Shown here: one piece after another, positions 1 through 64,000 of the stretch
Position numbering within the stretch: position 1 is the stretch's first letter
How the letters are laid out: every line of letters starts with the position of its first letter
DNA from: Effrenium voratum
Lineage: Eukaryota > Sar > Dinophyceae > Suessiales > Symbiodiniaceae
Direction: 5' to 3'
Assembly (NCBI GenBank): GCA_963377175.1
Contig: CAUJNA010001213.1
Span: 1,076,944 to 1,140,943 of the forward strand
DNA: 64,000 nucleotides
Notes under the pieces: generated by a model
Database searches by the model: none
What the model was told of the DNA's origin: nothing
The model's input: only the letters and a program-made list of their open reading frames with translations
Program-made: the position numbers and the translations under genes

Positions 1-2
1 AA

Positions 3-485
3 CACTATAAGCTTACGCACGTGTCCACCGAACTTCAGGCTGCAGATATTCTTACGAAGCCTTTCACAAATGCTGAGAAGTGGCAGGGAGGGCTCAAACT
101 CATGAATATTGCTAGCAAATTGGATGTCCCAGGTATGCCGGCTGCCGTTTCGCCACGCCTGGAGAAATCCGAGGCCAGGAATACGGGGGGTGCCCCTAAT
201 CGTATTCTGGTTGAAGTTTGCTGTTCACATGATTCCAAGCTTGGTGATACTTCGCGCCGACCCGCGTTTGGCTGCCACGTGATTCGGATTACCCAGGACG
301 ATGATATTCTTTCTCATGCAACCCGAAAGCGTGTCGTTGACGAGGTGAAGCATATCCGTTCTATCGGCAACAAGGGCTCCGTTCCTGTTTTATTATGGGC
401 AAGTATCCCTTGCACTGGCGGAACTGCTTGGTCTCATATTAACATGAATCATGACACCGCGAAAGAGAAGGTGAAGCGACATTGA
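3..485 (+). CDS. Copia polyprotein C-terminus: RNase H tail plus N-terminal half of methyltransferase-like domain (partial)
   Basis: Open from the window edge in frame 3. The first residues read KLTHVSTELQAADILTKPF, the conserved C-terminal end of copia-family RNase H. After a linker comes a segment with VEVCCSHDSKLG, then GCHVIRIT, then LLWASIPCTGG. The first resembles a Rossmann-type cofactor loop. The IPC motif resembles the PC motif of DNA cytosine methyltransferases. The frame stops at 485 (KEKVKRH-stop), while the homologous continuation (FVDLVN, MEFAKPLIAIEWP) resumes about 175 bases later in frame 2. The product therefore looks split by an insertion or an intron. RNase H assignment is firm; methyltransferase assignment is by motif order only. 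Confidence 0.7.
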   Translation, partial: HYKLTHVSTELQAADILTKPFTNAEKWQGGLKLMNIASKLDVPGMPAAVSPRLEKSEARNTGGAPNRILVEVCCSHDSKLGDTSRRPAFGCHVIRITQDDDILSHATRKRVVDEVKHIRSIGNKGSVPVLLWASIPCTGGTAWSHINMNHDTAKEKVKRH

Positions 486-2398
486 TCCATTTACAAAAGA
501 AGGGTCTTCAGCAGCCCGGTGGCCGGGTTCTCTATGACCCACATCAAGGGGTCAAAGCGCGCAATGATCTCAAGGGCGCTGAGCACCAGCGCGTCGCCCT
601 CCAGGAGCCGCCGCGGGCGCGTCGTCAGCGCGCGGCTGTATTCCGTGCAGACGGGGCTGGCCCCTTCGTTGACCTCGTGAACTCAATGGAATTTGCCAAA
701 CCGTTGATTGCTATTGAATGGCCTAGGAGTTGCACTTATTGGGACGATAAGGCTGTTGACAAATTCGTAATTCGAAACAATATGACTTCTGTTAAATTTG
801 ATGGTTGTGCTGTTGGTGTCAAAACTACCGATGGGATTCCTATGAAGAAACCATGGACCGTGAAGACCAACATGCATTGCCTCCACAATTACCTTGATGG
901 AAGAGTATGTTCTTGCGCTGTACAACATGCTGAAGGTAGGGGACGGAATCTCAAAAATACTGAATCCTACACTTACATCATGACGGACTTGATTCACAAA
1001 GCTTTTGCTTATGCAGTGTCGGTTCAAGAAAAGGTTGTCCAAACACGGATTCTCGTTGCGACCATGGCTGAAGCACTGCCTGTGGAGAAGGCCCTGAAGA
1101 CGGTGCGCTCGGCGTTCGATGCGAGGAATTACAAAGATGTGCCGCTCGCTCGGGTTGACTACGGCTCGGACTACATCCTGCACGACGGGAAGGTGAAGGC
1201 CGAGGTCATCCCCGACGAGCTGCGCGTTGCCAACCGAGAGGCTTGGTCAGACATGTTCCGTGATGCGGCAACTCAATCATTCATCGTCAAGGACGTGAAC
1301 TCCGGTGTCGACCTTGCCAAGATGAGTGAACGCACCGATGCGCTGACTCTCGCCAAGAATGCTATGTCGTCGTTGACAGGTGCTGCGGGTGTTCTCAAAG
1401 AGGCTCCGGCTGAGGCTTTCGATATCCTCTTCTGCCCGGGGAAACCCGCGGTCAACTATCTGTTTTTCGGCGACTCCTTCAATGCATTGGTCAAAGATGG
1501 AGCAAAGACAGATGTTGGCACCATCATCAAGGAGAACAAGCGGACGCTGTTTGGGCACAAGCACGAGGTCTGGTCCGAAATGACATGGGGCAAAGGACTG
1601 GCGGAATCTCTTGATGCCGCTGAGCGGGCAATGCTAAAGCTCGCCGAAAGGCCTGAGCCCCGGCCGTACGTCATCGTTATCTCCTGGTCTGGAAATGATG
1701 TCATTGGGCGAAACGGGTACATTGAGAACCCCGCCGCCCTAGCGGGCTGGGCCACTGACTCCGAGGCAAAGCGCAAGGCTGCGATGGACATCATCGAAAG
1801 GAACGCCCGCGCGGTGATGACTGTCCGTGACCGGCTGCGACATATTGCTTTTCGAGAAGACGTGATTCAGGTCGTGCTCATCGTACCCCGGGACTTTGAG
1901 ACGTACGGATTGAGCGAATCTTACAAGACTCAAATGGACGGTCATGCACGTTTGTTGCACGGTTCAGCGGGAATCACCGTCCTCGACCCCCAGACACTCA
2001 TATCCAACACGTCCCGGGCAGACCGTATCCACACCGATGACACCGAGCGCAACAGAAAACATTACATCAACTTCTACGTGGCCGCCGCGAAGCTCGGGTA
2101 CTGCATCGGCCAAATCAACCGCTTCGAAGGGGCTATGAATTGGTACCTCCTCGAAAGGGAATACATGAACATCGACACATCTATTCCCATCGTTGGCGCT
2201 ACACCCCAGGAAACTGGCGGTCCGGCAATTGCAAAGAACCCTGAGGACCCTTTCGACAACGAGGTCCGCGAGAGGGAGCTGGAGGCGATCAATGAAATCG
2301 CTGCGCAAGAGCCGAAGCGCGAGATTTTCCTGGAGACCGAGAAGGAGGCTAACCCCCTCTACCCACCGTCAAGGAGGAAGCAAAGATTTTGCAGATGA
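482..2398 (+). CDS. Second half of methyltransferase-like domain fused to SGNH-hydrolase-like domain
   Basis: 638 codons from the first ATG; the first 55-60 residues (to about base 660) look unlike the rest and may be inserted sequence. Residues about 60-195 continue the methyltransferase-like domain: EWPRSCTYW, FDGCAVG and KKPWTVKTN, the same motif order as in the second copia element of this window. Residues about 315-530 look like an SGNH/GDSL hydrolase. Block I is FFGDSF with Ser332, block III is WSGND with Asn405, and block V is DRIH with Asp514 and His517. All catalytic positions of the family are therefore present. SGNH enzymes are esterases or lipases acting on acyl or acetyl esters; the substrate here is unknown. 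The end overlaps the next reading frame by 10 bases. Confidence 0.65.
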   Translation: MIHLQKKGLQQPGGRVLYDPHQGVKARNDLKGAEHQRVALQEPPRARRQRAAVFRADGAGPFVDLVNSMEFAKPLIAIEWPRSCTYWDDKAVDKFVIRNNMTSVKFDGCAVGVKTTDGIPMKKPWTVKTNMHCLHNYLDGRVCSCAVQHAEGRGRNLKNTESYTYIMTDLIHKAFAYAVSVQEKVVQTRILVATMAEALPVEKALKTVRSAFDARNYKDVPLARVDYGSDYILHDGKVKAEVIPDELRVANREAWSDMFRDAATQSFIVKDVNSGVDLAKMSERTDALTLAKNAMSSLTGAAGVLKEAPAEAFDILFCPGKPAVNYLFFGDSFNALVKDGAKTDVGTIIKENKRTLFGHKHEVWSEMTWGKGLAESLDAAERAMLKLAERPEPRPYVIVISWSGNDVIGRNGYIENPAALAGWATDSEAKRKAAMDIIERNARAVMTVRDRLRHIAFREDVIQVVLIVPRDFETYGLSESYKTQMDGHARLLHGSAGITVLDPQTLISNTSRADRIHTDDTERNRKHYINFYVAAAKLGYCIGQINRFEGAMNWYLLEREYMNIDTSIPIVGATPQETGGPAIAKNPEDPFDNEVRERELEAINEIAAQEPKREIFLETEKEANPLYPPSRRKQRFCR

Positions 2399-2955
2399 TG
2401 CAGCCCGACATCCACGCGGCGACCGTCAGCGGCCTCAACGATGTGATTGATTGGTCTTCTTCTTCCGATGAGGAGGACTTGATCAGCTTCGACCTGCCCC
2501 CTGGCTCTCAGCCTAAGGTCAGCCGGCCGAAAGGCCAGGCCGTTGAGGTTGCCGCAGTGGATCCGAACGATGTTGGCGAGGACGGCCAAATCAAGCTGTT
2601 CCTCACTTCCAAACGGAAAAGTCATAACAAAATGACTGCAGCTCTCAGTGCTGCGACACCAAAGGTGAAATCAAAGGCAATGCCAATGCCTGCTGCCTCA
2701 TCCAGCGGTCAGGCGCCCGTGGCTGGGACTAGCAAGACTCAGCCAGGAGAGACCCGTGGCCCGGAGAACATCCCCAAGGCGAAGGCAGTTCCCAAAGCTG
2801 CTTCAAAGCCCGGGGAGACCCGTGGCCAGGCTGCTGAACCCAAGAGGGCGGTGGATCAAGTGCTCAGGAATCAAGATTCCCCAGATCCAGAACTATGGCA
2901 GAAGGACGTTCTTGAGCAAGAAGGTGTCGTATTTGGTTCGCGGACATGCCCATGA
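2389..2955 (+). CDS. Low-complexity linker with PGETRG repeats (frame 1 segment)
   Basis: Frame-1 reading of 188 codons overlapping the end of the SGNH frame. The start is acidic and serine-rich (DWSSSSDEED). It then becomes rich in Lys, Pro and Ala, with the hexamer PGETRG twice here; a third copy lies near base 3985 and related QETGG and RETGG strings occur elsewhere in this module. From about base 2880 the recognisable protein continues in frame 2, so the last 25 codons of this frame are probably not translated in the original protein. The composition suggests a disordered inter-domain linker. No function is claimed. Confidence 0.5.
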   Translation: MQMMQPDIHAATVSGLNDVIDWSSSSDEEDLISFDLPPGSQPKVSRPKGQAVEVAAVDPNDVGEDGQIKLFLTSKRKSHNKMTAALSAATPKVKSKAMPMPAASSSGQAPVAGTSKTQPGETRGPENIPKAKAVPKAASKPGETRGQAAEPKRAVDQVLRNQDSPDPELWQKDVLEQEGVVFGSRTCP

Positions 2956-4073
2956 ACACGCGACGCGATCCATCCCTGAGATCAATCTCAAGGACAACTC
3001 CTTCGACTATGCAGCCGTTGCCAAATGGATCCAGCGCCGATATGACTGGAACTGCTCCCAATACACTCTTCTTCAGGCCACGTCCACATCGAATCGGTTC
3101 GAGGTCTACATCGAGCACGCGCCGGCCGGGCAGCAATGGAACGGGCTCAGTTTCATGCCCCTACGCATTCGCGCGTTCACCGGCCACAACGATTGGGTGA
3201 CTGAGGCCAGTGGCTTTGACAATATTCCTGGAGATCCCATTGCAATGGATGTCAACTACTCCATCGAGCACGCAAAGAAGGGTGTGCGACCGGGCTTCTG
3301 CAAAGATTTCTCGGACGCACGCCGAAAGGCGCTGCCCAAGATCGCCTACCACACGTGCAACATGCAGAACTTCTTTGACATCATCTACATGGGCATCTTC
3401 CCGGGCGGCATGGGGGACCGGCAAACCTCGCGTGGTCACGCCTATCTAACGGTGGTGCCTCCTTGGGACAGGCATGGCCGGAAGGCGGGGGGTGCGCGTG
3501 CTGACCGACCCATCAACATCGCCGTCGACGTGGAGATGTTGATCCAATTGGGGTGTCGGCTGTACGCACCCGGAGACGGGGAAGCCCTGGTGACGGAGGA
3601 TTGGATCACGAACAAGGTCCTCATCTACGCCTACGACGCTGAATGTGCCAAGTTCATCTGGTCCAACCGGATGTACGTCAGCGTCAGGCGGAACTACCAG
3701 GAAAGCATCAAGAAGTACCGAGAAGAGACCCAGAAAGGCGTCGTCGGTACCCCGGTGCTGGAGTCCTTCATGGCCAACCTCGAGAAGGAATGCAAGGCCT
3801 ACTACAAGCAATGGGCTCCAACGGCGTGCCGTGACTTGACTCGGCCCCATCGCATCGGCAATATCACGAAAGTCAAGGATGTCGTCGACGAAAATCTTCC
3901 GAAGGACGAGCAAGTCATGCTTGAGTTCGAGACTGCTCGCTACGGCCTCTACAGAAATTGGGCCCGTGCTGTGACGCAGCAGCCCGGGGAAACCCGAGGC
4001 CGGAGCGGTTTGTGGCAGGAACTCGACCCCAACAGGAAGAAGTCGACAAACTGGCGGTTCGCCGAAGTGATGC
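2861..4073 (+). CDS. Tpt1/KptA-like RNA 2'-phosphotransferase domain
   Basis: Frame-2 segment, part of an open frame running 2756-4255. Tpt1/KptA enzymes remove the 2'-phosphate at a ligated RNA junction using NAD+. Motifs appear in family order. The helix LSKKVSYLVRGH resembles the usual LSK-LSYLLRH helix (Arg62 counted from base 2756). RFEVYI is followed by IRAFTGHN (Arg139, His144), resembling RAxQGHS. AYHTC (His199) resembles YHGT. TSRGHAYL (Arg226) resembles the RNHVHL strand. Then come INIAVDVEMLIQLGCRLY and the final VLIYAYD strand. Four of the usual Arg/His catalytic positions are recognisable. One oddity is that the first RH pair reads RGH, with a Gly after the Arg. About 300 codons, a little longer than the stand-alone enzyme. 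Activity is not implied; the frame is broken on both sides. Confidence 0.7.
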
Positions 4074-4089
4074 ACAAACTGGCGGTTCG
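4046..4089 (+). repeat. 16-bp direct repeat, offset 28 bp, causing a +1 frame change
   Basis: The 16-mer ACAAACTGGCGGTTCG occurs at 4046-4061 and again at 4074-4089. Frame 2 reads TNWRF at the first copy and frame 3 reads TNWRFVECNRC at the second. A 28-base duplication is 1 modulo 3, which accounts for the switch from the Tpt1-like frame to the zinc-ribbon frame. Confidence 0.75.
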
Positions 4090-4985
4090 TCGAGTGCAAT
4101 CGCTGCAAAATTCTCATCCCGGTTGGCACCATCAACTGTTTCCAGTGCAGCCAGTTGATGGAACGGATGCCCGACATCAAGAAGATAGCCAGGGTCGTCC
4201 GGTTGCAGGAGATGGCCAACTCATTGGGCGTGCCGTTGTCCATGGACCAGGTTGAGACTCAGATCTTGACGCAGCGACAGGATGCGCGGGGGGATCGAAG
4301 CGCAAGAGGGGGCCTCGGCATCATGAAGGACATTGCCAAGAAAGCAGTTCTTCGCAACAAGGAGTACACCACGCTCTACGAGAGGCTGATCAATGACCCC
4401 TTTTACGCCTACACTGCCGCGCGGGGAGACCTGACGCCGTCCGCCCTCGAGTTCATCGAGAAAGTGGCACGATGCATCATTCCGAATTTCGTGAGAACCA
4501 AGGAGATGATCCAAGGAAGCGTGGCTGTGCCGAAATATCACGCACGGCTAACGCTGGTGCCGCCTACGGAGGATGTGCAGGAGGTCGACCCGAAGGACGT
4601 CTACGTTGTGCATGGCGGCAGATTTCTGGAACCAGAACAATTTGCTGCACTTTACGGAAGCCTTGACAAGAGCAACCGCTACAGCGTGATGGGCTGGACC
4701 CGGGATTTCTCGTCTGTGGGAGACCCCGAAATGGTATTGGTGGAGTTGCTCTGCTTCGTCGAAGAGGAGATCCCCAACATCGAGATCCCTGGGCGGGCCA
4801 CCCCGCTCCCTGCAGTTGTCGGTGTGGCGCGCAAGCCCATTCCGCAGCTCCGGGAGACCGGTGGCCAATGGCAGGATCGTCAATGGAGCCAGTCGTACTG
4901 GGGAAGTTGGGGCCAGTCCTGGGACTCGTGGTGGTCTGATGATCAGCGCCCGTGGAAGAGCTCCCGCAATTGGGATTGGCGATGA
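4071..4985 (+). CDS. Zinc-ribbon protein with Trp/Ser-rich tail (frame 3 segment)
   Basis: Frame 3 is open after a stop at 4068-4070 and ends at a TGA at 4983-4985. It begins TNWRFVECNRCK and has two Cys pairs (CNRC and CFQC, 11 residues between the pairs), a likely zinc ribbon. About 230 residues of mixed helix follow (RGDLTPSALEFIEKVARCI, VYVVHGGRF). The tail is rich in Trp, Ser, Gln and Asp (WSQSYWGSWG). It is joined to the Tpt1-like frame by a short duplication that shifts the frame, so both were probably one protein. I do not recognise the family beyond the Cys pairs. Confidence 0.5.
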   Translation, partial: CTNWRFVECNRCKILIPVGTINCFQCSQLMERMPDIKKIARVVRLQEMANSLGVPLSMDQVETQILTQRQDARGDRSARGGLGIMKDIAKKAVLRNKEYTTLYERLINDPFYAYTAARGDLTPSALEFIEKVARCIIPNFVRTKEMIQGSVAVPKYHARLTLVPPTEDVQEVDPKDVYVVHGGRFLEPEQFAALYGSLDKSNRYSVMGWTRDFSSVGDPEMVLVELLCFVEEEIPNIEIPGRATPLPAVVGVARKPIPQLRETGGQWQDRQWSQSYWGSWGQSWDSWWSDDQRPWKSSRNWDWR

Positions 4986-5992
4986 ATGAGCGATCTCTTC
5001 GACAATATTTTCTATCTTCGGCTGACATCCACTTACATTTCAAATTCAATTTCCATTATACTTCTCAATCATGTTGGCCGAGGATCAATGTACAGTGCAT
5101 GAGCACGCCTCGCGAGAGCGACGGTCAGTGGAGGCGGAAGACCTTAGCTACCGATCGCTCAAATCCAAGTGCTTGTGTGCTGCAAAATGACATCATGCCT
5201 ATCGGGTTTCTTTGGTTGTCTCATCCCTTTCATTTGTCCTCCTGTTTCACATTCGGGCACGGGGGGTGTAGTTTGCAACGTGATGTATTTATCAACCATG
5301 TAAACCCCAATGCATGCATGTCTCACTTGTGCAGTCTCATCATTACGACTGCACGTGGCTCAAGGAAAAAGCGCGCTGAGTACAGGGTCCAATTGTGACC
5401 CTTCCCGGTTGTTTAACCTGTTCTATACTCGGGACACCCCCAGTTGTTAGAAGCAAACTCCACAGGTGTTGACTAGTGTTGACCTTAAAGTCAAGAGCTA
5501 CCCACAGGTGCAGCATCAACGCCCGTTGCTTCAAAAGCTTTGCCTGATGCCCTGAATTCCATGGACTTTGTATGCTCTCTCTTTTTTTTTGGGGGGGGGT
5601 GTTCGACCATTTCGTGGCGAGCAACAAGTTTGGTGATTTTGTTGGGCCCATCCCCTCGATCCAGATTGAAAGGGATTCAGCGAACCCCTTGGGCTAAAGA
5701 CGGAAAGCTTGGCGAAGTCTGGCTACCAAGTTGCTAAGTCAGCTAGCAGAAGGCAGCAGTGGCTTTCTGGCTGCGTCTATATACTACTGTGGATGGGCAA
5801 AATCCTGCACCACCTAAGAAGCCCTTGGAATGCTGCTTCCCCGCTAAATCCAACCAAACCATGGGTTTTCAACACCATGGTTTTTCAGGTGGTGCGAGAA
5901 GTGAAGCGAAATGTTCGCCACCATCCGCGGTGCCACAAAAGATGGGAGCTGAGTTGCTTTGGGGGTCCCCGTGGTCTGTTCGCACTTTTGAA
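4986..5992. other. Non-coding stretch after the first retroelement
   Basis: No gene, RNA gene or strong repeat recognised. It presumably contains the 3' LTR and flank of the first element, but the LTR ends cannot be set without the 5' copy. A run of T then G lies near 5581-5598. Confidence 0.5.
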
Positions 5993-6145
5993 CTCACTTC
6001 CTGAGTTCATGAACCTTAAACTTTTTGGGAAGACCATTTTAGTTTGGGCCATCCACTTTTGTAGACTTTTTGGGAAGTTCATGAACTTTTTGGGTAAATT
6101 ATAAAGTTTGGACTTTTTTTGGGGGCCATCCGCTCGGCAAGCGAG
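5993..6145. repeat. MITE-like element, family C (TGAA duplication)
   Basis: Starts CTCACTTCCTGAG and ends CTCGGCAAGCGAG, an imperfect inverted repeat. The flanking 4 bases are TGAA on both sides (5989-5992 and 6146-6149). The interior has the family phrase GAACTTTTTGGGAAG, here partly duplicated, making this copy longer than the usual 100 bp. It ends in AG immediately before an exon-like island. Confidence 0.7.
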
Positions 6146-6261
6146 TGAAGGCCAGCGCCCATGGCGCCGAAAGCCTCGGCTTGGCCCTCGCGGAGGCCGA
6201 GGAGCTGGAGGCCGCCCTGGCTGAGGGCGCGGAGGGTGTGGAGGGCTGCGCCTGCCAATCC
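6146..6261 (+). CDS. Exon-like island, Ala/Glu-rich helix
   Basis: GC-rich and open in frame 1, predicting KASAHGAESLGLALAEAEEL and more Ala/Glu repeats, a helical composition unlike the flanking DNA. It begins directly after the AG end of a family C element; a GT lies at 6262. No homology recognised. Confidence 0.35.
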
Positions 6262-6998
6262 GTTCGCACCACTGGGACGCCAAGGGAAAGCCATGAGGTT
6301 TGCTATGGTTTTTTTCAGGGGAATCGAATCATCCCGAATCCCATGGTTTCTCAGATGGTGCAGAATGGAGTTCGCAAATTTATCGCAGTAGACGCCCAGT
6401 ACGCCCAGTGGCCAGATGCGCAGGCGGTTCTGCTATATTCCTGAACGGGGAGTATCGTAGGCCTATAGAAACCTGCTTTACTCTCTTGGTAGAACCAACA
6501 GTCAGCTCGGGTTGTGGACGCTGCTGGGTTCTTGTGGGGTCAAACGGAAACCAACATGGTAGAAAACATGTTACTACTGAGAGACCCCTTCAGCCTTCAG
6601 CTGCTATGTTTCCTCACGCAGAAAGACAAGCCCACGTTTAAATTAGTGGCAGCGATCCCCATTCACTCAGGGCCATTCAATGGCAATCCGTAGTCCTTGG
6701 GATTCGAATTTGTTTTACACTTGAAGCTTTCTTGCATGTGGAGGTTAAGCAAAGGTATTACGTTTGGCCATAAATAAAGCTTTATGAAATACACTTGCTT
6801 TACACTTGACCAGGCTCAAGCATATTGTCGGTTGCAGGTGTGCAAGATTTGGAACGGCAGTCCCGGGGCTTGCCAAAAAACCAACCGCATTCAATCACCA
6901 CTATTAGTATGACACCCCACAGATTTCGGGGTTCCCTTGTTTGTGTGTGTTTTGTGAGGGTACCTTTTTTTGTGGTTTTAAAAGAAGAAGGACAGCAG

Positions 6999-7173
6999 CA
7001 TTTTGAGGGTACTCCAAAGGGGCGCTCTGGGCCTTCCGTCCACCAGGAGATCTTGCGCCAGCACAGCCAGAGCTGTGGACACGAGGGGCCCGTCCGTCCA
7101 GAAAGCCGGCGGAGCGAGCGGGCGGAAGAGTTGCTCTTCAGATGGGACAAGGACGCTTGGGAAGGGGCCGCAG
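6999..7173 (+). CDS. Exon-like island, charged helix
   Basis: Frame 3 predicts QEILRQHSQSCGHEG followed by ERAEELLFRWDKDAWEG, ending at CAG before a GT at 7174. The 5' boundary is uncertain. Likely part of the same plus-strand split gene as the neighbouring islands. Confidence 0.35.
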
Positions 7174-7603
7174 GTTGATCCTTTTTGTTTTGGGGGGGGG
7201 TTCCTCCAACAGGGGCAGTTTCAATGGTTGTTTGAGGCTTGGTACCCTTTGCGATTGGAATTGAGAGGGAAACCAGCAGCAAACCAGCCAGTTTGAGCGT
7301 TGCCCCATTTAGAGACAAAGCCATGTTGATCCCTCGTGAGCCTTTGAGGGCTTCAAATGTCTTTTTTGGGGGCCACTTCGGAGGTTTGAAGATGTCACGC
7401 TGATAGACGCAATTTGGTTTGAAAGTGTCGCGGAATATGGACCATGCACCACACATTTGCTTTTTTGGCTTGGGGCTGGGAAAGATCCTGAGCAGTTGTG
7501 CTGCGGCCCCCCGTGTTTTTTGTTTGTTGTTTTTTTCCCCATGTTGCTCGGCGGGTTTCAGCACTTTCCTTTTTGTGCCAGGGGTCCTTGGGCAATCGGG
7601 AGC

Positions 7604-7777
7604 CACCTCCCCATTCTTCTCTGTCAGAAAGTTGGCAAGCAACCCTGGGAACATGGCTCACATTGGATCCCACCACAAGAGCATTGATTGTCTTTCACGA
7701 GCCTGCAGGTTCCATGGAATTATTCAATCAGTCTTGAAAAAGGTACCAAACAAGGACCAGAGAGACGAAAACTACGG
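7604..7777. repeat. Interspersed repeat, family G, copy 1
   Basis: About 160-170 bp matching 34782-34937. Shared strings include CAGAAAGTTGGCAAGC and AACCAGAGAGACGA-like ends. No inverted termini seen. Confidence 0.6.
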
Positions 7778-7818
7778 AATCCACCAAAAGCCCAAGCGCG
7801 TCCGGACCCATCTTCTAG

Positions 7819-7921
7819 AGCCACCTCTCCCCGTGAAAGGCGAGCGCCTTGCCGCTTGCTCTCCGAGGAGGAGCAAGCGGCGCGACAAGAGCTGGCCGGG
7901 CTGAAGAGCAGCATGGCGCAG
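7819..7921 (+). CDS. Exon-like island, coiled-coil type
   Basis: After a CTAG acceptor, frame 2 predicts LLSEEEQAARQELAGLKSSM, a clear amphipathic helix. It ends at CAG followed by GC at 7922, matching the GC donors used in the nucleotidase gene further right. Confidence 0.45.
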
Positions 7922-7998
7922 GCGGACTGCCCTCACAGTAGGATGGTTTCGCGAAATCCATTTGCTTCTCGCACCATTCAGACACCAACGGAATTTCA

Positions 7999-8112
7999 TC
8001 CATTTGCGGAAAGGAATATTTATTTTTCACCCTTTTTTCCCCCGTGTTGGCTTTAGAGGAAATCTATCACTACTGGACATGTTTTTTTCCAGGGGGCTGA
8101 AGCAAATGGAAG
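7999..8112. repeat. MITE-like element, family B
   Basis: Begins TCCATTTGCGGAAAGGAAT and ends GCAAATGGAAG, inverted with respect to each other. The centre has the family B phrase CTATCACTACTGGACAT followed by TTTTTTTCCAGG. Confidence 0.6.
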
Positions 8113-8543
8113 GAATGATTCGTTCACCCAACGTAGACGCGAAGCCTAATCCTAGCTTTTGAATCTTGAGTTTGGGCGGGAGGTTAAAGAACCTGCCCTC
8201 GTTTCCTTCATGGTCCTCCAATTCCCTTTTCCATGCCGCCCTCCAAATCCATTTGGTGGGCTGAGGGGGGTTTGTTTCGTCATATTTTTCCTGCTACAAA
8301 TTAGCTTTGCCAGAAAACAAACATAAGAATAGGGTCTCAAATGATTGGTTTGGACTTGTTGCAGCGGAAAAGGACCAAAGGCACCACTTTCAAAGCTGCC
8401 GGAAAGGCGTTGGTTCCCCTTGAGTAACTGGGTTACCCACCCCTTATCACCAGTGCCTCCCAAGCAAATTCGAGATCCCCTATCTGCCTGAGGCAGCAGA
8501 TACCCCGGCCAAAAACACAAACAAACAGTGATATAGTTAAAAA

Positions 8544-8640
8544 CGCACTTCCTGAGTTCATGGACTTCAGCTTTTTGGGACAGACATTTCAGTGGCAAGT
8601 TCAACCTTTGGACTTTGGGCCCATCAACCCAGGAAGTGAG
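8544..8640. repeat. MITE-like element, family C (AAAA duplication)
   Basis: Begins CGCACTTCCTGAG and ends CCAGGAAGTGAG. AAAA flanks it on both sides (8540-8543 and 8641-8644). The interior has TTTGGACTTTGGGCCCATC, as in other copies. Confidence 0.7.
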
Positions 8641-8688
8641 AAAAGACATGACTGGTCGCAACTACACACACCCAGAAGCACGGAGTGA

Positions 8689-8781
8689 GTCGCCCGTCGC
8701 CAGAGGCGGCAGCGGATTTGCGCTCAGGGCTTCGGCGCCTGAGTTGGGACGAGGAGGCGGGGGCGGGCTCGCAATCGGGGA
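8689..8781 (+). CDS. Exon-like island
   Basis: Frame 3 predicts RPSPEAAADLRSGLRRLSWD then an acidic Gly/Ala end. GC-rich against AT-richer flanks. Splice boundaries not resolved. Confidence 0.35.
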
Positions 8782-9688
8782 GGGTTGAAGCCGCGGTCAA
8801 AGTACAAGTTTACACTGAAGCAAAAACGGGTATATACCGTCAAAGGCACACACACACAGGTATGTGCATGTGTCAAGAAACGGGGGGTTGGGCAAACAAG
8901 TCGTTGTTTTCCTGTGGTTTGTTCCAGTAGCACCAAAACATGGGTACCAATCCATGAGAGAGATACCCTGGTGATTTGGTTTAAGCTTTGCGCATGGTGG
9001 GTCTTGCATTCTTCAGGGGATCCCCGCTTTGCGCAGGTTCTCATGAGTGGTCTCTGACCGCTTGCGCCTAGTTTGTGTGTGTAGCATCCTAGAACTCCTG
9101 TGTTAGAGCCCAATGAACTGTCTGTTTTCTGCGGCTTTTCTTGATTTCCGTGGTCTGTCTATGTCTAGCCGAGAAGCGCAATTGCCTTTTTTCAGTTCGG
9201 TGGATTCTGCACGTTTTCAAGCCTTGTTGCAAGGTGGCTTCGGAACTCCGGACCCACTCGGAATGGGTTTCTAGCCCGGGCCGCTTTGCAGTTCGCTTCT
9301 GCTGTTCCGGGAGTTATGAAAGGGTGCTTGGGGCTTCTTTTGCAGGAGTCACATGTCCCAAACATTTGCGCCCTTTCGGGCACATCCCTTAGCCATGAAG
9401 CTGAAGCTGCTATGTGTCATCCTTCCAAAAAAAAAAGTGATCCGGACCGACCGAGTGTAGCCACTTGAAACCAAACTCGGGTGGGCAAGTAGGATAAAAC
9501 GAAGTAGAGCCACATGTATACTCATACAGAGTAAGGGGGTTTCTAGAAACCAAAGCTCTCCTAGAGGGGTTGCTGGCCTATTCGCCCCTTTTTTGGTGTA
9601 TGTGTCAAAAGGAGGTGCCCTGTTCCCCTCAAGCCTCAAAAACGGGCACCTTCCAAGAAACACCCTTGCACAGCTTCCCAAAATTCAG

Positions 9689-9778
9689 ACGGCGCCGGTT
9701 TCAGGACATCTTGGCCTCTGTGATCCCGGAGCTTGCCCAAACCTGCGCCGACGCTCTGGAGGACTTGGTGCTAGCCCG
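9689..9778 (+). CDS. Exon-like island, helical
   Basis: After a TTCAG acceptor the island predicts RFQDILASVIPELAQTC and ADALEDLVLAR, ending before a GT at 9779. A length of 90 bases is in phase. No family recognised. Confidence 0.45.
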
Positions 9779-9960
9779 GTCTGGGTCTAACACGGGAGCT
9801 CGTGTTTTCCAAGTCCGCCACGAATGGCCAAAACCGAGGGCCTTGGCTCGGAACCGACCGAGGCCACAGATCGAGCAGTTTTCCCCCGATGGGTCATGGG
9901 AACTGCACGGATAAAGACCAGTCCGTACTCATAGGTGCATGTCACCCACGCAAAACCGGG

Positions 9961-9985
9961 GCGGGGGGGGGGGGGGGGCGGGGGT
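9961..9985 (+). repeat. Long G tract
   Basis: A run of about 17 G bases is followed by C and five more G bases. Similar G or C tracts occur near 37244, 39534 and 40914. Confidence 0.8.
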
Positions 9986-10583
9986 TCTTAATCCCGGCTT
10001 GAGGTGGACCGAAAGAAACATGTGGAGTCGTGCGCGAGAAGAATAAAAATCAACAAAGCACAAAACTGGGCCTCTTGTCAATCAATATTCTAACATTTCA
10101 AATAATTTCAAATACTGTATTGCTGAAGATAAGCGAGCGTTGAAGATCATAGTTTTACTTGGGCGAAAGCTGAGCCGGACCTGCTCACCGGAGAAAAAAG
10201 CGACTCGACCAAATCGTTTGGCGAGCGAAGCAAGTTGAGGTTGAATTGACCTTTTGCTCTCCAGAAAACAGAAGGAACTGCGTCAACCTCGAAGGAGATC
10301 GACCAATAAAAAGTTGTTTGGGTTTCCCTCTGAACTTTCCCAGCGATATTTGCCAAGAGGCGCCAGGAGGACCATTTCAGTGGTAGCAAGTGCTATGTCG
10401 GAACTGAGATTGACTTAGCCAGGTTTTACGGAAGAAATAAATGATCCAAAAGGAGACCTTCTCTTCGATGCCGCATCTCTCTTCGTTTTTTGTTTTTTGG
10501 ATTTCCGCACTAAAAACTTATGTCAATCCCCCAAAGTTTTCGGTTGCGGCTGTAAAAGCACCACTTTGAAAAGAACACCAAAC

Positions 10584-10679
10584 CTCACTTGCCCAAAGTG
10601 AATCGACATGTGGACCTTTGGTTTCCCCCCCTTGGTCATTTTTAGAGAAAAAAAAATAGGTCCAAGCTGGGCAAGTGAG
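10584..10679. repeat. MITE-like element, family D variant
   Basis: Begins CTCACTTGCCCAAAGTGAAT and ends GCTGGGCAAGTGAG. The interior has TGGACCTTTGGTTTCCC, matching family D. The flanking 4-mers do not match, so insertion limits are less certain. Confidence 0.55.
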
Positions 10680-10721
10680 CTCCAAGGTGGGGTTATCTGA
10701 AGGAAAGCACGCACAGCGCAG

Positions 10722-10806
10722 GAGGCCCTTTCCAGCGACGCCGGGGGCAGCACTGCCACCGACGCCTCCGGCGCCGCGTCGCCGCATGAGTCTTCGGAGG
10801 CGCGGG
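10722..10806 (+). CDS. Exon-like island, Ser/Ala/acidic
   Basis: Between a GCGCAG acceptor and a GT at 10807 the frame reads EALSSDAGGSTATDASGAAS then PHESSEAR. Strong GC contrast with flanks. It looks like a disordered segment. Confidence 0.4.
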
Positions 10807-11230
10807 GTGATGGGTGGGGCGCCATTTCTTTTTATAGCGAGCGAGCTCGCCATAGGGGATGATTCCTCCGTTGTTTTCAACAATGATGTTCTTTTCTCAA
10901 AAAACTGGATCAGGCTTCTGGAGTCGATCTAGAAAGAAGGACGGACAGAGTGGGAAAGGTGGCCCTAGAATGATAAAGGTCCTGTAGTTACGGATCCGAA
11001 TCTTGATTCAGCTTCTAGAATCATTGGTTTCGGCAACTATGTTTTTAGCCACGGCCCCAAAAGTGAAACTCCTAATTTTATTTCTGAGTCCAAACTGGGC
11101 AACTGAGGGCTGAATTCCCTGAACAAAATAGCCCTCCGCCTTTTGCTCGGGCATCAGCCAGCACAAGTCCGCAAAAGTTTTGTTCAGTGGCACGGTTGGA
11201 CTCGTTTTCCTGGTCTTTTCGGAAAACGCG

Positions 11231-11329
11231 GTAGCTTTGTTGGCTTTTTTGGTTGGGAGGGCAAGCCCCTACTAAAATAGATTGCAGAAAGAAGGGTACC
11301 CTTATTCTAACCTCTCTACTGGAGGACCT
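11231..11329. repeat. MITE-like element, family A, 5' end degraded
   Basis: Contains the family A core (CCCCTACTAAAATAG, GGGTACCCTTATTCTAACC) and the 3' end CTCTACTGGAGGACCT. The 5' inverted repeat is not intact. Confidence 0.6.
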
Positions 11330-11647
11330 GGCAAGGGTCTAGTTGTTGCTGACAGACGCGGGGTCCGGCGGGGTCCGACTAAACCTCGCAAGCCCTTCTG
11401 AATATGTCGTGACTCGCACTTGATGGGGCAACATGCCTTTGGAATCAGAGGTTTATGAACCGAGGGCTGCATAAAATCGTAGGGCTTTGCTTGCACATGG
11501 TGACTTGAAGGCAACCTGAAATGTCGACCCAGTGGCGCTTTGAATGGGCTGGCCCAGTCCAAAACCAACGACCAAGACGGCGCGTGCCCTTTGTTTGTCC
11601 TGGCGACTGGGCGTCTCTAGCGTCACAAATTGCCTGGTTCCGGCCAG

Positions 11648-11740
11648 GACTGGGCCGGGGCAGAGGCCCGTCTCTTCGAGACCTTGGCACAGACCACCAC
11701 GGGGAAGCCCCTGCGGCCGCATAAACGCCAAGCGACCGGG
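11648..11740 (+). CDS. Exon-like island
   Basis: After a GGCCAG acceptor the frame reads DWAGAEARLFETLAQTTTGK then basic residues. It stays open to the start of the family C element at 11742. 3' boundary not resolved. Confidence 0.35.
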
Positions 11741-11741
11741 A

Positions 11742-11847
11742 CTTACTCCTGAAATCTCCTTAAGTTCCTGCACTTTAAACTTTTTGGGAAGACTTGCTTA
11801 GTGGTATAGACCAAGTTTGGACTTTCCTTGGCCAATCTACAAGTGAG
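11742..11847. repeat. MITE-like element, family C, lying between two exon-like islands
   Basis: Begins CTTACTCCTGAAATCTCC and ends CTACAAGTGAG; flanking 4-mers are GGGA and GAGA (one mismatch). It abuts coding-like sequence on both sides, and its last two bases are AG. Confidence 0.55.
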
Positions 11848-11954
11848 GAGATGGGGCTCCGGGGCCCGGAGTTGTGGTGGAACAAATTGGCGAAAGCGCA
11901 GCCAGCAAACTGGAGCCCTTGCGCCCAGAAGCCTTGGCCTTTTTGCGGTTGTTG
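11848..11954 (+). CDS. Exon-like island, helical (frame uncertain)
   Basis: One frame predicts GVVVEQIGESAASKLEPL and RPEALAFLRLL before a GT at 11955. All three plus frames are open across this stretch, so the choice rests on composition alone. Confidence 0.3.
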
Positions 11955-12579
11955 GTGCATATGCTAGGCATTCCCACCAAATTAGGTCATTGAGCAGAAG
12001 CGGATCATGTATTTCGCTCTTGTTTTTGGTGGACACTCGGCAGCCGAGTCCCTCTAAACCAGGGTTTGGCCTAAAGTGTGTTTGATCATCTGGAACTAGA
12101 CCCTGGCATTCTGAGACGAGCTAAGAGTTGTTGAATCAAAATACAACCATGCCAGGCACAGTATGTCTCAAAACTGGAGATTTCGACCGGTGGTCCTTGG
12201 TTTCCCTTTCAGCCAAGGTGAAAAGGCTGCCAAAAAATCAAAAAGCACAATTAGTCTTTTTTTTATGATTTTGCTTTTAAAAGGGGGTTCCCTTTGTTTT
12301 TCCACCAGGCCACAAATACATCATTTTTTTAGCTGGGGTCCTTTTTGCCCGCCAAGTTTCGACTACCAGGGTTCAATCAACTAGCAGGGCCGTCTATTTT
12401 CCCCAAAAAGGACCCCTAGGCACACGCCGTTGAACGGCAGGGGGGGGGTCTTTCTGCCACCTTTGGAAAAATGATCGACTTTCTTGTGAAGCATTCCTGG
12501 GTCGCCCATTTTCTCACCACAGGTGGCAAAACGACCCCCCGGTTGAAGCGGGGGGTTGGTTCCGTCGCCCGTATCCGAG

Positions 12580-12662
12580 GCTTGCGGGCGGCGTGGAGGC
12601 GACGGGCGGCTTCGAGGAGGAGCCGGCGCTGCAGAAGCTCCTGGAGAGGATCGAGGAGAACC
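12580..12662 (+). CDS. Exon-like island, coiled-coil type
   Basis: After a TATCCGAG acceptor, frame 2 predicts LAGGVEATGGFEEEPALQKL and LERIEENR, an acidic amphipathic helix. Confidence 0.45.
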
Positions 12663-12838
12663 GAACTCTGAACTGCTATCGGGTTGGATCTTTAGACTTT
12701 AGCCTCCTTTTTTTTTTGGAAATCCAGGGGTTTTCCACTGGCCCCTTCCCAAAAGTGGAACTTTCTTGCGGGGGGTCGTTGCAGCGACCAAGAACTGAAG
12801 CCACAATCAAAACCCGCCGCAACTGGAGGGTAGTAACA

Positions 12839-12958
12839 CTCAGTCAGTGGTCCAAAGCGAATCGACCTTTTGACCTTTTGGTTTCCCCATTTTGGTCCAT
12901 GTTTAATACTTGTCCCAAAAGGTTAACATGTTGTTTCCGGGTCCTTTGGGCAACTGAG
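12839..12958. repeat. MITE-like element, family D
   Basis: Begins CTCAGTCAGTGGTCCAAAGC and ends GTCCTTTGGGCAACTGAG. The interior shares CGACCTTTTGACCTTTTGGT with the copy at 59702. Flanking 4-mers do not match exactly. Confidence 0.65.
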
Positions 12959-13306
12959 GTAAGGGACCGCCCCAACCAGAAAAATCGCTCCGGCCGCCGT
13001 ACCATTCTAGTACCGGGTTTTGATGATGCCTCGAGTGGAGTGGAGTTTTCTGGGAGGTTCGAGGCTCGGGCCAAGAAGCTGCCCCCCCCGGGCCCCCCCC
13101 TCCCCGAAGGCTAGCAAGTGATTTGGTTTTTGGAGGCATGGCCGGTTGGTTTTGAAGGAATGTACCATTTTGGGATTGAATTCACCACCCATTTTAGAAC
13201 CTATTGTAGTGGATACTGGGATGTTCACCGGGGGCTAACCGATTTGAGTTTTGACCCATGGCCATGTGCGTGGGACGCAGACCGACCCCTTGGTCCTCCG
13301 CGCCAG

Positions 13307-13393
13307 GACCTGAGCCGCCGCATCCAGGCGGAGGCCTCCAACTCCGACGTGGCGTCGGAGTCGGAGCTGGGGCTACCAGAGCTCGAGCGGCAG
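13307..13393 (+). CDS. Exon-like island, well bounded (29 codons)
   Basis: One of the cleanest islands: CGCCAG acceptor, 29 codons in phase, CAG then GT donor at 13394. It predicts DLSRRIQAEASNSDVASESE then LGLPELERQ. The acidic helical character resembles the neighbouring islands and supports one split gene. Confidence 0.5.
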
Positions 13394-13524
13394 GTGGGGG
13401 GACGTGAACGTGGGGAGGTACATGATGAACTTCCATTTTGCTTGGGATTCGGATAGTTTTTGTTACTTTTCTGTTTGGTTTTAAAGGGAATCGATTTCAC
13501 TGCTGGAAATTATGTTATTTTTCA

Positions 13525-13632
13525 CCAGTAGTGCCCTTCTTAACCCCTTTTTTGGTTGGGAGGGTTCCCCTACTAAAATAGACGACTGATAAAAGGGTAC
13601 CCTTATTCTAACCTCTCTACTGGAGGACCTAG
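13525..13632. repeat. MITE-like element, family A, joined to a family B fragment
   Basis: Starts at CCAGTAGTGCCC and ends CTACTGGAGGACCTAG. The first CTAGGTCC bases are missing; the left end runs straight into a family B-like fragment (about 13474-13524: GGGAATCGATTTCACTGCTG). Confidence 0.65.
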
Positions 13633-14064
13633 TACATGATGGACCAAATCCACTTCTGCCAGTTGGTAGGTGGTTTATCCAAGTGTTTATTGGGCTTGTC
13701 CATCCGAACTGGTGCAGGATGTTATCCAGGCGGTTTTTGTTCTGGGTGCTCAATAGCCAATATGTGTCTGAATTTGCCCAAGAAGAAACCGTGGGTGGGT
13801 AAGTTGCTACTTCTCCAAACCCCCTGTGTTGCACCCTGTTAACACCCAGTCCCCTACTTTAGTTAGAGCTGCAAATAACATTCTTTTGATGGCATACTTT
13901 GAGGATCTAAAGCGATGGCATGGGGCGGTGTGGCAAACCAAGTAAGTCATGTTCTATCAAAGAATATGCGGATCAATCCTGAGGACCCTAGAAAAACTGA
14001 CTAAGATAGCCCGTTTCCATTTCTATCAGGTGAACGACTGATTTCGCTCTGGATGTATCGGAAG

Positions 14065-14210
14065 TCAACTGGTGAAAGGCTGGAACTCTGCGAGGTGCAG
14101 CGCCTGATGGAGGAGAACCAAGCACTGGAGGAAGACTTGGCCCGCAGCAGAGAGGCGCGACATGACGCGAAGCGAATCGCCACGACCGAAACGCTGAAAA
14201 GACGAGATGG
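14065..14210 (+). CDS. Exon-like island, strong coiled coil
   Basis: From an AG at 14063-14064 to a GT at 14211 the frame reads STGERLELCEVQRLMEEN, then QALEEDLARSREARHDAKRI. The regular heptads make it the clearest coiled coil of the series. The first bases could instead be intron, since other AG sites lie just downstream. Confidence 0.5.
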
Positions 14211-16292
14211 GTGTGGCTCAAAATGAAAGACCTAGGGTGGCGCAGGTTTTAGTCTTTGGTTTCATTTACCAAGGTGCCATTTTGGTACATTTTGTTGAGC
14301 CACAGCCTTGTTTTACCAAAATCAAAGAAACCTTGGTTTTGATATATCATATGGGTGTTGGTCCTTGCTTTTTTTTGCATCCAATGTGCCATTTTGGTCC
14401 CGGTTTTCGAGCCACAGCCAGATGACGCATAGAGAAGGCCATTGCTCTGTTATTTCAGTGTCATGGCTTCCCCACACAAAAGTTGTCAACCCAAAAAGGG
14501 TCCCTTTGGTTGCCAGGGGCAGATCCTTGGTTTAACACCAATGAAGTAGTTGCTTTAGTTTTCTTTTTGTGTTTGTCTAGGTTCTTTTTCTCTTCCATTT
14601 CTGCCAAGAACCGAAGGGATAGTCGCCAGGCGATGTCTCTGCCTTCGGAACCACGCAGGGACGCCCAGGTCGTTTGTTTGGACGCCGAATGTAGATATAA
14701 TTCGGGTTACCTTCAACCGGGGCTGGCCGTGTTGATACCCCACAGTCAAAAAGGGCTCAGTCCCAGTACGCCCAACCCACAAGCAAACACAGCAAACACA
14801 CACACACACACACAAACCCATGTTGATGGTTGCTACGGGGCGGCCTCATAGGAAACGCCTCTGTTAAGTCAAGACATTTGCCCATGCGCCAATTCACTGG
14901 ATCCAAACGCTTGCGTTTGCGGCCTCAACACGTGATCTGGCAGATCTGACAGTCCCGCCAGAGATGCTGACGGATTTGGGCCAAATCCGCTTCTTCCAAT
15001 ATGGTCTTGTGCTTCCATGCCCGTTTTAGGTTGATCTTTTGAGAAACCCACAGAGGACGGCCACAGTTTGATGTTGAGTCCCCCCTATTTTGACGCATAT
15101 TTGGCTGAAATCACGGTGGCGGGCTGTTGCCAAAACAAAACTCATTCAGGTTTCAGGTCCATAGCCACTGCCTGAGCTGGACTTGAGCGACTTGTTTGCG
15201 GGAAATCATAGGCAAAGTTTGGACTCAGGATTTTAGGCAACTCAGGAAGAGCTTCGGCTGCCCTAAGGGTCATGACTCTCCAATGCACACCCCTGGGCCC
15301 TGGCAACTTCCTCAAGAGCCCTCAACCATTTTGAGAGCCCAAAAAGTCTTTAGCACCCTTAGGGTGGTTGCCTTCCTTTTCCCAAGAAGCGGATTCCCGC
15401 ATCGGAGGCCTGACGCAAAGCAGCAGGCCGGGTGTCGGTGGGTTTCGTTTGGTCTTCTCAGGGTTCGCCGATGTACATAGAACTGAAACACGCGTATCAT
15501 GTCGCGAGGAATGTAGGAGTGCATTTGAATGTTTCTTCTACAACATGAGGCTTTGATGCAGAGGCCTTCGAAGGCGATGTTTCTTTGAAGAATGGAGCAA
15601 CTCTGCATGTTCATGGTTGTTGCTTGGGTCTCCATGGCTAGGTTTATGTGTAGGTTTGCTTAGGTGCTTTTGTGGGTAGGTGGCAATGTGTTGCAGTTCT
15701 TCGAACGTGTCACGCGGAACCCCGGAAGGAGATGTAGGTCTCACTTTCCGACAGCGAATCGTTCTGAAATGACCAAGAAGGTGTCCTCTTTTTGGCAGCC
15801 ATTGTTATTGGCCCCCAATGGTTAACCTTTTTCCGGCCTTTGAGCAACTGCGTTACGTTTTAGGGTAGACGAAGCATGATGCGGACCTCGAAGATACAAT
15901 TTCCTGTGCCTCAGATGTGGGCCAAGAAGTTGGTGAGAACATACCATATGCAAGGGGCATGAGGATTGAGGGCCCAGAAGGACCCATCTTGCATTTTGCA
16001 GAACTTGCCTTCCACGGCAACCTGAGTAAGGGGTTCGAAGGTTTGCACCATCGCACCTTGGACTGAGGGGTAGTATGACATGGCGACTGCTCCTTTCTTA
16101 AAGGGAATGCGTCACAGTTGGGGAAGCACCCGGGAAGTACTTCCACCAACCTATTGCAGCTTGGGCGCTGAAAATCTGAAACAAAAACTAGTTTTTCAGT
16201 TTCTGCGCTCTATTGCAGCTTGGGTGCTGAAATTCTGCGCGTTGTTTTTTGGGGAATTTGCCCGGCCCCCTGTCGCCCTGCTTCGCGCCGAG
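14211..16292. other. Non-coding stretch
   Basis: A CA microsatellite lies at about 14798-14815. A family H repeat at about 15265-15350 (CTCAAGAGCCCTCAACC) matches 20285-20390. No convincing exon seen. Confidence 0.5.
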
Positions 16293-16383
16293 CGCACCCA
16301 AGCCTATTGGAAGCTGACAGGCGGGTTTTGTTGGACCTGCGGAAGGAGCTCGCGGATGGCTACGAGGCCTCGGCGAATACCAC
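16293..16383 (+). CDS. Exon-like island, helical
   Basis: The frame predicts LLEADRRVLLDLRKELADGY then EASANT, ending before a GT at 16384. Amphipathic and charged like the other islands. The 5' boundary (AG at 16291) is a guess. Confidence 0.4.
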
Positions 16384-16411
16384 GTGGGATCCATGAAAGG
16401 CAACCCCTTGT

Positions 16412-16460
16412 GGTTGGTTGGTTGGTTGGTTGGTTGGTTGGTTGGTTGGTTGGTTGGTTG
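16412..16460 (+). repeat. (GGTT)n microsatellite
   Basis: About 12 perfect GGTT units. A degenerate GGTT/GGCT-rich tract continues at about 16675-16822. Minus-strand NQPT-repeat reading frames here are products of the repeat. Confidence 0.95.
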
Positions 16461-16830
16461 TGTCTTTGATTTGTTTGGTTGGCTACGGAGAATCAGGGTT
16501 TGATTTCGGCGAGGGAGCCTGAGAAACGTTCCACATCTAAGGAAGGCAACAGGCGCGGAAATTACCCAATCCTGACACAGGGAGTGCTTCGTTGGTTGGA
16601 CTGAGCTCCTCTGCGCTGTCGCCAGAGCTTTCCGATGTTGAAATTGTTTGCTTGTTGAGTTGTGTCTGTGCGGCTTTGCTTGTTTGGTGGTCTGGTCGGT
16701 TGGCTGGTTGATGGTTGGCTGGCTGACTGGCCGGTTGCTTGTTTGTTTGGCTGGTTGGTTGGCTGGTTGGTTCCTTGTTTGCTTGTTTGCTTGGTTGGTT
16801 TCGGTTGGTTTCGGTTGGTTTTCTCGCCCC

Positions 16831-16938
16831 ATGAGGCTCTCGCCTTCCTGTCGCTCGCCTCAGAGGGCCTGCCCTTGCCGCGGAAGGGTCCGGGCCCCGG
16901 GGCCTTTTTCGGCGGAAGGGCTCCTGGGCTCAAGGGAC
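16831..16938 (+). CDS. Exon-like island, Gly/Pro-rich
   Basis: Open and GC-rich, predicting HEALAFLSLASEGLPLPRK then a Gly/Pro-rich end, with a GT at 16939. Unusual for exonic sequence but clearly different from flanks. Confidence 0.3.
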
Positions 16939-18450
16939 GTTTGTGGCCATCGGAGACATCTTTGCCCTTGGCTACTCATGAAGGAAGACCATGTTGAAAT
17001 CCTAGGTTTAGAATTGAACATTCAGCAAGTTCAATGATACAGACAGCCTGTGCTCCATTTGGTGTGTGTGTGTGTGTCCCGGTTTCAGGACCTGTTGCTA
17101 GGTGAAGGAGACATTGACTTGTATTCATTGGGTGTTTCAATGGGGAACCCGGGTTTGTATAGGACATCCTTGCTTTTTGGTCGGAGTTGGGCAAATGTCT
17201 TATAGACATTCCCTCCCTGAGTTCCTGGTAAACAAGTCCTAGACACTGTTTCTAGCCACTCCACTCCATCGGAGATGAGTTCCCGTATTTGGTGTCCATT
17301 TGCGGGAGGGGCTTTGGTCAGATGTTGGCTCATTTGCTCGCGAAGTTCCACCAGCTCCAGGATTCTATACAGGAAATCCAGCAGGGACTTTGGTCACATC
17401 AGACATCAGACATCCGAAGGATCGAGGTCCGGAGGCTCCAGACCTGTCTCTCGAGTCTCTCGACCTTTTGGTTTCATCCCTTTTTTTGATGTTTCCTCAT
17501 GGGCCCCAAAAGGGTGATCACTGGTTCAACCCAGGCCCAAGCTGAAGAACTGAGTTTAGCTTTTGTGTGTCACAGGTGTTTTTTTCATGGCCCCCTAAAA
17601 GGAATCACCATTGATTAGTTCCAAACTGGGGAAGTGAGCTGTTGACCACCGAATTGAAAACAGGATGGTGCTGTGTTGACGGCCCCACGTGCGTTTTCTA
17701 GGCGTTTTCCCTAGAGTGATTCGCTCTCACGCAGCCTTTGGCCCAAGGGGCGCCCAAAGTTAGGGCCCACATGGCTTGCTTCATAAACTCTGTTCTGTGG
17801 CGGAATCCACCCTGAACATGTTTTTTTTTTGTTTTTTTGTGGTGGTAAAAATGATCAACCGAAGGTCATGTTTTTGTTGTGGTGCGGCTAAAAATGATCT
17901 CTACCGAAGGTCAAGGAGCCTTAGAAGGGCTGTGTCAGAAGGGGGAGCTCCTGGAGGAAGATGTGGGTGACCAGTGTTCCCAACGCGAATCAGCCTGACC
18001 ATTTTTCCAGGTTTTGTCACTTGGCCACGTTTGACTGATTCGCCTTTCCGCAGGATTCACCGGTTGAATCCTTTCCTGGTGAACCAAAATCGTTGATATG
18101 CTAATTTGACAGTTTGAGCCCGTGCTGGCCTCTTCTGGACTGGTGCACACAAGCAGGTGTTTCTCCATGCGGCACGGTTGATCAAGTCCTGGCTGACTGC
18201 CCGGCAGTCGAGGTTTGTGCCAAACTTGGAGCCGTCCAAATGAGGAATCCGGTCAAAGTCAAAAGGCCGATTACATAATAATGGTCAGGGTGACAGAGTT
18301 CCAGCGGCAAGTCTTCGTTTGAAGCACGGCATTGCAGCAAGAAGCAGGCTTATACATGAATCTCAATCACTACAAACCAGTGTGCCCCCCCACCCCACCC
18401 CACCCCACCCCACCCCACCCCACCCCACCCCACCCCACCCCACCCCAGCC
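16939..18450. other. Non-coding stretch with GT microsatellite
   Basis: GT repeat at about 17058-17077. An open segment near 17250-17390 reads as helix on both strands (minus: LDFLYRILELVELREQ), so no exon is called. Confidence 0.45.
18387..18447 (+). repeat. (CCCCA)n microsatellite
   Basis: About 12 CCCCA units in a row. Confidence 0.95.
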
Positions 18451-18551
18451 CAGAAGAAGTCCCGAGCCTCCCTCGTGGCAGCCATGCTGCCATGGAAGCC
18501 GCAGCTGGGGAAGCTGCAGGCACGAGAAGCGGAGAGATCGGACTTGAAAAC
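18451..18551 (+). CDS. Exon-like island, basic helix
   Basis: The frame predicts SRASLVAAMLPWKPQLGKLQ then AREAERSDLKT. It follows the CCCCA repeat. Boundaries unresolved. Confidence 0.35.
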
Positions 18552-18867
18552 CCGCTGGGATGGATGAACCTAGTTGGGCATTAGTTTGAATTGGGGACCC
18601 TTTGATGTTTGTAGGTGGGCGGTGGGAAGGCTGGCGACACTCAAATGGTGAGGTTGAGCCATTTACTTTCTCCCAAGAACGGTGGAGGATGGACATTTGG
18701 ATCAACCACTGCAACCAAGAAACGGGCTTGCAAAGTGTGGAACTTCCAGTTGCCACTAGTAGGGTGAACTCATCAGGAAAAACATAGTGGATGTTTGGGA
18801 TGTGGGCCTCGGGGAAAGTACTCAGCCTACCTGTTTGGGAAGCCTGGGTGTTTGGAATGGGCCACCT

Positions 18868-18983
18868 GTTCATGGTTGTCGTTGGGAAACATTTTACATT
18901 TTTGCTTATTGTGGTTTCGTGGGAAATCCCCACTTAACTGCTAAAAAATATTGTTTTGCTCCCCTTCCAACGTCAAGCAAGTA
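18868..18983. repeat. Interspersed repeat, family E, copy 1
   Basis: About 116 bp sharing TTTTTGCTTATTGTGGTTT, CCCCACTTAACTGCTAAAA and CCTTCCAACGTCAA with copies at 51927 and 53687. Confidence 0.65.
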
Positions 18984-19715
18984 ACTGTTCTCCTTCTGAA
19001 GGGAACGAGGCAAAACTTGCGCTTTGTTGGGTTGCTGGACCTTACCAGTCTTAGCACATGTGTGTCTTTGGGGGGAACCCCCGCCGCCCAAATCAACTGG
19101 TGGTCTTCAAAACCTACCAGAAAAGGCCCAACCATCCAAAATGAGTTTGTTCGGCTTTCCTCTATTTGGTGGTTCGGATTGGTAGCGTGGTTAGGACGTT
19201 GTTAGGAGGTGGTATGCACAGTTGTGTGGTTCTTTGGTTCCTTCTACTGGAGAGGCAATGCGCAGTGCGCGGCCTCCACTTGAGGGGTCAACGCCATGGT
19301 GTCCGAAACGCCCGGGATGACTGGTCGGTCTGCTTTAAAAAAGAAGAGACCACAAATGAACAACAACTGTGTACCCATGGCCAAGAAGGATGTTTACAAC
19401 GCACGTGGTTCGAAGATGTTGCAGAAAATATCCCTGGGGGCCAGGTGTCTACCCGTCCCATGGAGTTCGGGTTGAATAACCCTGGAGAAATGTGACTGCC
19501 CCCAAGGTTCTTAACAATCCTTGTCAAGCGGATCAAACAGCAGCTGTGTTCCTTTCATTTTTACATCGCCGGACTTAGCTTAGTTCACTTCTTTTGCCTT
19601 TTTAGGTTTCCTTAATTTTCCTTCTCAACTAGAAAATAAGTTTGTCACAGGTTTATGTTTCCCCTTGACCACGCATTTGTTTAGCGTGTGCGGGCTTTTA
19701 AGGGTCTCTCGTATT

Positions 19716-19803
19716 CAGGGTGGGCGCCCATCTCAGGCCTGGGCATCGCTTCCGCGCGCGCCCAGCGGGTCGCTACTCTCCCCGGGGCCAGCTTTGCGCC
19801 TTT
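19716..19803 (+). CDS. Possible exon-like island
   Basis: GC-rich stretch after a TATTCAG acceptor. Two plus-strand frames are open (one reads WAPISGLGIASARAQRVATL), so the call is weak. Confidence 0.2.
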
Positions 19804-19842
19804 GGTCGGTGATTTGTTTAGCGAGCGTGTGGTTTGCTTAAG

Positions 19843-19963
19843 CTAGGTCCCCCAGCTAGGTGCCCTTTTACCGTTTCTTTTTTTGGTTGGGAGGGTTCCC
19901 CTACTAAAATAGACTACAGAAAAAAGGGTACCCTTATTCTAATCTCTCTACTGGAGGACCTAG
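19843..19963. repeat. MITE-like element, family A, full length
   Basis: Begins CTAGGTCCCCCAGCTAG and ends CTACTGGAGGACCTAG. Flanks are TAAG and TAAT (one mismatch). Confidence 0.8.
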
Positions 19964-20832
19964 TAATGCCAGTCTCTTGGGGGTTGGTTCAAGGGAAAGC
20001 AATGGGGAACCCGTCGTTTTTTATTGGGATGGATGGGGTGTGGAGGTCCGAATTCCCGATTTTGGACGGACTTGCTCAAATGGTGTTGTACATGCCTTAA
20101 GGGGGGCTTTCGGGGTCAAGCCTCATTCACCCAAGAGAGGCTGCCAAGCCCTTCAGATTGGAAGCCAGCAAGTTGCGGGGAGAGGCACTCCACAAAGGTT
20201 AATTCTCTACAACGAGTGGCTTTTCGATCGGATGGTCAATTCTTGGAATTGGGTGTGATGAACCAAGGCCCTCCCCAACAAAGTTGCCCAAGGGTCATTC
20301 CCCATGCACCCTGCGCCCAATGAAGAACCCTGACCAATTCCTCAAGGGCCCTCAAAAACAACCCACGTTGAGGGCCCAAAATCAATCAGGGCCCGGGTGG
20401 ATAGTTGGCAGAGAAACGCTCCAAAAGCAAATCCTGAAGCTTCCCCACTCGAAGTTCGACTCAACACGGGCCGACTCGGCCATTCCCTCGGCTGTGATTC
20501 CCGTACCCAAAACGGGCAGTAGGTTATAAGGTAAGGATGTAGGCCCGTGTTGCAAGTATGGGAAGGGGGACACCCTCGTTGCCATATTTGTCCATGGTTT
20601 CCTGCACCCTCCAAGGGTTGACAACCCATTTGAACTGATGTGCCCTTGATTTTAATTTACGTGTCCAAGGATCCTATGGAGTACCCGGCTTGTTGGGGTT
20701 AGACAATGCTTCATGGCGACTCCGGCATACTCCGGCGCATCCTTGGTAAACAACTGGATTTTATTGGAAGCTATTTAGTTGTTCATTTGAAACTTGTGAA
20801 AACCAGTTTCAGTGTTGCTCGCCGGGAGAAGG
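19964..20832. other. Non-coding stretch left of the complete copia element
   Basis: Only the family H repeat (about 20285-20390) is recognised here. Confidence 0.5.
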
Positions 20833-20837
20833 CCGAC
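20833..20837. repeat. 5-bp target site duplication, left (CCGAC)
   Basis: CCGAC directly precedes the 5' LTR and is repeated exactly at 27957-27961. Five bases is the usual copia duplication length. Confidence 0.9.
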
Positions 20838-20934
20838 TGCATGAAGATGAGCATGCATCAGGCCATTTGGCTATGATCAAGTATATGTATCTGAAGCCGT
20901 GGAAAATCAAGGTCGTGCGTCATAGGTTTTGTCA
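20838..20934 (+). repeat. 5' LTR, 97 bp
   Basis: TGCATGAAGATGAGC at the start, GGTTTTGTCA at the end, with a TATA-like GTATATGTAT in the middle. Base for base the same as 27860-27956 by eye. Very short for a copia LTR. Confidence 0.92.
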
Positions 20935-22301
20935 TGGTAGCGGAGCTGGCATCTGGTGCCGGCTCCCGTTCTGCATCTGCGAGAGGCAAGGCCTTCCTGC
21001 GCGAGCAATCTGCAGAGGTGATCATCCTGGGACACCGGAATTTGGGCATCAAACAGGTGTCGGCCAGGGTCTGCAGTTGGCAAGCAGGCATCTTTGCAAT
21101 TTTGGTTGTGCTTCTGGCGGTGATCTTCGATTGGTATATGATGTCAGGTACCGGCGATGGGTCAGGCCAGTTGGGCGCACCGGACATGGCTCAGATCGCG
21201 GCGATGCTGCAGCAAATTGCACAGGAGCAAGGGAATCAGCGGCAGCGTTTAGATGATCTGGGACAAGCAGCGCAGGGGACGGGAGCGGCAGTTCATGTCA
21301 CACAGCAAGTGACGGAGCAGGTGGTGGCTGAGGTGGTACAACAGGTGCAGTCGGGTTTTGCGCGTGAACAGCAGCAGCAACAAGATCAGCTGACACAGAT
21401 GATTCAGGCGCATCAGGCTACACAGACACAGCTTCAGCATATGGGTGCATCACTTGCAGACACGCAGAACCGGGTTGGCCAGGTATTTGCAAGTGCAAGC
21501 GCTGGGGCAGGTTCAGCACAGGGCCGGGCGGCATCCGGAGATTCGAGGGGGAGTCCGACAGCACAAGCAGATGGTACAGCTGGGCAAGGTACGGTGCGTC
21601 CAGCACCGCCTTTTTCGGGGCCGGTTGGAGGTGGGCCCAGGGTGTACAATATCGGAGGAGGCAGCACGGGCGCGTCGATGAGTCCGGCTGTGGCATATGC
21701 GATTCAGCAGGGAGCGGTAGACGGTCGTTCGTTGGGGAAACCAGCAATTTTCAACCCGCAGGATAGCAAGGTGTCATTTCAGGATTGGACAGATTCGGTT
21801 ATTACACTGTGCGACAGCAGCATGCCGGGTGTTTACGAGGTGCTGGAAGATATTGTTCACAAGCAACCCAAGGTGAGCATGGACCTCAACAGCATCAAGA
21901 CCCTCTACGAGCACATGGATCAACTGCTGTTGGAGTATGCCAACACGAACGTGTATGCTATTCTTTCTACGTACACATCGGGCGAAGCAAGGAGTTTGGT
22001 CCGGCAAGCAAGGCGACCGAACGGATTTGAAGCTTTCAGACTTTTGCAGGTGAGATTCAACCCGGTGACGATTGGACGGCAGAGAGCTCAGTTGATCAAG
22101 ATCACCAACCCGCAAGAGGGCATCTCACTGGACAAGCTGGCAGCTGAAATTGTGGCGTGGGAGAATAGGATCGTGGACTATGAGAGCCGGCCAGGAGCTG
22201 AACGAGTTTCGGATGCTATGAAAATGGCAGCGCTTGTTCACATGAGCCCCCACAAACTGCGAGAGCATCTTCAACTCAATGCTGGGCGCTACGCATCATA
22301 G
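20934..22301 (+). CDS. Gag polyprotein
   Basis: 455 codons from an ATG formed by the last LTR base and the first two bases of the primer-binding site. Residues 49-67 are a strongly hydrophobic segment (GIFAILVVLLAVIF). If translation instead starts at Met69 or Met70 (MMSGTGDG), this segment is absent. Residues 80-180 are Gln-rich helix, followed by a Gly/Ser/Pro linker. From about residue 240 (GKPAIFNPQD, FQDWTD, YASTYTSGEARSLV-like region, RFNPVTIGRQRAQL) the sequence is a copia-type capsid region. It stops at TAG right after GRYAS. The family continuation (ELREEVFSYLDQ) follows at once in frame 2, so one base is probably missing; no typical -1 slippery heptamer is seen. Confidence 0.85.
   Translation: MVAELASGAGSRSASARGKAFLREQSAEVIILGHRNLGIKQVSARVCSWQAGIFAILVVLLAVIFDWYMMSGTGDGSGQLGAPDMAQIAAMLQQIAQEQGNQRQRLDDLGQAAQGTGAAVHVTQQVTEQVVAEVVQQVQSGFAREQQQQQDQLTQMIQAHQATQTQLQHMGASLADTQNRVGQVFASASAGAGSAQGRAASGDSRGSPTAQADGTAGQGTVRPAPPFSGPVGGGPRVYNIGGGSTGASMSPAVAYAIQQGAVDGRSLGKPAIFNPQDSKVSFQDWTDSVITLCDSSMPGVYEVLEDIVHKQPKVSMDLNSIKTLYEHMDQLLLEYANTNVYAILSTYTSGEARSLVRQARRPNGFEAFRLLQVRFNPVTIGRQRAQLIKITNPQEGISLDKLAAEIVAWENRIVDYESRPGAERVSDAMKMAALVHMSPHKLREHLQLNAGRYAS
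20935..20949 (+). promoter_or_regulatory. tRNA primer-binding site, probably initiator Met tRNA
   Basis: TGGTAGCGGAGCTGG follows the 5' LTR with no gap. Its complement ends CTCCGCTACCA, fitting the 3' end of an initiator methionine tRNA, the usual copia primer. The matching host tRNA is not in the window. Confidence 0.7.
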
Positions 22302-22304
22302 AGC

Positions 22305-23374
22305 TCAGGGAGGAGGTGTTCTCATATTTGGATCAGGTGGCGCCGGTTGCACAAGCAGCCATGGACATCGGATCTGTCGGTGTGGGGAAAGGCGGAGGAT
22401 GCTTTTTGTGTGGCGGTCCGCATTTGATGAAGGACTGCAAGGGCAAGGGCAAGGGCAAGAACGGTGGAGGAGACAAAGGTAAGGGAGGCAAAGATCATGG
22501 CAAAAAGGGGAAATTCAAAGGAGGTGGAAAAGACTTTGGCAAATCCAAAGGTGCTGGGAAAAAGGGGAAAGATGCGGTTTGCCACAACTGTGGGAAACCG
22601 GGGCATTTCAAGGATCAGTGCTGGTCAAAGCCCAAAGGTTTGAATGCGGTGGAGCAGAAGCAAGACCCCCGTCTTTCCCAGTTACAGTCAGCATATGCCA
22701 AAGCAGCTGCAGAAGAGTTCCAACGTATGACAACTGCAGCACCGACTTCGACAGCTCCCACATCACCTGTGTCTCCGGCATCAGTTCGCAGCGCAGGCAC
22801 AGGATCAGCGCGAGCGAGTGGCAACCCGGTGCAGATGGGCAGTTTGGTGGTCAAACATTTGTGCGCGCTTTCTAGGAGGTGGTGCAATCAGGGCAATTGG
22901 GGGACTACCGCGACATCTGCCTATGGTGATGAGTATGTAGGGACGCGTGATATTCTGGTCACTCTGGATAGTGGTGCGGCGGCATCCGTTTGTCCTGCAA
23001 ATGCTTTTCCGGAGAACGAGCAAGAGGCGCCGGACCCAGGTATGAATTTTCTTTCAGCCAATGGTGAGATGGTTCCTGGGCTGTGGAAGGTGAGCCCACT
23101 GGTGATTACGGAGGAGGAGCAGATTCGGACCACGCAGTTTTCCGTGGCGGAGGTTCACAAGCCTTTGATGTCAGCAGCTCAGGTGGCGAACAAAGGACAC
23201 CGTATTGTGCTCGAGGCAGCAGACAAGGAGAGCTACATTGAGGATGTGGTGACGGGTGAGCGCATGAGGCTGTATCAGCGTGAGGGTGTCTATGTGCAAC
23301 GGCTGAAGGTGGTGGATGGTCAAGACGCGGGTTTTGGCGGGCAGGCAGGTCGGGCGGAAGCCGAGAGCATGTGA
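22305..23374 (+). CDS. Nucleocapsid zinc knuckles and aspartic protease
   Basis: Frame-2 continuation of Gag (first in-frame ATG 22316). Two zinc knuckles: CFLCGGPHLMKDC (Cys29-Cys41 from that ATG, spacing C2C3H4C) and the standard CHNCGKPGHFKDQC (Cys89-Cys102, C2C4H4C). A Gly/Lys-rich tract lies between them and probably binds RNA. The protease active site is LDSGAAASV with Asp218, the copia-family DSGA. After it come the usual strands (NFLSANGEMV, PLMSAAQVANKGHRIV). The frame ends AEAESM-stop, and the integrase part goes on in frame 1. Confidence 0.88.
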
Positions 23375-23799
23375 GAAGAGGTGAGCCCAGCAGTGCTGTA
23401 AGTCCCGGTGCAAATATTTGTGCAGTGCAAGCCGAGGGCGGTGGACAGTTATCTGCAGAGGGCCGAGACGATGAAGAAGACAATCGGAGTGATTTGTATC
23501 AACCCACTGAGCGAGGTGATGACGATGGTGAAGATCTGTTGTTACATCTTGCAGAATTGGGTGATGCAGCAGATGAGTTTCCCGGTGATGGAGGTGGAAT
23601 GCATGAGGAATTTGAGGAGGACTTGGTTCGGCTGGGACAAAAGACGCCCATCAAGCCAAGCGCAGAAGAAGTACGGCAACACTACATCAGTCATGTTCCT
23701 TATCGGGCATGGTGCCCCCACTGCACGAGAGGTAAAGGTAGATCTTTACAGCATTCAATTCGTTACCACTTCTGGCAATTTTGGATGAGCCGTCGATGA
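23371..23799 (+). CDS. Acidic linker and integrase zinc-binding domain (frame 1 segment)
   Basis: An acidic region (DDEEDNRSD, DDDGEDLLL) is followed by EEVRQHYISHVPYRAWCPHC, the copia pre-integrase HHCC zinc motif, and TRGKGRSLQH. The last dozen codons (from about 23757) are out of frame with the integrase core. Position and content show it is the N-terminal part of integrase. Confidence 0.75.
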   Translation: MRRGEPSSAVSPGANICAVQAEGGGQLSAEGRDDEEDNRSDLYQPTERGDDDGEDLLLHLAELGDAADEFPGDGGGMHEEFEEDLVRLGQKTPIKPSAEEVRQHYISHVPYRAWCPHCTRGKGRSLQHSIRYHFWQFWMSRR

Positions 23800-24509
23800 G
23801 GATGTTCTCAGTGGCATTACCAAGCAAGGGTGTGGAGCACCAGTACAATGTGGCAGTTGTAACGAAGCTGGTGAAATATCTGGGTCGTACAGATGCCAAC
23901 CTCGCCGTGTTCAAGTCGGACACGGAGCGGTCATTAGTTGCTCTGAGAAATGCGGTGCAACTTCGTGTTCCTGGAGTTGGGTGTGAAGATGCGGTGAAAG
24001 GTGAATCGCAGACCAATGGGCCTATAGAGTCTGCAGTTGGGCGATTACAAGGACAAGCTCGGACTTTGAAGAGCTGCTTGGAGTCGCGGTATCAGATGAG
24101 GTTTTCGCCGAGGCATCCTATACTTTGCTGGTTGGTCGATTACTGTGGAACGCTTCTGTCCAGGTTTCAAAGGGGGCCAGACGGTTTTACGGGCCATGAA
24201 AGGTCGACCGGGAAACGGTGGAGGATTGCGCTTCCTGAATTTGGTGAGTGTGTCTTTTACGAGCCGGTGAAGGGTGAAAGGGATGCGAGCAAGTTGGACG
24301 CGAAGTTTGAGCCGGGGATCTTTCTGGGTATCCAAGAAGGATCGGGAATGAGGTGGATTGGCACGCCGGACGGCGTGGTCCGCACTTGGACGATCAAGAG
24401 ACGGCCGGATGAAGAGAAGTGGCAGAAAGAGATGGTGGAGCAGTTCGTCGGATTGCCTTGGCAGTTGAAACCACGGATTGGCTTGCAAGCGGACATGAGA
24501 AACTTTTGA
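23742..24509 (+). CDS. Integrase core, deleted: first catalytic Asp missing
   Basis: Frame 3 is open after a stop at 23739. It reads LPLLAILDEPSMRMFSVALP, then FKSDTERSL (second Asp of the D,D,E triad) and GESQTNGPIESAV (catalytic Glu). In copia integrases a block with the first Asp (often a DY-F type motif) lies between the zinc motif and the LLAILDE strand. Here only about 15 codons separate them and no such Asp is found, so that block is deleted. The C-terminal part (FEPGIFLGIQEGSG) is the usual GKE-like region. Confidence 0.8.
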   Translation: MFTAFNSLPLLAILDEPSMRMFSVALPSKGVEHQYNVAVVTKLVKYLGRTDANLAVFKSDTERSLVALRNAVQLRVPGVGCEDAVKGESQTNGPIESAVGRLQGQARTLKSCLESRYQMRFSPRHPILCWLVDYCGTLLSRFQRGPDGFTGHERSTGKRWRIALPEFGECVFYEPVKGERDASKLDAKFEPGIFLGIQEGSGMRWIGTPDGVVRTWTIKRRPDEEKWQKEMVEQFVGLPWQLKPRIGLQADMRNF

Positions 24510-24570
24510 CCTGCAGATATCGAGATCGAGGTTCCCGATGTTGGTGCAGGTGATGGAGACGAGCTGAAAG

Positions 24571-25146
24571 AGGAAGTATGTTCCTCGAGGCATCTACATC
24601 CGGAGAGATGTGGAGCTTGAGGCCTATGGATACACGGAGGGCTGCGACGGTTGTGAAGCTGCCAAGCACGGTCTATCTCACAAGCAACATAGCCGTGCAT
24701 GCAAGGAGAGGATCTCAGGTGAGATGTGCAAGACAGAGGAAGGTAAGAAGAGAGTTGAGAAGGTGCGCGCACGAGAGGAGAAGTATATGGTGGCGGTGCA
24801 TGAGAAAGAAGAGGCGAAGAAGAGAGCAGCAGCCGAGGAGTTGAAGCCGGATAAGGAGAAGATGAAGAGACAGGTAGAGGCAGACGATGTAGTTGATGCA
24901 GTGCTTGGTGGAGGAAACGCGGCGGTAATGGCGGAGGTTTCGGGTCAAGGGGGCCCGTCTTCGTCATCGAGGTCGGCACCAGCAGCAGCATCAGCAGCAG
25001 CAGATGTACAGATGGAGAATGAGGTTTCAGAAGCAGTGGAGGAGTCCAACATGGAGATGGGTTCACTTCAGGTGCTTTGTCAAGGACAACGTGGAGCGTT
25101 TGTGGACGCTGTGCGAGAAGCGAGTGTATGTGAGACAGCAAGCTGA
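24571..25146 (+). CDS. Linker between integrase and methyltransferase-like domain (frame 1 segment)
   Basis: Reads VPRGIYIRRDVELEAYGYTE, then CDGCEAAKHGLSHKQHS-AC-like Cys/His pattern, then a long Lys/Glu helix (KRVEKVRAREEKYMVAVHEK) and a Ser/Ala tract. The Cys/His cluster (CDGC...H...C) could bind zinc. It ends at a TGA overlapping the next segment in frame 3. Confidence 0.6.
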   Translation, partial: RKYVPRGIYIRRDVELEAYGYTEGCDGCEAAKHGLSHKQHSRACKERISGEMCKTEEGKKRVEKVRAREEKYMVAVHEKEEAKKRAAAEELKPDKEKMKRQVEADDVVDAVLGGGNAAVMAEVSGQGGPSSSSRSAPAAASAAADVQMENEVSEAVEESNMEMGSLQVLCQGQRGAFVDAVREASVCETAS

Positions 25147-27770
25147 TGTTGGAGGAAGACACCGAAGACCGGCGGATCCTTCTGCAAATAGGTGCGATTT
25201 CAGTCAAGAGAGCATACGACCTGCAGAATCCGATTGTGGCCGAGCTCTATTCACCACCACGGGTCACTGCGGAGTTGGGCCAACGGGGTATCGGCAGTGG
25301 TGTGGCTCTGGATTTGACTACGGTGGATGAGTTTGGGCGGCCCTGGAATTTTTGTGACGAAGATTGCAGGCAGAGAGCGGAGGAGTTGATCGAGTTCCTG
25401 AGACCAGATTTGCTTATTGGGAGCCCACCGTGCGGGCCATTTTCGCAGATACAGTTTTTGAATCAAACGAAATGTGATCCTGCAGAGATGCTGAGAAAGG
25501 TGCAAGAAGGACGAGAACATTTGAGGTTTTGCTGCAAGCTGTATTTGAAGCAGATTGAGCGAAAGAAATTCTTTTTGCATGAGCATCCTGCTAGTGCGTC
25601 TTCATGGCATGAAAAAAACATTGCGGAGGTGGAGCAGCAGCCGGAGGTCCAGAAAGTCACAGGGCACATGTGTGAGCAAGGGATGACGCTGGAGGATGAG
25701 CATGGCGTGGGCTTTGCCAAGAAGCCTACAAGCTATCTGACAAACAGCCCTTGCATTGCTGACGAGCTGAGCAAACAGTGCGAAAACGACGCGGATGCAA
25801 TAGGTATCTGGCGACGAACTGGACGGGGTGTGCGGAAAGGGCAACTGCCCCGGAGAGAAGGACCTGTTTGGGAATCAGTTCGCAGACGAGTTACACTGGA
25901 TTTAACACACGGGGCTTTGCTGCAAGATTTACGTGATGTTCACAATGCAACAGATGAGCAACTGAGATTTGATATCCCAAGGGATTGTTTGCTGGTGGAA
26001 ACAATTTTCGATTTTGTGCGAGAAGGGAAGAAGTGGCATAGGCATATTCCGCTGATTGGTGGCAAAGCGAAACAATGTGAAGTATATCCACGCAGCCTTA
26101 TTCGCAGCATTTTGCGTGGGTTACGGAAGCAGTTGAAACTGATCAGGCCTATGTTCACGATGGATTTTGGTCCCACGAATCAGGAGGAGGATCTGGATTC
26201 TTTAGCAACAGACGATGGCTGGGGTGAGTTCATTGATGAAGTTTCTGGGAAGCCACTGGACCCAGTCAAGGTGCAAGAGGCGCGAGCTGAGGAAATTGAT
26301 TATGCTTACAGGTACAATGTTTGGACGGAGACTGATCTTGCGGAGTGCTATCAGCAGACCGGCAAAGGTCCGATCTCATCTCGGTGGATCGACCTGGACA
26401 AGGGGGACATTGATCGTCCAAACTACAGAAGCAGGCTGGTCATTCAAGAAGTGCGGCAATCACATATACAGGCGATTTTTGCTGCGACGCCGCCTCTTGA
26501 ATCGATACGTATCCTGTTGAGTTTGCAGAGGACTGGCAACAAGCGAGATCACCTTGGGAGAACGCAGAAAGTGATGTTTTTGGATGTCAGGAGGGCACAT
26601 TGGAATGCAAAGATTTACAGGTTGGTTTATGTGAGACTTCCTGACGAGGCCGGGCTGGGGCCTGGCAAATGCGGACGTTTGAGCAAAGCCATGTACGGAT
26701 GTCGGGATGCAGCGGCTTGCTGGGAGTTGGAGATCACTGACTTTTTCACGACCGCAGGGTTCTGTCCTGGCATTGGGTCACCAGTTTTGTTTTGCAATCA
26801 GACGAGAGACATGAAGGTGACGCTGCATGGTGACGACATCACGGTATTGGGATTCGAGGATGATTTGTTCTGGCTGAAAGCAAGTTTAGAAGAGCGATAT
26901 GAATTGAAGTTTGGAGGTTTGCTTGGGCCGGACAGCCCGGACGTACAGGACGTGAGTGTGTTGAATCGCTTGGTGCATTTTGGCGAGCGTTCCACGACCA
27001 TTGAAGCTGATCCGAGGCATGTTGAGATTGTATTGAATGAGTTGGGTCTGCAAGGCGGGAAGACCACTGTGAGCCCAGGCGTACACAGCGACATTGCGGA
27101 GGAGCCACTGTTGAGTACGGCTGAAGCTTCACGGTTTCGTAGCCTTGTGATGCGATGCAACTATTTGGCGTTGGATCGACCTGACATTAACTATGCTTCG
27201 AAGGAGTTGGCAAGAGCAATGCAGCGACCAGCTCAGGGGCATTGGAACGGCTTGAAGCGGCTGGCAAGGTATTTGAGCGGGCATCGGCGCTTGGTGTGGG
27301 AATTTTATCAACAAGAAGAGCAGTCAGCATTGCAGATGTACACTGACTCAGGTGATGCTGGATGCACTAAGACTCGGAAGTCAACATCTTGTGGAGTTCT
27401 TTGTCATGGTTCTCATTTATTGAAGTTCTACAGCTCAACGCAACACACCATCGCTTTGAGTTCTGGGGAATCGGAATTTTACGCTGGAATCAAGGCGGGA
27501 TCGACATTGCTTGGCGGGATTGCAACGATGCAAGACCTAGGCTGTGAGTATGGTGCAGTATTGAATTTTGATGCGAGTGCTGCGAAAGCAATGCTGAGCG
27601 GGCGCGGGCACGGGAAAGCGAAACATATTTCGCGCTGCTACTGTGGCTTCAGCAGCAGGTGCAGGAGCAAGCCATTAAGCTTGGCAAGATTGGAACTCGA
27701 GTCAACCCAGCTGACCTGGGGACGAAACACCTGGATGGTCAGCGAATTCGAGAGCTTTGTGAGGTCATGA
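25146..27770 (+). CDS. Methyltransferase-like domain, reverse transcriptase and RNase H (frame 3 segment)
   Basis: The longest frame, 874 codons. Residues about 20-220 resemble a DNA cytosine-5 methyltransferase: LIGSPPCGPFSQIQ with Cys96, FFLHEHPASASSW, HMCEQGM and KKPTSYLTNSP. Residues about 395-620 are copia reverse transcriptase: YRSRLVIQE, LDVRRAH with Asp480, SKAMYGCRDAA, and LHGDDITVLG with Asp563 and Asp564, the YVDD equivalent. RNase H follows with YTDSGDAGC, LSSGESEFYAG and NFDASAAKAML, so its acidic residues are present. From about base 27632 the homologous reading moves to frame 2; the last 45 codons here are out of frame. Confidence 0.85.
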   Translation: MLEEDTEDRRILLQIGAISVKRAYDLQNPIVAELYSPPRVTAELGQRGIGSGVALDLTTVDEFGRPWNFCDEDCRQRAEELIEFLRPDLLIGSPPCGPFSQIQFLNQTKCDPAEMLRKVQEGREHLRFCCKLYLKQIERKKFFLHEHPASASSWHEKNIAEVEQQPEVQKVTGHMCEQGMTLEDEHGVGFAKKPTSYLTNSPCIADELSKQCENDADAIGIWRRTGRGVRKGQLPRREGPVWESVRRRVTLDLTHGALLQDLRDVHNATDEQLRFDIPRDCLLVETIFDFVREGKKWHRHIPLIGGKAKQCEVYPRSLIRSILRGLRKQLKLIRPMFTMDFGPTNQEEDLDSLATDDGWGEFIDEVSGKPLDPVKVQEARAEEIDYAYRYNVWTETDLAECYQQTGKGPISSRWIDLDKGDIDRPNYRSRLVIQEVRQSHIQAIFAATPPLESIRILLSLQRTGNKRDHLGRTQKVMFLDVRRAHWNAKIYRLVYVRLPDEAGLGPGKCGRLSKAMYGCRDAAACWELEITDFFTTAGFCPGIGSPVLFCNQTRDMKVTLHGDDITVLGFEDDLFWLKASLEERYELKFGGLLGPDSPDVQDVSVLNRLVHFGERSTTIEADPRHVEIVLNELGLQGGKTTVSPGVHSDIAEEPLLSTAEASRFRSLVMRCNYLALDRPDINYASKELARAMQRPAQGHWNGLKRLARYLSGHRRLVWEFYQQEEQSALQMYTDSGDAGCTKTRKSTSCGVLCHGSHLLKFYSSTQHTIALSSGESEFYAGIKAGSTLLGGIATMQDLGCEYGAVLNFDASAAKAMLSGRGHGKAKHISRCYCGFSSRCRSKPLSLARLELESTQLTWGRNTWMVSEFESFVRS

Positions 27771-27817
27771 ATCTGAAGTTCGTTGAAGGCGAGCATCAGA
27801 TGGCCCTGCATGTGTAA
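27632..27817 (+). CDS. RNase H C-terminus (frame 2 segment)
   Basis: Continues the RNase H after KHIS: ALLLWLQQQVQEQAIKLGKI, then TRVNPADLGTKHLDGQRI and a stop at 27815-27817. NPADLGTK is the copia C-terminal motif, the counterpart of ADILTK at the left window edge. A one-base indel at about 27631 explains the switch. Confidence 0.8.
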   Translation, partial: ALLLWLQQQVQEQAIKLGKIGTRVNPADLGTKHLDGQRIRELCEVMNLKFVEGEHQMALHV

Positions 27818-27850
27818 AGAGGTGAGATGCAAGCACAAGGCAAGCATCTC

Positions 27851-27857
27851 AAGGGGG
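27851..27857 (+). promoter_or_regulatory. Polypurine tract
   Basis: AAGGGGG lies two bases before the 3' LTR and would prime plus-strand synthesis. Short, but in the right place. Confidence 0.6.
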
Positions 27858-27859
27858 CC

Positions 27860-27956
27860 TGCATGAAGATGAGCATGCATCAGGCCATTTGGCTATGATC
27901 AAGTATATGTATCTGAAGCCGTGGAAAATCAAGGTCGTGCGTCATAGGTTTTGTCA
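27860..27956 (+). repeat. 3' LTR, 97 bp
   Basis: Same sequence as 20838-20934, TG...CA, followed by the target duplication. Confidence 0.92.
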
Positions 27957-27961
27957 CCGAC
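27957..27961. repeat. 5-bp target site duplication, right (CCGAC)
   Basis: Exact copy of 20833-20837. Confidence 0.9.
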
Positions 27962-29117
27962 TGAACCCGAACCGGCGGCTAAGCCGATGGTTATGGACCA
28001 TGGTCAGCTTATGGGCGCTAACTGGCGCAGCTTCCAGCAAAGGACGCCAGCAAGCGATTGAAGACATTGTGTGGTTAGACGCCTACACACCCAGGTGCTT
28101 CAAATTGTATCTACCAAGGATATCGTGTCAATTTAGCCAGGGCGCTTTCCCAATCTTAGCTTCGTTCTCCTCCCGGCCGGTCAGGTTTCAGGTTCGGTGG
28201 AACGATAATGTTGATGTCCCGAGTGACACCCATCAAGAAATCATGGCTGGTCTTTGGTGGGACCTCAAAGGCCCCGGACACATATCCCGACCTGATGGAA
28301 ACGCATCCTTTCGACCTGAGGCAAACACCGGGCTTCTTAGTTAGCCCAAAAGGTCGATCGCGAATCCAATCATCAGGAATTCGCCCTTTTCGTTTAATAT
28401 TATATGAATGGGGGCCAAAGAAAGCCCCAATTTAGCTTGTTTGGGGGCCAAAGAAAGCAAAGATTCGTCTCCGCAGGGCCCGGGTTTCGCCGGTGGCTTC
28501 GCCGGCTTCGGGGCGCGGGCTACGAGGCCAACGGGTCTCAACAAAGACGTGCTTCGTATGCGAACCCCAGCTCGGTGGCGATTCCCCTCGAATTCCCGGA
28601 TTCGTTGGTTCCCCGCGAATGGAATACCCCCGCCCCCCCACAAAAATAATAGAAAGGAAAAAGGGCTCCCTTTTGCTCTAGCTTTCAAGTCAATGGGCTG
28701 GGTATGTCTCAAGCCGAAGGGCGTTGGTTTTTCATTGCGGGGCCCTTTGGGGATTCATGTCCACCAGCCGTTGTTGTTAGCTGAAGCGCGAGAGAGCGAG
28801 AGAAAACCACTTTGGGCTGGTTCCTACCGTGGATGGACGAAATCCGGTTCGCACCCCTTCGAAACCATGGTTGAAGCTTTACGTTGGGGAATCTAATCAG
28901 AAATTAGGGTTCCTGAACGGTGCGAGAAGCGAATTTCGCAACCATCCACAGTATCACAAGCTTGCCCACAGCAAACCTGCTACCCTCAAAAAGATGAAGG
29001 GTATCTAAAAACCACATTCCTCAGTATCCAAAACAGATTCATGGTTGCATCGAGGTATACAAGAGATGAAGGTTTCGCATGGTCAATACCTCAGCATCCA
29101 AAGAGAAAAAGGAAGCC
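27962..29117. other. Mostly non-coding; one GC-rich island
   Basis: A GC-rich island at about 28477-28570, after a CCGCAG acceptor, is open in more than one frame and cannot be assigned. Nothing else recognised. Confidence 0.4.
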
Positions 29118-29225
29118 ATGGCCTCTCCGGACACCATGGACTGCCCGCGGGGAGGCCTCCTCGCGCCGGCCTTGGCCCTCGGAGCGGAGAAAGGCCGGCA
29201 TGTGCCGGCGGCTTTTCATCTCCAG
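29118..29225 (+). CDS. Exon-like island starting with ATG
   Basis: Predicts MASPDTMDCPRGGLLAPALA then LGAEKGRHVPAAFHLQ, ending at CAG. GC-rich against the flanks. It could be a first exon of the nucleotidase gene that follows or part of another gene; no link is shown. Confidence 0.3.
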
Positions 29226-30103
29226 GGGAATTTGTTTCAATAGGAAAAGACGGTTCAAGCAAGAGCTCCTTGAGGTTACTTAGGTTTACTTAGGTTGGAT
29301 GATGCGGCAGTGCAAAGTGAGTGTGGGGTATTCCGTACCGAAGAGGTGAGTAGCGCTTAGGTGAGTATGGAGCGCTTTGGTAACCCTTACGTGAAGGGAC
29401 AAGTGACCATTGCTTTTGCCTGCCTTGGGCCGTTTGCAAGACGAGGACGCGTGGTCTGCAAACACTTCCAACAAGCACAACGCTAGAATCAAGCACCTAC
29501 AATCACCAAGCCGAGACAGGAACAACATCCCCTCCTGCAAAGCAGCCTTCCAATTTTGTTTGAATGGCGATCATGGAACATCGGACAGAGCGCAGTCCTG
29601 CATATCCCAGACATCGAGTGCTGCCCTTTGCGATTTTTCTATCAGGGGGCTCCCGGCGTGTCACCGGAGGTTTGGATGTCCCATGGCCAACTTTCACTCT
29701 TGCTGTCAGATCCCAAGATGTTCAAACAAAAGGTGTCTGCGTTTCCGGTTGCCAAGCAACTTTTTTGCTTACCTGGTGTAGCTCTGCATCGTGAGGTTGC
29801 ACAAGTACCCCTCAAGCTCCAACCGCACCTTGGGCCTTGGGGAAGACTAAAATGGACCAACACTGGAGGGTGGGGGGGAGTGGCAGGAGCGGTTGTGCGA
29901 TCTGGCTTGGGGTTGGCGCAGACAAAGTAAAAACCCACAACGACGAATCATAGTGCCAGCACCTCAGTTGTGTCTTGTTGATCCCGTAACGGCATTTCTG
30001 ACAGGATAAACTTTCGGCGGAGTACTACCATATGCTTTCCATCAACCCATTCTCCAGTCATTTGATTCCCTGGGCACGCCACTGCCCAGGACGGAGGTGC
30101 GGG

Positions 30104-30229
30104 CGTGGGCGCCACACGTTGAAGGCCTCGGAGCCTGAAGAGGCGGAGGCCGAGGTCTTCGGGGGGAAGTTGGAGGCGGAGGTCTTGGCCGCGGTGGAGG
30201 CCGGGGAAACTCGAGCCTCGCAGCTGAAA
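30104..30229 (+). CDS. HAL2: Nucleotidase exon 1 (N-terminal helix), tentative
   Basis: Reads ASEPEEAEAEVFGGKLEAEV then LAAVEAGETRASQLK, like the N-terminal helix of HAL2. It ends in phase 0 before GT at 30230, and the next exon starts in phase 0. The 5' limit is uncertain and no initiator Met is seen in it. Confidence 0.55.
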
Positions 30230-33200
30230 GTATGCTCGGTTTGAAGGTACATTTCGCTTGGATGTTAGGACTTTGACTTTTTGCCCACTGATGGGTGGTT
30301 ATCCACTCCCCCCCCCCTCCCCCAATCAGTTCACTGACAGTCCGCAGACTGGTCATGGACTGGATTGCTGGGACTATCCTGGGGTAAGCAACAAGTCAAG
30401 TCGATCTGGACTTTTCCTGACCAAACCAATCAAGGGAGACGCGAAGTCTCAAAGGTTGGTTTCCTGCAGGTTTAGTTTGTGCAATGCATTTGGCGCCAAG
30501 CGCGGTCCTATGACTGAACTCGGCGGGCTATAGTCCCACGTTGCCATGAAAACCGCCAGAAGGTCCCTTCAGAAAATTGGGCGGCGAAGTTTGACTTGGT
30601 TCGCGCCCGAGTGATTTGCAATACTTGGTCGGGCATTCATCAGTCAGCCATAGCAGGAGCTAGAACAGAGCTCGCATGCACGGCGATTTGTTCATGTTTC
30701 CCAGCAGCGACAGCTAAGGGGATGTAAGGGGCCGAAGTCAGAGTGTAAGCCACTGATGTTAAAAGGGATGCGTCGAGTTATGGGATCCTCATATCTAGCA
30801 AGTAGTCCTTTGCTTGGGTGACTAAGACTTTAGTATCGCACAGCATTGTATATTCCGGAACCCCGTTGGGTGGCTTCTCAAGCTTACCTTACTCCTGCAT
30901 GGCAACCATACTCCATGGATCCCCAAGCAGACTCAAACATAGAATCTGCACCTGTCGAAAGCCAATCAACCTGAAATGACTTTTGGTTGCAGGTGTTGTT
31001 CTTTCATTTCTAGGTCCCTACAAGGCAAGTGAGAAACAGCCAAGACAAATCCATCCAGGGGTGGCCTGCAAAGCCACAGCCAAGGAAGGCCCTTCATGGA
31101 AGGCCTGTCTTGGGAGCTGGTTGGTTGTGGTTGGGAGTCACTGGTAAACCCCAAATTTATTTTGGGAGCTGGCCGGCAATTTTGGAATTCCGGGAAGGGT
31201 CCAACACCTTGGGCTCAAAAGAAGAGCGTGTACCATTACGATGCTTCTTTTTGTTTGCGTTAGCTTCTGAGAAGCCATCAGAATGAAAACATTTTGTTTA
31301 CGTCACGTTGGCCAATGAGACATCTGGAAATCTTCGAGCCCAAGTTGCTTGGCCGGGCTTCCCCAAATTTTTGGTCCCGAAGGCCTGAGTCAGCCCAAGC
31401 TTTGGCAGATTTGTTTGCCAGGTGGTGCAGCAAGCGCTGCTGTCGCGAGGCAGCACTTAGACGACTCAGCTTGGCCAGAGCAAAGGCTTGCCCCTTGAAA
31501 GGAAACCCTGGGGTTTCTTCATTTGCCCTAGCCAGCAACGTGATATATATATCTATATATATATATATATACATATGTTTGTAGGTACGTTGGGCCAAGG
31601 CTTGTTTATGTCACTTGTCGGTTTTGGACCTCCTTCTTGGCTATGGAATGGTCCCTTGCCAATGATCTGAGCTGAGCGATGCCTAATGTGCACCTCTCCC
31701 AGCACTTGCACAGATAGTCTGCTCCAAGGCTATATCGCATATCAAAAGCAGCTCCTCCATTGGTGAATGTCGGTGTGCTTTGAAATTGGTACTAGTCGCG
31801 ATGCATGCAGGCTGCAGCAATTGTCACACCAGCTCACCTTGGGCTAAAACAAGCTTGCACAAGATGAAGGTCTGAGGATTTTAACTCACTTTGGTCAACA
31901 ATGTACCATTTGGTTTGTAGTTTCCGCCTGTTGGTCTAAAGATGTCTAAAGGGAGTAGACTACCGGAAGAACCACAAAGCCAAACCACACAGGGAGAAGC
32001 AGACAAAAGCCCGCTTGCTGTGGGGAGCCAGAAGCCCCACCGAGAAAAAGGCCTAATGCCCAAAAGGTGACCCGTCAACCGTTTTTATCCGGTCTTTGGG
32101 GGAGGCAAGCTGCGCGTGCAAACCACACGTCGCAAGCTGATGGATCTCTGCAAGTGACATCCCTAGAGCACACTCGCCCCCCCAAAAAAAACAAAAAAGC
32201 TGCAAAGAAAAGAAAAGACCAGAAAGAGAAGACAACTGAGAACCCCTACAAGTAAAACCACTTCAAGGAGCCGGGTCAATCCCCCCCTTTGGGCAGAACA
32301 AAAATCCAATGTTTGGCTCCTCAGCTTCACATTGGACGTCGTTTGGACGGTCTAGCCTTGGCTTCTCCGTAGACGCGCATTCGGGACGTGAGGTTAGTGC
32401 AAGCTCTTGCCTGCGACATGGAGGCCAGCCGACCTTTTCAGCCGGCCCGCTGAGGGCTCACTCACTTAGCTCGCTGAGTTCCTGGAGCTCATACCCTCCA
32501 CGATACCATGGAACCAGAGGGTTCCTTTTAAAGGAACATCGTTTTTCAGGACCCCTCAGTCAGGTTCCATGTTCGTGGTCAGGCAGCAAGCATCACCACC
32601 TCTTCTTGCTATTTCGTTGGACTCTAAGCCTTGCCGTTTGCTGAAAACATTGCCTACTGTTTTGGCAAACGACGCGCAGTTTGCTGTTAGAATGCCCTTC
32701 AGTGACTTGGCCATCCGCGCCCCTTTAGCGGCTTCATGTTGGACTTGGGTGCAAGGAGTTCACTACTTTTTGCCCACAGGAAAAAAATGGGTTCATACAA
32801 ATCTGCCGGGGGTGCGAATCGCCCATTTTCTCAAACCACTCGGCAGCCAATAACAAGGGTCCGGCCTTGAAAAAGAGGAGCTTTTTGAGTACTTCGTGGT
32901 CGACCTGTCCAGCGTCTGGGCACCCCTTTGCTTCTGAATTCTCACTCCCTGAGTTCCGTTTCGGACTTGAAACTTTTGGGGTTTGGACCATTTCAGTGGA
33001 AAAGAAAAAGTTTGGACCTGTTTCCGTCCAACCTACTCGGCAAGTTTTTGTTAGATGGGCGTGTCAGGTGGATAGAACAAGTTTAGGACCTTGTTTCCGG
33101 CCAATCACCGCCCCGAAAAACCGGATGTGCGTGTCAGGTGGCGCCCGCCTCGGCGGGCAAAGAGCTGGAGGCGTGCTACGTGACCGCCGGGGTGGCTGTG

Positions 33201-36200
33201 AAGGAAGGCGAGGGGACTCCATGGCTGGCGAGCAAATGGGTACCAGGAGCCACAAAAACCGATGAAGAGGTCGTACCTAAAAAAACACGATGTGTTTTTT
33301 GCTGCAAACACAATGTTTTCAGAACATCGAGAAAAACACGATGGTTTAGTCAAGGTACTACATTTTTACAAGTTCTCGAAGCCCTAGGTATTGGTCAAAA
33401 TGAAAAAAACACCAGGTCAGGGGTCGGTTGTAACCACGTTTGTTTTTCTGGATCAATGTTTGGCACCGTCTTGCATCGTTGCCCTGAAAGCGAGGCTAGA
33501 AAAGAATCGAATCTTAGGGTTGAACGTTGGCTAAGCTTTACCAAACCCCAAATGGGTGAATTTATTAGCCCCCCCATGCAAACAAACGCATTTTGGTATT
33601 CCTGTTTGTTTCCCTTTTAAACAACCCCAAAAAGGGGTAGCAACTCCAAAAAGGGCAGACCCAAAGAGCGTGACCCTTCCCAGTTCATAAAATGGGGGGG
33701 TGTTCCCTCCAAAAGTGGTTTGATTCCCCACTAAACCCAGAACCCCCCCCCCCCAATAAATAAAGTGGGGTTGGTCAATATGGCGACAACCATAGAACCC
33801 GGTTGGTTAATATTAAAATTGATGAAACTATTAATGGGTTTTGGTCGTGATGGGTTCATTAACTTTAATACAAAGCCAAAACCCCGGGTTGGTGAATCAA
33901 CCCATAGAACTCATGAGAAGCAAGAGTCAACGGGTTTGGGTCGCTCCCTTGGGCTCTTTCCATGGGTTCCCGCGGGCGTCGCCTCGTCGCCTCGTCGCCT
34001 CGTGGCTCAGGTGACTCGACCCCAGTCACGGCGGCGGACTACGCGATCCAGGGCCTCGTGTCTGCGACGTTGAAGCGGCTGCGCTTGGGCCGAAGCTTGT
34101 TTCTTTTGGGGTCGAACCTGCAAAAAAAAAGCGTCAAACCTCAAAACTGAGTGTCAAATTGCTCACCCTTATCTCACTTCATGAGTTTTCGGACTTTGAA
34201 CTTTTTGGGGTTGGTCCATTTTGGTGGTACACTAACTAGTGTGGTTACTTTTTTTGGGCCATCCACTCGGGAAGCGAGTTATAGTTTTCACATGAGGTGT
34301 CAAAGCGGGGTGGCAAAACCAGTCATGGGAGGCACCTACCTACAGATCAAGACGAAGAAGGGCTTCCTCAAAAGGAGTTTGCTCGAGGAAAAGCTGCAGA
34401 ATTTGCCTTATCAAAGTCAAACACTGACTGCTGGTTTCGTTCGCTTCAGCCTACTGGGGGGCTGTCTTTGGGATGGGTCATGTTATTTGGGTGTGTCTTT
34501 GTTGAGGGCGCTCCTGTTTGGGGGTGGTTCGAGTGGGAGACCAAAAGGAAGCCACCATTTATGGGGGACCCCTATTTCAAGAAGCCCATTTGGGCATGAG
34601 GGCTGTTGTTGCTGACTTGTGTAATGCTACTGGAAGGCCAGCGAAGACTTTTTACTAGCTGTGAGACACGTCCCCGAATGAGCGCAAAACCCTGCTCTTG
34701 CTTGCCGTGCCGGCCACTTCTTTTGTGACTTTCGTGTCCATACCTCCGGAGGGCAGGACCGAAACATGCCTGGGGCCCTCTCCCAATTCTTCTCAGAAAG
34801 TTGGCAAGCGACCCTAGGAACATGGCTCGCATGGAACCCACCACAAGAGCATTTATTGTCTTCACGGGCCTGCAGGTGCCATGTAATTATTCAACAATCT
34901 TGAAAAAGGCACTAAACAAGAACCAGAGAGACGACATGCCGAGCTCACACTCCGAGCTCTCTTTCGCCAACCCTCTCAGGGTGTGAGGCTGTAAGCCTCG
35001 TGGCTGTGTCTCGCTTGTACTTGGCCGCTATTGGATCTTGATCCGTTAGCTTGTTGGGATTCTTATGTTCCAGAAACCGTAACCTGGCCCTCATGCGAAA
35101 CATGTTGCAGGTGGTTATAGCGACACGAACATGTTGACCTCAGAGCAAAAGACCCTAGTTGATTTGGATTGGGTTTCAGACCACTTTTGGAGCCCTAATG
35201 GGACAGGTTCTACTGAGATCCGGGGTTGACATAGTGCTGAGTGTTGTCCAAAGCGACTGACCTTTGGACCTTTTATTCCTGGAGCACCCTTCGCTACCTA
35301 AATTTCTGCCCTTAGCCCAAACGCATTGCAAAACCAGGGGTCGTCACCAAAATACGGTAAATGTACACTTTTTCCTGCTTCGAGCGTTTTTCCCAAAACC
35401 GGGCTGGTCGGTCCTCCAAGATGATCGGTCGCTGAATTATCGAATGGAGCGAGCAGAATTCGAAGTGCAAAACGAGCGCAAATATCTGCAAAACGAGCGC
35501 AAATATCCGCAAACGAGTGCAAATTCAAAAAACGTAACAATGCCCGCCGTCCTTTGGATGGAAGAAGGGATTTGGTCGAGCGTTTTTCGGGGTGCGAGCG
35601 TTTTTTGCGGGGTCGAGCAGAAATCGGCAATTCGAGCGTATTTTTCTCGTACCCAAAAAAAAGGGCACGTTGGGTGCCTCAGGTTTCTGCTCTTTTCCGA
35701 GGCATTTGCCGAGTGCTTCGGCAGAAAAATCGCTGTAGGTTCCCCTCAGATCGGTTCATGGGCGAGGAGGATGCCACCGATCTGCGGGAGGACCCGGACC
35801 TTTGCGAGATGGCCTTGGACGCCCGGCGAGACGAGAGGTCGACCTATGGCAAGGTGTTCTTAGGGGGCACCCCCAGACGGTGGGTATTGGTGGGTGTTTG
35901 TTGTGGTTTCCCGTTAAAACCACAAAACAACGGACACTCCCATATTTCCAGGTGGTGGTGGTTTCAAACAGCACGAGTTGCCCTCGGTGGGAGTGATGTT
36001 TTAAGGGCAAGTATTGAGAACCCTGAGGCAGACACAACAGCACCATAGCGCGGAAGTGGCGGTTCCTTGGACAGTTTCGAACTTTGGAGCTTCTTCGCAA
36101 CATGTTTTGGACGCTGGGTACCCTGGCTGGTTTTAAAGCCACCATTGTGGGGTTCCCCTATCAGTGTTTAACGGTGTTTGTGGGGTTCCCCTATCGTTGA

Positions 36201-39200
36201 ACGGTGTTTAGAAATTTGGCCCTCGAACCTTTCCGTCTTTTGAGAGAGTTTTGGCATCCAAAGGCTTTCAGCGCATTTTCAACACGCCGGGAAAGCACGG
36301 CCCAACTAAGGATTTGTGCACCAAGTTCGGCCCTTTGGACTGCACTGGGGGTCGAGGCACTGATTTGATGATCGGGTGTGTCCCCTTTTCAGGGGTCAAG
36401 AGACCACTGAGGGGAGCACAAACCCCGAAAAAAGGAACGGGGTCAATCTGGAATCAACATTGCCTTCAAAGATGGTTGGTGGCCAAAACGCATGTTTGAA
36501 GTTCATATCCAGAATGATGGCGGATTCTAGAATGATGGCAGCTTCGGAAAACAAGGAGTTTGCGGCCACCGTATTCCAAAAGGCAGATATGTTCGCCCAT
36601 GTGCTTTTGGATTGGGATTTGCCGGCCACTCGGCTAGCGAAGCCAATACCCGCAGCTTGTGCCCGGAGCCCTCGCAACGTCCCCCAAAAGCGGTACTGTA
36701 AGCTTTCCGGCATGGGAGTTTTGAAGCTGGGCCTTGGAGCCGCTCCCCAAAAGGCAGAAAGAGCCTGCCATAAAACAGTTGAACGCTTGATCCGTTCAAA
36801 GCCATCGGGGCTCTCGGTTGAAGATTGTGCAGATTGGTTCAACACTGTCCGGCCCCCCAAGAATTGATGCTCTTGTTGGTTGCCTTGAGGGTGTCCTTTT
36901 TGGAGAATCACTGCACTCGGCGCAACCCTGAAACAGTTGGGGTCCATCAATCTTCGGCCCCTATGCCGATGCCAGTGCTTCAAGAACTGGGAGACCCGTG
37001 CCCAAAAATGACGCAGAATCTGAACGTCTTAGTTGTGGCGTGTGCGTGGGCCAAAAGCAGCCCCAAGTTGGCTGCGATTGTAACTCCCCAAATTGACCAT
37101 TTCTGGGACATCCGGAATCCGGCATCTAGGGAGCCAATGGTTCAACGGCTCCACGGACATCCCATCTCGCAGAAGCAAGGCACACCACAAACCATCACAA
37201 ACTTATTTTAGATGTTTGGTTCCATGCCATCCCAAATAGACCAGACCCCCCCCCCCCCCCCGCACATATTGACATAGAACCGGGAAGAACACCGTTTTGA
37301 TATGCTGTTCAGGACCTGAGTGCTATGGTCCTTGAAGGAAAATTAGCACGACCTCCCCAGTTGACGACCCATTTCTTTCGGAGACTCCTGAACAAGCAGA
37401 GTAGTCTCCGGAAACTCTGTGTATTTTTCTCTGAGAAGTGGGGCTCAGGTTTCAGGAAACCGTTAGTTGGGTTGTTGGTTTGGGATTTCAACCTTTGGTT
37501 CTTGTGGGAAAATGGATTTGAAACCCCTCCATTTCACCGCCGATTCGGCTCCAAGCCAGCTAACGGGAAGCTGACTGGCTGGTTTTCGAGGGGATCGATT
37601 TCACTACTGGACAAATTTGTTTTTTCCAGTTGAAAAAAAGGGAACTTGGATTTTCCCGAGAAAGCTAGATGGGACCCTTTTTTTGGGTGGCGGAAAAAAA
37701 AGGAACAAACCAAAGGGAAGATCAAAGGGAAGCTGAAGGTGGACTGGGACTCCCAATGCTCGGCTTTCCGAGGCGGGCCCATGAGCCGCGATATCTTCTT
37801 GGCTGCGGTGGATGCGGGGGTGGAGACGGACAAGGGCCAGCGCCGTGTGTGGGCGCCCTGCTTAACGCGATGGGGGGATGGAGCCCCCCCAAAATGGCTG
37901 CCATTTGGTTTACCCCAAAACAACCCCTTTAAAAGCGTACCCTCCAACTAGCATGGAACCTGATGTTCGGGGGTGCTTTAAAAAGGAAAATGGTCTAAAC
38001 CGGGACGCCCCGAGCGTCAGGTTCCATGGTGTTCCAGGACCCCCTGTCAGGTTCCATGTTAATTGGTGGGACGGTATCTTTAAAAGTTTACACTCAGATT
38101 GTGGCCAATCTGAGTCGCCCAAAAGGAGGGACTAGCAAGTCGCTTTTTCCATTGAATCTACCAAAAGGGAAGAGCACCCAAGAAAAGTACTTTGCAGGTG
38201 ATCAGGGTGCCCTTTCCCTAGTGTGCTTTGCTCAGTGCCGCCCTTTCCATGGAATGGCCGTGTGACCATGGAAGGGCACTCTTTGCAAAGGGTATGTCAC
38301 GAGACTCCCTGAGTTTCTGAGCGCACACCCCTTTGGAAGACGAAAGGTTTTGGCGAGGTGTTTCGGGTGGCGGCGTGTTTTTTTGGGCTCCAAACGGAAG
38401 AGCTCTATGAAACTCGACGCACACAGAAGGTGTTTCCGTGGGTTTGACGCTGGGTCCAGATATGGCTGTACCATTGGTACCATTTTGGGGTAGGTGCACC
38501 ACCCGTTTTAGTCTAGGGGGTACTTGATTTTTGACCCATGGCCATATCTTTCAGGTGCTGGACCCCATTGACGGGACCAAGGGCTTCGTGACGGGGGAGG
38601 GCTACGTGATCGGCTTGGCGTTGCTGGTGGATGGGGAGCCCATCGTCGGCGTCATGGGCTGCTGGGAAGAAGGGGCTGCCCTCCCTTTGCTGTGCCGTGC
38701 GTGTGTTTTCGGTTTGCTTGGTGTTTTGTCCTGAGGCTGTTTAGTGGGAACGGGAAACTGCAAAACGTATAGCTTTGTTTGCTACCAAAGGTTTGAGAAG
38801 CTCCCACTAGCACGGAGCCTGACTAGAGGTTCCAGAAGAACAGGTTGCTCGTGAAGGGTGGAAGGAAGGAATCAGGAGATGTGGAGATGGATAAACCACC
38901 TGGATTGTGCGCATCCTCACCTTCGGGGTGGCTTTTCAACATTTGAAGCACCACTCAATTACTCAAAGTGAATCTGTTGCAACCAAAAATAGATGGCGTT
39001 TGGTGTGACAGGCATCTAGATGTTGTTGGACAGTTTTCGGATTTTACATTGAACCTGCTACAATCTGCTAAATGTGTTGTTGCTCAAGGGGACGTTTCAT
39101 TCGAATGGTTGGTTTTATATTATAAGTATGGACATATATGAGCAGTTGTCCACTCCGTATACGGCAGGGTGTGATCAACATGTTTCAGCAAAGCTGGGGA

Positions 39201-42200
39201 TGAGCGCAAGCCCGGCCAGCCTTCAGGACGCGCATGCCGAATTAGACGAACCCACCCCCGAACTGATGGCCGATCACAATACAAGTGCTGACGTTGTCTT
39301 GTGCTTTAGTTTCCTGCGCTCACGCGACTCGAGGCTACCCAAACGCAGCTCGGCTTGATTTAGCCGTTGGCGTGAGGTGGCCATTCGCATTTCCGGCAAG
39401 GCTGTGACCCCGACAAAGCGGTGGGCCCCGGCTGGTGCGATGACTGGCTCCCTTTGAGCTAGCCTTCCATTGGCTTAAGAATTTGTTTCATTTGCCCTTG
39501 TTGGCTTTAGATGTTTTTCTTGTAGTTCTTGCCGGGGGGGGGGGGGGGGCGAAAAAGCAAATGCACCCCAAAAAGGGTTGAACAACCAAAATGCCACGCG
39601 CAGTGTTCATTGCCAGCCGGGTGCTATCGGGTGCTCGCCGAGGCAACTACCACGCCGCCGATCATGGCAGCAGCAGCTCGGCGAGCAAAGGTTTAGTCCT
39701 TCCCAGATTTCTGGACTTGAAACTCAACGCTCGGTCGACCATACCTGGTCCAATGGGGATAGTACGGCCTGTCCAAACCCTTAGCTCTTTGGTCAACTTG
39801 TTTGCCTCTTCTGGTGAGCTCACCGAGCTGGGGGAAAGACAAGCGAACACTCATGGTGTAGGTCCTGTACTTTGGAATTCCTTGTCAGGTCTTGAAAATG
39901 TGGGGAACCACAGGAGTTCTGGGAACGCACCAGTCGGTGGCAATGCTGGCCAAACACAGGCCAGCCATCTCCCCAGTTTTTCGGTCGCCCTTGTTGAAAC
40001 ATGTTCAAACGGAGTGTTTTCCCTCGGGCAGAGAGCAAGTTTCAATCCAACGCCATTCTGCGACCACAAGCGAGTGGGTTCAGACTGCTGCTTTAGGCAG
40101 CTTCTGTCCATCGGCCTTCACTGGCGTCTCTCAAAGTGAAGACATGTCTAGCTCCCCCAGTAGTGCCCTTTTACCCTTTTTTGGGGAGGGTTCCCCTACT
40201 AAAATAGACTACAGAAAAAAAGGGTACCCCTATTCTAATCTCTCTACTGGAGGACCTAGATGCAAATGCGTTCTCAAATGACTTCTAGGGCTGTTTGCCG
40301 TTAACCCACAACTTAGCTCGGGCAATTTTAAGGATATCTTGCCAACATGGACGCAAATAACATGCGCTCCTCCTGGCTTTGGCACGTGGTTGAGCCGTTG
40401 AGTTGGTACATCGGATGCCCGAGCAAAGTTGTGGGCAAACCACATCAAACCAGCAAGCCCTTGGTTTAAATCCTGTAAAGGGATTCGGATTTCCCCCTTC
40501 CCCTTGCCACCAGCCCCTTCCCGTAGCTTTCCAGCCTGTGGACTTGAGGTTTGCTCGCTTCACCAAATTCGTGAGAGGTGATTCTAATCATTTGGGCCTG
40601 GCTTCTTCCATTTGTTTAAGAATATGTTGTTATTTCCTTCTGTGGGTTCGAAAGGGAATCTATCACTACTGGAAATATTCATATTTTCCAGGGAATGCAC
40701 AACGCAAATGGAAGGATGGTTTCCCTGTTGATTTCCCTTTAAATCCACCCAAAGCAGGGTTTGGTTTCCTCATCGCCTCGCTTCACTCACCGGTCAGGTG
40801 AAGGGCTGTGGCCTGCGCTGGTGGCCCAGCGATGGGCCCATGGCTCGCGTCGAGCCATCTGAGCCCGAGTGGTCCGCAGGCACGGCTCCCGCGTTGTTTT
40901 TTTGGAACGAACGGGGGGGGGGGGGGGGCAAAAGAATCTGTGGGGTGAGTCATTTCTAGGTCCCCCAGTAGGTGCCCTTTTACCGTTTCTTTTTGGGGGA
41001 AGGGTTCCTCTGCTAAAGTAGACTACAAAAAATGGGTACCCTTATTCTAACCTCTCTACTGGAGGACCTAGATTTCCTTCAGTCGTAACCGGGAATTGTG
41101 TTGTTCTTTTGCTGAATGCAGGGTGCGACTGGTGTGGAAGAAGGTGAAGCTCCTTGGGTTGAGTCATGCCCTTCACCCGCATCTAGGATGTGGAATGCAA
41201 ATGCAGACGCCCAAATCCGGGGTCTCCTCCAAAACTATGTGATATGAAAAAGGGCTTGAAACGTGATTTCAACATATGACATATGACTTTCTTGGTACCC
41301 TAGATTTGGGCCAAGCAACCCGGGTTCGGTGAGGTTTACCAGTTCTAGGGTCCATGGAGAGACGAGAAGTTTCAAACATAGCCAGGGCCTTCACAAATGG
41401 TCGTATGTCCTTATAGGCAAAACACGTAATTTTGACCGACCACAGCTGTCCATTTTGTAGCACGAGTTCACTCATGGCGTGAGTCCTTTACTTGATCCAA
41501 GTCATATTTCGCAAGACATGTTAAAGTAGTGTACGGGAACATGGCAGTGACAAAAACCAAGATCGATTTGATTTTTTTATTTCACCGCAACCGCTTGGTC
41601 TCCCACTGTGGAATCCAAGATAAGGTTCCAGATTTTACCGTGTAAAAGTGCCACCAGTCAGACCTCGTGGTGGGATGATGGATGATTTGCTCCTCGGGAG
41701 GCTCACCAGATGGACCCCCTTTTGCTTGGGTTACCCCAGCAAAGCCCAATTTGGCAAGAAAAGCGGTGTTGGGGCAATAGCTCTACCTTGCGTATCCCTT
41801 TTATACCCCCTGTCACAGAATGTTTGGAACTTGGATGTGGTACAGATGGTTGCCTTTTGTTGGCTTTGCGTAACAAAACCCAATCCTCTACGTCGCCAGG
41901 CCTGAGCTCCGCCTCTGACGAAGCGGAAGAGTGGCAAGGCGGGAAAGGAGGGACCCGCTAGGCTGAGTGCTGCAGTTTGTTTTTTCTTCGGTTGGTCGCT
42001 GTGGTTAAGTTATAGGCGGTGTCAAATTCGGGCCAATGGGAAAATACAATCATGCTTTCATTAGAATCAGATTAGTTGGACCAGTCGCTTAATGGATAAG
42101 TTGTCATGGTTGTGGGACATCAAGTCTGAACACATGACTATGATAGTTCGAGTTTATCCTGGTCTGTGTTTGCCGTTGTTTTGTCAATCTTCTCTGTCCG

Positions 42201-45200
42201 CAAGTTCCTGTTGTGCGCAAGTTGAAGTCACGGATTCTGATTTTGTCTATAGGGTGTAGTACGGCTGTAAAGGGGAAACACTCGATGCCTTTGTTTGGTT
42301 TGGTCAGCACAGTTACAGGGAAAGAAAGACCGACAGTCAGTGAAGTGTGTGGCTCGCCCCAGCCTTAAGCTGGCAGTGCTAGGCTAGGAAAGTAGACAAG
42401 TTCGTGCAGCAAGCTTGTGTCCTGAATACCCCCGAATAAGACTACTGCCGAGCTTGGCAGGGAGTCAGCCAGTTTATCGCTTTAGAATTTGCCCATTCAA
42501 GCAGTTTTGCAGTGTGGTTCTCACGTGTGGCTGCTTTAGGAAGCTATGTACGTGCAGAGGGCGTAGTCCATTGATTGCGATTCCTGGTCCGTTCTACGTC
42601 CCACCAAAAAGACGCTATACCAAAGGCTGCGTCGGGTTCGAAGTGAGGCGACTTTCCACCGTGGCTGGTGTCCCCGCAACTGGCTGGAGAGGAGTGCAGG
42701 CCGGCGATTGATCCCTTCTTCCAAACCCTTTGACCTTTTGGTTTCCCCTTGCTGATCCTATGTTGTTGTGTTTCTTTTCCCCGGGTTCCTTGGGCAACTG
42801 CTAAACTTGTCAACCTCAGGAGCAAAGCCCCTCAAAGTTGTTGTTGGAAGCATCAAGCAAAAGTCAACTTAGGTCTTGAGAGAAACCGAGAGTCCAGAAG
42901 ATAGGATCGACGGTTGCAGTGGGTTAGGGACACGTAAACGCTTGATCAACTTAAGAAGGTATGTGCTTTTGAGGGTACGTGTTTTTTGGTTGTTTCAAAG
43001 GGAGACCAAGAGGACAAGTAAACAGTGTAGCGTTTTCTTGGTTTGGCACATGCTTGGCTAGGACCAAAGTATCATTTGAGAAGCGACGTTTCGCCTTCAA
43101 ACTCTTGGTGTTTACCTCTCTCTTTTTTAGGTATTCTTTTCCCAGCAAAGTGCCTTATTTATTCGGCAGGCCTGTGGATAGACATCCGCTTCGCGCCAGT
43201 TGGGGTTGTCTGACTTCATGTTTAGTCATGGCCCCAATGGTTATGTTCTTTCTAGGTCCATTGGGCAAGCGAGTTGTGGTTTATAACAGCAGAATTCATC
43301 AATATTAAGTAGTGCAGGATTCTGTCCACCATGTCTTCCTCCCGGAGTTCTTGAACATTTTTTAACCTTTGGTAAGGTGAGGCATTGGTGGGAAGGTCGC
43401 ATAGCGTTAGTGGCTCAGGTTGGCCGGATCCGGCATCCGCTGCGTTCAGGGCATTCAGGGGTAGACCAACCAGAATTCTGAAAATATGATTTTCTAGTAT
43501 CCTTCGGGCAAGACAAAACTGTTTTTTTCACAAAGCCATCACCCCCCACTTTCTTCACCGAGCGGCTGGGTCAGTGTCCTCTGATGTCTCAAGCCACCTA
43601 AGCTGACTGCAGGGGTCCGGGCCACGAAATCGGCCTTTTCCAGCAAGCCCCTCGTAGGTAGCGTTTTGCGGGGCTGAATGAATGGAGCTATTCGTGGGTC
43701 CAGGAAGTTCACGGCTCGGGGAGCCGGCAGTGAATGGCTTGTGGATGGCTGATTCTTTAGGTGGCAATCCCTTACTCGAATCTTGGGGCCTTGGCAATGG
43801 GCGAAGAGCATGTGGGTGAAAAACTGGCAACTTCTGGCTAAACGCGAGGCAGCCGATGGAATACAGGTTCTATTGCCTCACCTCATGAGTTTCTGGACTT
43901 TAAGCTTTTTTGGAAGACCATTCTAGTGGCAAATAACATATGTTTTTTTTGGTGGGGCCATCCACTCGGGAAGTGAGTATTGCAGGGTCAGACTTCAATG
44001 TCACTGTTAAGCACCTAAAGTAATGATATCACCCGAAGGTTCAACCAGTTCCTTGGCCAAGGTTTGTACAAGCTTGGGCCAAGCATTTACAGAGAGTCCC
44101 TTTGCGGTCCTCGCACGGACGGCACATGGGTCAACGTTAGTTCAGCAATTTTCACACAGGCTCGCGCTGGCGATTCGGCCTCATGAGGCGCCCAACACCT
44201 TTTTGCGATTGGACAACCACATGATTTTTGGCTCCCCGCCAATCAATGGCTAACGTCATGTGTACCCTGACAGTCTTCCCCTAGCCGAAACTACGACATC
44301 ATACTGCCCTTGTTTGCCACAGACCACCGCAACTATGTACGGCTATATGCGGGTTACATAATACAGTGGCGGCGTTTTAGTGCACTCTATTTATTATTTG
44401 ACTCGGGCATGGCGACTGAAGCCAAATGTCTTGGCAAGGCCATTCGGCGATGGCCCATCTTCCCATTTGCGGCTTGGACCGGACGCTGGTGTCAAGGAGT
44501 TGCCAACGTTAGCACACACTAGGCCGAGAGTCCAGCCAATGTACACACGGGTTATTGCAAGTTGGAATGCAGTACCGGCGCAAGTTGCAGCGAGTTGCCT
44601 TCAGCAAAAAGCGGTCGCATGTCATGAAGGTTCTTGACTAGCATAAGCTTGTTTTGAGCTTTTGAGGTACATTTGGTACCTCTAGGCGGACTTTTACAAA
44701 TGATGGTGGGAGAACATGTTGGGCTCGTTCCAAACAGAAAGAGCTCCAAAGTTGGATAGTTTGTCTAGTATGCCTTTAGCTTATCTCATGTGCGGTACGC
44801 CTCAGTCAAACATATGTCAATCATCATGTTTTTGGAGGGGGCGGGACCCCTTCAAAGCCAACCACAAGTAAAAGAGTGCCCCACCGCCACACTGGTCTTA
44901 GATGTTTTGGGAAGTTGTGTGTTTTTTCCATTGTACCTGCAACTTTTTGTAATCCGACCCCTGACTAGTTGCCCCCCCCCCCACTTATAATTCATATTTT
45001 GGTGTGGGTCAAAATTCAACCACCAGGTAACCCCAGGTTTTAATCCTGGGTTCCATTTACCAGGGTTCCATTTTGGGTTCCCATTTTTGACCCACAGCCA
45101 TTTAGGATGCTCACGTGTCCAAAGCCGACTTTTTGACCTTTTGGTTTCGGTCCAGGATGATTGAGCAGCTCCTTTCTGAGTGGTCCTTTTCTTCCATGAG

Positions 45201-48133
45201 CACCTTCCTGAGCGGCGGGAACTGTTGTTTGCTTCGGGCGGCAACATCATAAGGTCAACCCGTCCTGACCATTTTTTCCAGACCGCAACAACTAGGTCTC
45301 CCAGTAGTGCCCTTGAACCCTTTTTTGTCCCCTACTAAAATAGACTACAGACAAAGGGTACCCTTATTCTAACCTCTCAACTGGAGAACCTAGACGAGCA
45401 GACTTCTCAAAAGGCGAGGTTTTGAAGGAACCTTTCGTGGCCTCCTGGCCCGGGGTGTCTTAGGTGCTGCGGCTCCATGATCAAGTATTTCGCTGTAGCG
45501 GCCGGGAGCCATTGCGGTTATGCCCCTTTGGCAGCAAGAAGGGCGTACGGTTGCGACGGTTTTCAATTGGAAGGATCCTTGGGGATCCCTTTCATTTGGT
45601 TGAAAAGCACTTAATGTGCAAGGGAACCAGGAAATCCTCAGATATACTCTCTCTTTTGACAATGGCTTGGTTGAGCATGTCTTTTCTCAGTCCCCGAGTT
45701 CCCGTGTTTTTTTTTTTGAGAAGACCTACAGCAAACAAGGGTACCCTTATTCTAACCTCTCTACTGGAGGACCTAGTTGCTGATTAATATGGGTGTCTTC
45801 CCCTCCAAACATGATGCTTCCAATGTGGGGGTGTCCATTTCTGGGTGAAATGTGGGGGAATCAGACCACTTTTGGAGGGGCCCCCACCCCCCCGTTCATA
45901 AACAGGGGTTGATTAATCTGGGGTCAACATTAGAGTTGGCAATTGCCAGACGAAACCCAAAGGGGTTTGGGTCATCTGTTCTTTTCTGACCTAGTCAACA
46001 GCCAGATGCCTGCATAATGGGTAAAGCCTGTGGCAGGAGGGCCTTGGTGAAAGGCCGAATGTTGACCCCGGATTAGTAAGTTGTGTGAACGACAAGTCTA
46101 GGCTTTGGGCATTTGCCCGATCAACTACAGTAATAATTCGGGTCACCAACCTATTGGGGCACACCTTCCCCAACCAACTAGCCTAGTTAGGCCTTCAGAG
46201 GCTCATAAGTAGTCTTGTAAAATGTGTGTGTGTGTACTTCTTACTTCCATGCCCACCAGACAACTCCAGGGTGTGTGATTTCTATTTACCCCCAAAATGG
46301 TGGTGTTTCTCCTCTTGGTTTCCCTTCAAAGCCACCAAAAATAAGGGGGGTCCCCAAAAACCTTCCAACATGGAAACCCACAAGAAGCCGGGACAAAAAA
46401 TGAAACACTAAAAAAAGAAAAGAAAAACCTTCAGCCGGCAGCTTCGTTGATTTGTTTGTCTTTCCCCCGAGCATAGGTCCAGTATGAGGAAGACCTGAAG
46501 ACCTGGGACCATGCCTGCGTCTCGGCGCCCATGGATGCCATGAGAAGCTCCCCTTCTGGGTGCAGAAAGGGAGGGACTGGTCGCCCCGAAACGCGCTGGA
46601 AGGTTGCCCGCCACCGCCATGCACCCTAGACCCTCCATCCACTCACTCAGACCCTCCATCCGCCCACCTAGACACCCCATCCATCCACCCAGACCCTCCA
46701 TCCGCCCACCTAGACATCCATAGCAATCCACCATCCATTCCCCCGCGTGTCGCCCCAAAAACACTCGCAGGAAGATTGCGCTAAACCAACCTGTTGATGT
46801 TCTCTCCAAACGAGCCTAGGTCAACATATGCAGTAGTCCATGGTCTATTTCCGTTGGGAGGAACATGAGGAAGAGAGAGGGAGGAGGAACACGAGGGGAC
46901 TCACAGATTTTCCCACCAACAAGCCACACAACTCACTAGTTGTCCCATGCCCAGTATGGGAGCCGTATCTTCTGACCATATATTGCAGGGTCATGCCGCA
47001 ATAAATTACCCATATGTTTTGCCCGGGTTGGTGCATGGATGTGTCTTTGAAAGGGGTCACAAGCTAAGGGAGCAACAGCTTGCGACTTGTGTTTGAGTTG
47101 TTGCATAGGCTCCATTCAGCCGTTGGTTTCCAGAAATTGAGTTGTTTCTGTTGATGCGGACCGATGGAATGATGCCGGGTGCAGCGACCCGTGGCCAGCC
47201 GAGCAAGCAAGCGAGCAGCAACCCAACAACCAAGAAACCCAACAGCCAAGCAAGCAAGAAACCCAACAACCAAGCTGACTCCGCTGACTGGGCATAGCGG
47301 GAAAGGCGGCATCCAGGCGTGCTTGTGAACAAACCGTTTTCTTGTTTGACCGTCGAATCGGCAGCTTTGATTGAATACATGAGGTGTATGACATGCGCTA
47401 CTAAACACACAAAAAGAAACAGGTGTCCCGAAAAACAACGGTTTGGCACGGACAGAAACATGGTTTTGCAAGATGTTCGTTTGCGTACGGTTTTTTACGG
47501 TGTTTGTACCGAAGTATGCGTTTTTGTTTTGTTTTCCTTTTTTAAGACGGGTCGTTTACGGGTTGTACGGGTCCATGTTCGGATAAAAACTTTAAAACAA
47601 AAAACAAGAGAAACATAGAAGAACCAAAACGACGTTTCCTGCCAGAACCAAGTTTTTCTCAAAAAGCTGACACGAATCCTAAATCATACAAAGGATCCCG
47701 AGCCGTGTTTGACTCCCGTGAGCTGAAAATGGTGGTGTGGGGAAATCCATGATTCACCAAAAGTTGCCTAAAGATCCAAGCAATTAGCAGCGGCTCACAG
47801 GAACCCGCAGGAACCAGCCCATGTTCCCCGAGACAAGCTATCACGCCAGGTCTTGTCTGAAAGCCGGGCGAGGAGATAGGGGAGAAGGGTTGAATGCCAT
47901 GAAAAAACCAGGCTAAGAGCAAATGTCCAGCGACCCCCGTTGTGACCAAAAGAGACAAAGAAGCAAACATCAAAACAGGTTGTTTGTGTCTGACTTTGGA
48001 AGCCTGAGGTAGAAGCATGTTTACCACGGGCATGCATAAGGTTGGTCTAGGCTGTGTGCCTGCTCTTTTTACCCGTATGCAGCCGAAGGCGGCGTGATCT
48101 GCGTGCAAGAGTCCGGGGGGGAAGTCACGGATG
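30104..48133 (+). CDS. HAL2: Split gene for 3'(2'),5'-bisphosphate nucleotidase (HAL2/SAL1/BPNT family)
   Basis: Nine exons on the plus strand, listed separately, read in order as one IMPase-superfamily protein. They give an N-terminal helix, STPVTAADYAIQ, FPSDRFMGEED, AAVDAGVETDKGQRRVW, VLDPIDGTKGF, a KGCG...PSDG strand, TWDHA and VICVQESGGEVTDG. These hold the metal-binding positions of the family: Asp of AADYA, Glu of GEE, both Asp of DPIDGT and Asp of WDHA. Such enzymes turn 3'-phosphoadenosine 5'-phosphate into AMP and protect sulfate assimilation and RNA processing. Phase agrees across most junctions. Missing are the exon or exons between 40879 and 46477, and the C-terminus after 48133 (a candidate lies near 52850). 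Introns are 0.7-5.6 kb and full of repeats. Confidence 0.85.
30230..32940. other. Intron of the nucleotidase gene, first part
   Basis: Includes a TA-rich microsatellite (about 31541-31573). No other exon or named repeat family recognised. Confidence 0.45.
31541..31576. repeat. (TA)n microsatellite
   Basis: TA dinucleotides with a single interruption. Confidence 0.9.
32941..33044. repeat. MITE-like element, family C
   Basis: Begins CTCACTCCCTGAGTTCCG and ends CTACTCGGCAAG. The interior has GAAACTTTTGGGGTTTGG. Flanking 4-mers do not match. Confidence 0.55.
33138..33213 (+). CDS. HAL2: Nucleotidase exon 2
   Basis: After a GTGTCAG acceptor: VAPASAGKELEACYVTAGVA then VKEGE. It supplies the segment before the TPVT motif. 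The 3' boundary is unresolved: keeping frame into the next exon needs one leftover G, leaving a non-standard GG donor. Confidence 0.6.
34011..34080 (+). CDS. HAL2: Nucleotidase exon 3 (TPVTAADY motif)
   Basis: After GGCTCAG: DSTPVTAADYAIQGLVSATL then KR. This matches the HAL2 block SPVTTGDYAAQ, whose Asp binds metal. Ending at 34080 with a GC donor gives an exact join (LKRLFPSDRF) to the next exon, the same spacing as in yeast HAL2. Confidence 0.85.
34173..34278. repeat. MITE-like element, family C (TTAT duplication)
   Basis: Begins CTCACTTCATGAGTTTTC and ends CCACTCGGGAAGCGAG. TTAT flanks it exactly on both sides (34169-34172, 34279-34282). Lies in the nucleotidase intron after exon 3. Confidence 0.8.
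34782..34937. repeat. Interspersed repeat, family G, copy 2
   Basis: Matches 7604-7777 over about 155 bases, with scattered differences. Confidence 0.6.
35463..35524. repeat. Short tandem repeat, about 21 bp unit
   Basis: Three adjacent units of the type GCAAAACGAGCGCAAATAT. Confidence 0.7.
35739..35853 (+). CDS. HAL2: Nucleotidase exon 4 (GEE motif)
   Basis: After CTGTAG: FPSDRFMGEEDATDLREDPD then LCEMALDARRDERSTYGK, ending before GT at 35854. MGEED corresponds to the HAL2 VGEES block, whose Glu is a metal ligand. Ends in phase 0. Confidence 0.85.
37244..37261. repeat. Long C tract
   Basis: About 17 consecutive C bases. Confidence 0.8.
37739..37852 (+). CDS. HAL2: Nucleotidase exon 5
   Basis: After CTGAAG: VDWDSQCSAFRGGPMSRDIF then LAAVDAGVETDKGQRRVW, 38 codons, phase 0 at both ends. 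The next bases are GC (37853-37854). GQRRVW lines up with the GR-W just before DPIDGT in the family. Confidence 0.8.
38555..38698 (+). CDS. HAL2: Nucleotidase exon 6 (DPIDGT motif)
   Basis: After CTTTCAG: VLDPIDGTKGFVTGEGYVIG then LALLVDGEPIVGVMGCW. DPIDGTKGF is the diagnostic motif that separates 3'-nucleotidases from ordinary inositol monophosphatases, and its Asp residues bind metal. The 3' end is set at a GC donor (38699); a GT donor at 38705 also keeps phase. Confidence 0.92.
39465..39530. repeat. Family B fragment
   Basis: TTCCATTGGCTTAAGAATTTG then CCTTGTTGGCTTTAG, resembling the left half of family B. Confidence 0.4.
40148..40259. repeat. MITE-like element, family A, full length
   Basis: CTAGCTCCCCCAGTAG to CTACTGGAGGACCTAG. 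Flanks are ATGT and ATGC (one mismatch). Confidence 0.8.
40605..40715. repeat. MITE-like element, family B
   Basis: CTTCCATTTGTTTAAGAATA at the left and CGCAAATGGAAG at the right, inverted. The centre is GGGAATCTATCACTACTGG. Lies just before nucleotidase exon 7. Confidence 0.7.
40798..40879 (+). CDS. HAL2: Nucleotidase exon 7
   Basis: After CGGTCAG: VKGCGLRWWPSDGPMARVEP then SEPEWSA, followed by GC at 40880. It corresponds to the HAL2 strand AVRGLGAFYSPSSD. Joined to exon 6 it reads LLCR-VKGCG, close to the family. Confidence 0.7.
40956..41071. repeat. MITE-like element, family A (ATTT duplication)
   Basis: CTAGGTCCCCCAGTAG to CTACTGGAGGACCTAG, 15 of 16 positions paired. ATTT flanks it exactly on both sides (40952-40955, 41072-41075). 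The best-preserved copy; 116 bp. Confidence 0.88.
43877..43977. repeat. MITE-like element, family C
   Basis: CTCACCTCATGAG to CCACTCGGGAAGTGAG. TATTGC occurs on both sides (43871-43876 and 43978-43983), longer than the 4 bp of other copies. Confidence 0.75.
45154..45225 (+). repeat. Repeat family F, copy 1, with conserved reading frame
   Basis: About 72 bases similar to 54452-54523. One frame reads RMIEQLLSEWSFSS here and RMIEGLLFEWWLSS there. Fragments of family D lie on the left side of both. Confidence 0.5.
45292..45393. repeat. MITE-like element, family A, full length
   Basis: CTAGGTCTCCCAGTAG to CAACTGGAGAACCTAG. Flanks are ACAA and ACGA (one mismatch). Confidence 0.78.
45712..45776. 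repeat. MITE-like element, family A, 5' truncated
   Basis: Only the right half is present, from about GACCTACAGCAAACAAGGG to CTACTGGAGGACCTAG. Confidence 0.7.
46477..46516 (+). CDS. HAL2: Nucleotidase exon with WDHA motif
   Basis: After GCATAG: VQYEEDLKTWDHA. WDHA is the third metal-binding motif of the superfamily (HAL2: KIWDHAAG). A GC donor at 46517 joins it in frame to the next exon; a GT donor two bases further does not. Confidence 0.8.
46622..46735. repeat. Minisatellite rich in CCATCC
   Basis: Imperfect units of the type AGACCCTCCATCCGCCCACC repeated along about 110 bases. Confidence 0.8.
47195..47277. repeat. AAGC/AACC-rich low-complexity tract
   Basis: Repeats of CAAGCAAG and AACCCAACAACCAAG, the complement-type counterpart of the GGTT tract at 16.4 kb. 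Confidence 0.75.
48083..48133 (+). CDS. HAL2: Nucleotidase exon with QESGGEVTDG motif
   Basis: After TATGCAG: EGGVICVQESGGEVTD, equivalent to VIVHEAGG-TDA in HAL2. A GT at 48134 is the likely donor. The loop after WDHA appears about two residues longer than in yeast. Confidence 0.8.
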
Positions 48134-51100
48134 GTGCTTCCAGACCAGCTTCCCGGCGCTGGGTTTGTCGTTTGGAGACCTGCCACAAATTTGGCATGTG
48201 CCAAATCAAGGGAAGCCTCGGTGGCTTTGGTGCTTTTGGTTTGCTCTTGAAAGGTGACGAGAGTGCCCCCGCAAAACACACCAATTGCAAAAATATTTTT
48301 GAGCTAGGCTTTGTAACGTGTATTCCAAATAGGTGGCCCTTGCCCAGTTCGATTTGTTTGCAGGGTCAAATGTATTGTGTCAAGTCTTCCCAGGTTTCGC
48401 TGCAGTATAGCAGGCAGACATGTATTTTACTATATCCCGACCCCAGAGAAATTATTTAGAGTCTCGTAAGCTTTCCCTGCTGCTTTTTGAAGATGGCCAC
48501 GTGGCCGATTTGTTCAGTGAGCTTCCTTGTGGTGTGATCTTCAAAGGCGAAGACATTTCAAGGTGAGTCCTGACAGGGTTGCTCCTTGGGCCGTTCCCCT
48601 TTGAATGATCAGGGGCAGTCCTTTAGCGGGTTTCCTGGCCCATTTGCCATGTTTCACGGGTCCCAGCCACAGCGAAGGGAGATGCGTGTCGCCCAACGTC
48701 TCATGAGGCATGCAGTCATGCAGCTTCCGTGGTCGGAGTGCCCAAAAAGACATAACGAAGGGGGTCGCCAAAGTGGTGGGGCTATAAGCCAAAAAGACGT
48801 CTTTTGACAGGTTGGGTTGTTGCGCAGCCCAAAACGAAAGAAAGAGCACTTCAAGTGGGACCTGGAAAGGAGACGTGCCCTTTGCCTATTAACTCTGGCT
48901 GGTTGGATGATTGGGTGGATGGTTGGATGGCTCTTTGGTTGGTTGGTCAGTGGCTCGGATTTTGCCGCTTGGGTGGCTGCATACCCAGCATCAACTGCCT
49001 CAGTTGGACCTGTAGGTTCACGTTGTGTTGGCGGAAATTGAGAGTTTCGGGTGAGTTTTAAGCTAGCTGAGATCGGAATGAAGGCGGGTCTTGTATTTGT
49101 TGGCTTCAGGTTGGGTTGTTTTGTTTGGGATTACTTGCGGGGCGTTGCTTCAAACCAAAACTTGCCAGCCACTCACCCTAAAGCGTTTAGTCTAAATCAG
49201 CTGCAAGCTAGCCCAACCACACCCAACAACCCCAAACCCAGCTCTTTGCCGAGACCCCAAACAAACCCGAGACAATTCTTGGATCCGCGCTTAGGTCCGC
49301 TTTCCTGGCCGCCCCTTGGAAAGGGATCGTGTGGCGACTGTGTGGTGTGGGCTTGTCTCTTTGAGTGTCGCTAGGTCCTCCCTGTTTTCTGGTTTTGAAG
49401 GCCGGGCGCCAGACCCAACCGGGCATCAGCCGTTTTTCTGCACACCGAAAATGGAGATAGCAGCCGTTGTTTTGCTCTCACTGGTTCGCGAGCTCATTTC
49501 CACGCCCCGTGGAAAAGTATAGATTTGTTAGGGATTCCCGAATTCTGTGAACTATTTGGATCCAATTCCTGTTTGGAGAGAGGACCGATCGGTGCGAACA
49601 TCAACCGAGCCAGTGGCCAGTGACGCATGCCATGATTCGGAGGAGTTGACCTTGATCCTCAGTCCAGTTGACGTTTTTTGTTTTTAACCTTTTGGTTTCT
49701 CTTTGGCTAGCCTTTGGTTTTTGTGCTTGACCTGACATATGTTTATAGAAGGTCGCAAAAGGCGATCACCTTTTTATGTTTTGGTGCTTTGGGTGAGGAT
49801 CTTCACCCAGGTGTTTCTGGTGCGCATGCGTGAGGGCCAGCTATGGCCAGGCTTCCTTTGTTTGGGTACTTAAACCAGGCTCCGGGAACAATATCCGTCA
49901 AATTTGGGTAAAGGGGATGACTAAACGCGAAACTCAATGGGATTCGTGCCAATCAGCTTGGTGGTTCCCAGTCCCCTTAGCTTTTTAGCTTGTGTTTAGT
50001 GGTTGGATTTCCATGTATCCTACAAGTGAGTCACTTTTAGGGGATCCGAAAACGGGCAGCCCAGTTCAACTGAACAACAACCAAGGCAGATTTCGGGTCT
50101 ACGGGGGCATCGTGTCTTGCTCGCGATGGACACCGCCAGCCATCCGGCATCGCCTGCGGAAGGCCCGTGCCATGTGGTACAAGCAAAGTATGGATACCTT
50201 GGGCTCGCATAGCGTGAGTCAGCGTAAACATCCTTTTTCGGTGTCGGCTTAAAGGGGCACTTTTCGGGGTTGGCTTCAAGGGAAAGTAAAAGGAAGACCA
50301 CTGCAAACCACCATGTTGGGGCACCATACACCACAATTTTTCTTCATGAACGTGGCCTTCCCGTGGTTCGGCCATGAATCCCATCCGGGAGGTAGGTACA
50401 AGAGGCGTAGTTGAAAAAAAACCCTAGGGTTAGGGTTCCCTATGGTTCCTTAAGGTTCCTTAGAGAGGTTTAGGGAATCCCCCTTGGACCGCCCCTTCGA
50501 AACTCTCTAAGGCCAAGTCCAGTTCTTCCTGTAATTGTTTGTTTGTTGTTCTTCAGAGTGCCCTTCGGCGTGGTGTCTCAAAGTAGGATCCACTAAGATC
50601 GTTGGGGCATGACCCATCTGAGCATTTGTTTCGCGATCTCACGAATTGGGGGTGGCACCGTCACCGGTAAAGATTGCTTTCTTGAGGCTTCCTTTGGTTT
50701 CGGTGAGTGACTAATTTGCCCCATTGAACCTGCAAAGGCATGGCACGTGTGAAGGTGAGCGCCCAAAAGACCGGTTAGGACATGCATTCATTCCGACCTC
50801 ACTCATGATGAAGGTTTTCTTCACAGGCATCCATTCAGAAACGTGTGAGACTATTTGATGTTGGCCATGTTGGCCAAACACTTTCCACACACACACACAC
50901 ACCAGCCACCCGGAAAGAATGTGTACACCCTTCATATAGTGGCTATACAGTGGTTATTCCATGGAGCTCCTAGTGGTGTGGAGGTGGAAGCTTATCTTTT
51001 CTTGTTTTTTTTGGTCTTGTCTTCTCCAAAGCCCGGTGCTCCCGAAGCCAGGCTGCAGCTGGAAATGCGAAGGTGGGCTAAAACGGCGCTCCGTGCGGTG

Positions 51101-51694
51101 CGCCGGTGCGGCGCGTGGAAGAGAGGGTTCGCATCCCCCTTGCCCAAGCTGACGTGGTGACTTTTTGTTGACTTGTCCCTTGGTGCAAATGCTGACTTGC
51201 TTTCCCTGGTCGTGTTCGTTTTGTTTTGTTGTGCAAGTCTTGGCTTGTTCCCCCTGGTTGTTGTTCATTTGCAGTTAGCCTTTGGTCTCCCCATGTATTC
51301 CCATGCCGGAAGCATGTCAGGTGACAGCCTTTCGTTCAGGTTCTCAACACGCCCTGCTAAGGCGTCATTTAGCATATTCACTAGAAGATCGATCCCTTAG
51401 AGGGTGAAACATATCTTGGATTCCCATGACCAAGGGCTGCTGTTTGAAGCCTTGTTGCCTCAGGTGTGGGCAGCTTATGGAGCCCCACAAACCCGAGTAG
51501 AAGAGATAGTTGTTGGGAGGGCTCCTTCTGGACAACTTGTATCATATACATTTGTGTAGCTCCGAGGGCAAAATGATAGTTGAGGATTCCTTACTTTAGG
51601 TTTGTGAATCAAATATGATGCCCAGAACTCCGGTGGTGCCCCTGCTTTGTCGTTTTGGGCAGTTCTTTCAAACGACCAAATTCTCACTTCCTGA
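48134..51694. other. Mostly non-coding; one weak terminal-exon candidate
   Basis: At 51029-51160 one frame reads APEARLQLEMRRWAKTALRA then a basic stretch and a stop. A CA microsatellite lies at 50887-50902. A CCCTAGGGTTAGGG string near 50425 resembles telomere repeat but is a single short occurrence. Confidence 0.35.
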
Positions 51695-51889
51695 CTAGCT
51701 CCCCCAGTAGTGCCCTTCTTAACCCCTTTTTTGGTTGGGAGGGTTCCCCTACTAAGATCGACTACAGAAAAAAGAAACGGTAATCTCTCTACTGGAGGAC
51801 CTAGCTGAATTCCTGGACTTTAAGCCTTTGGGAAGACCATGATGACAAATGCAAAGTTCAGACATCTCTTGGACCACTCAGGAAGTGCG
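51683..51889. repeat. MITE-like element, family C, interrupted by a family A element
   Basis: CTCACTTCCTGA (51683-51694) continues as CTGAATTCCTGGAC at 51805 and ends CCACTCAGGAAGTGCG. Without the insert it is a normal family C copy; flanks AATT and AACT differ by one base. Confidence 0.85.
51695..51804. repeat. MITE-like element, family A, nested in family C (CTGA duplication)
   Basis: CTAGCTCCCCCAGTAG to CTACTGGAGGACCTAG, 110 bp. CTGA is at 51691-51694 and again at 51805-51808. The interrupted host repeat gives the empty site (TTCCTGAATTCC), so the duplication length of four is direct. Confidence 0.92.
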
Positions 51890-51926
51890 AACTGGAAAAC
51901 GCCATATTTTCCCCATGGTTTACACA

Positions 51927-52043
51927 ACTTGCCATGGTTGTTGTTGGGACACATTGTACATTTTTGCTTACTGTGGCTTAGTGGTTGAAGTCCCCACTTA
52001 ACTGCTAAAATGTATTTATGTTCCCCTTCCAACGTCAACCAAG
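51927..52043. repeat. Interspersed repeat, family E, copy 2
   Basis: From about AACTTGCCATGGTTG to CAACGTCAACCAAGTT; ends AACTTG and CAAGTT are inverted. Confidence 0.7.
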
Positions 52044-52849
52044 TTGCCGGAATTCCTCGTTTTCAGGGTGCCTCAAAGGCTACAGGCGGGGGCTAGTTCA
52101 AGCTCAGCCATCCGGCTTCTTGGCGTTTTCTAAAGTAATTTTAGTCAGTTGGTCCCAGTTGCCCCGGCCGGCCTTTTTCCTTTCCTTTTGGGAAGGGGTC
52201 GCTTGAAACTCAACCAACCAAGAACAGGATGCCCTTTTTCCCCCCAGGCCACTGGGCAGGAGCCCTGTTGTCCCTTTTCGTCGACGAATGGGCTTGTCTT
52301 TCTCTTTTTAGCCCCCACGTTAGGTCTCTTTTCCGCCGGGGGAAATCCCTGCAGACCATCCCAGACCCAGACCCACCCCCCGAAATGAAAGGCCCAGTTT
52401 TCGTAGCCCCCAGCCCCATTGCCCTAGGGTTCAACCCACAAAAAACCGATGGCTGACCAAATTAAAATACCCTGGTTATATGAACCCCATTGTTTTAATG
52501 GTGGGGGATCCGGGATGACCGGTGGGCTTTGCGCGGTAAAACAAAACTGCCAACAATATGCTTCGTGATTCAGCCGTATGACCAGAAACACTGGGCAATC
52601 AATAGTCATTCTTCGATGTCGTGCTGTTAGTTTGTTTTAAGGAACAACCAGAGAAACAGAGGCAAGTAGTTCACACACTGTACTCTACATACTCTACTAT
52701 GACGCATACCATTCTTGAGACAAATTGGTTTGTAGAGGGGCAACAGCCCAAGCATCCGCGGTGGGCTTCGCCCTGGCCCGTGGCAATGCGGTGCATCCGT
52801 GTGGCTTCGCTCCTTTGCCTGGTTCATCCCCTGCGGGCGGATGGGCCGC

Positions 52850-52914
52850 CGGCGACTTCAGTTTCGGCAAGCGCCCTTGCCTCGTTGGGCCTCATGTGTC
52901 TTTTTGCCTCAAGG
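52850..52914 (+). CDS. Candidate C-terminal nucleotidase exon
   Basis: Reads AGDFSFGKRPCLVGPHVSF. This resembles the PLDFGNGRTL block that follows the EAGG motif in HAL2. It lies 4.7 kb after the last firm exon and its splice sites are not resolved, so it is only a candidate. The GC-rich sequence upstream to 52740 is also open. Confidence 0.35.
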
Positions 52915-53028
52915 GATCGCTTTGTGAAATACGGCGCAAGGAGGAGGCTTCAACCTTTGGAAAATGGATAGTTTCCACTAGCCTTCAATACCTACCTTGT
53001 GGAGGGTACCAAAGACCAACCCAGGCAC

Positions 53029-53214
53029 TACGATGACGACCACGACCACCATCGCGCAAGCGACAACCACGACAACCACGACATCAACGACGGCTGGCAC
53101 CACCACTACGACTACAAGATCCTTCTTTTGCACGTATCCGGTGATCGACTGCTTGAGTTCGTCTGGGCCTACCGGCTCGACATCTGGCCTCGCTTTGGTG
53201 AAGGCCTGGAAAAA
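53029..53214 (+). CDS. Possible Thr-rich linker exon
   Basis: A (ACGACC)-rich tract reads TTTTTTSTTAGTTTTTT followed by FFCTYPVIDCLSSSGPTG. Thr-rich stalks are common in secreted or surface proteins and an SRCR-like exon lies 4 kb downstream. The same tract reads as Asp/His-rich or Val-rich in other frames, so a plain minisatellite is equally possible. Confidence 0.25.
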
Positions 53215-53220
53215 AAAAAC

Positions 53221-53222
53221 GA

Positions 53223-53257
<35 letters not shown>

Positions 53258-53262
53258 CTCAT
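53221..53262. repeat. TA-rich near-perfect palindrome
   Basis: GAGTATATATA... to ...TATATATACTC, about 40 bases able to fold back on themselves. Confidence 0.9.
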
Positions 53263-53686
53263 GGGTCGATTCATTGAATCTATTTGAATCTCCTTTGATT
53301 GGAATGTGGCAGACCTTGGCAACCATTGGCATGCAGTATTGTTCCTAGAGGGCGTCTTTCAAGCTTCCACGCCTCAGTCCGTAAAGTATGTTGCGTATGT
53401 TTCTCCACCCAGAAACGTAAAAGTGATCGACCTTTACAGGCGTTTGACCAGACAGCCTCGATGGAGCATGCATTCCAAGAGGGTGCGATTTGAGCAGAAT
53501 TGATCAGACCGTGCTCCCGACGACCCACCATGACTCGGCTTAAAATAGGTTCAACATGTAGTCCCAAGGAAGTTGCGCAAAGTTGTGCTCCGATTAAATG
53601 AGCCTCAGATCCGGCTTTGGGTCGAACACCCCTTTGCTTGGATCGTCATTCTGCACATGTTGGTTTCTTGCCAATCAAACATGTGG

Positions 53687-53805
53687 ACCTATTTATGGTT
53701 GTTGTTGGGACACATTTTGCATTTTTGCTTATTGTGGTTTAGTGGGAAATCCCCACTTAACTCCTAAAATCTGAATGGTTGCTTCCCTTCAACGTCAACC
53801 AAGTA
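53687..53805. repeat. Interspersed repeat, family E, copy 3
   Basis: Shares GGTTGTTGTTGGGACACATT and CCCCACTTAACTCCTAAAAT with the copy at 51927. Confidence 0.7.
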
Positions 53806-54451
53806 TTGTTGTTCCTTTTTGGTTTTGTTCCCGGGGTCCTTTTTGTTGGTTCACATGACCCATTTCTGCATAGATTACATGTGTCCTTGCCATGCTGCGG
53901 AACTGAGTGAACGTGTTCCCAAATCTCCAGTGGTGCCAAGGCCAATTACCACCCATGAAAAGCTGGTGCCTGGGTTTTACCCAGTGTTTGGAAGACTGAG
54001 CACCAAGCAAGATTGTTTGACGTTGGCCAAGAAATGATTCATCTTAGTTTGGCATTGAACGTTGATCAAATGTTGACGAAGAAAAGGGTGTGCTGGTTTA
54101 CTTGTTTTCGCGTAGGGGTGTTTTCTATGGCCTCAAGGGTGTGACATCGAGTGAGCTTTGGGAAAATGGCTTTCCCCATCCAACCTGCCAGGACCTTTGG
54201 TTCGCTTGGGGGTAGGAGCAACTTTGGCTTTTTGGTTTCAACTTGAACATGTGATGTTGAAGCTGCTACAATGGATGCGCCAAATGCGCTTCGCACCAGC
54301 TGGCGTGTGTGAGTTTTTGTTTGTCCATGCGCACGCGGGCAGTAGCATCCACAACGGAGCACCAGCTTCCAGGAAAAATGCATGCCCGCTTTGTTTTATG
54401 TTTTTTTTTTTCGGGGACGGGTGTCTTCCTTCAACTCAGTTGTCCAAAGTG

Positions 54452-54523
54452 AGGATGATTGAGGGGCTGCTTTTCGAGTGGTGGCTTTCTTCGACTGGCA
54501 CCCTCCCGAACGGCGGGGTTGGG
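54452..54523 (+). repeat. Repeat family F, copy 2
   Basis: Similar to 45154-45225 with the same open frame; preceded by CTCAGTTGTCCAAAG, a family D end. Confidence 0.5.
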
Positions 54524-54699
54524 CTTGTCCACCGAGTTAGAGTCCACCACAAAGGGGAGCTGCCGAGTTTTGGTAGAAAGTGAATCGGAAGCCACCGGGG
54601 TCATTACCCCAAAATCCAGGGGTCATGGTCCCATGTTTAAATCATGGAGACTCCAGGCACCCTTTTTCAGGGAAGAATCTGTTTCAAAGTCACGGGAGC

Positions 54700-54767
54700 T
54701 CCCCCCCCAACCCCACGCCCCCCGAACCCCACGCCCCCCGAACCCCACCCCCTACCCCAACTCCCCC
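54700..54767. repeat. C-rich minisatellite
   Basis: Repeats of CCCCACGCCCCCCGAAC. Confidence 0.85.
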
Positions 54768-54875
54768 CGGTCTTCGTCCCGCTGGAAGCCCCAGGCGTCC
54801 AGCACGCCGGACTATTTGTGCGACGGCGCTTGGGGCCGGCCCGAGCTCACCGGCAATGCGCCCGGAAAAGAAACC
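54768..54875 (+). CDS. Exon-like island
   Basis: GC-rich, open in two frames (one reads SSRWKPQASSTPDYLCDGAW then GRPELTGNAPGK). No family recognised. Confidence 0.25.
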
Positions 54876-55188
54876 CAAGGCGGTTGGTTTCCCGGAGGCT
54901 CTCCAGAAAACCACGTCCATTCGCTGTGCCCCCCGTTGTTTCCCAGGGATGCTCAGTCGGGCTTCCATTTGCGTATTTGTTTGTTTGTATGTCTTCAAAG
55001 GGTTTCCTGAAAACGTCCGTTTGCTTAAAGATTGGAAACGAAGAGCAACGGAGGGCAAATACCCAGTAGTTTTCCAGTTGCTGAAATGAATATTCTTTAT
55101 GTTCCCCCTGTTGGTTTTAAGACGGGGTACTATGTTGAATGAATAAACATGAAGCAAACACAAAAACCAGCACCGGTGCAGGTACCAA

Positions 55189-55273
55189 GTTCCATTTGCT
55201 TAGGGATTTGTTTGGTTTGTTTTTTTCTACTGGATGTTTTATGTTTTTTCCAAGGGGCTTAACCAAAAGGAAG
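55189..55273. repeat. MITE-like element, family B (CCAA duplication)
   Basis: GTTCCATTTGCTTAGGG to GCTTAACCAAAAGGAAG. CCAA flanks it on both sides (55185-55188, 55274-55277). About 85 bp. Confidence 0.75.
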
Positions 55274-55290
55274 CCAAGGCTCACTTCCTG

Positions 55291-55527
55291 CTCACTTGCT
55301 CAAAGCGAGTCGACCTGAAATGACGGGGCTCCTTAAAAGATACATTTTGCCCAATTGAAACATGGCTTTTTCCACCAAAATAAAGTTGGAAACCGCCATT
55401 TACAAGTTGCAATGTTCAGGTGTTTTTCATGTAAGGATCCCTGAAATGACCTCTTGGTTTCCTTGATTTGGTCCATTCGCCAAGGTTCCCAACAAGCTTT
55501 TCTGTCCAGGTCCTTTGGGCACGTGAG
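55291..55527. repeat. MITE-like element, family D with nested insertion (CCTG duplication)
   Basis: CTCACTTGCTCAAAGCGAG to GTCCTTTGGGCACGTGAG. CCTG occurs on both sides (55287-55290, 55528-55531). A 115-bp insert interrupts it. Confidence 0.8.
55325..55439. mobile_element. 115-bp insertion flanked by 11-bp duplication
   Basis: CCTGAAATGAC occurs at 55314-55324 and 55440-55450 around this segment. Its ends (GGGGCTCCTTA and TAAGGATC) are weak inverted repeats. An 11-bp duplication differs from the 4 bp of families A-D and fits a Mutator-like or other element. Confidence 0.65.
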
Positions 55528-55531
55528 CCTG

Positions 55532-57426
55532 GGTTCCGTTTCGGAGCCGTTTTTTCTCGTTTTTGGTGTTGAACCAGTGGCAAAGAAGTTTAGACTTGTT
55601 TTGGCCACTGGATCGGAGGTGACTGCCTTTCTTGAGGGTATGCCTCTTTCTGGCCAAAGGGACACCCAAAGAACACAACTTTCGGGCCCAAAAGAGACAG
55701 AGCCATATAGTAGGCATCCACAAGAACGAATTAGAAGCCAAACGGAGAAGGCTGGTTTAGCACAGGGGTAACTGACATCCACTGGTTTTGGTTCGTACGT
55801 GGCTGCTTTAAAAGGGCCGTGCCGCAAAACATTTGGGTGTGTTCAAAACTGGGGTGGACTTGGGGTACATTTTACGTTTTACCAGTGACTCAAGGTGAAG
55901 CAAGCAATAAAGTATACATTCTAGAACTGGGCCTAACCCTGATCATGAGAATATGATTCTGGCTTCTCAACTCACACTGGCCCCCCGTTTAGATGGTTGG
56001 CTTCCTTGCGTCTTCCCAACTACCAAGAGGGGGGGGTTATTTTGTTGAGGAACCCAGTCCCCTTTTTGACCCGCAGTGGCCATGAGGAAAACATGAAGCA
56101 CTGGAGGTCTCGGTCGGGAAAGTCAACCAGTTAAAACTCTTGGGTGGGTGCTGCCTAGGTCTGGAAAAATACAATACATACACATATCCCTCGTTTGCTG
56201 TGTGGGAAAATCTCAAACATGTGGTTGCTAACTTCGGGTTCATACGGACTTACAGAGTTTTGTCCCCAAGAGGAAGCCAGAAGAGGACGGCGGTTTTGTT
56301 GTTTGGTCGTAGTTTTCCAGACCTGTGGACAAAGCACCCAGTCCATGTGCAACTTCACCCTGTGAAATATCACGAGGCCTACCGACTGGGTGCTACGTAG
56401 CAACCACGCTTTTTGAAGTTTACACAAAGGGAAGCCCTTCAGTCAGGGGACGGGGAACTTGTTTTGTTATGTTCTTCTTTGCTTCTGTTTTTTGCCTTTT
56501 GCGGATATTCAGCACCCAGTTGAGGACAAGCTCTTGCACTTTGTGGTTTTTGGGCATTTGCAACCCCCAAGGAGCTGAGCTCAACACAATTTTCGTTGTG
56601 CGGAGGGTCGGAACCTAAATGCTATGAGAAACGCGGGGACCCAAACATCGTTGTTTTGCTGGGACCCCTCAAAACACAACCAATTTACATATGGGAGCCT
56701 AAGGGGTTGATTCCCCGAAAGGCAATGATATTTGATGAATCGTTCTGTTCAAAAAGCGGGATGTTTGTTTTCTGCAAAGGCGCATCTCTGGTAAGCATGA
56801 CCAAGACTCAACATGCAACCACTTTCAGGCGCCCAGATAAAAGCACACACGCAAACAAACAAGCAAGCCAGCCAATCAAACCGAACCACTAACCAAACAA
56901 AGTCAAACCAAGTAAATCAAACCAAGTCAAGACCAAAGCAAAAAAGACGCACATCAGCTGAGGTGCCGCTGCTTTGCGAAGACGGCTTCGGCGCTGCAGA
57001 GGCAGAGGCGAGGAGGGCCGCTGACTCCCCGAGTTCCGTTTCTGATTTCATACTTTTGGGTTTGGCTCGTTTGCTGCATGAATCAATTTGCGTCGCTTTT
57101 TGAGTTCTGGACTTCAAGCTGAACCAAAGGTTTGGACTCTTTGAGGCAACCCCTTTGCAGCACATGGACAGCCAGGGCGATCTATTCGGTGAAGCCCCGC
57201 TTTTTGCTCAAAGCGAGTCGACCTGAAATGACCGTGTGCTTCTCTTTTATTTGGGATCCCCTTTCGTTTTAATGGTTACAAAAATCAAGGAACCCTAGTT
57301 AATTTCCCTAAGTCAGGGTGAAGCCACTTGACTGCTATTGAGTTGGATCTTGAGACCTTAACTTTTTGGTTGAATTCAAGTTGGGTTTTCCACTAAGCCC
57401 CACAAGAAGTGATCCACTTTGTGCAG
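55532..57426. other. Non-coding stretch
   Basis: Contains a family D 5' fragment near 57203-57235 and an AAAC/AACC-rich tract near 56850-56940. No gene recognised. Confidence 0.45.
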
Positions 57427-57573
57427 GGTCATTGCAGCAACGGCCAGCGGCGCGCGCCTCTTTTCGTGTGCCCACTTCGTTGGTCGCGAGGTCGCCTGCC
57501 GGCAGCTGGGGTACCAGCGGGGCATTGTTGCGCTAGGCGCCGAAACGAGACTCGACGACCTCTGGTCGTGTGG
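57427..57573 (+). CDS. Exon with SRCR (scavenger receptor cysteine-rich) signature
   Basis: After a TTGTGCAG acceptor one frame reads ASGARLFSCAHFVGREVACR, then QLGYQRGIVALG and TRLDDLWSC, ending before GT at 57574. VACRQLGYQRG matches the SRCR core VVCRQLGY--G, and LDDLWSCG resembles its LDDV-C-G block. SRCR domains are extracellular, disulfide-bonded binding modules. One domain is covered incompletely; neighbouring exons were not found. Confidence 0.6.
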
Positions 57574-57960
57574 GTGCGACTCAAAGGGACCCAAAGGCCT
57601 CCCCAAGGCCTCCCCCGTTTTGAGGCCTGGAAGGAAATGGCATTGGGAAAACCACACCATTGTGTTCCCAGGTTAAAACACTAAGGGCCTTCCCATCATA
57701 CCAAATTAACGGCTCCTTCGAGAACCTTAGAGCAGCCCAGATGTGTATGACTGTCGTCCATTTGCACGAAGCAAGCCACCTGCGACCCAAATCCTAGCGT
57801 AAGGTTGAGTTGAACAGCACTCGAGACCGAGTCCTTTTTGCAATGCTTACATCTTCCACGAGGCATGCATTGAGGCCGGGAAAAAGCAACATGGGTGCTC
57901 AATAGCGAGTTATGTTCTTCTCGGACCTTTTTTGGGAGCAAACAATAGGAGGGCCAAACA

Positions 57961-57989
57961 AAAAGTCGGGGGGGGGGAGGGGAGGGGAA
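57961..57989. repeat. G-rich tract
   Basis: GGGGGGGGGAGGGGAGGGG-type run. Confidence 0.7.
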
Positions 57990-58147
57990 GCATTTTCCTG
58001 CTGCCCATGCTGCAGTGAGCTCGGGCGTATATCAGATTCATCCAGGGTGCACATCAAACTATTTGTTTCTAAAGTGGTTTCACTAACACGGCCTTGGACT
58101 TCCAAGAGCCGTGTTTTCGGGCGGGAAGTTGTGGCGGGGATGAATAT

Positions 58148-58230
58148 TATTCCACTTGCTTAAGAATATGTTGATTCTTTTCCCCCTGTCAGTACAAGGA
58201 ATCTATCACTGGACTTTCTTTTTTGGTTCG
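58148..58230. repeat. Family B fragment
   Basis: CCACTTGCTTAAGAATATG then GGAATCTATCACTGGAC; right end missing. Confidence 0.5.
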
Positions 58231-58319
58231 GAATCCAGAATCCGGAAAGCAAAGGTCCAGAATCCGGAAAAGCACATGGAAGTAATTCATTTCTCTCTCC
58301 CCCGGTTGGCAACGATAGG

Positions 58320-58462
58320 CTCTGGGCCCGCCGCCCGCCGTCCGCCGGCGCCGCCTCGTTTTGGGTCGAAAGCCCCCGCCTTTCGTTGGCTTCGGAGGCT
58401 TCCGTGGCGGCAGCGCGGCCAGCCTCGCACTGAGCTCCGGGCGCCTTGGCCCAGGTTTTGCG
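58320..58462 (+). CDS. GC-rich exon-like island, frame unresolved
   Basis: Very GC-rich and open in two frames (Arg/Pro-rich or Gly/Phe-rich). It resembles in composition the island at 28477. No product assigned. Confidence 0.2.
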
Positions 58463-58855
58463 TTTAGCTTTTTTTTGTCATTTTCCCTTGTCCCGGTTGC
58501 TCCGTGGTGCCCTTTTTCTTTCTTCCTTTATTGGGGGGGAAGGGACACCCTTTAAAGTCAACCAACAAAAAAGGATTCCGATTCTTTTTTCCCATGGCCA
58601 CTGGGCATCTGAGTTGAGACACTGCTGACACGCTTGCCACTCGTGTTGGAGGGCCTGAGATCCCCTTTGAAACTTGCGATGGTTCTTCCGTTTGCTGAAA
58701 TGTTCATTTCCCCCTGTTGGTATTGAAGCGGGGTATCATGTGGAATGAAAAACATTAAGCAAAACACAACAACAATCACCCTCTAAGGATTGTTTTGTTC
58801 ATTTTCCCCTGGTAAGACTATAGATGCTCCCTTTGGTTAAGACTATAGAAATGGA

Positions 58856-58962
58856 TTCCGTTTGTTTTTCAGCCAAGCTTTTGTGTGTTTTTTTCCCCTG
58901 TTGGTTAACCCATCACTATTGGACATATGTTGCTTTTTCCAGAACACTTAAGCAAATGAAGG
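58856..58962. repeat. MITE-like element, family B
   Basis: TTCCGTTTGTTTTTC to CTTAAGCAAATGAAGG with centre CCATCACTATTGGACATATG. Confidence 0.6.
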
Positions 58963-59701
58963 TAAGGGAGTCGCGGGGCAAGGACCACCCCCTCCCCCCA
59001 CGAAAAAATGAATTCCGCCCCGAAGAAAATCGCCCCGAAGACGCCGAATGAGCCTTTATTGGATTGGTGGGGGTGCGAAATTTGGGGTGCCGCTGACAAC
59101 CATGGGATTGGCTGCTGCTGAGTTGGATCTTTTGACTAACTTGTTGGGACATGACGGTTTGTCCTACTAAACTGCCAAAAACTCTCCCACTTGCCCAGGC
59201 GCCTTTGTTTCCTGTTTTCTGGGAAGGGTTCCCCTTTAAACTCAACCAACCAAAAAAGGCTGGGCATTTGGGATTGAACCATCAAGGCCTATCATTTGGA
59301 GTTGGAGTGTTGGTGTAGGGTTCCCAGCTGCAAAATCGACTATGCGAGAAGTTTCACAAGAAATCAACGTTCCGATGGAAACAAAAAGACAAAGCACACT
59401 CACACGTGGTTGTGGGGAAAACTGATGAGCCTTTCCTTTTTAGGTCCCGTGGCTTTTTGTTTCGCATCAGCAACAGCGCCGTCAAGCTTCATCACTGGAA
59501 ATAGCCCACCTGGTGGAAATGCGCAGATGCCCTGGTTGTTCTGCGTCATTTGCGCCACCGCGTTTTGCGTTTTAAGTTCTTCTTCCACGGCCTCCAGCGG
59601 CTTACCCTCCCTCCTGCTGACGTGGCACCCAGAGGGTCCCAAGAGGAAACTGGAAATTGCCCTCCCACTGGCGCTTTGTTTGTGGGAGGAAGGGGAATCA
59701 T

Positions 59702-59820
59702 CTCAGTTGCTCAAAGCGAATCGACCTTTTGACCTTTTGGTTTTCCCATTCTGGGATCCCATTTTTAGTAGAGGTGCCAAAAGGTTAACCTTTTAGTTCT
59801 TGGTCCTTTGGGCAACTGAG
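59702..59820. repeat. MITE-like element, family D (TCAT duplication)
   Basis: CTCAGTTGCTCAAAGCGAAT to GGTCCTTTGGGCAACTGAG. TCAT flanks it exactly on both sides (59698-59701, 59821-59824). The best family D copy; 119 bp. Confidence 0.88.
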
Positions 59821-59865
59821 TCATTTAAAAGCTTCAACGATTCGACCCATTGCTACCGGTTCGCA

Positions 59866-59991
59866 CTTTTGGCGTCCGAGGGCGGTGATGCTGAGCCCCA
59901 ACTGCACCGGCTCAGAGACGCGTCTCCAGGAGCGATTGCCCGAAGACCCCCGGCGAGAGAGTTCGACGCAGACCTTTTCGGGCTGCTTCAA
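59866..59991 (+). CDS. Possible terminal exon
   Basis: The frame reads ALLASEGGDAEPQLHRLRDA then SPGAIARRPPAREFDADLFG and LLQ-stop (TAG 59989-59991). GC-rich relative to flanks. No family recognised. Confidence 0.35.
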
Positions 59992-60855
59992 TAGCCAGAA
60001 TGATCTGTGTTATTTCCTGGTTTAAAGGGAATCTGCCACCGGAAGTAAGTTGTTTTTCGCCAGGGGACGTATTCGCCAATGGGGGAAAGAAGCCTCCGGA
60101 AAGTCAAACTTGTCCCGTGAAATCCGAGTAACCTTGTGAAATCCGAATAGGTCCAACAGCTGCTTACTCCTTGACTCACTTCCTGACATTCTGGACTTGA
60201 TACGTTTTGCGCAGACCAGTTTTGTGGAAACGTCTAGACATGTCTTATCAACTGAGGAACCGAGGTCAAATCCCAACTCCTCACTTGTTAAAGTAGTAAG
60301 TATACTTTTTGTTCATCTCTCCACCCCCTCACTTTTGGAGCCCCAAATGAACCACCTCAATATGTGAGCAACAGGCAATATTAGTGGAAGTCTGTTGTTT
60401 CATTTGGAGTGGACGTGGGGGGACGACCCAACACCCCCATTTTCGCAAAAATTGGAGGCCTGCTGCTCATTTGAACCAACTGAGTCAACTGTGAGTAATA
60501 TTGTCCGTGGCTCATATAGATTGCCTTTTGGAGGTGTACAATCTGAGAACCCTATGCTGCCTGTTTGCTTGGCTTCGGGCTTGTGCGGGGGCGTACCCCA
60601 AAAAAATAAGCAGCACGGAGCATGCGGAGAAGTCCTGCTTTGCGTTACCAAGGAGAGAACACGTCCCCTTCAGTTGGCAAGCCTTTGCGTTGGTGATTCG
60701 AGCAAAGGCCCTAAGCAGTCACCGCCCTCAGAGCCAGAGGTGTCTTCCCTTGTCCAACTTGTGCAACAGAGAGACGGGCATGGATCAATCCGATCTGAGT
60801 ATTGGTTTCCGGGCGCATTCAAAGTGAGTTTCTGTTGGAGGCGACGTTTAAGGGC

Positions 60856-60891
60856 GAGGTCCCCCAGTGGTGCCATTTTACCCTTTTCTGA
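60856..60891. repeat. Family A 5' fragment
   Basis: GAGGTCCCCCAGTGGTGCC then TTTTACCCTTTTC, the left end of family A only. Confidence 0.55.
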
Positions 60892-61787
60892 AGTGATGCG
60901 AAATGGATTTCGTCCATCCACCGCAAGAAGCATGGAGTCCTGTGGTTGGCTCGGCCGGTACGTTTGTCGCTCGCCTTGGACAGGACTGCCCAGACTTCGG
61001 CGTCAGTGCTGACAGCACGTGCTCGCCCAGCAGAGCTGCTGGGGTGATGTGCCAATCCGAGATTCGAGGGGCACGGGGGGAACATCCTCATCCCAATCCC
61101 TGCATGCACGGAACTTGGGGAGCGGAATTGGTATCTCCCGAAATCTCCGTTTGTAGTCCCATTTCTCTTGAGGAAGGCTCGAAACTTTGATCTAGGGACC
61201 CCCACCCCAAGCTTGCTCTACAAGCTCGCCTAAAACAAGCCGGCTCCCCTGAAGGCTCCTTATTCCTCAAATATAGCAACACGCCCAGATGTGGATGCTC
61301 AGATGTGGATATCGTCTCACACAATGAGTTCCTTTTCGGACTGTTTGACTTTTTTAGGAAGACCATTTTAATGGCACACAACAAAATAGGGTATGTGTTT
61401 TGGCCAATCCACTCACTTCCTCCTGGGTGGTTGGTTTGTGAGCACTCATTGTTCGCCATGTCCCCAAGACTTGGAGTGAAGTCAGAGCTTCGGCAAGCAA
61501 TGGTCAGCACTTGGAACCAATGGGAGTTTGGGAGCACCAAGGGCCAATACTCAGGGCCAATACTGTGATGTGAAAACTGGCAATGCATCTTCCTCTATGG
61601 CTGCTGCATCCAGCCAGTTTGACACAAGATGATTTCGTGACAGGCCAAAAGGCTTCCGCCTGGCTGTGGTTTTCTTTGGTAGGGTGCCCTCTTTGGTGTT
61701 AACTTGACAAGGAAAACGCAAGTAACACCACCCATGTTTCGCGGCTCCCTATTTTGACACACACACACACACTCGGGGCGCGCGCAG

Positions 61788-61893
61788 CGTGCGAATCGCC
61801 GCAACGAGGTGCGCCGGCCGCAGTTACACGGATGCTGAGCTCTTTGAGGTGTGCCCGCGGCTCCAGCTGCGGTACAACAACCAGCAGAACCGG
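61788..61893 (+). CDS. Exon-like island
   Basis: After a CGCGCAG acceptor: VRIAATRCAGRSYTDAELFE then VCPRLQLRYNNQQNR, followed by GC at 61894. Composition is protein-like; no family recognised. It could belong with the SRCR-type exon upstream. Confidence 0.4.
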
Positions 61894-62227
61894 GCGAGCC
61901 CTCAGCCGTTGTTTGTGTTTCTTGCTGGTGCGAGAGATGCAAGGGACTGAGAAATGGGACCCCCAAAAAAAAACACATCCGACTGGTGGTTTCCCTTGAA
62001 GGGGACCTCTGGGTTCATTCCCACATTCCCCTACTGAGCAAGTGATCCTGCCCATGAACCAGGTTGGGAGCTTTTCAGCCCACGTTGCTGGCTTCAGGGC
62101 TAAGTATGATGCATAATGTGAAAGTTGTTTGTTTACTTTGCAAGAGTTGGGCCAAGTTCAAGGCCAATTTTGCGGCTGACTAAAATGTGATGCATGCCCG
62201 CAATACACGTGAACAGTGTGTAGATAC

Positions 62228-62550
62228 AGGTGTGTGTATATATATATATACACATATGTATAGGTATACATATGTATACATGCAGAGGGGGGGAGCATGG
62301 GGCCGCCTTTTTTTCAGGTGAGTTGCCCGGGAAAAAAGAAGAACACACACACTGGAGACATGCCGTTTGTGGATCAGGGGGTCTCCATGCGACCTGCCCT
62401 ATATATATATATAGTAATATATATATATATATTAATATATATATATATATATATTCAGCGCGAGAGAGAGATATGGATAGAGATAGGGACAGGATATCAA
62501 TGATATATATATATATGTTAATACGCATAAACCTGATATAAATGATATAT
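62228..62550. repeat. TA-rich microsatellite cluster
   Basis: Three (TA)n blocks at about 62228-62284, 62398-62455 and 62497-62516, with GAGA-rich sequence between the last two. Confidence 0.9.
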
Positions 62551-62619
62551 AATAATAATAGTAATCAAAGGAAGTTTAACAAGAAACTTCCGTAGTACTG
62601 GAACTAAATGAGCTAGCTG

Positions 62620-62831
62620 CTTTGACATATAGCTATGACAGGTAGCTAGCATGACAAATAGATAGCTTTGACATATAGCTAGCTTGACAGATAGATAGCT
62701 TTCCAATAGGCTTGCGTGACAGATAGATAGCTTTGACATATAGCTAGCTTGACAGATAGATAGCTTTCCAATAGGCTTGCATGACAGATAGATAGCTTTG
62801 ACATATAGCCAGCTTAACACATAGATAGCTT
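62620..62831. repeat. 65-bp tandem repeat
   Basis: Successive GACATATAGC starts at 62670, 62735 and 62800 are exactly 65 bases apart. Each unit contains GACAGATAGATAGCTTT twice. The unit is itself a degenerate internal repeat. Confidence 0.88.
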
Positions 62832-64000
62832 TTTTCGTGGCAGGCGCAGCACTTTCGCAAGCACTCTCTGCGAGCTGGGGGATGGCAAGATGCAGAAAAC
62901 GTTGGCGCTGTGCGTGAATTGGGCTTCCGGACTGTGCGCAAACCACCTCGGCTGCGACGCCTGTACGGCGGCGGTCTCGGAACGGTCTCGGAACGGGTTC
63001 GGAGACGGGCCCATTGGCACGGCCGCGCGAAGGTTTCGCAAGGTTTGAATTGCGTGGCAGGCGCAGCACTTTCGCAAGGTCAAGTATAGATTTCGTGGCA
63101 GGCGCAGCACTTTCGCAAGGTCAAGTATCGATTTCGTGGCAGGCGCAGCACTTTCGCAAGCACTCTCTGCGAGCTGGGGGATGGCAAGATGCAGAAAACG
63201 TTGGCGCTGTGCGTGAATTGGGCTTCCGGACAATGCGCAAACCACCTCGGCTGCGACGCCTGTACGGAGGCGGTCTCGGAACGGTCTTGGAACGGTCTCG
63301 GAACGGGTTCGGAACGGGTTCGGAGACGGGCCCATTGGCACGGCCGCGCGAAGGTTTCGCAAGGTTTGAATTGCGTGGCAGGCGCAGCACTTTCGCAAGG
63401 TCAAGTATAGATTTCGTGGCAGGCGCAGCACTTTCGCAAGGTCAAGTATAGATTTCGTGGCAGGCGCAGCACTTTAGCAAGGTGCTGCGTCCACTCTCTG
63501 CGAGCTGGGGGATGGCAAGATGCAGAAAACGTTGGCGCTGTGCGTGAATTGGGCTTCCGGACTGTGCGCAAACCACCTCGGCTGCGACGCCTGTACGGAG
63601 GCGGTCTCGGAACGGTCTCGGAATGGTCTCGGAACGGTCTCGGAGACGGGCCCATTGGCACGGCCGCGCGAAGGTTTCGCAAGGTTTGAATTGCGTGGCA
63701 GGCGCAGCACTTTCGCAAGGTCAAGTATAGATTTCGTGGCAGGCGCAGCACTTTCGCAAGGTCAAGTATCGATTTCGTGGCAGGCGCAGCACTTTCACAA
63801 GGTCAAGTATAGATTTCGTGGCAGGCGCAGCACTTTCGCAAGGTCAAGCACAGATTTCGGGGCAGGCGCAGCACTTTCGCAAGGTCAAGTGCAAAACCCG
63901 CGGCAGGAGTGCCACTTTCGCAAGGTCAAGTATAGATTTCGTGGCAGGCGCAGCACTTTCGCAAGGTCAACTTTCGCAGCCGGGGCTCGAGAATCGCAAC
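62832..64000. repeat. 41-bp satellite with higher-order structure, open at window end
   Basis: The 41-bp unit contains GTGGCAGGCGCAGCACTTTC and GCAAGGTCAAGTATAGATT. Blocks of one to six units alternate with a segment of about 200-230 bp (CACTCTCTGCGAGCTGGGGG to GCAAGGTTTGAATTGCG). That segment starts near 62861, 63160 and 63491. The long minus-strand frames with repeated CCACH and LRLPRN strings are translations of this satellite. Confidence 0.9.

Follow-up and report, generated by a model that had tools for sequence, protein, structure and literature searches.

Short inverted-repeat elements with 4-bp target duplications share one orientation along chromosomal stretches of the dinoflagellate Effrenium voratum

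Introduction

The introners of Symbiodinium microadriaticum are introns in genes which, according to the legend of Fig. 2B in Gozashti et al. (2022; PMC9860276), carry 4-bp duplications, inverted repeats and their own 3' splice site, while the 5' splice site derives from the duplication. GA also serves as a donor in Symbiodinium (PMC5177918). In the accounts cited here, the introner elements of Amoebophrya and other dinoflagellates are likewise short and MITE-like, with inverted repeats and direct repeats of 3-5 bases, but unlike the elements described below they are defined by their position in annotated introns (PMC7789003, PMC10666404, PMC11453091). Duplications of 4 bp have also been recorded for piggyBac, Ginger1, Ginger2, some PHIS elements and IS481EU (PMC10045372).

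In this study we analysed a stretch of 64,000 nucleotides from Effrenium voratum (the window), together with further loci of the same assembly. It holds several families of short elements whose copies all point one way, which the initial annotation had not remarked. An insertion direction that follows chromosomal polarity, namely replication, is a property of the bacterial IS200/IS605 and Tn7 elements.

Results

MITE families unlike in sequence share CT...AG ends and 4-bp duplications

As the initial annotation had claimed, the window contains MITE families that are unrelated to each other, have inverted ends of the form CT...AG and are flanked by target duplications of 4 bp. All eight duplications quoted there (ATTT, CTGA, CCAA, TGAA, AAAA, TTAT, TCAT, CCTG) are present. 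The end of family A, CTAGGTCCCCCAGTAG, matches 14 times in the window at up to 3 mismatches (100 shuffles: mean 0.34, largest 2), and the end of family C 14 times at up to 2 mismatches (shuffles: mean 1.89, largest 6). An unbiased scan for inverted-end pairs (first 62,200 bases, 11 of 14 bases paired, length 50-260) returned 39 pairs starting with CT. Six of these are flanked by an exact 4-bp duplication, compared to 0.17 expected (p ~2e-8), whereas 3- or 5-bp exact duplications are absent from the same 39 pairs and a 6-bp one occurs once; the six other start dinucleotides listed gave 0-2 exact 4-bp duplications each.

The comparison of flanking 4-mers with shuffled controls that had been suggested was run on a sample, the right flanks being shuffled 1000 times between copies; some copies are counted twice due to overlapping loci. 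Exact duplications exceeded chance for A (15/50 copies; shuffle mean 0.50, maximum 4), C (6/13; 0.07, maximum 1), D (4/9; mean 0), F3 (6/15; 0.12, maximum 2) and F16 (2/6; mean 0). Since only 2 of 13 B copies show one (shuffle mean 0.15, maximum 2), the duplication of this family is weakly supported; CCAA is present at its 85-bp copy as claimed, but the first base there is G and not C. Among 99 unique full-length copies of six families, each with the required 30 bases of flank, 34 have exact 4-mers and 62 match in at least three of four positions. Some flanking repeats are 6 or 8 bases long, for C at 43877 and for A in loci L050 and L023. The elements are short, non-coding and present in many copies with common ends, and they have terminal inverted repeats and, with B as the weak case, a target duplication of fixed length. 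Families alike in design and unlike in sequence number more than the four first proposed, since F3 and F16 have to be added and probably F17, which is represented by one full-length row.

All elements of the window named below lie on the plus strand. The full-length A copies measure 102-121 bp and are located at 19843..19963 (flanks TAAG/TAAT, 3/4 matching), 40148..40259 (ATGT/ATGC, 3/4), 40956..41071 (exact duplication ATTT) and 45292..45393 (ACAA/ACGA, 3/4). Another A copy lies at 51695..51804 (exact CTGA). Four further A copies are incomplete: the left part is missing at 11242..11329 (model positions 27-109 of 111), the left 7 model positions are missing at 13523..13632, only the right half is left at 45721..45776, and 60857..60890 is a left fragment (model positions 3-36). 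Family C is represented at 5993..6145 (exact TGAA), 8544..8640 (exact AAAA), 34173..34278 (exact TTAT), 43877..43977 (6-bp flanking repeat TATTGC), 51683..51889 and, with an eroded right end, 32941..33045. D copies occupy 59702..59820 (exact TCAT), 55291..55527 (exact CCTG) and, with an eroded left end, 12844..12958. The 85-bp B copy with the CCAA duplication lies at 55189..55273, and two others at 7999..8112 and 40605..40714 show no clear duplication. F3, a family of the same class that was absent from the earlier list, occurs at 18871..18981 (no clear duplication), 51933..52043 (exact TTGC) and 53695..53803 (exact TATT). An F8 element of the CAGGG...CCCTG type (left end here CGGGG) is found at 55324..55443 with a 6-bp duplication AAATGA. 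Two insertions are nested, the A copy at 51695..51804 in the C element 51683..51889 and the F8 element in the D copy 55291..55527, which reaches 237 bp for this reason; in both cases the interrupted host element resumes on the far side. Rfam gave no match in the window at gathering scores.

In the assembly containing the window (1.156 Gb), the A-end pattern matched 41,854 times at up to 2 mismatches (20,648 + 21,206), whereby both ends of one element may match, compared to 649 matches (309 + 340) for the reversed pattern; in viral contigs the A-end pattern had no match. The initial annotation had stated that the driving transposase is not in the window. This agrees with a partial scan of selected ORFs and read-through stretches, in which neither Pfam (six ORFs and six plus-strand read-through stretches) nor NCBIfam (three) revealed a transposase. 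A search for long elements that combine these ends with an exact 4-bp duplication yielded none within individual loci (3-64 kb each, together 354 kb with some overlap).

Orientation is locked within chromosomal stretches

Across the window and 20 stretches of contig C3, families A, B, C, D, F3, F8, F16 and F17 gave 144 plus matches and 1 minus match, the latter being a 50-base fragment (E 4.5e-4); in the window alone the count is 34 to 0. As an internal control, families F0, F5, F6 and F12 are split 71 to 76 in the same sequences. The grouping into locked and free families was made after the splits were seen, and the tallies count HMM matches, so that a broken element may count twice, e.g. the C element at 5993. 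F17 was placed in the locked set by its split and its CT start alone (137 to 1 if it is omitted), while F8 is locked despite CA...TG ends and a 5-base duplication. Unclear ends or duplications led us to leave out F9 (9/1), F15 (7/0) and F10 (10/0, ∼310 bp and probably part of an RCC1 gene array). F11 (5/3), F14 (4/3) and F18-F21 (4/2, 3/3, 3/1, 3/1), for which no duplication was determined, were also left out, as was F13 (7/1, or 6/1 in a second tally), whose TA duplication and split match neither class.

The direction of the lock flips from one chromosomal stretch to another. Of 18 loci with locked matches on contigs C1 and C2, 13 are all minus, 4 all plus and 1 mixed, and orientations agree in 6 of the 7 loci with more than one locked family. 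On contig C8 all ten A, B and D matches are minus, five of them within one tandem array, and the single F12 match is plus. Adjacent A ends 1-150 kb apart have the same orientation in 71 of 75 pairs among the matches listed (97 of 100 rows), and in 16 of 17 pairs among those of a second list (74 of 100 rows). Each of the 20 least diverged A copies (up to 4.5% divergence, not counting gaps) has the orientation of its block. Exceptions are plus copies of A at L013 and L019 inside minus stretches and minus matches of B at L023 and L029 inside plus stretches.

Agreement with base skew and gene direction

The AT skew of the masked flanking DNA is negative in 25 of 28 plus loci versus 1 of 12 minus loci (6 loci without a match or tied were skipped and 4 overlapping loci dropped). 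Local skew contradicts orientation in 6 of 64 A copies covering more than 60 model positions and, among shorter ones, at L013 and L049.

At the two places where genes were identified, contig C3 and the window, the lock agrees with gene direction. Nine RCC1-repeat ORFs on C3 are all plus; they form one tandem gene family and were picked by composition, with one minus-strand ORF tested alongside. In the window, a HAL2/SAL1-like 3'(2'),5'-bisphosphate nucleotidase gene is represented on the plus strand by an exon at 38555..38690 with the motif LDPIDGTKGF (right boundary approximate) and by a probable exon at 33977..34081, for which only the matched stretch is given and which is weak alone (1.5 bits). 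A search for kinase motifs assigned 30 gene strands, and flanks were examined for one, the minus kinase locus L052, which has the skew typical of a minus stretch and no locked element. A codon-usage model for the gene strand was set aside as evidence, being uninformative at the lower cut-off (14 plus and 16 minus segments in plus loci; 10 minus and 6 plus in minus loci); at the high cut-off, 11 segments lie mostly on the strand of the local elements, those of L019 and L028 excepted. Pfam, applied to ten predicted segments, identified the HAL2-like exon and the L030 RCC1 ORF and nothing else.

Discussion

The elements of E. voratum resemble S. microadriaticum introners in that they have terminal inverted repeats, duplicate 4 bp of target and carry, with their AG end, a putative 3' splice site. 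They are also alike in size, the published example having 115 bp (PMC9860276), and come from the same or a related algal group. This likeness refers to described features. The initial annotation had suggested an undescribed group, which is only partly right: as a kind they are not new, since such introners have been published (PMC9860276) and 4-bp duplications are recorded for other superfamilies (PMC10045372). The part that appears new to us is the orientation lock, and the published introner account cited here, as far as its description goes, mentions none (PMC9860276). Ginger1, Ginger2, piggyBac, PHIS and IS481EU share duplications of ∼4 bp, but piggyBac ends with CC..GG and IS481EU with TNT..AYA (PMC10045372), in contrast to CT..AG and no fixed target here. 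Assignment to piggyBac was rejected due to these ends and the absence of its target from 35 exact duplications, and Tc1/mariner, with its TA target duplication, does not fit duplications of 4 bp. The piggyBac target is TTAA, and Ginger elements end with TGT..ACA. Duplications of 2 bp, TA or others, do occur in the same DNA, namely in families F6 and F13.

We regard it as an even call that the families are non-autonomous cut-and-paste MITEs like the Symbiodiniaceae introners, mobilized by a transposase encoded elsewhere, and that the lock is set at insertion as its likeliest cause. Such a transposase would recognise the CT...AG inverted ends, make a cut staggered by 4 bp at a target of weak symmetry (approximately CC-TWWA-GG) and join the ends to it; repair would then yield the target duplication. 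Insertion itself may sense which way transcription or replication runs through one-way gene domains. The target motif was rejected as cause of the lock because the target consensus is symmetric (n=62). Palindrome instability or inversion was rejected as well, since copies of the free families (F0, F5, F6 and F12) still point both ways in this same DNA. Segmental duplication is unlikely because flanks and duplications vary from copy to copy; local duplications do exist, as in the L020 pair and the C8 array.

Selection instead of insertion is a serious though not the favoured candidate: elements might insert in random orientation, and antisense copies carrying harmful signals, such as splice or RNA-end signals, would be purged from one-way transcripts. 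In agreement with this, inspection by eye of the D copy at 59702 and of the consensus sequences of A, F3 and F17 shows, in sense, a branch-point-like CTAAC/TTAAC that precedes pyrimidine-rich sequence and an AG; the sense strands of B, C, D, F3 and F17 are rich in T (AT skew -0.10 to -0.38), and published introners bring their own 3' splice site (PMC9860276). However, A, F8 and F16 have nearly no AT skew, A copies of lowest divergence are already locked, and eight families without evident common internal sequence would all need strong antisense harm. Antisense insertion as such is tolerated, since the free families occur in both directions in the same DNA. If the elements were introners proper, inserted into exons and spliced out, only the spliceable direction would survive. 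The S. microadriaticum precedent, with its 5' splice site from the duplication, speaks for this (PMC9860276), and GYNN precedes 615 A ends genome-wide as a raw count. Nevertheless we consider it improbable, as duplications starting with GC or GT are rare here (1 of 35 exact duplications in the sample, or 3 of 35 with GA included), and the C copy at 34173 is probably intronic because it starts ∼90 bases past the probable HAL2-like exon. Copying through RNA, e.g. if a spliced-out intron were put back into a transcript still being made, would yield the lock directly, and for fungal introners reverse splicing has been discussed (PMC9860276). But the inverted ends, the 4-bp duplication and the symmetry of the target are all marks of DNA transposition, which makes this route very improbable.

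Going beyond a lock set at insertion, we tentatively propose, with somewhat less than even confidence, a eukaryotic class of cut-and-paste transposons whose polarity at insertion depends on which way transcription or replication proceeds and not on target sequence, so that its tens of thousands of copies would form a chromosome-wide record of domain polarity. No eukaryotic family whose transposase senses the strand in this way is known to us. IS200/IS605 and Tn7 resemble it in that their direction follows chromosomal polarity; however, they are bacterial, IS200/IS605 lacks such inverted ends, and the likeness concerns insertion direction.

The lock bears on how introners acquire direction, and insertion and selection can be distinguished with existing annotated Symbiodiniaceae assemblies. 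If the lock stems from selection, it would imply a strand-specific constraint across much of the genome. If it is set at insertion, DNA transposons are able to sense a process that distinguishes the two strands in eukaryotic chromatin; the elements would then serve both as a tool for studying this process and as markers of one-way gene domains along dinoflagellate chromosomes.

Repeat families, termini and target duplications

The initial annotation had described four families of short elements (A to D) with CT...AG ends and 4-bp target duplications, and both features are present in the window beyond chance expectation. In an unbiased scan for inverted ends (match threshold 11 of 14 end bases), 6 of 39 pairs starting with CT carried an exact 4-bp duplication, while duplications of 3, 5 and 6 bp were found zero, zero and one time, respectively. 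One CT-starting pair of 83 bp (37645-37727; CTTGGATTTTCCC) has GGAA on either side, and no second copy was found in the window. Clustering of the first 62,200 window bases and 20 stretches of 10 kb from contig C3 (180,498 known bases), with tandem repeats masked, yielded 22 clusters with at least four members, four of them being A, B, C and D. F16 (consensus CTTACC...GGTAAG) follows the same plan, as F17 probably does judging by its sequence, and F3 shares it at the right end (...CAACCAAG) and has CATGG at the left. F0 gave more than 100 hits on C3 (loci L031-L050) in nearly equal orientations (48/57) and no hit in the window.

In full-length rows, in which the same copy was sometimes read twice from two loci, exact 4-bp duplications and three-of-four matches amounted to 15/50 and 23/50 for A, 2/13 and 5/13 for B, 6/13 and 2/13 for C, 4/9 and 1/9 for D, 6/15 and 1/15 for F3, and 2/6 and 1/6 for F16. 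The F8 duplication comprises 5 bases in 4/11 rows and 6 bases in one, and duplications of exactly 2 bases occur in F5 (6/8 rows), F6 (5/10), F13 (3/5) and F0 (6/29); F12 showed no clear duplication length. After deduplication, the six families showed exact duplications in 34/99 copies and at least three of four matching bases in 62/99. The target consensus of these 62 copies is weak and symmetric: the two preceding bases are C (0.34 and 0.39), the two following G (0.40 and 0.39), and the duplication begins with T and ends with A.

Two elements are interrupted by another. A C element (51683-51889) is split by an A element flanked by two copies of CTGA, and a D element (55291-55527) by an F8 element lying between two copies of AAATGA. 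Since the interrupted sequence resumes past the insert in both cases, these are true insertions and chance repeats are excluded. In the whole assembly (G000; 1,155,904,702 bases, 3,699 contigs, the window being C1213:1076944-1140943, plus strand) the A end, when up to two mismatches are allowed, matches 20,648 times in forward and 21,206 times in reverse direction, compared to 309 and 340 for the reversed control; these matches outnumber A elements, as one element may match at both ends.

Orientation of the copies

Repeat pairs in the window are nearly all direct rather than inverted (45 vs 0 at E 1e-4; 65 vs 2 at E 0.01). In the window and C3, eight families, here called locked, gave 144 plus hits and one minus hit (A 35/1, B 26/0, C 21/0, D 18/0, F3 20/0, F8 10/0, F16 7/0, F17 7/0), the latter being a 50-base A fragment (E 4.5e-4). 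The four control families F0, F5, F6 and F12 split 71 vs 76 in the same DNA (Fisher p ~3e-27, with groups defined after the splits were seen).

Elsewhere, on C8, C1 and C2, the orientation flips blockwise. Hits of A, B and D on C8 were 10/10 minus, five of them belonging to one tandem array. This row of five consecutive A elements at ~140-150-base spacing (L051:4648-5328) is apparently one insertion that was tandemly duplicated. Of 18 loci with locked hits on C1 and C2, 13 were all minus, 4 all plus and 1 mixed; exceptions to the lock are A copies in plus orientation at L013 and L019 and B copies in minus orientation at L023 and L029. Neighbouring A ends agree in direction in 71/75 pairs at 1-150 kb and in 3/5 pairs farther apart. 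On C1 (4.93 Mb), the first exact A end among the matches listed, apparently ordered by position, lies at 4.39 Mb, and the DNA before it (G000:C1:1-4387695) may be of foreign origin or differ strongly in character.

Relation to strand skew and gene direction

With elements masked, flanking AT skew was negative at 25/28 plus loci and 1/12 minus loci (six loci without hits or with ties skipped, four overlapping loci dropped, the window left out). Among A copies covering more than 60 model positions, 58/64 have the orientation expected from the sign of the local skew. Each of the six discordant copies is 7-9% diverged. Five are on C3, at places with weak or reversed local skew, and the sixth, at L019, is the only one that runs against its contig block. 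Shorter A copies at L013 and L049 also disagree. No departure from the lock occurs among the 20 least diverged A copies (1-4.5%, gaps ignored).

In the window, a HAL2/SAL1-like gene lies on the plus strand, with a secure exon at 38555-38690 (LDPIDGTKGF; E 7e-11) and a second stretch near 33977-34081 (STPVTAADY motif) that is weak alone (1.5 bits); TIGR01330 likewise matches two stretches in the frame of the latter. If this second stretch is an exon, the C element at 34173 is placed between two exons and probably within an intron. A different MITE (38458-38549; AGATATGGC...GCCATATCT) ends 5 bases (TTCAG) upstream of the exon at 38555, and thus may form or fill the preceding intron as a possible introner. 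Several RCC1-repeat genes consisting of a single exon lie on C3 (L031-L050); some of them begin with a ubiquitin-like part, and the identified ones are plus. The nine RCC1-repeat ORFs there, all plus, count as one observation, since they represent a single gene family chosen by length and base composition and only one minus ORF was tested alongside. At L052, where no locked element was found, a kinase exon is on the minus strand and the skew is typical of minus stretches. A codon-usage model for gene strand at further loci was uninformative. Co-orientation of elements and genes is therefore shown on two contigs and supported elsewhere by skew; co-oriented gene blocks are established in Symbiodinium microadriaticum, according to passages of PMC8110479.

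Other contents of the window

G+C is 49-55% in 4-kb steps. No tRNA genes and no Rfam match at gathering scores were found in the window. A Ty1/copia-type retrotransposon (20829-27956, plus) has an RVT_2 domain and 106-bp terminal repeats, 97% alike; among the best 120 of 270 relatives of its polymerase, the one with an organism in its displayed name comes from Durusdinium trenchii (53% over 56%). The window would be dinoflagellate DNA, probably from the Symbiodiniaceae. Long plus-strand ORFs of 638, 499 and 276 aa occupy 482-4985, several with PGETRG motifs, and a Pfam scan of the 638- and 499-aa ORFs gave no match.

Comparison with introners and origin of the lock

Published S. microadriaticum introners bring their own 3' splice site and rely on the duplication for the 5' site (PMC9860276, Fig. 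2B legend). By our reading of this recipe, the duplication next to an element ending in AG should start with GY. Since this holds for 1/35 exact duplications (3/35 with GA donors counted), most sampled copies would not be introns of that type, and some may be. Genome-wide, 615 A ends are preceded by GYNN, a figure without a total for comparison.

Both selection on inserted copies and polarity at insertion could cause the lock. Insertion polarity is slightly favoured, because the eight locked families have no evident sequence in common, four other families in the same DNA are not locked, the target is symmetric, and young copies obey the lock; this falls short of proof. Among the papers listed by literature searches, no title or abstract opening described such an orientation bias. 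The study of dinoflagellate introners by Roy et al. (2023), summarised in PMC11453091, may treat it, and we therefore do not present the lock as unpublished. As a kind, the elements are ordinary introner-type MITEs; what is unusual about them is that their orientation lock is strict and family-specific.
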